Assembly: GCA_028280565.1 (NCBI GenBank)
Contig: JANQLQ010000138.1
Coordinates: 1-37,530, forward strand
DNA length: 37,530 bases
From: Fulvivirga sp.
GTDB taxonomy: Bacteria > Bacteroidota > Bacteroidia > Cytophagales > Cyclobacteriaceae
Direction: 5' to 3'
Shown: piece after piece, positions 1-37,530 of the stretch
Numbering within the stretch: the stretch's first letter is position 1
How the letters are laid out: each line of letters opens with the position of its first letter
Program-made: the position numbers and the translations under genes
The notes under the pieces: generated by a model
What the model was told of the DNA's origin: nothing
What the model saw: the letters and a program-made list of their open reading frames with translations, nothing else
Database searches by the model: none

Positions 1-98
1 GTGGCACACTTTCCACCGATAGAGGTGGCACAAGTTAATCCGATACGACTGGCATACTTTACGCCGATATCAATGGCACATATTCACCGATATATCCA
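1..98. mobile_element. IS21-like element, terminal repeat end (partial)
   Basis: Four degenerate copies of a repeat of exactly 24 bp begin at 1, 25, 49 and 73. Each has a TGGCA(C/T)A core followed by a (C/A)CCGAT-like core, and the block ends in TATCCA near 98. Repeated GTGGCACA...CACCG blocks ending in CA are the usual outer end of IS21-family (istAB) insertion sequences in Bacteroidota. That family link is recalled knowledge; the 24-bp periodicity is seen directly. The istA/istB genes would lie left of the window. The open frame running through this stretch is non-coding repeat. Confidence 0.6.
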
Positions 99-119
99 CC
101 ATGCCTGGAACTTTGGTTT

Positions 120-359
120 GTATTACATCATAGAGACCAGGGGGCGAACATTTCAAGCTCAAATTGTATTAGAGCTCTTAAAGAAATCTGGCCGAATTAT
201 GAAAAGGGTAAATTAACCGAATCTCAAAAAGGAGAACTTATTGATAATATTAACGAGGCCAAAGCCAGGGCGAAGCAATTGACCTGTCACGACAACCCAT
301 CAACCAGCGTGGATGTATTGATTGAATACATAGAAGAGGCACTCGAAAACAAAAAATAA
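120..359 (+). pseudogene. 3' remnant of an unknown gene next to the IS end
   Basis: A frame without an ATG runs from the IS end to a TAA at 357-359. Its last ~60 codons read like a natural soluble protein tail: charged and helical, with segments such as ALKEIWPNYEKGKL and DVLIEYIEEALENKK. It has no plausible start, so it looks like the 3' part of a gene cut by the insertion sequence. I do not recognise the family. A chance open frame remains possible. Confidence 0.35.
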
Positions 360-495
360 AGTTAATCGAGTAGACGACCTTATCATCTTTACCAAGTGGA
401 GTGGGGAACTTATCGGGTATGAGCATATTCCTTACGTGAGTTATAAAAATAGGGCTAGATTAAATCGTAAAGAAGATCCCTTAGTGATGCTTTGA
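358..495 (+). pseudogene. Second short coding remnant
   Basis: In the frame starting at 358, about 45 codons are open up to a TGA at 493-495. The predicted peptide has protein-like composition (for example DLIIFTKWSGELIGYEHIPYV) but no ATG near its beginning and stops in all upstream sequence. It may be the frameshifted continuation of the preceding remnant or a separate fragment. No function can be assigned. Confidence 0.25.
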
Positions 496-563
496 GCTTT
501 GGTGCCTTGGTGGCCGGGGAAGCTTCACCACTAAGACGCAAATGTACCAAGGGGCACCAAGCT
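495..563. repeat. Imperfect inverted repeat (REP-like)
   Basis: The arms at 495-510 and 547-563 are near-complementary (AGCTTTGGTGCCTTGG against CCAAGGGGCACCAAGCT). Palindromes with 'GGTGCCTTGGTGG' cores are common non-coding repeats in Bacteroidota genomes. The rest of 564-682 shows no gene. Confidence 0.45.
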
Positions 564-682
564 TACTGGCTAAAACTGCCCTGGAAACATCAAACTGATA
601 AACAATTATCGAGTCCAGTTTCATAGGCATTTGGAAAGTACAAGCCTACAGATTTTAGTTAGGCGTGGGCGGTAATTGGTAG

Positions 683-1087
683 CTACAAAAAAGTGAACAG
701 CCGATCTTCAATGTTCTGTACTTTGAACTCTCCTTTGCTGTTTTGACTTACTTGAAACCCTTCTTTTTCAAGATTTTCAGCACATAGTGTTGTAAAAGGC
801 GAGTTGATCAAAAGGTGGTTCTTTCGAATGACTCTCCAGCAAGGAATGGATGCACTACTGCCAGCAGAAGTTTCCATAATGGCTTTTACCAAATGACTAG
901 TCCGCATGGGACATGTTACATTCGTATCATGATCCCGGGCCAACCTGTGGCACAGGGAATCAATAGTGGCAACCTTGCCAACAGGAATTTCTTTTATCAT
1001 GGCCTCAACCATTTCTTTGCCCGGATGCAACATTGTACCGATCCCGTAGAACTTTTGCATCTTAGCAGGAATAGCTACCTTTTTCAT
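683..1087 (-). CDS. MGMT/alkyltransferase-like family protein
   Basis: A 134-residue cytoplasmic protein carrying the DNA-binding/active-site fold of the O6-alkylguanine-DNA alkyltransferase family. The helix-turn-helix region is around residues 34-70 (PVGKVATIDSLCHRLA) and is followed by the active-site block IPCWRVIR at 81-88. The alkyl-accepting cysteine (C83) is present, but the classical PCHRV histidine is replaced by W84. It may therefore act as a divergent alkyltransferase or as a damage-recognising alkyltransferase-like protein rather than a standard Ogt. The ATG overlaps the upstream SnoaL-like stop by 4 bp, so it is the last gene of the sigma-factor operon. Family assignment is firm; activity is inferred. 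Confidence 0.8.
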   Translation of the reverse strand: MKKVAIPAKMQKFYGIGTMLHPGKEMVEAMIKEIPVGKVATIDSLCHRLARDHDTNVTCPMRTSHLVKAIMETSAGSSASIPCWRVIRKNHLLINSPFTTLCAENLEKEGFQVSQNSKGEFKVQNIEDRLFTFL

Positions 1088-1482
1088 TGGAGTTCTAATT
1101 GTTGGCTGAACAAACCGCTATCATAGAAGCTTTTTATTTCCGCAATTTTGTTTGACTCCAATTTTATAGAGTCAAGTCCCTGTATCTCAATTCTTTTTCC
1201 AGTGGGCGGATAGCCAAAAAACTCTCCTGAATTTATACCGGTCATTTGCCACTCTAAAAAGAACTGGTTTTCGCCGGAGGCACTTAGAGAAATAATTTGA
1301 AATAAAATATTAGGAAACGCTTTATGGGTGGCAGCTATGGAGCCTGTTAATAGACCTATCGCACCACCTTCTTGGGTGGAGTCCCAGTATCGTGATTTTT
1401 TGCTAAATATGTCTTCTAAACTCGAAATACCATTCGAATTCCATACGGCCACATACTTTTCTATTATCTCTTTCATATTCAA
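1084..1482 (-). CDS. SnoaL-like (NTF2-fold) ester cyclase-type protein
   Basis: A 132-residue protein with the NTF2-like SnoaL pattern: an N-terminal helix (KEIIEKYVAVWNSNGISSLEDIF), a central strand pair, then GEFFGYPPTGKRIEIQGLDSIKLESNKIAEIKSFYD. The GxxPTGK block and the ending in which a residue is 'needed' for a ligand cavity are usual in polyketide-cyclase-like SnoaL proteins. The substrate is unknown. It overlaps both operon neighbours by 4 bp, which suggests translational coupling. Some ECF sigma groups (for example ECF41) carry a SnoaL-like extension as a regulatory domain. Here the domain is a separate gene beside a sigma factor, so a regulatory role is worth considering, though this is inference. 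Confidence 0.75.
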   Translation of the reverse strand: MNMKEIIEKYVAVWNSNGISSLEDIFSKKSRYWDSTQEGGAIGLLTGSIAATHKAFPNILFQIISLSASGENQFFLEWQMTGINSGEFFGYPPTGKRIEIQGLDSIKLESNKIAEIKSFYDSGLFSQQLELQ

Positions 1483-2303
1483 AATGTTGTTGATCTAATC
1501 ATTTGTTTTACTTCTTTTAAAACTTCTTCGGGAGCTTCAAGGGCAGGAACTGACCTGAATACACTTAAGGTTTTATCCAGTGAATCAATCTTATTCATTA
1601 AGTCGATGCTCCGGCTGGTATGATGAGCAAACCTCAACGCCATAGGATCTATCATTTTTTGATCAATTAGAAAATCAATCTTTCGTTTGCATCGACACGG
1701 GTTACCAGGATCGACAAGTCCACATTTTGCGGTTAAGAAATTTCTCACCTTTTCCCTTGAACGCGACAATTGCTTCCTGAAACTTGCAGGGGTAATTTCT
1801 AAAATTTCTGCAGCTTCTACACTGTTAAAACCCAACACATCGCCAAGAATATATATTAGCCGATTGGTGGGATCCAGGCAATGTAATAATCCATGGGTAC
1901 AACTCACTTTTACTTCTTCTTCCAGCAGGTTAATTTCACCCTCGTTATCGGCGTGCATAACGTTATCGGATTGCCCCTTGTCTATTTGATCGGCATATTC
2001 ATCGAATGAAATTCTTTTTGCCTGGTATTTTTTCTTTGACCTTTCTGTAACCAAGTAGTTACTTGCCACTCTATACACCCAGGTTTTGAAAGAACTTTTC
2101 CCCTGGAACGTGCTAAGATGGGTTATCATTCTAATCAATATCTCTTGAGTAGCATCTTCGGCATCTTCCGGGAAAAGCAGCATTTTAAGCGAAAGATTGT
2201 AGATGAGATCTTTGACCTCCTCAACGATGCTTTCTAACGCTTTTTTCTCTCCAGAAAGCGCTTGCTCAATGTGATCTTTTAAATCTTTCTCCATTCGCTT
2301 CAT
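1479..2303 (-). CDS. ECF-like RNA polymerase sigma factor with Cys-rich C-terminal extension
   Basis: A 274-residue sigma-70 family protein. Region 2 lies at about 20-95 (EDAEDATQEILIRMITHLSTFQGKSSFKTWVYRVASNY in outline) and region 4 at about 140-190, with the HTH SVEAAEILEITPASFRKQLSRSREKVR. It is longer than a usual ECF (~180 residues) because of a C-terminal extension starting with cysteines C194, C203 and C205 (CGL...NPCRC), followed by a helical tail. This cysteine motif could bind a metal or sense redox state. It heads a three-gene operon with 4-bp overlaps and has no obvious anti-sigma factor. M4 is an alternative start. Confidence 0.85.
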   Translation of the reverse strand: MKRMEKDLKDHIEQALSGEKKALESIVEEVKDLIYNLSLKMLLFPEDAEDATQEILIRMITHLSTFQGKSSFKTWVYRVASNYLVTERSKKKYQAKRISFDEYADQIDKGQSDNVMHADNEGEINLLEEEVKVSCTHGLLHCLDPTNRLIYILGDVLGFNSVEAAEILEITPASFRKQLSRSREKVRNFLTAKCGLVDPGNPCRCKRKIDFLIDQKMIDPMALRFAHHTSRSIDLMNKIDSLDKTLSVFRSVPALEAPEEVLKEVKQMIRSTTF

Positions 2304-2421
2304 TATGCCTCTATTTAGTTAGACTATTTCCATCAAACGAGTGTGACACCTTAGGCTGAAAAATACCGCTAACAAGCATTATCTCCATAAGTTAACGGGG
2401 CTATTTGCAAAAGCAAGTGCT

Positions 2422-2817
2422 ATGTTCTATGAACTAGAACAAACAATTAATAGGTCTTGGGTTCTTTGCTCAAAATTTCGAGGGATAAAACGGGCCCATG
2501 TCAAAAAGCTACTACTCAATCGACTCAACTCGTCTAATGAAGGGACAATTGAGTTGCCAGGAAGACTTTTCGAGGTAAAAATACTTGGAATTGAAATAGA
2601 CGGACGATTAATCGATGTAGAAGGGGTCTGTAAACAGGCTTGGGATTATATCCTTTATCAACCTATTTACTATGAAGATGAATATTATGTGGATATAGTT
2701 TTGGAGCAACGTTTTACATCATGGAGCAAAGATTTCAAATTACCTGAAACTCAAACCGGAAGTTTGGGGACTGGAGAAGAAATCACTGCAATGATCCAAA
2801 AAAAGAGACGAAAATAG
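2422..2817 (+). CDS. Hypothetical protein
   Basis: A 131-residue soluble protein that I do not recognise. It is rich in charged and aromatic residues and shows an alternating strand pattern (LPGRLFEVKILGIEIDGRLIDVEG), then an acidic/aromatic stretch (YYEDEYYVDIVLEQRF) and a basic tail. No signal peptide or membrane segment is visible. The 25 bp before the ATG resemble sequence at 14647-14672 (CTATTTGCAAA(A/G)GCAAG), so the start sits at the edge of a small dispersed intergenic repeat. Coding status is moderately supported by composition. Confidence 0.55.
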   Translation: MFYELEQTINRSWVLCSKFRGIKRAHVKKLLLNRLNSSNEGTIELPGRLFEVKILGIEIDGRLIDVEGVCKQAWDYILYQPIYYEDEYYVDIVLEQRFTSWSKDFKLPETQTGSLGTGEEITAMIQKKRRK

Positions 2818-2989
2818 GTCATAACAAATGCTATCAACGGGGCTTCATCCGCCAGGGTATTTTCGTCGGGATTGGAAAACCCGCAAAAAGTAATTATTTT
2901 GAAATGAGGTGTGGCTGTGTACAAGTAGAAGGGTTATGCTTTCTAATGACCCATCATAACTAAGCATTGGCACTAATTGAAAGAATCAT
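2818..2989. other. Intergenic spacer with possible divergent recombination-site-like ends
   Basis: A CATAAC directly after the stop codon (2820-2825) faces a GTTATGC near 2933-2939, a spacing similar to that of attC-like elements. The interior pairing is weak, so I do not call it a site. Confidence 0.2.
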
Positions 2990-3361
2990 ATGAAAGTAAC
3001 CGCTGAACATAATGAGCGAATAGCAAAAATGACCTTTGGCTCTGTTTATCCTCATTACATAACAAAGGTGGAGAAAAAAGGAAGAACAAAAGAAGAACTT
3101 CACCAAGTGATAGAGTGGTTGACAGGCTTTGATGAAGATAGATTGCAAAAATTGATCAGTCAAAAAGCAACTTTTGACGCCTTCTTTCAACAAGCAGATC
3201 TAAATCCAAATGCTCACCTAATAAAAGGTGTAATCTGTGGTTACCGAATTGAGGAAATTGATAACACATTAACCCGGCAGGTAAGATATTTAGACAAGCT
3301 AGTAGATGAATTAGCGAAAGGTCGTAAAATGGAGAAGATCTTAAGAGTAGAAAAGAAATAA
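2990..3361 (+). CDS. DUF2200 family protein
   Basis: A 123-residue protein that matches the DUF2200 pattern throughout: an N-terminal MTFGSVYPHYITKVEKKGRT block, the EELHQVIEWLTGFDEDRLQ helix, the FFQQADLNPNAHLIKGVICGYRIEEI core, and the basic end YLDKLVDELAKGRKMEKILR. Length is normal for the family and it appears intact. DUF2200 proteins are small cytoplasmic proteins of unknown function found in Bacteroidota and Firmicutes. Nothing nearby suggests a role. Confidence 0.88.
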   Translation: MKVTAEHNERIAKMTFGSVYPHYITKVEKKGRTKEELHQVIEWLTGFDEDRLQKLISQKATFDAFFQQADLNPNAHLIKGVICGYRIEEIDNTLTRQVRYLDKLVDELAKGRKMEKILRVEKK

Positions 3362-3686
3362 AAACTGGGGCCAATACGGTGTATCGCTAATAGCGATTTA
3401 AGTGGTAAAACGAAATTAAGGACATAAACTAGAATTCCCCCTTATCAGTTGGACAAACAACTGGCTTCGAGCTAAGAAATCTTGTGGTTTCCGTAAACAA
3501 CGCAACTGGAAAATTCCCCACAATCAAATTTGAAAAATGAAACAGCGATGGAGATTTATGGGGCCGTAAGACTGGGCCTAACTGCGCGGAAAGATGCATA
3601 TGCCAACGTGCTTCTAGCACTCCTTTTTGCAATCCGTCCTTCATCTGTGCCTTCTTCACGTTTCAGCTTTTTTCAGCAACTTAAAG
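3362..3686. other. Intergenic region without a convincing gene
   Basis: About 325 bp. The only structure seen is a 15-bp near-palindrome at 3383-3397 (ATCGCTA-A-TAGCGAT). A 76-codon minus-strand open frame at 3429-3659 has unnatural composition and is not called. Confidence 0.5.
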
Positions 3687-3785
3687 ATGGATAAAAATAA
3701 AACGAAAGCCTATTTACTTTTCCTAGGAATTGGACTGATCATTTTAATTCCTGTGATAAACGCTATCTATAATACTTTACATTAA
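3687..3785 (+). CDS. 32-residue single-pass membrane peptide
   Basis: ATG at 3687 and TAA at 3783-3785 give a 32-residue peptide. It starts with a lysine-rich cytoplasmic end (MDKNKTKAY) and continues with a hydrophobic helix of about 18 residues (LLFLGIGLIILIPVINAI) and a short polar tail. Positive-inside topology and an AT-rich, A-preceded ATG fit a real small membrane protein. It lies upstream of the secreted protein at 3864 on the same strand. I know no named homologue. A chance ORF is possible because it is so short. Confidence 0.45.
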   Translation: MDKNKTKAYLLFLGIGLIILIPVINAIYNTLH

Positions 3786-3863
3786 ATATTATTTCCAAAA
3801 GCCTTCAGAACGCATGAAATTGGCCGAACGATCAAGAAAGCAGGCAAAAAAGTTCAGTGCTAG

Positions 3864-4391
3864 ATGAAACTAACGTTAATTTTCTTCATTCTTTTAATGA
3901 CAACTCTACACCTTAATGCCCAAACGGAGGAAATGATCGAGGCTATTAGGAAACACTACAGGTATGTCGAAACCAACATCAACAATTTTGAACTCGTAAA
4001 CGACACGACATTTGAGGGGTCGACTGATGGCGCAACAATTAGGAGCTATTTTGACGATGGAGGGCTGATAAAAATTCGAATCGAGTATTTAGGCGAAACC
4101 GGCAAGTTACATAGGGAATTCTACATTGACGAACAACAACTCTTATTCGTATTCGACCAGGAATTCCACTACAACATGCCCTATTACATCGATTCTGAAC
4201 AGGCCCAGGAAATGGGTTTCGAGGAAGGGTTTGATCCTGCTAAGACAAAGAAACTACAACATCGATACTACTTCTACAACAATAAAATGATCCGGTGGAT
4301 CAATCCAGCAGGTGAACACCAGGCTTCCGAAAATTCCGAATGGCTAGAAAAGCAAAAATACTACCTAGGCGAACTTGCAAAACTACGGTGA
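3864..4391 (+). CDS. Secreted hypothetical protein
   Basis: A 175-residue protein with a clear Sec signal peptide (MKLTLIFFILLMTTLHLNA, cleavage before QTEEM). The mature part is a mixed strand/helix domain with many aromatic residues (HYRYVETNINNFELV, HYNMPYYIDSEQAQEMG, LQHRYYFYNNKMIRWINPAGEH). The pattern 'YYFYNNKMIRWI' is common in small exported Bacteroidota proteins of unknown function. It would be periplasmic or outer-membrane associated. No sorting tail is present. A role with the downstream giant protein is not supported beyond proximity. Confidence 0.75.
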   Translation: MKLTLIFFILLMTTLHLNAQTEEMIEAIRKHYRYVETNINNFELVNDTTFEGSTDGATIRSYFDDGGLIKIRIEYLGETGKLHREFYIDEQQLLFVFDQEFHYNMPYYIDSEQAQEMGFEEGFDPAKTKKLQHRYYFYNNKMIRWINPAGEHQASENSEWLEKQKYYLGELAKLR

Positions 4392-4840
4392 ACAGGTGCC
4401 TCAACTCGCGCGCATTTAAAGCTTTTTAACCTACAGGCTTGCTGGATTTTATTGAGTGTAAATCAAGGGCATAATTCACAGGGTAGCAAGGAAGTAACTG
4501 GAGAGATAGGATTCGGGTAGTGTCCAAATTTCTGGCGGTCCTGTTTTTCATCCGATGGGAAACCACCTGGCAGACGCGGCCAATAGGAGAAGATGTTCCC
4601 AACGTTCTCATTATTAGATCCATTTCAGCTCAATCCTAATATTCAAGACCAACACAGCTGTCGGAATTTTACATTTCCATGTCGGAATATTATATAATAA
4701 TGTCGGAATGTTGTTGTAACCGATGGTATAATCGATTTTAACTTTATAAAAAATAGTATAGTACAATTACTGCCTAAAGGAAAATACATGTACGACTATT
4801 AATGAAAATCTTACCCAGGGCCATCTAAATAAATAAACCT
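4392..4840. other. Leader region of the giant gene P1
   Basis: About 450 bp. The first half shows no gene. The second half is AT-rich and holds the phased GTCGGAAT boxes described separately, followed by about 130 bp to the ATG of P1. A Bacteroidota-type -7 element (TAnnTTTG) could be TAACTTTA at 4739, but its spacing to an upstream TTG is not ideal. Confidence 0.5.
4660..4712 (+). promoter_or_regulatory. Three GTCGGAAT boxes phased at 21 bp (putative operator of P1)
   Basis: GTCGGAAT occurs at 4660-4667, 4681-4688 and 4702-4709, so the spacing is 21 bp both times, two helical turns. The third copy extends to ATGTCGGAATGTT (4700-4712). The same 13 bp is found, in the same orientation relative to the gene, upstream of the paralogue P2 (27194-27206). 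Same-face direct repeats of this kind are typical binding sites for AraC or response-regulator activators. The repeats are seen; the regulator is inferred, with the AraC protein at 27672 as a candidate. Confidence 0.55.
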
Positions 4841-7800
4841 ATGAAATCGTATGGAACATATTACTGGCAAAGAATAAATTATTTGCTCATCCTATTTTCA
4901 GTGTTTTTCGGATCTTTTTTAACTACCATAACCGTTAGTGGTCAAAACAAAAAAGTCAAGATCTTCCTTATGGCCGGGCAATCCAACATGCAAGGTCATG
5001 GTAATATTGACGCATTGAAAAGAATTCTATGTGCAAAAGGAGATATAGAACTGCCTAACGACCCACAAGGTTGTTACCGTGAAGAAACAGGAGTAGAAGA
5101 GCGTCTTTTTCAAACCATCAGTAGCTTTTACTGGAATGGATCTGCGTACGCTTATGGATACCAAGCATGGCAGGCAAGGCTGGAAGCCATATTGGTTGCC
5201 AGGCATGACTTAGCGGATGAACGCCTGCTTGAGCCTTTCCAGGATGTGCAAATGATCAACTTTAATTACAGTAGAAGTAATGGAGTAAGGTCAGCCCCTG
5301 GTACCTGGTCCGGGCCTTTGACCACTGGTTTTGGCTTCAGTAACCGTAACGGAAGTTATGGCTCTGAGCTGGTTTTTGGACATCGGCTGGCTGAGCATAT
5401 GGCTGATGACATCGTGCTCATTAAAGTGGCCGAAGGAGGTACTGACCTCTATGAAATGTGGCGAAGCCCAAGTATGGAGGCCCGGTTAGGGATAAGTGAT
5501 GAACCTACCAATTATCCATTGCTTGTCCAGCACCTAAACGAGGTTAGGGCTGACATATCTAGCTACCTTCCTAAATATGAAGGAGTAGAAGTAGAAATAG
5601 AAGTAGCCGGCTTTGTGTGGTTCCAGGGTTGGAATGATGCTATGAAGACTACATATGCATCTGCCTATGAAGAAAACCTTTTCGATCTTGTAACGGATTT
5701 AAGGAATGATTTGGACTTACCAGGACTTCCTATCGTGATCGGGCAAACACAAAATGACAGCCAGGACGGTATGATTATCCAGGAAGCTCAGCGCACTGTA
5801 GCCAGCACTATTGAAAATGCCGGTACATTTATTACTACAGATCTTTCTGGCTACTTCCACTTTGATGCAAGCTCTCATTTGATCATCGGGGATAGGATGG
5901 CTAGCGCAATGTTGGAGTTGTATAACATACCTACGTTAGAACCCCTTCCTATTTTTCCGTCACCAATAGCTATTTCTTCATCAGGTCCTAATGCACCAAG
6001 AGTTACGCTTCAATGGGAAGTACCCCCGTTTTATTCCACGGGGTTGAAAATAATGAGGTCTGTAAATTCTGAAGACAACTTTGAAGAAATTGCCACGCTT
6101 TCGCTAAATGACACGGAGTACACGGATAGTGATTTGTTACCGGCATCTACGCACTATTATCAATTGATTAGCTACAATGATTTTGGTGATTCACACAGTA
6201 GTGAAATAGTTAGTTACCAAACAGGCGAACAACTGTCAATACTTCCTTCAACGTGGGCTACTGTAGACATAGGTGATCCTGGCCCCTTAGGTTCAGGCGT
6301 TTATGAAAATGGAACATTTACGTTACAAGGCCCAGGGGCTGGGATTAACGGTAGATCAGACCAGTTTTATTATGTACATCAAGGGCCGTGGGGCAATGGT
6401 GAGATCATTGCAAAAATAGACCATTCCATTGGTTCGGGGAATGAAGCCTTGGCAGGTATCATGATAAGGCGTAATCTCGGCGCCAGTTCTCCCCAAGTGT
6501 CAGTTTTAGTGGATGCGGACGGCCAGGCCGTCTACAAAAGCCGGGGTCATACTTCAGGAACAACGGTCAATGCTAATGGACTGGGCACGGCTAACTGGTT
6601 AAGGTTGGTGAAAGAGGGGAGTAAGATTACTGCCTATAGTTCAGACGATGGAGCGAATTGGCAACTGGTAAGGGAGAAAAGCTTTAGTAATTTAGGCCAT
6701 GACTGTTACTATGGGTTGGCTGTAACGAGCAATGATCCAGCGGTATTAGCCAGCGCGGTATTTAGTGAAGTCGTAATAAATATTGAAAACCAACCCATAC
6801 CTGCGGCACCTTCTGATTTGATAGCAACAGCGGTTTCAGCAGAAGGCATCACGTTGAGTTGGACGGACAATTCTGACAATGAAACCGGTTTTAGGTTAGA
6901 ACGATCCCTGGATGAGAATGCCGGGTTTGAAGAAATAGCAACTTTAAGCGCCGGTATCACCACATACCAAGATACTGTCTTGGAACCTTCTACTACTTAT
7001 TATTACCGTATTTTGGCATACAATGGAGTAGGTGGTGTATCGGATTACAGTGAAACAACAAGTGCAACGACAGAAACACTCCCTGTTTTTGCTATCCCCT
7101 CCCCATGGGAACAGGTAAACATAGGAGAGCCGGACCTTATGGGTTCGGGGGCTTATGAAGATGGAACCTATACCATCTCGGGTTCAGGGGCTGGGATCAA
7201 TGGTAGATCAGACCAGTTTTATTATGTACATCAAGGGCCGTGGGGCAATGGTGAGATCATTACAAAAGTTGACCATTCGGTCGGTTCGGGAAATGGCACC
7301 CTGGCAGGTGTTATGATAAGGCGTAATCTCGGCGCGGGTTCTCCGCAAGTGTCAATTTTAGTCGATGCGGACCGCCAGGCCGTCTACAGAAGCCGGGGTC
7401 ACGCTTCAGGGACGACGGTCAATGCGAATGGCACCGGCACGGCTAACTGGTTAAGGTTGGTTAAGAACGGGAGTACAATCACAGCCTATAGTTCAGACGA
7501 TGGCACGAATTGGCAACTGGTAAGGGAGAAAAGCTTTAGTAATTTAGGCCCCGACTGTTACTATGGGTTGGCTGTAACGGGCAATGATCCGTTGGTATTA
7601 GCTAGTGCAATATTTAGCGGGGTGGTGGTAAATACTGAAAACGAACCCATACCCATGGCACCTTCTGACCTGGTAGCAACGGCAGTTTCGTCAGAAGGTG
7701 TCACGTTGAGTTGGACGGACAATTCTGACAATGAGACTGGCTTTAAACTTGAGCGCTCTACAGGTCCTGGGAATGATTACGAGGAAATTGCCACCTTAGA

Positions 7801-10800
7801 TGCTGATATCATTTCATACCAGGATATGGGACTACAACCCGCTACCCGTTATTACTACAGGTTAAAAGCTTATAATCACTCCTGGGATTCGGATTATAGC
7901 AATAGCGTAAATGTTCAGACAAACACGCCAAGTACAGGGTTGCCTACCCCATGGGTTCAAGGAGGTGTAGGAGAGGAGGATGTTAACGGTAGTGCGAGCT
8001 ATGCCGACGGAACATTTACGATAGCCAGTGATGGAAAAGCCATAAACGGGAGGTCTGACGAGTTTTATTATGTTTACCAGGGTCCATATACCGATGGAGA
8101 AGTAATCGCCAAAATAGAATTATTGCCCGGGCTGGGGAGTCTTTGCCAAGCAGGAATTATGATACGGCAGGGGATAACACCTGCTTCTCCTCATATAGCC
8201 ATATTGATGAGCAACGACTCCACGATTACGGTCAAGAGCCGTGGCCATAATGGGGGAAGTACTGTAAATCACATCGTGCCGCAAGATTCTGCCAGGTGGG
8301 TAAAGCTGGCTAGGGAAGCTAATAAGGTTTCGGCATATATCTCGGTTAATGGAGCGGATTGGCAGTTGACCAGGGAGATGAATTTTAATACCGGTAATTA
8401 TTATTATGGCTTGGTGGTAACAAGCAACAATAGTACTGTTACATCCTCGGCCAAGTTCAGTGAAGTTGTTGTGACAGGCTTGGGCTCGATTCCCCCGGCT
8501 CCTACAGGACTTAGTACCTCTACGGTTTCTTCAACAGGCATAGTGTTGAGCTGGACAGACAATTCCGAAAACGAGACTGGCTTTAAGATCGAACGTTCGT
8601 TGATGGAGAGTGCAGGCTTTGAAGAAATAGCCATTCTTGGAGCAAATGTAACATCTTACGAGGATACAAATCTAACGCCCAATACTACGTATTACTACAG
8701 GGTAAGATCCTATAACGGTAGTGGCAGTTCAGGATTTGATCAAATACAAGACCAGGCACTTCCCCTGGCCCCGTTATTGCCTACTGGGTTACAAGCCACA
8801 GCTTTTTCTGCAAGCGGGATACAGTTGAGTTGGATGGACAACTCAGAAAATGAGACCGGTTTTAGGATAGAACGATCACTCGATATGGACTCCGGTTTTG
8901 TAGAGATAGGTGTATTAAATGCGAATACGAATAGCTATCAAGATGATGAACTGGATCCTTCTACCTATTACTACTATCGCGTGAGGGCGTATAATCCAGG
9001 TGGCATTTCGGATTACAGTGAGGTGGCCGGTACCCAAACAAAAGCAGTTAGCACAGAATTACCGTCCCCTTGGCAAACTGTGGATGTTGGCGAGCCCTTA
9101 GTTGAAGGTGCCGCCGGGTATGATAACGGTAGCTTTTTTGTATGGGGCGCAGGTAACGAGGTAGAAAAACGAAAAGATGAATTTCATTTTGTTTATCAAC
9201 CCTTGCCGAGGAACGGTGAAATTATCGCAAAAGTAAACCAGTTGACTCAAGAAGGTCGAGAATCAAAGGCAGGGCTCATGGTACGGGAATCGCTTTCCGG
9301 CACCCGGACAAGAATGTTTTTTGTTTCATATTCGACTAACGTGAACGCGGATTTTATTGCCAGGTCAAGAGATAGTAAAAGCGGTGGTACACATGGCGGA
9401 GGCCGAAATGCCAACGTTTCCCTTCCTCTCTGGTTGAAATTGGTCAAAGACGGTGAATACTTTTCTGCACATTATGGAACAGACGGGGTCAATTGGACTA
9501 TGATATATGACCGTATTGTACCACTTGATGACGAGGTGTACGCAGGCTTGATGGTAAACAGCAACAATGATTCCAGCGCCAGTAGAGCCGTTTTTAGCGA
9601 TGTAGCTATACATCCTATAGCTACACCGGCTACCCCAAGGGAACTTACAGCGGAAGTAAATGATATCAATACGATCGTCACGCTTGCGTGGCAAGATTAT
9701 GCAAAGGGTGAGCATGGTTTTGTTATCGAAAGATCTACAAGTCCAAATGAAGGTTTTGAAGCTATTGACACTGTAGCAGCAGATACCGAATCTTATCAAG
9801 ATATGGAGGCGCCATTAACTACCTGTTACTATCGCACCAGGTCATATGATCTGCATGGGTTTTCCGCCTATAGTAACGTGGACGATGTATATGTCGGAAC
9901 AATTCCCCAGCCATGGGTAAGCGTGGGTATTGGACATTCTGCTTCTCCAGATACAGTTACTTTCCGGGAAGGACTGTTTAGCATCCACGAAAGTGGAATG
10001 GGTATAGATGGTACTACTGACCAGTTTCGGTACTTGTACCAGGATGCGTTCGGGGATGGAGAGATTGTAGCCCGATTAAGGGGTGTAACATCAACTGGAA
10101 ACAGTTCTAAAGTCGGTTTGATGATCCGTGAAAACCTGGAGCCAGGATCCAAAATGGTAGCTTTTGGGACCATGGATGGAACCTCGGGATTATTCTTCCA
10201 GCGTAGAACGAACAGTGGGAACAATAGCATTTCCGAGCTCATCGGATCGGGAGAAGCACCTATGTGGTTGAAACTTGCCAGGTTGGGTGATGTATTTACA
10301 GCTTATCGCTCGGCAGATGGAGTCAATTGGACCGAGGTAGGACAAGCTACCATTGACTTTTCGGATGACATTTACCTTGGTATGATGGCATCGGGCGGCA
10401 GTATAAACGGAAATGTTACGGGAGTTTTTGATCAACCCATGATCAACAGGTTCAATGCCGGCAATGGTATCTTGAATCTTACAAGAAAAGCCGGGGATTA
10501 TGACAGGTCTGGATTAAACAATATAATAGAAGTGCAGGCCACTCCCGATACAGTCAATAGAAGGAATACCTACACGGGAATGCAAGGTAAAACGATAGTG
10601 GTTGACCTGGCCAATGCCGTAAGATCTAGTAATGCCACAGTTTCCTTCAAGTTCATTCCGGATAGTCTTAACCAGTCAGTAAACCTGCTGGAAACCGATG
10701 ATATTGTAGTCCATCTTGATGGAGATCGTTTAAGCGCCACGATTGCCGGCCAAGTATTCAATAGTGACCTGCCTGTTTCTAATATTATTTGTAATCATGT

Positions 10801-12460
10801 GGCAATAAGGTTTTCCCGGCAGAATATCGGCTTTTATCTTAATGGAGAATGGCAGGTTATCGACAATAACACATCTTTTGAAGTGGATAGATTGACCTTC
10901 TCCGGGTACAAAGGACAAACCTGGGATATACAGGTATATGAAGGTCTGCTGAGTAATTCCGAGATAGAGAAGATCAGCCAGCTTTGCGTTCCCGGGGTGG
11001 ATGCCAGTGAACACTCACCCTATGGAGAAGCCTACACAAAAGCAATTTGTGGTTCGTATAAGTGCCTCTGGGCGAAAGAAGATGTTGATTTGATGCAAGA
11101 GCGGTTTTTATATCACCTTTACGAGCAAGATATATCTTATGAGTTGTTCACCTTCCAGGCTGGCATGTATATTCATGAAGATTTAGAATGGAGTTTGGAT
11201 TACGGTAATGCGCAGAATTGGTGGGTGACGGACAATGAAGCATTTATAAAAGGGAGCTTTGATCAGCCCTTAACCCCAAGCAGCGGACGTCATTGGTTCC
11301 ATGAAAACTTCCATGGCTACCAAAGTTTCAATCCGGATAGAGACTACGCAGGTGGTAAATGGTTATTTGAGGCTACTGCCAATTGGGGGGCTTCCTACAG
11401 GTACAACAACGTGCCAAATTCTGGTGTAACGGGAGTCACCCTATATCCCCACTTGCCGATGTTGGAGTTTGGTAAATACAAAGTCCCTGATGGTAACCGG
11501 GACTATCATCATTACATATTGTTTAGTTACATCACCAGGTTTGTCTCTACACCTTTCTTTATAGGAAAACTTTATAACTACCGGTATGTAGCAAGAGATC
11601 CTGTGAAGGCGATAAATGACATATTAGCAGGGGAAGGTCATGATTTCCAGGAGGTATTTACCGAGTATGTTGCTCGTACCACGGTTTGGGACTACCTGGA
11701 CGGGAGTGGACCTAGCTGGAAAGCTACTGAAGCAGGGGGGATACAAGCTCTTGAAAGTCAAGGCTTCGAGAATTTCAATTACAAATTCACCCATGTTATG
11801 GATCCGGCGGGTACTAATGGGGCTATGACAGCAATTCCTGGAAACCTCTTACCGGGCGTATATTCTTGGAATGCATATAAGATTGATTCCACGACTGCCG
11901 CAACGTATTCTATAAAACTGAAAGGCAGTAGCGATAACCCTGGCGGGACAAATTTTAAAGCAAAGGTGATTAAAGGTCAAGAAGGGAACTACGAATACTT
12001 CGACCTGCCTGTAAATGCGCAAGTGGCTTTTGGAGATGCAATAGCCCAATTTGAACTCAGCATGCAGGCAGGAGAGGAACTATACCTTATCGTTGCCAGC
12101 ACGCCTAACGAATATCCTGATCTCGTTACACCCCGCTATCAGTACGAATATTCGATAGAAGCTATTATACCCACAGGTGCCAGTAGGACCATAAATGATA
12201 ATGAAAGTGAAACAGTGGAGGCTGCAACACTTTTTCCTAATGCAACGAATGGACAACTGAAAATTGATTTACCCTTTGAAATGGAGGAACAATTGGAAGT
12301 AGCCCTGACAAATTCTCAAGGTAGACCTATTCCGTTAGAATTTTGGAGAGAAGGCAACCAGGTCAATGTTGAGTTTGATGCGCCTGAAGGTCTGTATTTT
12401 ATTAGGATCAGGTCTGCTGATTACAATAAACTATTCCGGGTTATCAATATTAAATATTAA
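4841..12460 (+). CDS. Giant T9SS-exported multidomain esterase with HExxH domain (P1)
   Basis: 2539 residues. A signal peptide (~1-35) is followed by an SGNH/SASA-type carbohydrate esterase at ~38-365: MAGQSNM with nucleophile S48, oxyanion-type block VWFQGWND (259-266), and H340 in GYFHFD. Next come six FN3 domains (~369, 653, 937, 1215, 1310, 1595) alternating with five concanavalin-like domains of the DUF1349 type (~465, 750, 1030, 1405, 1686). A LamG-like domain spans ~1875-2048. A putative zinc peptidase unit spans ~2070-2330, with HENFH at 2154-2158 and E2177 after 18 residues. A pre-peptidase-C-like sandwich lies at ~2335-2450 and a Por/T9SS sorting tail at ~2465-2539 (FPNATNG...GLYFIRI). 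The protein is probably cell-surface or released and acts on acetylated glycans or glycoproteins. The DxxH aspartate seen in P2 is G337 here. Confidence 0.85.
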   Translation: MKSYGTYYWQRINYLLILFSVFFGSFLTTITVSGQNKKVKIFLMAGQSNMQGHGNIDALKRILCAKGDIELPNDPQGCYREETGVEERLFQTISSFYWNGSAYAYGYQAWQARLEAILVARHDLADERLLEPFQDVQMINFNYSRSNGVRSAPGTWSGPLTTGFGFSNRNGSYGSELVFGHRLAEHMADDIVLIKVAEGGTDLYEMWRSPSMEARLGISDEPTNYPLLVQHLNEVRADISSYLPKYEGVEVEIEVAGFVWFQGWNDAMKTTYASAYEENLFDLVTDLRNDLDLPGLPIVIGQTQNDSQDGMIIQEAQRTVASTIENAGTFITTDLSGYFHFDASSHLIIGDRMASAMLELYNIPTLEPLPIFPSPIAISSSGPNAPRVTLQWEVPPFYSTGLKIMRSVNSEDNFEEIATLSLNDTEYTDSDLLPASTHYYQLISYNDFGDSHSSEIVSYQTGEQLSILPSTWATVDIGDPGPLGSGVYENGTFTLQGPGAGINGRSDQFYYVHQGPWGNGEIIAKIDHSIGSGNEALAGIMIRRNLGASSPQVSVLVDADGQAVYKSRGHTSGTTVNANGLGTANWLRLVKEGSKITAYSSDDGANWQLVREKSFSNLGHDCYYGLAVTSNDPAVLASAVFSEVVINIENQPIPAAPSDLIATAVSAEGITLSWTDNSDNETGFRLERSLDENAGFEEIATLSAGITTYQDTVLEPSTTYYYRILAYNGVGGVSDYSETTSATTETLPVFAIPSPWEQVNIGEPDLMGSGAYEDGTYTISGSGAGINGRSDQFYYVHQGPWGNGEIITKVDHSVGSGNGTLAGVMIRRNLGAGSPQVSILVDADRQAVYRSRGHASGTTVNANGTGTANWLRLVKNGSTITAYSSDDGTNWQLVREKSFSNLGPDCYYGLAVTGNDPLVLASAIFSGVVVNTENEPIPMAPSDLVATAVSSEGVTLSWTDNSDNETGFKLERSTGPGNDYEEIATLDADIISYQDMGLQPATRYYYRLKAYNHSWDSDYSNSVNVQTNTPSTGLPTPWVQGGVGEEDVNGSASYADGTFTIASDGKAINGRSDEFYYVYQGPYTDGEVIAKIELLPGLGSLCQAGIMIRQGITPASPHIAILMSNDSTITVKSRGHNGGSTVNHIVPQDSARWVKLAREANKVSAYISVNGADWQLTREMNFNTGNYYYGLVVTSNNSTVTSSAKFSEVVVTGLGSIPPAPTGLSTSTVSSTGIVLSWTDNSENETGFKIERSLMESAGFEEIAILGANVTSYEDTNLTPNTTYYYRVRSYNGSGSSGFDQIQDQALPLAPLLPTGLQATAFSASGIQLSWMDNSENETGFRIERSLDMDSGFVEIGVLNANTNSYQDDELDPSTYYYYRVRAYNPGGISDYSEVAGTQTKAVSTELPSPWQTVDVGEPLVEGAAGYDNGSFFVWGAGNEVEKRKDEFHFVYQPLPRNGEIIAKVNQLTQEGRESKAGLMVRESLSGTRTRMFFVSYSTNVNADFIARSRDSKSGGTHGGGRNANVSLPLWLKLVKDGEYFSAHYGTDGVNWTMIYDRIVPLDDEVYAGLMVNSNNDSSASRAVFSDVAIHPIATPATPRELTAEVNDINTIVTLAWQDYAKGEHGFVIERSTSPNEGFEAIDTVAADTESYQDMEAPLTTCYYRTRSYDLHGFSAYSNVDDVYVGTIPQPWVSVGIGHSASPDTVTFREGLFSIHESGMGIDGTTDQFRYLYQDAFGDGEIVARLRGVTSTGNSSKVGLMIRENLEPGSKMVAFGTMDGTSGLFFQRRTNSGNNSISELIGSGEAPMWLKLARLGDVFTAYRSADGVNWTEVGQATIDFSDDIYLGMMASGGSINGNVTGVFDQPMINRFNAGNGILNLTRKAGDYDRSGLNNIIEVQATPDTVNRRNTYTGMQGKTIVVDLANAVRSSNATVSFKFIPDSLNQSVNLLETDDIVVHLDGDRLSATIAGQVFNSDLPVSNIICNHVAIRFSRQNIGFYLNGEWQVIDNNTSFEVDRLTFSGYKGQTWDIQVYEGLLSNSEIEKISQLCVPGVDASEHSPYGEAYTKAICGSYKCLWAKEDVDLMQERFLYHLYEQDISYELFTFQAGMYIHEDLEWSLDYGNAQNWWVTDNEAFIKGSFDQPLTPSSGRHWFHENFHGYQSFNPDRDYAGGKWLFEATANWGASYRYNNVPNSGVTGVTLYPHLPMLEFGKYKVPDGNRDYHHYILFSYITRFVSTPFFIGKLYNYRYVARDPVKAINDILAGEGHDFQEVFTEYVARTTVWDYLDGSGPSWKATEAGGIQALESQGFENFNYKFTHVMDPAGTNGAMTAIPGNLLPGVYSWNAYKIDSTTAATYSIKLKGSSDNPGGTNFKAKVIKGQEGNYEYFDLPVNAQVAFGDAIAQFELSMQAGEELYLIVASTPNEYPDLVTPRYQYEYSIEAIIPTGASRTINDNESETVEAATLFPNATNGQLKIDLPFEMEEQLEVALTNSQGRPIPLEFWREGNQVNVEFDAPEGLYFIRIRSADYNKLFRVINIKY

Positions 12461-12490
12461 GATGCCTGGGCCTAATTGAACCCAGTGAAG

Positions 12491-12538
12491 CTTAAGAGAG
12501 AAGGTGACAAAACAAGTGTTTGGTCGCTCTCTCTTAAG
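12491..12538 (+). terminator. Hairpin after P1
   Basis: A perfect 11-bp stem (CTTAAGAGAGA at 12491-12501 with its complement at 12528-12538) starts 30 bp after the P1 stop. The loop is long (26 nt) and the following tract is only weakly T-rich (TTTAG), so it may work as a terminator or as a 3'-end stabilising structure. Confidence 0.5.
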
Positions 12539-12614
12539 TTTAGAAACGGATCCTGCTTAATGGATTAAAATAAATTAATATGAGTTTTGGGTTTAATTGC
12601 CGAATAGTCAATGG

Positions 12615-12705
12615 TTTAACCGCGGAGAAAACGGGGAAGACCGCCGAGAGCCATGGAGATTACTCTATGTTCTCTGCGTATTCACTGCGTCTTCTGCGGG
12701 TTAAA
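12615..12705. repeat. REP-like imperfect palindrome
   Basis: The arms TTTAACCGCGGAGAA (12615-12629) and TTCTGCGGGTTAAA (12692-12705) are inverted with one bulge. The interior carries further GAGA/CTCTGCG complementary segments. 'TTAACCGCAGAGAA...CTCTGCGG' palindromes are widespread non-coding repeats in bacterial genomes. The match to that class is recalled; the pairing is seen. Confidence 0.5.
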
Positions 12706-12882
12706 AGCTGGTTTTCAATACTTTGTATTGAAGTGAAGTATTCTAGGTTGGTGGATTAATCCAAGTCACGTTAAACAAATACAACGCTATAATTCTTACT
12801 GGGTTTGAGGGTAGCTTATCTCCTGTGATGCAAAATTGTACTGTAGTGATCACAAGAGCCTCCTGGGCGTTAGTTTGTAAAC

Positions 12883-12911
12883 AAGAGCGCATGAATCAGC
12901 CATGCGCTCTT
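12883..12911 (-). terminator. Terminator hairpin of blaIR
   Basis: A perfect 11-bp stem (AAGAGCGCATG / CATGCGCTCTT) with a 7-nt loop lies 12 bp beyond the blaR1 stop. On the minus strand it is followed by GTTTAC, a weak T tract. It may act in both directions. Confidence 0.65.
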
Positions 12912-12922
12912 ATAAATTGCAT

Positions 12923-14149
12923 CTATTGCAAAATAAATTTCATAGGAATCGTCAATTCACAAATGACGGGTTTCCCATTCTTTTTTGCAGGTGTGAACCG
13001 ATCAAGGGATTTTACTGCGTGAATGGCCGCTTTTTCCATCTCCTCATTTATACCATCCCTTGTAGCCGTGGTGTTAGTATATCCTACCACTACCATTTCG
13101 TCAAGTAAATTTTCGGATACCTTTCCCGCTTGAATACCCGAGACTTCCCCGGATTCCGATACACTGAAAGTAACATAAACTGTGCCTTGCCTATTTTCAT
13201 TTTTGGCGGTGGTAGGATAGATTATAGCCTTTCCCAATTTTTTGTACATCGCCGAAACGCCTTGTTTATATTTTGGCAACACACCCGGTTGACTGATAGC
13301 GTGAAATGAACATAGGAATACAATTAATCCTATTAACGGAACTGCTAAGAGTATTTTAAAATAGTTTTGGTTTGAATTGATATTTACGTTATTCATCATT
13401 TTAAATCTTTTTTCTAAACTTGATTCTTTACTTAATTGATTAACCCAATTTGCTGATCCACCTGTGCAGGTTTGAAACAGTAATTGCTGATAATCCAACA
13501 AATCGATACCACTTTTCAAAACTTCCCGGTCCGCAATGAACTCGTGGGACAACTTGACCTCTTTCTTTATTAGCCATGAGAACGGGTTGAACCACATGAT
13601 AATGGTCAGCAATTCTAACAGCAATACATCAAAAGAATGATATTGAGTTTTATGAACTCGTTCATGAGTGATCAATGCTCCCAGTCCCGGTGAGTTCATC
13701 ACCCCGGGACCTACGAACAAGAAATTGAAAAATGTACTGGGAGAAAGCATACTATTTACCTCTACAACGTAAAATCCCCATTTTTTCAACGTTGGAGAAG
13801 CTAAATAGTAATACAACAGGGTAGCTAATCCTGCTGTAGAGCGAAGGGCAAGCAAAATTGCCCCGATTATATAAACAATTGAATATATACTTAAGGAATG
13901 GTGATCGTGCCAGGACTCTTTGGTGATTGGCGCCACCATTTTTGATTCCACAAGTGCTCCCACAGACTCGAATGAATAGTGAGAAGAACCAAGTTCGAAA
14001 TGAAACAAAGGGAGCACAAGTGAGCATAGTATGCCAAATACTAAGATCAACCTGTTGGATTGTGGGTTATTCGTGTTTCTAAGTATTAGCCTATACAAAA
14101 GATAAGTAGCTATTAAGCTAATATTGGCTTTGATTAAATAAGTCTCCAT
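12923..14149 (-). CDS. blaR1: BlaR1/MecR1-type M56 membrane metalloprotease sensor with TonB-like tail
   Basis: 408 residues. The N-terminal part has about four membrane segments (residues ~8-23, 33-50, 88-105, 178-192). The M56 zinc site is HERVH at 162-166 with the downstream SHEFIADR block (201-208). A further membrane segment lies at ~278-298. The C-terminal ~110 residues resemble a TonB C-terminal domain (GTVYVTFSVSESGEVSG...). Family members sense a signal outside and cleave the cognate BlaI repressor. The penicillin-binding sensor domain of classical BlaR1 is absent, so the ligand is unknown. It forms an operon with blaI: the stop of blaI and this ATG share one base (TAATG). Confidence 0.88.
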   Translation of the reverse strand: METYLIKANISLIATYLLYRLILRNTNNPQSNRLILVFGILCSLVLPLFHFELGSSHYSFESVGALVESKMVAPITKESWHDHHSLSIYSIVYIIGAILLALRSTAGLATLLYYYLASPTLKKWGFYVVEVNSMLSPSTFFNFLFVGPGVMNSPGLGALITHERVHKTQYHSFDVLLLELLTIIMWFNPFSWLIKKEVKLSHEFIADREVLKSGIDLLDYQQLLFQTCTGGSANWVNQLSKESSLEKRFKMMNNVNINSNQNYFKILLAVPLIGLIVFLCSFHAISQPGVLPKYKQGVSAMYKKLGKAIIYPTTAKNENRQGTVYVTFSVSESGEVSGIQAGKVSENLLDEMVVVGYTNTTATRDGINEEMEKAAIHAVKSLDRFTPAKKNGKPVICELTIPMKFILQ

Positions 14150-14529
14150 TATTTCTTCTTTTTTTCGGACAACTTCTTTTTGAAATACTCTAAAATACTT
14201 TCCATCTCTTCGGTTGATAAATTTTCATTTTTAGAAAAGTCAGATATCAAATTCTTAAAAGAGTTTGAAAAGTAGTTTTTAACCAATGATTTCATGATCC
14301 CATTGGTATAATCAGACTTCTTAACTAATGGGCGATATTCAAAAGAGTTCGCGATAGGTTTTCTAGTCACAAAGCCTTTCTTTTCTAGTATTTTAAGTAT
14401 AGTCGCCACCGTAGTATAAGCAGGTTTTGGTTCATCATATCCATTTATAATATCCCTGACTACCCCTTTTTTGAGCTTCCAGAGAATTTTCATGACCCTT
14501 TCTTCTGCCTTTGTAAGCTCCAAGTCCAT
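14149..14529 (-). CDS. blaI: BlaI/MecI/CopY family repressor
   Basis: A 126-residue winged-helix repressor. The N-terminal DNA-binding domain (LTKAEERVMKILWKLKKGVVRDI...PAYTTVATILKILEKKGFVTR) has the invariant 'AYTTV.TIL..LE.KG' recognition region. The C-terminal half provides dimerisation and the BlaR1 cleavage region. Length is normal. It is the first gene of a two-gene operon and lies 28 bp from a perfect palindrome that fits its own operator, so autorepression relieved by BlaR1 cleavage is expected. No beta-lactamase or other obvious target is adjacent. Confidence 0.92.
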   Translation of the reverse strand: MDLELTKAEERVMKILWKLKKGVVRDIINGYDEPKPAYTTVATILKILEKKGFVTRKPIANSFEYRPLVKKSDYTNGIMKSLVKNYFSNSFKNLISDFSKNENLSTEEMESILEYFKKKLSEKKKK

Positions 14530-14556
14530 ATTCTTAATAGTTTGATACTATAATAC

Positions 14557-14592
14557 TACTAAATGATTAGTAGATCTACTAATCATTTAGTA
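14557..14592. promoter_or_regulatory. Double BlaI operator: perfect 36-bp palindrome
   Basis: Positions 14557-14592 form a perfect 36-bp palindrome centred between 14574 and 14575. It is made of two 16-bp dyads, TACTAA-ATGA-TTAGTA (14557-14572) and TACTAA-TCAT-TTAGTA (14577-14592), joined by GATC; the dyad centres are 20 bp apart. Two dyads fit two BlaI dimers side by side, as in bla/mec operators. It starts 28 bp upstream of blaI. Confidence 0.8.
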
Positions 14593-14761
14593 TTTTAATT
14601 CATACTTACTTTAAAATGCCGATATCAGGCGCTAAACATCCACAGGCTAACAGGACTATTTGCAAAGGCAAGCTCAATGAGATACTTTTATAGAAGTTTG
14701 ACAAGCCTGGCCTTCGGATAATAGTGGTACGTTGCACTCCTATAATCCAAAAAACCTTCCT

Positions 14762-15589
14762 ATGACTGCTAACAATGAAATAATCTTTACACTTAACAAT
14801 GGATTGAAAATGCCGTCCATTGGCCTGGGCGTACTTTTCGCTAAAAATGATGGTGAAGTTCAAAGAGCCGTAGTTTCTGCTCTCAAATCGGGATACAGGA
14901 AAATAGATACAGCCTCGGCTTACCAAAATGAACAAGGAGTGGGCAGTGCAATACAAGAAAGCGGGATCCCAAGAGAAGAAATATTTCTTGCCACCAAAGT
15001 TTGGAATACGGAACAGGGATACGATAAGACTTTACTTGCTTTCGAGCATAGTTTGAAACAGCTAAAAACGGACTATGTAGACCTTTATCTCATTCATTGG
15101 CCGGTGAAATCCAAATACAAAGATACGTACCGGGCCATGGAGCAGCTTTATTCCAGCGGAAGGGTCAAAGCCATTGGCGTGTGTAATTTCAATATTGAGC
15201 AATTAGAAGACTTGATGGAGCATTCTAACATTGTGCCCGCCATCAACCAGGTAGAAATGCATCCGCATTTAAGCCAAAGTGAATTGCTAAAATTTGCAAA
15301 TACTCACAAAATTCAATTAGAAGCTTGGCGGCCCATTATGATGGGAGAAGTCATGGATATTCCTAAACTGGTAGAAATTGGAGAAGCGCATAAAAAGTCA
15401 CCGGTTCAAATCACTTTAAGATGGCTGATCCAAAGAGGTGTGGCCGTTATACCTAAATCGGTAACACCGCAAAGAATCGTTCATAATTTTGAGATATTTG
15501 ACTTTGAGCTTACCAACGAGGAAATGGCAGTCATCGAAGGGCTCAATAAGAATAGGCACCTTGGTGAAGATTTATCACATGTAGAGTAA
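14762..15589 (+). CDS. Aldo/keto reductase
   Basis: 275 residues from the ATG at 14762; a TTG 30 bp upstream is in frame but unlikely. This is the cytosolic NAD(P)H-dependent AKR fold, closest in pattern to the AKR5/2,5-diketo-gluconate reductase group. The catalytic tetrad is visible: D49 and Y54 (DTASAYQNE), K79 (ATKVWN) and H112 (LIHWP). The cofactor-binding end is IPKSVTPQRIVHNFEIFDFEL. It would reduce aldehydes or ketones; the exact substrate is not predictable. The coding region is intact, in contrast to the decayed genes downstream, and it is followed after 22 bp by an attC-like element. Confidence 0.88.
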   Translation: MTANNEIIFTLNNGLKMPSIGLGVLFAKNDGEVQRAVVSALKSGYRKIDTASAYQNEQGVGSAIQESGIPREEIFLATKVWNTEQGYDKTLLAFEHSLKQLKTDYVDLYLIHWPVKSKYKDTYRAMEQLYSSGRVKAIGVCNFNIEQLEDLMEHSNIVPAINQVEMHPHLSQSELLKFANTHKIQLEAWRPIMMGEVMDIPKLVEIGEAHKKSPVQITLRWLIQRGVAVIPKSVTPQRIVHNFEIFDFELTNEEMAVIEGLNKNRHLGEDLSHVE

Positions 15590-15611
15590 TTGTAATACAG
15601 GCTACAAGATA

Positions 15612-15716
15612 TAACAAGCTCAATAAGCAGCTTAGTTACTTGCCGATTCCTGTACTCAAAAGCACCTTAAGATTATTAACACCAGGGGTGTGCTCACTGG
15701 GCTCGTTTGGAAGTTA
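15612..15716 (+). repeat. attC-like inverted-repeat element A
   Basis: Begins 22 bp after the AKR stop with TAAC, then arm CAAGCTCAATAAGCA (15615-15629). The 3' arm TGCTCACTGGGCTCG (15691-15705) is inverted to it at 11 of 15 positions, and a GTTA follows at 15713-15716. Similar ends occur in elements B (19917-20031) and C (27541-27665). The outer TAAC/GTTA with separated inner arms resembles the folded shape of integron attC sites, but canonical core bases are not fully met. Confidence 0.4.
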
Positions 15717-15732
15717 TTAAAGTTTCACTTTA

Positions 15733-16044
15733 GTGCAACTTCCTGAATCTTTCTGCCTAAAGCAAAGAGAAAAGGCTCAGAATAAAATAGTTTGGACATT
15801 GAATTTGATAGAAGAAATTCAAGACATCCCTGGAACCTATTTAAGGCACTTGAAAGGTACAGGAGGGTTATATGAAATGAGGGTCCAGGTAGGAAATGAT
15901 ATTTTCCGGATTTTCTGTTTCTTCGATGAAGGACAACTAATTGTGCTTATGAATGGGTTTCAGAAAAAGACCCAGGAGACACCTAAAAGCGAAATTGAAA
16001 AGGCATTAAAAATTAAAAAGGAATATGAGCAAGAAAAAAAGTGA
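15733..16044 (+). CDS. higB: HigB/RelE-type toxin (phage Gp49-like family)
   Basis: 103 residues from a GTG. The core IEEIQDIPGTYLRHLKGTGGLYEMRVQVGNDIFRIFCFFDEGQLIVLMNGFQKKTQETPKSEIEKAL (in outline) is the HigB-like mRNA interferase pattern; it would cleave mRNA at the ribosome unless bound by the antitoxin. The first residues seem a little short compared with relatives, and no ATG is available because a TAA stands 15 bp upstream in the same frame, at the end of element A. So the start is either this GTG or the gene has lost a few N-terminal codons. It overlaps the antitoxin gene by 20 bp. Confidence 0.82.
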   Translation: MQLPESFCLKQREKAQNKIVWTLNLIEEIQDIPGTYLRHLKGTGGLYEMRVQVGNDIFRIFCFFDEGQLIVLMNGFQKKTQETPKSEIEKALKIKKEYEQEKK

Positions 16045-16330
16045 TATTACAACTCTTGATCAGTTCAAGGATAAGCATTTTGGTAAAATTGGAACACCTA
16101 CAAGGGATGAACTCGAAGCAGGATACGAAAACTTCAAAATTGGAGCTTTAATACATGAAGCGAGGTTAGAAAAAGGTCTCACCCAAGCCCAGTTGGCAGA
16201 GAAAATAGGAACGACTAAATCGTATATTTCTAAAATTGAAAACAACCTCAAAGAGGTTCGTTTATCAACCCTAAAAAAGATCGTTGAACTGGGCCTTGGG
16301 GGTCAAATTGAGTTATCAATAAAGTTATGA
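16025..16330 (+). CDS. higA: HigA-type XRE antitoxin
   Basis: A 101-residue DNA-binding antitoxin. A lysine-rich N-terminal segment is followed by a Cro/C1-type helix-turn-helix at ~45-85 (GALIHEARLEKGLTQAQLAEKIGTTKSYISKIENN in outline). Paired with the toxin directly upstream, which is the toxin-first order typical of higBA. It would neutralise HigB by binding it and repress the operon. The ATG lies inside the toxin gene, so translation is probably coupled. Such modules are frequent stabilisers of integron cassette arrays and other mobile regions, which fits the attC-like element just upstream. Confidence 0.87.
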   Translation: MSKKKSDITTLDQFKDKHFGKIGTPTRDELEAGYENFKIGALIHEARLEKGLTQAQLAEKIGTTKSYISKIENNLKEVRLSTLKKIVELGLGGQIELSIKL

Positions 16331-16456
16331 GGAAGGAAACGCTCATAATATTCGATATTAAAGAATAGCTGTATAAGCCAGCACCAAACCAAACTAAGCC
16401 TCAAACATGGACGTTATGTTACAGGATACTAAAACAAGTTTTACATGTCCTAGAAA

Positions 16457-17158
16457 ATGCAAGGCGACCATATCAAACGGCTTTCAAGGCTGACAGCAAT
16501 CCTCACCCAGTTGCAATCAAAGAGAATTGTAACGGCAACCTCCCTGGCAGAAAAGTATGGTGTTAATGTTCATACCATTTACAGGGGTATAAAAGCATTA
16601 GAAGAATCCGGGGTTCCCATAGTTACAGAGGAAGGGAAAGGCTATTCCATTATGGAAGGCTATCGCATTCCACCCGTAATGTTTATTGAAAGAGAAGCTT
16701 TCGCTTTAATAACAGCTAATCAAATAATAGCCACACAGAAAGACAGTTCCTTTCGAAAGGAGTTTGATCACGCTATTGTCAAAATAAAATCGGCACTGAG
16801 AAATTATAGTAAAGAAAAAATTGAAACGGTTGAATCAAACATTTTTGTGGGCAAGAATTTGGAAGAGGAAACCATCAGCCATTCACTCTTGGATATTTAA
16901 ATGGCTATTGCCACCCAACAAGTTATAAGCATCCACTACAAAGCCAAAAACCAGGAAATTTCGAAAAGAGTAATAGAACCTTACCTGCTATACTGTAGTC
17001 ACAAGGACTATTGGTTGATTTGCGCTTGGTGCAGAAAAAGAAATGGTTTTCGATCATTCCGGCTTGATAGGATTATCGACTACTCTATTCTCCAACAGGC
17101 TTTTACACCAAATAGAAAGCTCTTTAACAAATTTATTAAGGAAAATTTTTTGAGTTGA
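16457..17158 (+). pseudogene. YafY/WYL-domain transcriptional regulator interrupted by a stop
   Basis: Two consecutive frames in the same register make one protein of normal size (~233 residues). The first part (147 residues) has the HTH_11 winged helix (LTAILTQLQSKRIVTATSLAEKYGVNVHTIYRGIKAL) and the start of the linker. The second part begins directly after an in-frame TAA (16898-16900) and carries the WYL domain (YLLYCSHKDYWLICAWCRKRNGFRSFRLDRI in outline). Nothing else is missing, so a single base change explains the break. The first half alone could still bind DNA without ligand sensing. It sits next to the epoxide hydrolase remnant, its likely former target. Confidence 0.8.
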
Positions 17159-17227
17159 CTCAATACCCTTGACATAAGGCTGTCGTAGTCTCCCATTTTC
17201 TTTGCGTTGTTAGTGAAACAAAAGAAA

Positions 17228-18449
17228 ATGAAGACGAGGATTGTCACCGCCTTTTTAGCTGTGGTCATTGGGATGGGTCCTACTGCGGCTCAAAATAAAT
17301 TGTCTAACTCAAAAAATGAAAGAATTTCAGATCAACATCTCACCCGGAGAGATCAACGAACTCAACACTCGCCTAGGTAAAACCCGCTGGATAAATGAAA
17401 CTACTGCAAGGGGCTGGGGCGACCCGACATTGGATGTTTCGGCCGTTAAAGAACTAACAGGTTATTTGAGAGACAGTTTCGATTGGAAAAAGCAAGAAAC
17501 CTACATCAATAGTTTCCCCCAATTCAAGGCTTTGGTCAACAATGTCAACATACATTTTGTGTACCAAAAGGGAAGAGAAAGCAAACACATTCCAATCCTA
17601 TTATTGCATGGGTGGGCAAGCAACTTTACCGAGTTTTTGAAAACCGCGGAACTACTTAAAAAAGAAAATCCAGCGGTTGATGTAGTTATTCCCTCCCTCC
17701 CAGGTTTTGCCTTTTCAGATGCACCCGGGAGTATGGCCTCAGAAACCGCAGCTGAGCACATCCATCAATTGATGACGGAGGTATTAGGGTACAAGAATTT
17801 CTATGTGCATGGTAGTGATTATGGAACTTTTATTGGAGAAAAACTCGCGTTAACGTATCCCGGATCTGTAAAAGGTTTGCATTTGTCCGATATCCCATTT
17901 TACCATTTTTATGCGCCCAATGAAAATCTCTCCCAAGTAGAAAAAGATCACATCTAAAAGATAAATGACGGGTCTATGCAAGATGGAGCCTATGCCATGA
18001 TACAAAGTACAAAACCCAAAACGTTATCTACGGGACTTAATGATTCCCCTGCGGCGCTAGCTGCCTGGCTGTTGCAGCTATATTTTGACTTTGGAGATAA
18101 GGAACTACCTATCTTTGAAAGGTATTCAAAAGACGATTTGCTTGTAAATATATGTTTATATTGGTTTACTGGATCCATTTACTCATCTCTTCGGCTTTAT
18201 TCGGAGGACATGAGTGGTTTCGAGGACAAACCTATTGGAAAGGTAGCTGTACCTGCAGCTTTTAATTTCCATGAGTATGATATTACAGGATTTGTTCCTA
18301 GGGAATTTGCCGAACGCTTTTTTTCTAACATTGTATCTTGGACAGAATTCAACGAAGGTGGACATTTTGCTGGACTTTCACATCCGCGACAACTAAAAAA
18401 TGACTTGATCCAGTTTATTGAAAAAGTTGAACAAAACAGGGATAGGTAA
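17228..18449 (+). pseudogene. Secreted epoxide hydrolase (EHN + alpha/beta hydrolase), doubly disrupted
   Basis: A signal peptide is encoded from the ATG at 17228 (MKTRIVTAFLAVVIGMGPTAA, then QNKLSNS). Its frame shifts away from the enzyme at a run of six A (17311-17316); five A would join the frames. The enzyme frame (usable ATG at 17316) has the epoxide hydrolase N-terminal region, the HGW oxyanion motif (98-100), the nucleophile D168 in GSDYG, and after an in-frame TAA at 17955-17957 continues with GAYAMIQSTKP...LNDSPAALAAWLLQ and the C-terminal catalytic His in EGGHFAGLSHP. With both lesions repaired it would be a complete exported enzyme. A cytosolic N-terminal fragment ending before the cap would be inactive. 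Confidence 0.8.
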
Positions 18450-18485
18450 GAAAGTACAAACGCTTAACCCTTCACAAAAGAACCA

Positions 18486-19901
18486 ATGATGACACGAAGA
18501 TTTTTCTCCTCAGCACTCTTGTTTGGCGGTTTCTATGTATTTGTCGCATTAATAACAAACTTTTCAACTTTCCTGCTGGGTCAAAGACCAGGAGAGTTAC
18601 CATCCTTCGTTACTTGGTACCTTATTCAATGGTTGCTCTCATTCGTTTGGTGGTTAATTCTTCTTAAATATTTCCATGAAAGGGGCTACAGGGTCACATT
18701 TTGGAGTTTAGCAGTTTTAACCACTGCAACAATTGCCCATTTTGTTCTTTCAATTAAAGTTTTCTCCACCCATGAAATAACAAATGGCTACGTTATTGCG
18801 GCCTACTTTTTGCCTATCACATATACTTTATTTGGTGCTAGCTTGGCACTATCCGAATCGAAAAAAAGATACTGGTTAAAAGTTGCCGGTATTTTTATTT
18901 GCTCTTTTGGTCTTATCAACTTCGTGGGTACTGCCTGGATGGCCAATTCACTGACCGCTTTGCATGACGGATCTGGAACCCGGATGACCCAATGGATTTT
19001 AACCATAGAAGTAATAATGCCAGTATTGCTATTAATTAACTTTCATAAAGAAAGACAAAAATCAAAGAAACTAGGATCGTATAGCAAAAGTGGATTGAGT
19101 AGTGCGATCAATTTCATTGTATTTGCGGCATGCCTGTCTTTGTTTTTCTATGGATACAAGCTTAATGCTGAAGTCAAGAACCTCACGGGAATGACTAGTT
19201 ACAATGAATACGAGAAGAAATTAGCTGATCCATTTGAAGCTAGAGCGTACACGAATGATCATGGAGAAACCTTGCCCTATAGGCTGTTAATACCTGTTAA
19301 TTACGATCCAAATAAAAACTATCCACTGGTGGTCTCGTTGCATGGGGCTTCCGGAAGAGGCAATGATAATGTTAAACAAGTCTCAAGATCTTTGTTTGCA
19401 CAGTGGTTATCCGAGCCTCATAACCAAGTAAAATACCCGGCGTTCATCCTTGTGCCCCAATGCCCACGGGATGCGGATTGGGGGGGAATTACCAAGATCA
19501 GTTCGGTTGATCATTTAGTGCTAGGGAGTATTTTAGACCTTGAAAAAGAGTTTTCAATAGATAAGAATAGGAGATACATTACGGGTATTTCCATGGGAGG
19601 ATTTGGTGCATGGCATTTGATCAGTTCACAGCCTGAAATGTTTGCCGCTGCTGTCCCCATTTGCGGAGCAGGAGATCCTGGATTTGCTGATAAACTGGTT
19701 AATATTCCAATTTGGGCATTCCATGGAAGAAAAGACAGGAATGTCTTAGTGAGAGGTTCTCGAAATATGATACATGCCATAAAGGATAAGAGTGGAGATC
19801 CCAAATATACCGAATATCCGGGCCAAGCTCACCACATTTCAGGCAGTGTAGAGAACACTCCGGGGCTATTGGACTGGCTATTTGCTCAAAAACGTGAATA
19901 G
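18486..19901 (+). CDS. Membrane-anchored alpha/beta hydrolase (esterase/peptidase-like)
   Basis: 471 residues. The N-terminal ~230 residues hold about six to seven hydrophobic segments (for example LLFGGFYVFVALITNF, WYLIQWLLSFVWWLILL, YVIAAYFLPITYTLFGASLAL, FIVFAACLSLFFYGY). The C-terminal half is an alpha/beta hydrolase of the predicted-peptidase/dienelactone type: oxyanion region SLHGASGRGND, nucleophile S369 in GISMGG, D417 in HGRKDRN and H449/H450 in GQAHHIS. The enzyme domain would sit on one face of the inner membrane. The fusion to a multipass domain is unusual. It follows the epoxide hydrolase remnant by 36 bp on the same strand and is intact. ATG at 18486 or 18489. Confidence 0.78.
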   Translation: MMTRRFFSSALLFGGFYVFVALITNFSTFLLGQRPGELPSFVTWYLIQWLLSFVWWLILLKYFHERGYRVTFWSLAVLTTATIAHFVLSIKVFSTHEITNGYVIAAYFLPITYTLFGASLALSESKKRYWLKVAGIFICSFGLINFVGTAWMANSLTALHDGSGTRMTQWILTIEVIMPVLLLINFHKERQKSKKLGSYSKSGLSSAINFIVFAACLSLFFYGYKLNAEVKNLTGMTSYNEYEKKLADPFEARAYTNDHGETLPYRLLIPVNYDPNKNYPLVVSLHGASGRGNDNVKQVSRSLFAQWLSEPHNQVKYPAFILVPQCPRDADWGGITKISSVDHLVLGSILDLEKEFSIDKNRRYITGISMGGFGAWHLISSQPEMFAAAVPICGAGDPGFADKLVNIPIWAFHGRKDRNVLVRGSRNMIHAIKDKSGDPKYTEYPGQAHHISGSVENTPGLLDWLFAQKRE

Positions 19902-19916
19902 AAATGTAAAATGCTG

Positions 19917-20031
19917 GTAACGGATGATAAGCTCAATGAGCAAACCGAGCCATGAGCAACTTTTACTATGAAACAGTAACTTTAAAAGCAAAAAAGGACA
20001 ACCATACTCACCGGGCTTATTTGGATATTAC
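19917..20031 (+). repeat. attC-like inverted-repeat element B
   Basis: Starts 15 bp after a stop codon. The outer GTAA (19917-19920) pairs with TTAC (20028-20031); the inner arms ATAAGCTCAATGAGCA (19927-19942) and TACTCACCGGGCTTAT (20005-20020) pair at 12 of 16 positions, separated from the outer pair by unpaired spacers of about 6-7 nt. This two-step pairing is the attC layout. The sequence is closely related to element C. Confidence 0.45.
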
Positions 20032-20054
20032 TTCCCATTAAGAAAAAACAAAAA

Positions 20055-20519
20055 ATGGATTTGATAAAATGTGATCGTTGTGAATCGGGTTTTAGACCTT
20101 CTTCTGAACAGGTGAATTTCATCCTGTCCTCAAAGGAAAAGGGAATGACTTTTATAATGTTGGAATGCGGAAACTGTGGAATGTCATTTCCTTTTAACCC
20201 TTCTAGTACTGCGCTTTTCGATGAAGAACCCCAGGAAATTCCCATTCGAACCCCTATCCCCGGTTCTCATGGGTATGTTTCGTTTGTAGATGACGAAGAT
20301 GAAAAGTTTTATGGATGTGGAGAGACAGGTGCCATTTGGCGGAATAAAGAAAACTTATCCAGGGACATTGAAGCGATAATTAATAAGTATCCTCACAGGA
20401 AAAAATGTTATTTAAAGACGGGTTCTGGCTGGATTGCTAATTCAAACGAGCCAAGTAATATGGATGAATTAATTGATCAAGAAGAAGTAGAAGAATTACG
20501 AAGGTTTAAAAGAGATTGA
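20055..20519 (+). CDS. Hypothetical zinc-ribbon protein
   Basis: A 154-residue cytosolic protein not assigned to a known family. An N-terminal zinc-ribbon-like unit has two CxxC knuckles, C6-x2-C9 (KCDRCES) and C38-x2-C41 (ECGNCGM), so one Zn ion is likely bound. The middle is strand-rich (GSHGYVSFVDDEDEKFYGCGETGAIW) and the C-terminus is acidic and helical (SNMDELIDQEEVEELRRF). The ATG follows an A-rich leader typical of Bacteroidota. The gene lies alone between attC-like elements B and D, like a single integron cassette. Confidence 0.65.
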   Translation: MDLIKCDRCESGFRPSSEQVNFILSSKEKGMTFIMLECGNCGMSFPFNPSSTALFDEEPQEIPIRTPIPGSHGYVSFVDDEDEKFYGCGETGAIWRNKENLSRDIEAIINKYPHRKKCYLKTGSGWIANSNEPSNMDELIDQEEVEELRRFKRD

Positions 20520-20530
20520 ATTTAAGAACA

Positions 20531-20605
20531 GCATACAACAATGGCTAAAATGCCCGCCCAGTCAACCTGGCATTTGCAGGATATTTTAGCCGGAACGTTA
20601 TCAGC
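20531..20605 (+). repeat. attC-like stem-loop element D
   Basis: Begins 12 bp after a stop codon. The outer AAC (20537-20539) and GTT (20597-20599) flank perfect 9-bp inner arms GGCTAAAAT (20543-20551) and ATTTTAGCC (20583-20591). The spacers are 3 and 5 nt, and the loop contains a second perfect 7-bp pairing option (AAATGCC/GGCATTT). The geometry (core, spacer, arm, loop, arm, spacer, core) is that of attC; the core heptamers deviate from RYYYAAC/GTTRRRY. Confidence 0.45.
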
Positions 20606-20924
20606 AAGGCATTAGATTAGTTTTGTTTTAAGAGATCTCTTGGTGGTAACTATGAAAATCATGTGCCTTAATGAATGATACAGGTTAAACCTTGAAAAGT
20701 AGGTGACAGTCAATGAGCTTTTGCACGCCCATGCCATAGGCATCCCTTTGGGGAAAGAAAACGAAACAAAAGAAAAGGGTGCCGGCAACCCAGCCACTTT
20801 TCCTTTCGAAACCCGCTATCTTGCCGCTATAGGCCGCTTACGTACAGCCCTCAAATGGGCTGGGCTGTTCCTGGCTGTCCTTCCTCCCTACGTCACTTGA
20901 ATTTTCAATGATACCCTAAAAAGA

Positions 20925-20956
20925 ATCCCCTGGAGCAACCTTATGCCCCAGGGGAT
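20925..20956 (-). terminator. Rho-independent terminator of P2
   Basis: Perfect 9-bp GC-rich stem (ATCCCCTGG / CCAGGGGAT) with a 14-nt loop, 24 bp beyond the P2 stop. On the minus strand it is followed by TTCTTTTTA, a good U tract. Confidence 0.85.
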
Positions 20957-20980
20957 CTCACAAAATACTAAACAACAACC

Positions 20981-23900
20981 CTACTCTTTAAACAGTTTGA
21001 ATTTTTCGTCAAAATGTTCGGATTTGATCCAAACGTAATATAGACCTGATGGGCCTTCAAATTTCACATGAATCTTATCGCCATCCTGTTTCGCTTTGAA
21101 AGGAGCTTTGATCCCTAAGGTATTCACAATATTTATCTCTACGTGATCTCCAGGGGCAGTAGTTAACCTAATGGTTATATTCCCGTCTGTTTTATTCGGA
21201 TAGATCTTAACCCCCTTATCATTAGTTAAACCAGCTGCTTGTTCTTCATCATCGATGAACTTACGTGCGTTAGCTTCCAGCAGTGTACTGGCTCCGTAAG
21301 GAATGGCCTCAATAGCATAGTCATACTGGTAAAGCGATCCCAGTAACTCATCCCGGTAGTCACTGGGCGTACTGACCACCACTAGGTAGAGCTCTTCCCC
21401 GGCCTCGGTGTCGATGTTGAATTGCGCTTCGCCGCCGCCATAAGCTACCGTTTCACTAACGGGCATTTCAAAATATTCATAAGAGATGCCACTGCCTTTG
21501 ACGATCATGGCCCGGAAATTTGTGCCTTCCGGGTTTATATCCTTTCCTTTTAGTCTTATGGTATAAGTAGCCGCAGCCGTGGAGTCTACTTTATAGGTAT
21601 TCCATGCATAAACACCCGGCAAGAGGTCCGCAGGGATAGCTGTCATCACTCCGCCAGTTCCTTCTGCTGGCATTACGTTGGCAAACCTATGGTTAAAATC
21701 TACCATCCCCATATTTTCAAAAGCTTCAATAGCCGCCTGGTCACGAGCAGCAAAAGCATCACTGACACTACGATCCGGGTAATCCCATACCGCGGTACGT
21801 GCTGCAAATTCTACGAATACGTCTTCGAAATCATGCCCTTCTTTGGATAGCTGATCTTCCAAAGCGGTTATGGCATGTCTTTCTATTTGCGGATTATTAT
21901 GAAGCCTTCCGATAAATGCCGGTTCAGAGACGAATTTAGTAATGTAACTGAAAATGATAGACCAATGATAGATGCGGTTATACCCGGCGTAATGCAATAG
22001 CATAGGTAAATGCGGATCGAAGGTAACTTTGTCCACACCTCTCTGCGGATAATCATACCGGTACCATGCAGCCCAGTTAGCAGAGGCTTCTCTCGTCCAT
22101 TTACTACCTCCGAATGGAGTACCCACTTGGTAATCGTGGAAGTTTTCGTGCCACCAATACGAAGTGTTATGATCTTCCTTAGTCATAGGATTCGCAAAGG
22201 TATACCTGACCCAGCTCTCGTCTTCGTATATCCTTATATCCCTTCTATGCCGGCCTGCTAAATGCCCATCCAGGTCACTATGATCGTACATACCTATCTC
22301 GAAAGTGAACAGCTCGTATGATATCTCCTGTTGTTTGAGGTAGTACAGGAACCTCTCCTGGCTTAAGTCTTTGGTATTACTGGCCCAAAGACACACATAG
22401 GAACCGCATAAAGAATTAGGCTGGTCTTGGCTGGGTGAGTACACACTTGAATCCACCCCGGGAACACAGCGCTGGCTTAACTTGATGATCTCTTCGTCAC
22501 TAACCAACCGGTCGACCAGCAGGACATCCCAAAGCTGGCCATTGTATTCACCCAAACTAAACTCGTGGATATCAAATGCCACGTTATTGGACAGCGAGCT
22601 CCATTCGCCGTTGACATAGATCTCTATCGATGGGTGGTTTAGACGGAGTGCAATGTGATTACAAGTGATCGTATCCAACCTGGCGCTGCTCGTCCACTGT
22701 GATCCGTCAATAGTCACGGTAACCCGGTCATCCACCTGGCGGATAGTAAGCCGTTCTGACCGGAACAGGTCCGCTGCTTGGAATAAATTATCGGGAATTA
22801 CCTTAAAGGAGATCGTTCCATTGGAAGAAGATAAGGTATTTTCAAGTCCTACAGCAATTTGTTTGCCCCTCAAGCCGGTGTAGGTATTTTGCTCATTGAC
22901 TTGACCGGGCCCGGTAGTGACCGTAATCGTGTTATTCGCATTCGATTTGTCATGATCACCGGACAACCTTGATAAGAAAAGAATGGTATTTTCATATTCC
23001 AGTACATCAGCTCTTTCTACCAGGCTGTAGCTGGAGTTTCCATCTTGGTTATAGGCTCTTATGCGATAGAAATAGGTGCCAGGGGCCAACGTTTGTTCCT
23101 GGTAGGAGGTGACGTTAGCCGAGACCGTAGCGATTTCCTCGAAGCCGATACCATCTACCGACCTCTCGATCCAGAACCCGGTCTCGTTATCCGAATTGTC
23201 CGTCCAGTGCAAAGTGATCTTATTGGCCAGGTCACTATTGGCTGTTAATGCGGATGGAGGCATTAGTTCGTTTGGAGATAGGCTCACACTTACATTGTTC
23301 CACTCACTCTTGGTACTTTTGTTATCATGGAAAGCATACGATACTATCCCCACATACATGGATCTTCCCATCTCCACGATATCCTGGTGTGTTTCTTCCC
23401 ATGTTATCCCATCTGAAGACCTGGAGGCCGTGAAAGTATTCCCGGACCTTGCCAATTTTAGCCAAACCGGTGCACTAGCATTGCTGTTCTCGACGTTTGA
23501 GAATCCTGCTGAACTTCGTCGTTGAAAAAAGATCTTGGCATTGGCATTGACCAATGTCATGGCATACCTGGCGTTAGGATCTAACGTTTCCCGCATCATT
23601 AAGCCGGTATTATTCCAACCCGCTTGCTGGACAAAGTCCAGTTTTGCAATAATTTCGGAATCCCCGCCTAACTGCTGGTAGACATAATGAAAACTATCGA
23701 AGCTTTCGGTCATGTACCCATTGCCGATTACTGTGAACTCTCCTTCATTATAGGAAGTAGATCCAACGAGGGCAACGTTCCCCACGTCTGCACTTGCCCA
23801 TCCCTGTGGCAGCTCGCCGGTACTCCAAGGTATAATGCTGGCTACTTCACTGTAACCAGAATCCCCGGTATTGTTAAAGGCCTGTACCCGGTAGTAAAAG

Positions 23901-26845
23901 GTAGCGCCCGGGGTTTGCGGGGTGTCTTGGTAAGAAGTGGTGTTGGCAGAGACCGTAGCAATTTCCTGGAAGCTTGTGCCATCCAACGACCTTTCTATCC
24001 TAAACCCGGTCTCGTTACCCGAATTGTCGGTCCAGCTCAACGTGACACCGTTTGAATAGACCAGGGTCAGTGCCGTAGGAGAAACGGGCGCCGATTGTCC
24101 TTGAACTATATCTACATTGCTCCACTCGCTCCTGGTGGTTTTGTTATTATGGGGGGCATATGATACTATCCCCACATAGATGGGGCCTCCCATCTCCACG
24201 ATATCCTGGTGTGTTTCTTCCCAAGTTATCCCGTCCGAGGACCTGGAGGCCGTAAATGTATTCCCGGACCTGGCCAGCTTTAGCCAAACCGGTGCACTAG
24301 CATTGCTGTTCTCTACACTCGAGAACCCTGCTGAACTTCGTCGTTGAAAAAAGATCTTGGCATTGGCATTGACCAGTGTCATGGCATACTTGGCGTTAGG
24401 CGCTAGTGTTTCCCGCATCATTAAGCCTGTGTTGTTCCAACCCGCTTGCTGGACAAAGTCCAGTTTTGCAATAATTTCGGAATCCCCGCTTAACTGCTGG
24501 TAGGCGTAATGAAAATTATCGAAGCTTTCGGTCATGTACCCATTGCCGGTTACGGTAAACTCTCCTTGGTTATAGGAAGTAGACCCAACGAGGGCAACGT
24601 TCCCCACATCTGCACTTGCCCACCCCTGTGGCAATTCACCGGCACTGGGGGGTACGATACTGGCTACTTCACTGTAACCGGAATCCCCGGTATTATTAAA
24701 GGCCTGTACCCGGTAGTAAAAGGTAGCACCCGGGGTCTGCGTGTTGTCTTGGTAGGAGATGGTGTTGGCAGAAACCGTAGCAATTTCCTGGAAGCTCGTG
24801 CCATCCAATGACCTTTCTATCCTAAACCCGGTCTCATTACCCGAATTGTCGGTCCAGTTCAACGTAACACCGTTTGAATAGGCCAGGGTCAGTGCGGTAG
24901 GAGAAACAGGCACTGATTGTCCTTGGACTATACCTACATTGCTCCACTCGCTCCTGGTGGTTTTATTATTATGGAGGGCATATGATGCTATCCCTACATA
25001 GATGGATTCCCCCATCTCCACGATATCCTGGTGTGTTTCTTCCCAAGTTATCCCATCCGAGGACCTGGAGGCCGTAAATGTATTCCCGGACCTGGCCAGT
25101 TTCAACCAAACCGGTGCACTAGCATTGCTGTTCTCTACACTCGAGAATCCTGCTGAACTTCGTCGTTGAAAAAAGATCTTGGCATTGGCATTGACCAGTG
25201 TCATGGCATAGCTGGCGTTAGGATCTAACGTTTCCCGCATCATTAAGCCGGCATTATTCCAACCCGCTTTTTGAACAAAGTTCAGTTTTGCAATAATTTC
25301 AGCATCCCCGCTTAACTGCTGGTAAGCGTAATGAAAACTATCGAAGTTCTCGGTCATGTACCCATTGCCGGTTACGGTAAACTCCCCTTGGTTATAGGAA
25401 GTAGACCCAACGAGGGCAACATTCCCCACATCCGTACTCGCCCATCCTGCAGGCATTCCATTGACCAGCGGTGATGTAGTAGAGCTGGATATTCCACTAT
25501 TTGGTGAATCCCCGACACCGTTGTTGGCATGAACCCTATAGTAATACGTGGTACCATGGGATAATTCCGCGTCAAGGTAAGAGGTGGTATTGGCAGGAAC
25601 AACGGCAATTACTTCGAAACCTGTTTGAGCATTGGTAGAACGTTCCACCCAAAATGAATCTTCATTGTTGGAATTGTCCGTCCAGGACAGTTGGACCTGG
25701 AGAACAGGCTGGACTGATGTAGAAAGGCCTGAAGGAGCTACCGGGAGCGTGCTGTGTATGGGTGCCAGGCCCAGCAGTTCCTTCATTTCCTCTCCCATCC
25801 GGTGTCCTATGACCAGGTGCGAACCCGAATCGAAATGAAAGTAATCGGACAGATCCTGTGTAAATACGGACGAGGCATTGCCGATGCTGTTACCTACTGC
25901 TTCTTGAGCCGCCCGGACGATCAGGCCATTCTCCCCGGTATGTTGTGTTTGCCCGATAACTACCGGGAGTTCCGGCATCCCCAGGTCATTTCTAAGGTCT
26001 GTGACCAGGTCAGCCAGGTTTTGTTCATATCCGGAAGCATATTCTGAATTCACCGCGTCATTCCAGCCTTGGAACCACACAAAGCCGGCTACTTCTGTTT
26101 CTACCGCTTGTCCCGCATATTTGGGTAATATGCTGCCGATATCAGCTCTCACCTCGTTTAAATGCTGGATAAGTAAAGGGTAATTACTAGGCTCATCACC
26201 CGGACCCAGCCGGGCCTCCATACTCGGGCTTCTCCACTGTACATGTAAATTGGTACCCCCTTCGGCGACTTTTAATAATACAATGTCATCCTCACTAAAC
26301 GACGAAAGGTAATGGCCAAACATCAATTCAGGCCCGTAACTCATTTGATCATTGTCAAATCCATAACCAATAGTTAAGGGGCCTGACCAGGTACCGGGGT
26401 CAAACCTAACACCATTTTGCCTGCGATAGTTAAAGTTGATGGCCTGTACTTTATCAAAAGGAAATAAAAGCCGCGCATCGACCTGGTGGTATTGACTGAT
26501 GAGCTGTGCTTCCAGCCTTGCATGGACAGGATCATACGTAGGATGAGATCCGTAAAAGCTGCTTATGGTACTGAACAAACGCTCTTCCTGGTTTGGCAAG
26601 GAGCTGTAGCATCCGTTCGGGTCACCAGGAATACTAATTTCGTCTTTAGCGCAAAGTATCTGCCTCAATTGATCTCCGTTTGCATGTCCTTGCATGTTAG
26701 ACTGCCCGGCCATCAGGAAGATCTTGACTTTCCTGGTTTGCGCTTGTGCTTGATGATGAGGTGATATAGCGCCAACAATAATCAACAGGAAAACCAGTAG
26801 GAATGAATTTATTCCCGGTCTTGTAGTTAGAATTATCTTTTTCAT
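20981..26845 (-). CDS. Giant T9SS-exported multidomain esterase with HExxH domain (P2)
   Basis: 1954 residues from the ATG at 26845 (MKKIILTT...); the ORF could begin 12 codons earlier, but this start gives a normal signal peptide ending at QAQAQ. Same plan as P1. SASA/SGNH esterase ~37-375 with S49 in MAGQSNM and an intact DYFH dyad. Then four FN3 domains (~372, 647, 922, 1193) alternate with three concanavalin-like domains (~463, 735, 1008), and a LamG-like domain covers ~1285-1458. The HExxH unit lies at ~1468-1718 (HENFH 1566-1570, E1586 after 15 residues), followed by a pre-peptidase-C-like sandwich and the T9SS tail (YPNKTDG...GLYYVWIKSEHFDEKFKL). The FN3 plus concanavalin units repeat at exactly 822 bp. 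It ends at a strong terminator. Confidence 0.85.
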   Translation of the reverse strand: MKKIILTTRPGINSFLLVFLLIIVGAISPHHQAQAQTRKVKIFLMAGQSNMQGHANGDQLRQILCAKDEISIPGDPNGCYSSLPNQEERLFSTISSFYGSHPTYDPVHARLEAQLISQYHQVDARLLFPFDKVQAINFNYRRQNGVRFDPGTWSGPLTIGYGFDNDQMSYGPELMFGHYLSSFSEDDIVLLKVAEGGTNLHVQWRSPSMEARLGPGDEPSNYPLLIQHLNEVRADIGSILPKYAGQAVETEVAGFVWFQGWNDAVNSEYASGYEQNLADLVTDLRNDLGMPELPVVIGQTQHTGENGLIVRAAQEAVGNSIGNASSVFTQDLSDYFHFDSGSHLVIGHRMGEEMKELLGLAPIHSTLPVAPSGLSTSVQPVLQVQLSWTDNSNNEDSFWVERSTNAQTGFEVIAVVPANTTSYLDAELSHGTTYYYRVHANNGVGDSPNSGISSSTTSPLVNGMPAGWASTDVGNVALVGSTSYNQGEFTVTGNGYMTENFDSFHYAYQQLSGDAEIIAKLNFVQKAGWNNAGLMMRETLDPNASYAMTLVNANAKIFFQRRSSAGFSSVENSNASAPVWLKLARSGNTFTASRSSDGITWEETHQDIVEMGESIYVGIASYALHNNKTTRSEWSNVGIVQGQSVPVSPTALTLAYSNGVTLNWTDNSGNETGFRIERSLDGTSFQEIATVSANTISYQDNTQTPGATFYYRVQAFNNTGDSGYSEVASIVPPSAGELPQGWASADVGNVALVGSTSYNQGEFTVTGNGYMTESFDNFHYAYQQLSGDSEIIAKLDFVQQAGWNNTGLMMRETLAPNAKYAMTLVNANAKIFFQRRSSAGFSSVENSNASAPVWLKLARSGNTFTASRSSDGITWEETHQDIVEMGGPIYVGIVSYAPHNNKTTRSEWSNVDIVQGQSAPVSPTALTLVYSNGVTLSWTDNSGNETGFRIERSLDGTSFQEIATVSANTTSYQDTPQTPGATFYYRVQAFNNTGDSGYSEVASIIPWSTGELPQGWASADVGNVALVGSTSYNEGEFTVIGNGYMTESFDSFHYVYQQLGGDSEIIAKLDFVQQAGWNNTGLMMRETLDPNARYAMTLVNANAKIFFQRRSSAGFSNVENSNASAPVWLKLARSGNTFTASRSSDGITWEETHQDIVEMGRSMYVGIVSYAFHDNKSTKSEWNNVSVSLSPNELMPPSALTANSDLANKITLHWTDNSDNETGFWIERSVDGIGFEEIATVSANVTSYQEQTLAPGTYFYRIRAYNQDGNSSYSLVERADVLEYENTILFLSRLSGDHDKSNANNTITVTTGPGQVNEQNTYTGLRGKQIAVGLENTLSSSNGTISFKVIPDNLFQAADLFRSERLTIRQVDDRVTVTIDGSQWTSSARLDTITCNHIALRLNHPSIEIYVNGEWSSLSNNVAFDIHEFSLGEYNGQLWDVLLVDRLVSDEEIIKLSQRCVPGVDSSVYSPSQDQPNSLCGSYVCLWASNTKDLSQERFLYYLKQQEISYELFTFEIGMYDHSDLDGHLAGRHRRDIRIYEDESWVRYTFANPMTKEDHNTSYWWHENFHDYQVGTPFGGSKWTREASANWAAWYRYDYPQRGVDKVTFDPHLPMLLHYAGYNRIYHWSIIFSYITKFVSEPAFIGRLHNNPQIERHAITALEDQLSKEGHDFEDVFVEFAARTAVWDYPDRSVSDAFAARDQAAIEAFENMGMVDFNHRFANVMPAEGTGGVMTAIPADLLPGVYAWNTYKVDSTAAATYTIRLKGKDINPEGTNFRAMIVKGSGISYEYFEMPVSETVAYGGGEAQFNIDTEAGEELYLVVVSTPSDYRDELLGSLYQYDYAIEAIPYGASTLLEANARKFIDDEEQAAGLTNDKGVKIYPNKTDGNITIRLTTAPGDHVEINIVNTLGIKAPFKAKQDGDKIHVKFEGPSGLYYVWIKSEHFDEKFKLFKE

Positions 26846-27175
26846 AAAAAGTTTTGTTAACGGTTGATATAAAAGCGTCATTGAGTCAAGTGCTTACACT
26901 TAATCAATGGGCATGAATTATTCCAACTAAGACGACGGTTGAAGCTTTGTAGAAAAAGCCGTTTTCAAACCCCATGTTCTATGCTTTACGGTTCACTGGG
27001 GGTCATTTTTTCATGCAGTAAAATTTTTATGGTTATTACTTTTTTATCGCCCCCGGAATTATGACTTACATTCCTCGTTTGTGGTCTGAATTACCTTCAG
27101 CATGTTTTTCGCTAGGCTATCCCGGGCGCATGTGAATACAAACATGCATCATTGTCCGGCTTCCTTCCTGTCACG

Positions 27176-27206
27176 AATCCGGCAAATGCTGATAACATTC
27201 CGACAT
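27176..27206 (-). promoter_or_regulatory. Shared GTCGGAAT motif upstream of P2
   Basis: On the minus strand ATGTCGGAATGTT (27206-27194) is identical over 13 bp to the third box upstream of P1 and points the same way relative to its gene. Exactly 21 bp toward the gene is a degenerate copy (GCCGGATT, 27183-27176, 6 of 8 bases). The distance to the P2 start is about 350 bp. Confidence 0.5.
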
Positions 27207-27540
27207 GATTTGGGGGCTTCCAGGGAGGCATTTTTTTAACATTCTGATGGCCAACGAGTCGTATAACTCAACCGATACCGCTACCTCGTTTTATCATGAA
27301 TAGAACTTGGCACTATTTTCTTTCCCCCGCCCAGGCGCCGTGCTAAAAATCAAGTTATCCTGCTTATGGGAATTTGATGGACATGGGAAGGATGATGTTG
27401 GTTGCCCCCTAGGCTGTTAATAGATGGCAAAATCTAATAGAAACTGGTTTCCAACAGGAATTCACGCCAAAAATACCCGGACAGGTATCACATTAAGCAA
27501 ACCAGAAAAGGAAATCAAACTTGAAATCACCGAATGAAGC

Positions 27541-27665
27541 CAGCAACAATCAATACACCCAATGAGTAAACTGGGCTGCGAGCAATTTTCAATACGAAAC
27601 ATTAACTTTAGAATCATTTAGAACCGGTACGCTCATCGGGCTTACCTGGCCGCTGGCAGTAGTTA
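27541..27665 (+). repeat. attC-like / dispersed intergenic repeat element C
   Basis: Related along its length to element B (compare AATGAG..AAAC.G.GC...GAGCAA.TTT and CTCA(C/T)CGGGCTTA). The arms TACACCCAATGAGTA (27554-27568) and GCTCATCGGGCTTA (27631-27644) are inverted. It ends 7 bp before the AraC ATG. Unlike A, B and D it does not directly follow a plus-strand gene. Confidence 0.4.
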
Positions 27666-27671
27666 AAAATA

Positions 27672-28562
27672 ATGATTACCAATTTTAACACTATATCCGA
27701 CTATTACGAGAGGGTGAATATCCAGCTACCTTTGCGAATGGAGAATTTCAGTTGTTATAGCTTTGATGAATTGTCTAATGACATAACACCTAATATTTGT
27801 GCTTACAGGAATGACTTTTACGAGATAAATTTTGATATAGGTCCAGGGTGCAGTTATAAGATAGACGAATTTAAATTTGATGGCCCGAAAGGTCATCTAT
27901 CCATTATTAGCCCGAAAAGAATACAATCCGTGGAAGTGACACCCGGGATGACCGAAAATGCAAAGGGTTTCTCCATTTTTTTTGATGAAAGCTTTCTTGC
28001 CAATGCCAGCCTTTTACATAATGATTTCCCATTTTTTAAATCAACACATTCACCAGGTATCCAGCTTAGACCCAAAAGAGTAAAAGAGCTTAAAAATATA
28101 TTTGACCTTATCTTATATGAATACAGGGAATATGGAAGCTCTGCCAGTGGAGTATTAAAAAACATGGTATTGGCGACACTTAATAAGGCACTTAAAGATT
28201 ACGATCCTAACATTATGGATGATCACCGGGTATCAAGCGAATATTTTATTGCAAATAAGTTCGAAAGCCTGGTCCAAGCGCGCTTTAAGCAATTGACCAC
28301 TGTAAAAGAATATGCGGCTGAATTAAATGTTAGTGCTAAATATCTTTCTCATTGTATCAAAAAGACCAGGGGCATCAATGCCTTAAGATTGATTAATACT
28401 ATTCGTATTAGCCATGCGAAGTCCCTGCTGGCGCATACAGATATGACGTCTTCTCAAATTGCATTTGATCTAAATTTCCCAGGTCCAGCCCATTTTTATA
28501 CCCTTTTCAAACAAATAGAACATAGGACACCGAAAGAGTACCGCATGGAAAATTTGAAGTAA
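27672..28562 (+). CDS. AraC-family transcriptional regulator
   Basis: 296 residues. The N-terminal ~180 residues form a cupin-like sensing domain of the kind found in Bacteroidota AraC proteins (CAYRNDFYEINFDIGPGCSYKI, GHLSIISPKRIQSVEV). The C-terminal double helix-turn-helix starts near 200 (TTVKEYAAELNVSAKYLSHCIKKTRGINALRLINTIRISHAKSLL and SSQIAFDLNFPGPAHFYTLFKQIEHRTPKEYR in outline), ending in the typical 'TPKEYR'. It lies on the opposite strand upstream of P2, so it is the best candidate to bind the motif shared by P1 and P2. This link is inferred from position only. Confidence 0.88.
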   Translation: MITNFNTISDYYERVNIQLPLRMENFSCYSFDELSNDITPNICAYRNDFYEINFDIGPGCSYKIDEFKFDGPKGHLSIISPKRIQSVEVTPGMTENAKGFSIFFDESFLANASLLHNDFPFFKSTHSPGIQLRPKRVKELKNIFDLILYEYREYGSSASGVLKNMVLATLNKALKDYDPNIMDDHRVSSEYFIANKFESLVQARFKQLTTVKEYAAELNVSAKYLSHCIKKTRGINALRLINTIRISHAKSLLAHTDMTSSQIAFDLNFPGPAHFYTLFKQIEHRTPKEYRMENLK

Positions 28563-28632
28563 AACAGGACTTTTCCACAGTTGGCTTGATCATCATTCGC
28601 TTTATTTTTCCGCTCAAAACACCGCTGAGCGA

Positions 28633-29637
28633 ATGAAGAATATTAATTGGGTACTAGTGCCGCGTCAAGGCTCAAATGACGTTCAAGCTATTTTTTCGGT
28701 CTCGTTCCCAAAGTCGGCAGTCGGCAGTAAACAGTCGGCAACCCCCTATATTGCCTACTGCCCTTTGCCTATTGCTAACTTGTCGAGAACTTTCCAACTT
28801 AGCAAAAAGAGTTCATTGTTTAATCCTACACGTCAATTGAGCCTTGACACGACACTTCTAGTCTTATGTCCAGCCTCAAATAACGGCCAATCCAGGGTAT
28901 CTTTTGCGGAATCTCCGCGTTGCAAAAAGACTTACATAGCTATGGCTATGCGCGTCTTTTGTGCCTTGACCTTCCAAAAAATCTACGACCGCCTTGCCCA
29001 TCATTTGAGGCTTTATACGACACTGGTTTTATGGTTTTTCTTTAGTTCGAGTACTGCTTATGCCCAGGTTCCTGTTGAAGTTATGGTAGGTCACAACCAG
29101 TTACAACACGAATTTTTCTTTTTTAAGGATTTAGATAAGAAGCAAAAATGGAATCTATTCAGCATAGGCAGTTTCGTGATGGACTACGAGAGCGAGGACA
29201 AGAATTTTTCTCAAATAAGTTCACAGGTTACCTATAACCTCTCAAAAAGTTGGGGAATATCGGGTGGAGCATTTAGCTTCAACCAGGCGATTGCCCCAAT
29301 TGTAGCGATGTCATATACATATTCGAGCCCAAATGAAGATCTTTATATCAACCTGTTTCCTACTTTCATACTAGGTGACGAATTGAGTTATGAACTTTTT
29401 GGTTTATTCTTCTACACGCCTAAGATTAGCGATGAGCTTAGTTTTTTTGGTCAATTTGTTACCAGGACCGTGTATGACAACGAGCTATCAAACCACGTAA
29501 ACAGTAACCATCAATTACGCGTCGGGTTTAGCTTTAAAGCATTACTGCAATTTGGCGTTGGATTTAATCAAGAGTTTGAGGGAGTTGATTTTAGAAGTAG
29601 TAACAATACCGGGTTATTCATAAGAAAGGAATTGTGA
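28633..29637 (+). CDS. Outer-membrane beta-barrel-like protein with an insertion in its signal peptide
   Basis: The frame is open from the ATG at 28633, but codons 9-130 are encoded by two palindromic repeats (28657-29022). The rest (from LVLWFFFSSSTAYA, cleavage before QVPVEV) is a signal-peptide core plus ~190 residues of alternating strands with aromatic girdles (ISSQVTYNLSKSWGISGGAFSF, LYINLFPTFILGDELSYELFGLFFYT, NHQLRVGFSFKALLQFGVGFNQEF), like a small outer-membrane barrel. The first codons (MKNINWVL) joined to VLWFFFSSSTAYA would form a normal signal peptide, so the insertion probably split it in frame. Translation may now start at M104 or M106 (28942/28948). The MFS gene follows with at most a 4-bp overlap. 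Confidence 0.6.
   Translation: MKNINWVLVPRQGSNDVQAIFSVSFPKSAVGSKQSATPYIAYCPLPIANLSRTFQLSKKSSLFNPTRQLSLDTTLLVLCPASNNGQSRVSFAESPRCKKTYIAMAMRVFCALTFQKIYDRLAHHLRLYTTLVLWFFFSSSTAYAQVPVEVMVGHNQLQHEFFFFKDLDKKQKWNLFSIGSFVMDYESEDKNFSQISSQVTYNLSKSWGISGGAFSFNQAIAPIVAMSYTYSSPNEDLYINLFPTFILGDELSYELFGLFFYTPKISDELSFFGQFVTRTVYDNELSNHVNSNHQLRVGFSFKALLQFGVGFNQEFEGVDFRSSNNTGLFIRKEL
28657..28855. mobile_element. MITE-like palindromic element E1
   Basis: Terminal inverted repeats of 25 bp at 28657-28681 and 28831-28855 match at 22 positions (shared core GTCAAGGCTCAA). The interior carries a GTCGGCA heptamer repeated (GTCGGCAGTCGGCAGTAAACAGTCGGCA region near 28714-28740) and a TGCCTACTGCC stretch, sequence typical of non-coding Bacteroidota repeats. 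There is no transposase inside. Confidence 0.6.
28861..29022. mobile_element. MITE-like palindromic element E2
   Basis: A full-length imperfect palindrome centred at about 28942 (ATAGCTATGGCTAT). The arms AGCCTCAAAT (28872-28881) and ATTTGAGGCT (29003-29012) are perfect, and most of the ~75 bp on each side can pair. Its ends resemble the terminal repeats of E1 (consensus GTG-CG--T-AAG-CTCAAATGA), so E1 and E2 belong to one family inserted in tandem. Confidence 0.6.
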
Positions 29638-29639
29638 TA

Positions 29640-30851
29640 ATGGATAAGCGACTGTATATCATTTATGCTATTGTCTTAATTGATATTGCCATTGGTTCTG
29701 TGATTTGGCCAATATTACCTGCATTGGTCAAAAATGGAAAGAATCCTGCCTTTTTATTATCCGTTGGCACTGCCATTTTCCTAGGAGTACAACTTTTTAC
29801 AGCACCACTTTTAGGTAAACTGTCAGACAAATATGGTAGGAGACCCATTTTCTTATTGTCCTCGATCGGGACCCTGTTAGCTAATTTTTTTCTACTGCTA
29901 AAAAATACACCGGGCTATTTCCTTAATAGGGGAGCAGACGGACTTACAAATGGTGTTTACAGTACGATACGAGCTTCTATCACCGATGTATCTACCAAAG
30001 AAAACTTGACAAAAAATATAGGGCTTGAAGGAACGATGGTTTCCATTGGTTTTGTGGTAGGACCAATGCTGGCGGGCGGACTTATCATTTTACTTGGTGT
30101 TGAGGGAGAAGAATCTATTATCCCATTAATAGTTTTGGGCCTTTCACTCTCACTTTTGAATATTTTTCTCTGTTATCTATTCAAGGAGACAAATAACCAT
30201 TTAAATAAGGGAAAATTTGATTTTCGTTCAACCGTTAACCCACTTTCTAATTTCAGGGAATTTCTAACACTCAAAACAAAAAATACATTACTATATCGTC
30301 TTTTGATCTTGAATGCTTGCCTGGTTTTGACTCTAGGTTACTACCATTATTATGTAACATTTATAAGCCTCGGAGAACTTAGCATGTCACCAAAAGAGAT
30401 TTCGTTTTTCTTTACTTACATGGGGTTAATAAGTATTATAGTTAGTTATATCTTTTATACCAAATTAGCCCACCGGGTAAATCCAACTCGGTTCATCTCA
30501 ATCATGGCTTTAATCGGTGTATTGGTGCTTCTGAGCTACACTTTTATCGGTGCATCGAAAATGTTGATCTACGTGGTGGTGACGATTGATTGTCTCACGC
30601 TTAGTTTAATCCCGGGGGTGTTAGAAAGTCAAATTGGTGACCAGGCGACCAAAGAAAACCGGGGAAAGATTTTTGGAATTAATCAAATGATTTCGAGCCT
30701 GTCAAGTATTGTAACGGCGGTTGTTTTTGGACTATTAACAATATTTTCAATCGAATTGCCATTTTATTGGTTTGCGATTTGCCTGGTACCGCTGGTTTTT
30801 ACCAATAAATTGGTTGATACAAGACAAAAAACTACTGCCGGCAGTGTATGA
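29640..30851 (+). CDS. MFS transporter (TetA-like exporter)
   Basis: 403 residues from the ATG at 29640; a GTG at 29634 is in frame and overlaps the previous stop. About 12 membrane segments. The MFS motif A is present between TM2 and TM3 (GKLSDKYGRRPIFLL), and the TM5 region has the antiporter-like GFVVGPMLAGG motif. These features suggest a proton-driven drug or metabolite exporter of the inner membrane. The substrate is unknown. It is coupled to the barrel-like gene upstream, which could mark an export pair, though this is speculative. The coding region is intact, and no own promoter is evident. Confidence 0.88.
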   Translation: MDKRLYIIYAIVLIDIAIGSVIWPILPALVKNGKNPAFLLSVGTAIFLGVQLFTAPLLGKLSDKYGRRPIFLLSSIGTLLANFFLLLKNTPGYFLNRGADGLTNGVYSTIRASITDVSTKENLTKNIGLEGTMVSIGFVVGPMLAGGLIILLGVEGEESIIPLIVLGLSLSLLNIFLCYLFKETNNHLNKGKFDFRSTVNPLSNFREFLTLKTKNTLLYRLLILNACLVLTLGYYHYYVTFISLGELSMSPKEISFFFTYMGLISIIVSYIFYTKLAHRVNPTRFISIMALIGVLVLLSYTFIGASKMLIYVVVTIDCLTLSLIPGVLESQIGDQATKENRGKIFGINQMISSLSSIVTAVVFGLLTIFSIELPFYWFAICLVPLVFTNKLVDTRQKTTAGSV

Positions 30852-31148
30852 AAAAATACTAACGGTGTAATCATTCAACGCACTATAGCTTCAAAACAGC
30901 CCGGATACAGGCTCACTTGGCTATTGTAAGCTGGCAAAGGATATAGATAAAACCTCCCTATCTAAGACTCGGGCCTAGTCCTTGTTCGAAAACTGCCACT
31001 TGCTAATTAGATCAGGATTTTAATGATTGTTTAAGCGGACTAGATCCACGAATTTTTCTTTTTCATCATGTCAATTAAGAAATTGGGCGCTTAACTGATA
31101 ATACCATTTGACTCAAGGGCTTGGGCCTAAAATTAGGCATAGCTCGAT
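30852..31148. other. Convergent intergenic region
   Basis: About 300 bp between the MFS and adhesin-like stops. A short inverted repeat TAGATA/TATCTA (around 30945-30964) may terminate transcription. Nothing else is recognised. Confidence 0.4.
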
Positions 31149-32048
31149 TTAATTTTTCTTTTCTAAGTATTCCAATCTCTTTTTCATTTTCTCCAATTCC
31201 TCTAATAGCTCAATCTGGTAAAGTGTTAATTCTTCTATTTTCTTTAAGAGTTTCATGTTCATATCTCCAAGATCGATACCATCCAGGCCAATCTCGGCCG
31301 CAGATGGAATTTCTGGAAGGTGTTTATTTTTGGCTATAAATTCTTTAGTCTCTTTTAGTGTCCGCAATTCGTAACCAGGATCGAAAACGTAGTCGGGTAC
31401 ATCTACATTCGCTTGGACTTTGACTTCGGTAGCGCGAATTTGTCCGTTAACCGATAATGGTGCTTTTGGAGTTTCTGTTCCTATTCCCACAAAGCCACTG
31501 CCCGGTACAATTACAAAATTATCATAGTCATTTACACCTTGAGACCTCGTTACGATTCTAAACCTATTACCTGATTCGGTGGAAGTCCCTGACCAATCAT
31601 AATTAAAGCCAATGAATGCTCCATGTGCATTTCCGTCTTGAAGCAATTCGATCCTGGGGTTATCGGCTTCATTATTATTATCGATATCAGCCTCCAATCT
31701 CAGCACTGCGTCTCCTGAGGTCAAAGAAGTGACATGGAGTTTTGTCACTGGGTTTGCGGTTCCTATGCCAACCATTCCCGATCTCAGGAATGACGCTATA
31801 CTAAACGAAGTCCCGTTAGATTTACTTTCAATATATGTATCCCCTTCGACGTCTCTATTGAAATGTATATTTCCACCATTTTTGGAATTCAGAACAGGAT
31901 GTCCTTCATTGTTTCTAATTCCGGCTAACAATGGATTGTATGATGATGAATTTATGTAAAATTCACTGGGTCCAGACAAAAAAGATTCTTGGGCAAATGA
32001 ATTAACTAGTAAAAAGCTAAATGCTGCTAAAAGTAATGGGGATTTCAT
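31149..32048 (-). CDS. Secreted adhesin/tail-fibre-like protein with GIGT repeats
   Basis: 299 residues with a signal peptide (MKSPLLLAAFSFLLVNSFA, cleavage before QESF). The mature part has two 'VGIGT..P...L.V' motifs (SGMVGIGTANPVTKLHV and GFVGIGTETPKAPLSV), a pattern shared by phage tail fibres and many Bacteroidota surface proteins. The C-terminus has the characteristic block VPDYVFDPGYELRTLKETKEF...HLPEIPSAAEIGLDGIDLGDMNMKLLKKIEELTLY, followed by a coiled coil (~262-297). It is likely an exported trimeric fibre-like surface protein. No chaperone S74 domain is seen. The gene is single and monocistronic. Confidence 0.75.
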   Translation of the reverse strand: MKSPLLLAAFSFLLVNSFAQESFLSGPSEFYINSSSYNPLLAGIRNNEGHPVLNSKNGGNIHFNRDVEGDTYIESKSNGTSFSIASFLRSGMVGIGTANPVTKLHVTSLTSGDAVLRLEADIDNNNEADNPRIELLQDGNAHGAFIGFNYDWSGTSTESGNRFRIVTRSQGVNDYDNFVIVPGSGFVGIGTETPKAPLSVNGQIRATEVKVQANVDVPDYVFDPGYELRTLKETKEFIAKNKHLPEIPSAAEIGLDGIDLGDMNMKLLKKIEELTLYQIELLEELEKMKKRLEYLEKKN

Positions 32049-32416
32049 TTATTTATAATTTATGGTTTAAAGTCACAAACGATATAAACTTAAATAATAT
32101 ACTATCAGCATTTGTATGATAAAATTCATGAGTTTTACTGATTAAGTTAAATATTATTCTTGGATCATTAGAGTTCAACTCTTTAAATACACGGTTTGAT
32201 ATTGATCCCTCTTGGGTTCAAAAAGGAAGATGATAAAGAATCCAAAGAATTTGCCTTACCTGACCTCGATTAAAAAATGACCGTCATTCCGCGCCGGTGG
32301 TTATGAGAGGGCTCATTGGGAGAGCCGGGATCTGCTGTGTCGTATAACGGAAACTACTCCGCAGTTTAAAGACTGTGAAATTATTCGAAACCTTAGTTAA
32401 GCCCAGGCCCACCCAT
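32049..32416. other. Intergenic region with a 'GTCATTCCGCG' repeat remnant
   Basis: About 370 bp without a gene. Positions ~32279-32345 contain GACCGTCATTCCGCGCCGG...GGGATCTGCTG, which resembles the widely dispersed palindromic 'CGTCATTCCCGC...GCGGGAATCTGC' repeats. The pairing is degraded here. Confidence 0.45.
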
Positions 32417-34762
32417 CTACTCATACCTTAGGAATTCTACAGGATTCAAAACCATCGTTTGGTATAGCTTTCTCATGATAACCCCCATAGCGACTAATAA
32501 CGTGACAATGGCGGAGACGGGGCTCATCCAAAGTAAGTTGTTCATATTGACTTGATAGATAAAACCCTGTACCCAACTTGTGGCAATGAAGTAAGATGCG
32601 GGGATCGAAAGGAGATTGCCAAGGATGATCCAACTGATGAGCTGGAAGGATAACTTCCAGAAAATATGTGTAGGGCTTCCTCCAAGTATTTTCCTGATGG
32701 CAATTTCCTTGATCTTCGAGTTGATCACGAATATGCTAAGTGCCAGCAGGCCCATAATGGATATGGAAAATGCGACTAAAGTGGCGTAGGTGATGATCGT
32801 TTTAGCCAGCAGCTCTCCCTTATAGGCCTGGTCAAATTGATCACTAAGAAATTCATAATCAAAAATATAAAGCGGGTCTACGGCGGATAAGGCCGATTCG
32901 ACCTTATCCAGGTTTCCTTGAACATCTGCAAGGTCAACTTTGACCAGTAGGGTCAAGTTATGGGGCTCTTCTATGTTGATGGCCAGGGGGCTTATGTGAT
33001 ATCGAAAAGAGCGATAATGAAAGTCTTTAACCACTCCTGTTACTTTACCCACCCTGCCGTTCATATCGATAAGCTCGTCTACAGGATCCATACCCGCTGG
33101 AAACAGCTTATTTGCAGCAGTTTCGTTCAATATGAATTGCATCTCACCCCCGGTTTTTTCAACAGTAAAATCACCCCCGGAAACAAATTCGAGATCCAAC
33201 GTCTTGGCATAGCCATTAATGGTGCGGATATGTGCAATATCTATCTCACTTTCCACGGGCTGTCCTACCCTATGCACAGACTGGCCGCTGGCTCCTTTCC
33301 CGGGAGCGCCCTGTGTACCGGCTACACTGATGATCCCCGGGTACCGCTCGAGCCCTGTTTTTATTTGGTGGTATTTTTCCTTGTGCAGATCATTTAGGTT
33401 ATCAATCGATACAACTTGGCTGGCGTTGTACCCAGTGGGTTGATTCCTGAGAAAATCCACTTGGTGGTTGACAAACAAAATGGTGGTAAGTAAAGCAGCC
33501 GTAACCAAAAACTGGAAAATGACCAATGCTACGGTCATGGCTCCCAGCTTCTTTTGTTTCAATTCTTGCTGGGTGATCGATTGCAGTTTGAAGAGCTTCA
33601 AGGTGGGGATAACACCCGCAATAACCCCTATTGTGACCAAACTTATGATAAACACCATCCAAAATTGTATATCCCACTCCCTGGTGGTAAGAACATGATC
33701 TCCCAGCAGTTGACTGGCATTTGAAATATAGAAAAAATCCAGCAAGAGAAGGGCTGCCGTACCGGAAATGCCGATGATTACAAAAGATTCCGTCACACCT
33801 TGTTTAAGCAGAATCCCAATACCAGCACCCATAATTTTTTTAAGCCTTAATTCAGCGGTTCTACTATGGTTATTGGCAATTTGAAGGTTGATGTAATTGA
33901 CCAGGGCCAGCCCCAAAACAAGAAGAGAGATCGTGAGAATGATCAATAGTAATTGACCATTGCCATTCCCCATTTTGTTTTGAACACTCGGATCGAGGTA
34001 AATGTCTTTTAAGGGCAGGAAATAGTGGTCAGATTCGTAAAGCTCCCATGCCTCCTTAGTCAATTTATTGTAGTGTTCCGCCAGCAGTGATAGGGTAGAG
34101 GCGTTGTTGCTGTTATCCTTGAGCAAAACATACGTTTCAAATTCTAATCCTCCATCTTCAATCTCTTTAAAGAAGGGGTCAGACAGCAATGGCACCACTA
34201 TATCAAATTGGAACATAGTATTGTAGGGGATATCCACCACTCCACTGACCAGGTAGGGAATCCCTTCTATTTCGAATGTCGTTCCTACAGGGTCTTTGAC
34301 TGTGAGCTTATCGGCAAAATCTTTGCTTATGATTGCTTGATTTATGGAATTAAATGCCTTGGGATAAGCCCCCGGAAAATCGAAGATCTCGAAGAAGGAA
34401 TAATCTGCAAACAAAACCGTGTTGTTGTTCAAACGTCTTTCTTGCAGGTCTGCTTCCATATCGAAAGGTCCGTATAATCGGCAGGTCTTTTCTACTTGGG
34501 GGAAGTTCTCTTGAAATTCTCCCGCTACAGTCCCGATTGTGATCCCAAAGGTATTGGGACCTTCCGGGCTGAATTCAATTTTACTTATAAGTTTATAGAT
34601 CCTGCCTGCCTTATCATGGTAATGATCGTAGGTGGACTCTTGTATGACGTAATTGACCAGGACTATGGATACGAATATCCCGATTGTGAGACCAACGGTG
34701 TTGATAATCGTACCCTGTTTGTTTTTGAAAATTCTTCTTAATGTAAACCTTAAGCCAGTCAT
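32417..34762 (-). CDS. FtsX-like ABC transporter permease (MacB-type)
   Basis: 781 residues with the duplicated Bacteroidota FtsX layout. TM1 is near 20-42 (TIINTVGLTIGIFVSIVLVNYVI), followed by a large periplasmic MacB-type domain (~43-270). Three TMs follow (~272-290, 322-345, 370-390), then a further TM (~412-430), a second periplasmic domain (~435-655) and three C-terminal TMs (~660-685, 705-725, 745-765). The end VLNPVEFLRYE is typical. Such permeases work with a MacB/LolD-type ATPase in lipoprotein or peptide export or envelope stress. No ATPase gene is visible here, so the partner is encoded elsewhere. The gene stands alone between two intergenic regions. Confidence 0.9.
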   Translation of the reverse strand: MTGLRFTLRRIFKNKQGTIINTVGLTIGIFVSIVLVNYVIQESTYDHYHDKAGRIYKLISKIEFSPEGPNTFGITIGTVAGEFQENFPQVEKTCRLYGPFDMEADLQERRLNNNTVLFADYSFFEIFDFPGAYPKAFNSINQAIISKDFADKLTVKDPVGTTFEIEGIPYLVSGVVDIPYNTMFQFDIVVPLLSDPFFKEIEDGGLEFETYVLLKDNSNNASTLSLLAEHYNKLTKEAWELYESDHYFLPLKDIYLDPSVQNKMGNGNGQLLLIILTISLLVLGLALVNYINLQIANNHSRTAELRLKKIMGAGIGILLKQGVTESFVIIGISGTAALLLLDFFYISNASQLLGDHVLTTREWDIQFWMVFIISLVTIGVIAGVIPTLKLFKLQSITQQELKQKKLGAMTVALVIFQFLVTAALLTTILFVNHQVDFLRNQPTGYNASQVVSIDNLNDLHKEKYHQIKTGLERYPGIISVAGTQGAPGKGASGQSVHRVGQPVESEIDIAHIRTINGYAKTLDLEFVSGGDFTVEKTGGEMQFILNETAANKLFPAGMDPVDELIDMNGRVGKVTGVVKDFHYRSFRYHISPLAINIEEPHNLTLLVKVDLADVQGNLDKVESALSAVDPLYIFDYEFLSDQFDQAYKGELLAKTIITYATLVAFSISIMGLLALSIFVINSKIKEIAIRKILGGSPTHIFWKLSFQLISWIILGNLLSIPASYFIATSWVQGFIYQVNMNNLLWMSPVSAIVTLLVAMGVIMRKLYQTMVLNPVEFLRYE

Positions 34763-35219
34763 AGCGGTGAATAATTGCGAGTGAACCTAGTTAATCCAAT
34801 CATCATGCCATGTGACTTATGTGTTTGATAGTGAGTTACTTACGACTTTCGCTCATTTGATCAATGTTCACTTTCGATCAAGTTAGGTTAAAATGTGGAC
34901 GTAAGTAAACGCCTTGGAACGTAGCGATCATGAAATTGTATCCGCTCCAAAGCTCAGAAATTGTTTTGTCCCAGGCTATTCGTTAAGCCTTTTCTTTGCG
35001 CCCCCGTATAAATGGCCGTTCTTAAGCATTGACCTTGAAAAATGAATGATAATTTCTTGTGGCTTAACGAGAAACCAATGTAAATTTAAAGCTAAAATAC
35101 AGCAGAGGCTATCGTTCGTATGGCTGGGTGAGCTACTGCCTATTCCTGCTCACTCCACATGGCCAAAGCCGTTGAACCACAGTGTTATCATTTCAAAACT
35201 AGAAATAAACCAGTTTAAT
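34763..35219. other. Intergenic region with inverted repeats
   Basis: A perfect 9-bp inverted repeat TTACTTACG/CGTAAGTAA at 34836-34844 and 34900-34908 encloses two ACTTTCG copies. A second hairpin GTGAGC/GCTCAC lies near 35128-35150. The open frame from 35046 continues into the next gene, but its first 58 codons look non-coding. Confidence 0.45.
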
Positions 35220-35789
35220 ATGAAAATACCAACTTGGGCAATTGTTATCGGGATCTGCTTAATGCTATTTGGAGGGTGTGGTGTAAGCAAAAACATCCAA
35301 GCCATCAATATGCCTAACCTGCTGGAAATGCAGCAAGATATGATCACCAAAATGCATGGTATCGGTGCAGAAACCTCCCCTGATACCTTGGCTACAGTTC
35401 CTGGAGATGATGCAGAAGCTTTCAAAAGTATTGCCGAAGGAATGGGTGAAATATTTAAGGTGTCGGAGTTTGCCAAAACATGGACGGTAAGGTTTGGATA
35501 TATTGGCTTATTTGTGGCCACACTTTACATCCTTTCCGGGGTATTTCTCTTGCTAAAAAGGAGCTTCTCCATCCAACTCGTATATGTGGCCTTGGCAACA
35601 AGTATTGTATTCAGTGGCATTCAAACTTTGGTGTTAGCTTCTGACCCCTCTGGCGGACTCATTTCAAAATCAGCTGGATTTGGCAATATATTTGGGATAA
35701 TTGTAGATATAATCCTGGTCGTGGTAATCATAGCCATCGATAAAACCACCTATGTAAACAACCCTGCAACATCGCAAGAAACCTCGTGA
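35220..35789 (+). CDS. Small multipass membrane protein, unknown function
   Basis: 189 residues from the ATG at 35220, chosen because it begins a normal hydrophobic N-terminus (MKIPTWAIVIGICLMLFGGCGVS); the upstream in-frame ATG at 35046 adds residues with no protein character. The first segment could be a lipoprotein signal (FGGC, with lipidated Cys) or a membrane anchor. Then follow a polar loop (~25-85, KNIQAINMPNLLEMQQDMITKMHG) and three further TMs (YIGLFVATLYILSGVFLLL, VYVALATSIVFSGIQTLVLA, FGIIVDIILVVVIIAI). The layout recalls small Bacteroidota membrane proteins of unknown role. No operon partner is evident. Confidence 0.65.
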   Translation: MKIPTWAIVIGICLMLFGGCGVSKNIQAINMPNLLEMQQDMITKMHGIGAETSPDTLATVPGDDAEAFKSIAEGMGEIFKVSEFAKTWTVRFGYIGLFVATLYILSGVFLLLKRSFSIQLVYVALATSIVFSGIQTLVLASDPSGGLISKSAGFGNIFGIIVDIILVVVIIAIDKTTYVNNPATSQETS

Positions 35790-35870
35790 GTATCTAATGT
35801 TTATGTGACCTGTAAATGGATAGCCACTTCATAGACCATTGAGATCAAACCCCTATCTTTAAGCGCTAGG

Positions 35871-36065
35871 ATGAACGCGGGGGGTCACGTATTACCCAGG
35901 ACTAAACAACCAGTTTTCAAGATTTCAATTGTTGGGGATAGTGATCGTCTTTGGATAATTCAGCTGGTCCTGTGTTGGTTTTGGTTACGCAAATACCGAC
36001 AAAGGCCTTTAGAGTGGGCCTGCAAGAAACTCACTTACGGCAGCTTCCAAAAGCATCTTACTTAG
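35871..36065 (+). pseudogene. 3' fragment of a DUF418-family membrane protein
   Basis: The last ~35 codons (IIQLVLCWFWLRKYRQRPLEWACKKLTYGSFQK in outline) match the characteristic C-terminus of DUF418 proteins: a final membrane helix, then 'W...F..GPLEWLWR.LTYG..Q'. The rest of the ~350-residue protein is missing, and nothing similar is found upstream in any frame. The ATG at 35871 is therefore not a true start. It is a gene remnant in a decayed stretch before the M1 peptidase. Confidence 0.6.
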
Positions 36066-36083
36066 GACTTAGGCAAGGATAGA

Positions 36084-37388
36084 ATGAGAAGAGAACTACA
36101 TAAACTACTTATGGTCATCCTGGCTTCGAGCTGGACCCCGGGAGCCAGCGGGGCTGGGCTTAACGAATACCCACTGGATGTGACCCGCTACACTTTAACC
36201 ATAGAGCCCGATATCGACAAAGGATTTATAGACGGAACCCTTATCATTAACTTCCACGTCGACCCGAAGGCCAAAAGCATCGTACTGGATGCCGGGAACC
36301 TCAACGTCCATGAAGTGACCGGAAATAATGTTGCTGCATTTAGTAAAAACCAAAACAAACTACATATTGAGCTATCAGGAAGGACGCAAAAAGAAAATGA
36401 GATCATTATCAAATATGACGGCAACCCTCAAAATGGACTCCAGTTCCATTCAGAAACAGGGGAAGCTTACACGGTTTATTTCACCAGCCAATGGATGGTA
36501 AGCCATGACTCTTTTCATGATCGGGCGTCTTTGCACCTAAATATTTTGGTTCCTAAAGGGAAGAAATGCATAGCCAGTGGCGAGCTCATTGGAACAGGAA
36601 AAAGAGGAGATAAAACACTCTTCCAATGGAGACAAACCTACGAGACACCCTCTTACACCTATGGATTTGCCCTGGGAGATTTCAACGAAGCTTCTGACCA
36701 GGTTGGGAACATCAAATTGAACTATTACTCATCACGGTTGAGTGGTGAAGTGTTAAAAAAGGTATTTGTGGAAACCGGGAACATCCTGCAATTTTTTGAA
36801 CAGAAGTCGGGAGTTAGCTACATCCAAAACTCTTATTCACAAATATTGATCGGGCGTCATTACCAGGAAATGTCGGGTTTGTCCGTTCTACATGCTTCCT
36901 ATGCTTCCTCCGTACTCAAGGATAGTTCCGAGATCCATCTTACCTCGCACGAACTGGCTCATCAATGGTGGGGAAATATGATAACATGCAAGAATTTAGA
37001 CCATTTTTGGCTTAATGAAGCATTTGCCGTATACATGGCTTCTGCCTTTAATGAACATAAATTCGGGGTAGAGAAATACAATTCGGATATCGCTCTTTAC
37101 AAGAGCATCTATGATGACCTAGTGGAAAGAAACAAAGACAAACCGCTGGTTTTTACAGGTTGGGAAGCATCAAGAGATAATCGCCACGTCGTCTATTACA
37201 AGGGCGCTTATGTTTTGCATTTACTTAGGCAAGAACTGGGAGATGCCGCCTTTTGGGCGGGGATCAAGTCCTACAGCCAAGAGTATTTTGGAAAATCAGT
37301 TGAAACGATAGACTTTCAACAAGCTATGGAAAAATCTACGGGCACAGATTTAGATGATTTCTTCCGTAAATGGGTCTATGAAAAATAG
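36084..37388 (+). CDS. Short M1-family metallopeptidase, exported, with altered exopeptidase motif
   Basis: 434 residues. A signal peptide (~1-23) is followed by an M1-type N-terminal beta domain (YPLDVTRYTLTIEPDIDKGFIDGTLIINFHV) and a gluzincin catalytic domain. The zinc site is HELAH 289-293 with E312 after exactly 18 residues (WLNEAF), and the catalytic tyrosine is Y371 or Y372 in VVYYKGA. The GAMEN exopeptidase motif is replaced by QEMSG (261-265), so the glutamate that anchors the free N-terminus is missing. The C-terminal helical domain is largely absent, since M1 enzymes usually have 600-900 residues. It may be an endopeptidase or have a different specificity. The start is preceded by a Shine-Dalgarno-like AAGGATAG. 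Confidence 0.85.
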   Translation: MRRELHKLLMVILASSWTPGASGAGLNEYPLDVTRYTLTIEPDIDKGFIDGTLIINFHVDPKAKSIVLDAGNLNVHEVTGNNVAAFSKNQNKLHIELSGRTQKENEIIIKYDGNPQNGLQFHSETGEAYTVYFTSQWMVSHDSFHDRASLHLNILVPKGKKCIASGELIGTGKRGDKTLFQWRQTYETPSYTYGFALGDFNEASDQVGNIKLNYYSSRLSGEVLKKVFVETGNILQFFEQKSGVSYIQNSYSQILIGRHYQEMSGLSVLHASYASSVLKDSSEIHLTSHELAHQWWGNMITCKNLDHFWLNEAFAVYMASAFNEHKFGVEKYNSDIALYKSIYDDLVERNKDKPLVFTGWEASRDNRHVVYYKGAYVLHLLRQELGDAAFWAGIKSYSQEYFGKSVETIDFQQAMEKSTGTDLDDFFRKWVYEK

Positions 37389-37424
37389 AAATAACAAGTA
37401 ATTTCCAGCGGCAGGTACAGGTAT

Positions 37425-37512
37425 TTACCCGAGGTGTCCTTGAAAATTGAATTTGACTGGAGAACGTTTAATTTTGGCAAATTAAGCATTGTTTTTAAGA
37501 TGTCTCGGGTAA
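37425..37512. repeat. Inverted repeat after the M1 peptidase
   Basis: The arms TTACCCGAGGTGTCCTT (37425-37441) and AAGATGTCTCGGGTAA (37497-37512) are inverted with a few mismatches. It lies 37 bp after the stop and may be a dispersed palindromic repeat or act as a terminator. Beyond it the window ends with no further gene. Confidence 0.4.
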
Positions 37513-37530
37513 TGCAAACCTCTCAATGAG

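What the first reader, a model, noticed from the sequence alone, without database searches (positions are those of the whole stretch)
4841..26845. A pair of giant paralogous secreted proteins joining an esterase, binding domains and an HExxH module
P1 (2539 residues) and P2 (1954 residues) share one plan: a GQSNM-type esterase first, then alternating FN3 and concanavalin-like domains, LamG-like, HExxH unit, pre-peptidase-C-like sandwich and T9SS tail. Domain families are known singly; the combination of a glycan-deacetylating domain with a possible protease on one exported chain suggests an enzyme that opens acetylated glycoproteins. I do not know a described example.
Basis: partly seen in the sequence, partly recalled or inferred. 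Interest (0 to 1): 0.7.

Follow-up and report, generated by a model that had tools for sequence, protein, structure and literature searches.

The report
Giant secreted metallopeptidases with fused esterase
A bacterium carries giant secreted proteins that join an esterase-like domain, a string of sugar-binding-type domains and a zinc protease of a kind known to cut a sugar-coated protein; the protease half looks solid, while the esterase half is an optional and doubtful addition.

Summary
The two genes are real and the domain order is nearly as read. The HExxH unit and the 'pre-peptidase-C-like sandwich' together are one known unit, DUF6055 (hhalign 97.3%, E 2e-11). A third copy is spread over two contig ends, and a close P2 ortholog lies in a MAG of the same genus.

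Four of four canonical DUF6055 proteins tested match NCBI's Svx/AvrXca model, below its cut-off. Svx is a proven gluzincin peptidase that cuts extensin, a heavily O-glycosylated protein, and loses that when its glycan-recognising domain is removed. P1, P2 and five related modules keep HEXXH-X(14-18)-E. The protease half is well supported by homology; activity is untested.

The deacetylase half is weaker. All four copies read QGW where SASA enzymes read QGE; the Block V Asp is Gly in P1, Asn in copy 3. Relatives in two other genera have the binding domains and peptidase but no esterase. Against plain decay, P2's esterase domain has dN/dS 0.14.

Best reading: T9SS-exported, glycan-anchored Svx-like peptidases with a genus-specific SASA fusion. 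Substrate unknown.

The parts
4841..12460 (+). P1, 2539 aa: signal peptide, SASA, FN3/DUF1349 array, LamG-like, DUF6055 peptidase unit, T9SS tail
4943..5980 (+). P1 SASA (SGNH esterase-like) domain; Ser48, QGW at 262-264, Gly337 at the Block V Asp place, His340
5978..10468 (+). P1 array of six FN3 and five DUF1349 units
10469..11020 (+). P1 LamG-like domain (weak Laminin_G_3)
11003..12193 (+). P1 DUF6055-type peptidase unit incl. C-terminal sandwich
11300..11371 (+). P1 zinc-site signature: His2154, Glu2155, His2158, Glu2177
12230..12445 (+). P1 T9SS sorting tail (22.5 bits, cut-off 23)
20981..26881 (-). P2, 1966 aa from the first ATG (1954 from 26845), same plan
25730..26743 (-). P2 SASA domain; Ser61, QGW at 271-273, Asp346 (Block V), His349 (1966-aa numbering)
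22985..25744 (-). P2 array of four FN3 and three DUF1349 units, the latter 87-91% identical to each other
22427..22984 (-). P2 LamG-like domain (weak)
21257..22444 (-). P2 DUF6055-type peptidase unit
22088..22150 (-). P2 zinc-site signature: His1578, Glu1579, His1582, Glu1598
20987..21205 (-). P2 T9SS sorting tail (27.5 bits, cut-off 23)

Best explanation
P1, P2 and a third copy are giant cargo proteins of the type IX secretion system. Their working end is a zinc metallopeptidase of the DUF6055/Svx kind (gluzincin: both His of HENFH and a downstream Glu bind zinc, the Glu of HENFH activates water). The FN3, DUF1349 and LamG modules hold the enzyme on a glycan-rich target and give it reach, in the way the glycan-recognising domain of Svx directs it to extensin. 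In this genus a SASA/SGNH domain has been fused in front; in P2 it may still remove O-acetyl groups, in P1 and copy 3 it is more likely weak or non-catalytic. Shown here: domain order, homology of the peptidase unit, intact zinc-site signature, a T9SS in the genome, no esterase in the relatives of two other genera. Inferred: peptidase activity, a glycoprotein as substrate, the role of the binding modules, any esterase activity.
For: DUF6055 over the Pfam cut-off in both proteins. hhalign of four window-type units against 14 canonical DUF6055 domains: 97.3%, E 2e-11, HExxH on HExxH; with seven modules 97.7%, E 1.8e-12; a SASA profile as control 0.2%. HENFH-x-x-Q and the third Glu are invariant in seven of seven modules, spacing 14-18, inside the HEXXHX(8,28)E of gluzincins. 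Four of four canonical DUF6055 proteins tested match NCBIfam Svx/AvrXca, 76-213 bits, all under its cut-off of 625; L015, L024 and L028 match through its C-terminal part too (to position 555-557 of 601). Svx: stimulated by zinc, abolished by EDTA, 3.1- and 3.5-fold lower in the two Glu-to-Ala mutants; cuts extensin, needs its glycan-recognising domain for that but not for azocasein. SprA 2514 bits and at least 150 T9SS tails in the genome. dN/dS of P2 against its ortholog: peptidase core 0.084, DUF1349-1 0.101, SASA 0.144, LamG 0.177, sandwich 0.151. The core FN3-DUF1349-FN3-LamG-DUF6055 recurs without SASA in two other genera.
Against: The window proteins and units have no direct hit to the Svx model (E <= 1, E <= 0.1); the link runs through canonical DUF6055. 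HMMER covers only positions 154-394 of 417; the N-terminal part of DUF6055 is not matched. AlphaFold2 gave no usable model of the catalytic part (mean pLDDT 46), and PDB sequence search found no peptidase. Of three Svx sugar-site residues only the Asn four after the third Glu is kept (six of seven modules; Asp in the seventh), Trp136 and Gly137 have no counterpart at the same ungapped distance. Glycan binding by the DUF1349 and LamG units is assumed, not tested. The P1 tail falls just under its cut-off.
Confidence: 0.68

Rival explanations
1. Dual enzyme: the SASA domain deacetylates the glycans of a glycoprotein and the peptidase on the same chain then cuts the exposed backbone. (A sub-case of the best explanation as to the peptidase.)
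For: Both ends show purifying selection between P2 and its ortholog. GQSN Ser and the His are present in P1, P2, the ortholog and copy 3; P2 and its ortholog keep the Block V Asp. A SASA enzyme without that Asp can be active: EcNanS lacks it.
Against: QGE reads QGW in all four copies, while 11 of 11 SASA loci of other genomes and three of three other own SASA proteins read QGE; substitution of these residues is reported to abolish activity. Two other genera do without the esterase.
Confidence: 0.3
2. The SASA domain is a retired esterase that serves as one more binding or structural module; the protein is a single-activity glycopeptidase.
For: QGW in all four copies; Gly or Asn at the Block V Asp in P1 and copy 3; fusion seen in one genus only in what was searched.
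Against: GQSN, Ser and His are kept and dN/dS over the P2 domain is 0.144, which a retired active site does not need.
Confidence: 0.45
3. The whole chain is an adhesin; the HExxH unit binds metal for folding or adhesion and does not cut.
For: Giant FN3 arrays are common in adhesins (general knowledge); the esterase-free relatives also carry DUF285 repeats in the same chain; no activity has been measured.
Against: Full gluzincin signature in seven of seven modules, lowest dN/dS of the segments compared in that core, shown activity in the Svx relative.
Confidence: 0.12

Closest known systems
Svx/AvrXca peptidases (Pectobacterium, Dickeya, Xanthomonas; NF040510)
   Same: Gluzincin HEXXHX(n)E of the DUF6055 kind, secreted, with a glycan-recognising module on the chain; some Svx-like proteins of other bacteria carry FN3 or CBM35 modules
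   Different: The window proteins are far diverged (no direct hit), show no left-handed beta-helix domain, carry a T9SS tail (Svx of Pectobacterium leaves by type II secretion), a LamG, DUF1349 arrays and SASA
Canonical DUF6055 (PF19527) proteins of Bacteroidota
   Same: Same catalytic unit; two of seven scanned have a T9SS tail over the Pfam cut-off, two more a weak one
   Different: The seven scanned are 637-968 aa and show no SASA, fn3 or DUF1349 at E <= 0.001
[quoted passage not shown]
   Same: Gluzincin glycopeptidase with several carbohydrate-binding domains; closest fold to Svx by its authors
   Different: Pfam's M60 family does not match P1 or P2; no SASA domain is mentioned in the passages read
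SASA/CE6 acetylesterases (2apj, 1zmb, EcNanS, Axe6A/B)
   Same: GQSN nucleophile block; sequence match to 2apj and 1zmb; AF2 model (pTM 0.65) finds 2apj first, E 6.3e-7
   Different: QGW in place of QGE; Block V Asp lost in P1 and copy 3; fused to a peptidase
MXAN_6640 family putative metalloprotease (NF045524)
   Same: HExxHxxQ with a downstream Glu; hhalign 80-88% with 18 such sequences, seven of seven of which tested are members
   Different: The window units score 20.7 and 18.7 bits, cut-off 140

Membership tests
DUF6055 (PF19527) | Score over the Pfam gathering cut-off (27 bits) | tested here: met
   41.4 bits P1, 38.9 bits P2; the two G806 relatives are just under (26.1, 23.8)
DUF6055 (PF19527) | Match over the whole profile | tested here: not met
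   157-391 and 154-394 of 417 by HMMER; hhalign extends the match back over HExxH
gluzincin metallopeptidase | HEXXHX(8,28)E | tested here: met
   X18 in P1 and copy 3, X15 in P2 and its ortholog, X14 in three relatives
gluzincin metallopeptidase | Catalytic fold | tested here: inconclusive
   AF2 on three sequences failed in this part
gluzincin metallopeptidase | Zinc-dependent proteolysis | not testable with these tools
   needs protein
Svx/AvrXca (NF040510) | Score over the curated cut-off (625 bits) | tested here: not met
   no hit for P1/P2 at E <= 1 or their units at E <= 0.1; four canonical DUF6055 proteins hit at 76-213 bits, also under it
Svx/AvrXca (NF040510) | Left-handed beta-helix acyltransferase-like domain | tested here: not met
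   no hexapeptide-repeat family in P1/P2 at E <= 1
Peptidase M60 | Pfam M60 match | tested here: not met
   not among the families at E <= 1
MXAN_6640 HExxH (NF045524) | Score over the curated cut-off (140 bits) | tested here: not met
   20.7 bits P1 unit, 18.7 bits P2 unit
SASA (PF03629)/CE6 | Score over the Pfam cut-off and GQSN block | tested here: met
   98.1 and 99.3 bits; GQSNM in all copies
SASA (PF03629)/CE6 | Block III (H)QGE motif | tested here: not met
   FQGW in P1, P2, copy 3 and the ortholog; QGE in 11 of 11 loci of other genomes and in three other own SASA proteins
SASA (PF03629)/CE6 | Block V Asp three before the catalytic His | tested here: inconclusive
   Asp in P2 and ortholog, Gly in P1, Asn in copy 3; Asp in 8 of the 11 other loci, the motif not being displayed in the remaining 3
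T9SS cargo | C-terminal sorting domain over the cut-off, and T9SS machinery in the genome | tested here: met
   TIGR04183: P2 27.5, copy 3 40.5, P1 22.5 (just under 23); SprA 2514 bits

The most novel reading that the evidence does not exclude
One exported chain that carries both an O-acetylesterase and a glycoprotein-cutting zinc peptidase: it strips acetyl masks from a glycoprotein and cuts the backbone beneath, with QGW in place of QGE as a new oxyanion arrangement in the SASA family.
Probability: 0.25. Interest if true: 0.68.

Novelty: new variant of a known kind. Interest (0 to 1): 0.5.

Why it matters
DUF6055 is still named a domain of unknown function, yet by way of the Svx family it joins a shown glycoprotein-cutting metallopeptidase; I saw the two connected in no paper (DUF6055 occurs in one paper of the library; 'DUF' not in the main text of the Svx paper searched for it). 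The same unit in other Bacteroidota, here on chains full of binding modules, suggests that glycan-guided proteolysis of this type is not limited to plant pathogens. If the esterase works, unmasking and cutting of a glycoprotein would be coupled in one exported chain, and the QGW variant would widen the known SASA chemistry. Both points can be tested with purified domains.

Tried and rejected
Structure of the C-terminal module by AlphaFold2 from the three sequences allowed: mean pLDDT 46, catalytic part unusable. The strongest PDB matches of that model are concanavalin-type folds over about 110-230 columns, which fits its LamG part (the top rows are binding domains of a toxin, taken as fold likeness only).

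PDB sequence search with profile A1: 44 hits, E 0.0029 to 0.78, all viral spike chains over about 31 residues; rejected as chance.

More relatives: viral contigs none; plasmids none for the module, one weak SASA match; genome contigs one locus, from two short patterns. That scan and the samples missed the two genera found, so they are lower bounds.

A DNA pattern for W-[FY and near]-Q-G-[CFLW and near]-N-D in 238 genomes of the phylum: only the three own copies. A stricter pattern in viral contigs: three loci, in none of them an open frame of 100 aa or more with WFQGWND.

Tandem repeats of period up to 500 in the window: none; the P2 unit is longer (274 aa apart).

I considered calling P1's esterase dead for its Block V Gly and did not: EcNanS also lacks that Asp.

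Literature on the combination; nothing describing it.

Full report
Observation. Both giant frames exist at the stated places and share one plan with 41-44% identity in colinear blocks. Pfam finds SASA, fn3, DUF1349 and DUF6055 over their cut-offs in both, and a T9SS tail below Pfam's cut-off; the NCBIfam tail model is over its cut-off in P2 and 0.5 bits under it in P1. Scanning P1 in pieces gives five DUF1349 units and a Laminin_G_3, each below cut-off, DUF6055 in the HExxH piece (30.7 bits) and weakly in the sandwich piece (14.2 bits). So the HExxH unit and the sandwich behind it are parts of one family, and no PPC domain rings. The three DUF1349 units of P2 are 87-91% identical to each other; in P1 only the first two are close, 144 of 180.

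A third copy. Searching the own genome for SASA and DUF6055 gives, besides P1 and P2, a SASA-FN3-DUF1349-FN3 frame cut by the end of contig C77 and a frame with DUF1349, LamG-like, DUF6055 and T9SS tail cut by the end of contig C13 (for the tail). Both break in FN3/DUF1349 repeats. The simplest reading is one third gene broken in assembly; this is inferred and the pieces were not joined. An ortholog of P2 (89% identity in the module) lies in LYSV01000023.1, titled 'MAG: Flammeovirgaceae bacterium BBD 1991-12 Richardson'. Its frame is split in three. I take BBD to mean black band disease of corals; one search found papers on that disease but none with the string 'BBD 1991-12' (listing seen only).

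How widespread. With the LamG-DUF6055 profile A1, own genome counted each time: 2 of 15 genomes of the genus; 4 of 245 of the family, one of these (G016, 26.9 bits) only over the LamG part; 2 of 390 of the order, one a weak partial match; 3 of 395 of the phylum, two of them weak partial matches. The samples overlap, are drawn evenly rather than complete, and use a loose first look. The full module lies in two further genera of the family: G806 (two copies, 1602 and 1611 aa) and G865 (1703 aa). Their chains begin with signal peptide and FN3, go on with DUF1349, FN3, LamG-like and DUF6055, then DUF5018, DUF285 and a T9SS tail, and have no SASA. Limits: DUF1349 is under its cut-off in G806 and not listed by Pfam in G865 (seen by eye), and DUF6055 is just under its cut-off in the two G806 proteins (26.1, 23.8) and over it in G865 (37). 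The module tree sets P2 with its ortholog, P1 with copy 3, and the esterase-free genera outside both. So peptidase plus binding modules is the constant core, and the esterase is an addition seen in one genus.

The peptidase. hhalign of four window-type units with 14 canonical DUF6055 domains: 97.3%, E 2e-11, 269 columns, HExxH on HExxH. A SASA profile as control gives 0.2%, and 18 HExxHxxQ proteins give 80%; with seven modules 97.7% and 88.3%. Seven of those 18 were tested and all are MXAN_6640 family members over cut-off. HENFH-x-x-Q and the downstream Glu are invariant in seven of seven modules. DUF6055 is in one paper of the library, where an Aspergillus peptidase assigned to M106 has a complete active site and a DUF6055 domain (PMC11241649, passages read). 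The key link: four of four canonical DUF6055 proteins that I scanned match NCBIfam Svx/AvrXca, L012 of the window's genus at 76.3 bits, L015, L024 and L028 at 153-213 bits, all below that model's cut-off of 625. The window proteins themselves do not match it. On Svx I read parts 1 and 2 of 7 of PMC9266454, parts 1 and 2 of 7 plus passages of PMC13164431, and the start of the abstract and two passages of PMC10815107. They report 20% more activity with zinc, none with EDTA, 3.1- and 3.5-fold lower activity in the two Glu-to-Ala mutants, HEXXHX(22)E, cleavage of carrot extensin but not of porcine mucin or concanavalin A, and loss of extensin cleavage, not of azocasein cleavage, when the acyltransferase-like domain is removed. 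The authors find the closest fold in ZmpB of family M60 and a sugar site with Trp136, Gly137 and Asn171. Asn171 lies four after the third Glu (Glu167); that place is Asn in six of our seven modules and Asp in G865. The other two have no counterpart at the same distance before HExxH.

The esterase. The SASA domain matches 2apj and 1zmb by sequence. Its AF2 model (pTM 0.65, mean pLDDT 59) has only 2apj chains at E <= 0.001. The review PMC9487903 (section 8 and passages) says that the HQGE motif positions the oxyanion Gln, appears universal in the family, and that substitution abrogates activity; also that EcNanS lacks the Block V Asp. All four copies here read FQGW. QGE stands in 11 of 11 SASA loci of other genomes brought by profile A3 and in the three other own SASA proteins, on C229, C37 and C263. 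The Block V residue is Asp in P2 and its ortholog, Gly in P1 and Asn in copy 3. Against decay, dN/dS is 0.144 over 328 codons between P2 and its ortholog; this is one pair, by a simple counting method, and says nothing on P1 or copy 3.

Export. SprA is present at 2514 bits. The tail search lists 150 matches, which is the number scored of 225 candidates, so a lower bound.

Mechanism and verdict. Most likely a T9SS-exported, glycan-anchored zinc peptidase that cuts a glycoprotein, with a genus-specific SASA fusion of uncertain activity. Catalysis, substrate and glycan binding are inferred from relatives.

Noticed in passing
L005:3232-7122 (contig C77), L081:7770-12371, L083:1-3597: A DUF285-repeat protein stands next to the peptidase gene in three of seven loci (copy 3 at C77, one copy of G806, G865); Pfam confirms the first two, the third is judged by eye. 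In the esterase-free relatives DUF285 repeats are also inside the peptidase chain.
   Followed up: partly
L008:2735-5391 (contig C13), L081:12733-14559, L083:9759-11564: A TPR-type gene lies near the same three genes: TPR histidine kinase with a LytTR response regulator at C13, TPR with a weak LuxR-type end in G806, TPR only in G865.
   Followed up: partly
L015, L024, L028: DUF6055 proteins of other Bacteroidota match the Svx/AvrXca model nearly end to end, beta-helix part included (YdcK-type hits there), and have Asn at the Svx sugar-site place (EGHAN/ETHAN); they look like Svx-type proteins outside Proteobacteria.
   Followed up: partly
window 17268-18449: Two neighbouring frames (229 and 157 aa) read by eye like two parts of one epoxide-hydrolase-type gene, with a stop between.
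   Followed up: no
window 12923-14529: A BlaI/BlaR1-type pair (Penicillinase_R; Peptidase_M56 with a TonB_C end) lies between P1 and P2.
   Followed up: no
L048:1036-7219: The P2 ortholog in G010 stands beside genes that look by eye like the DUF1501/DUF1553 cytochrome-type clusters known from planctomycetes.
   Followed up: no
window 10790-11065: Cys1984, Cys2049, Cys2070 and Cys2075 of P1 are invariant in seven of seven modules, possible disulfides in and behind the LamG-like part.
   Followed up: no
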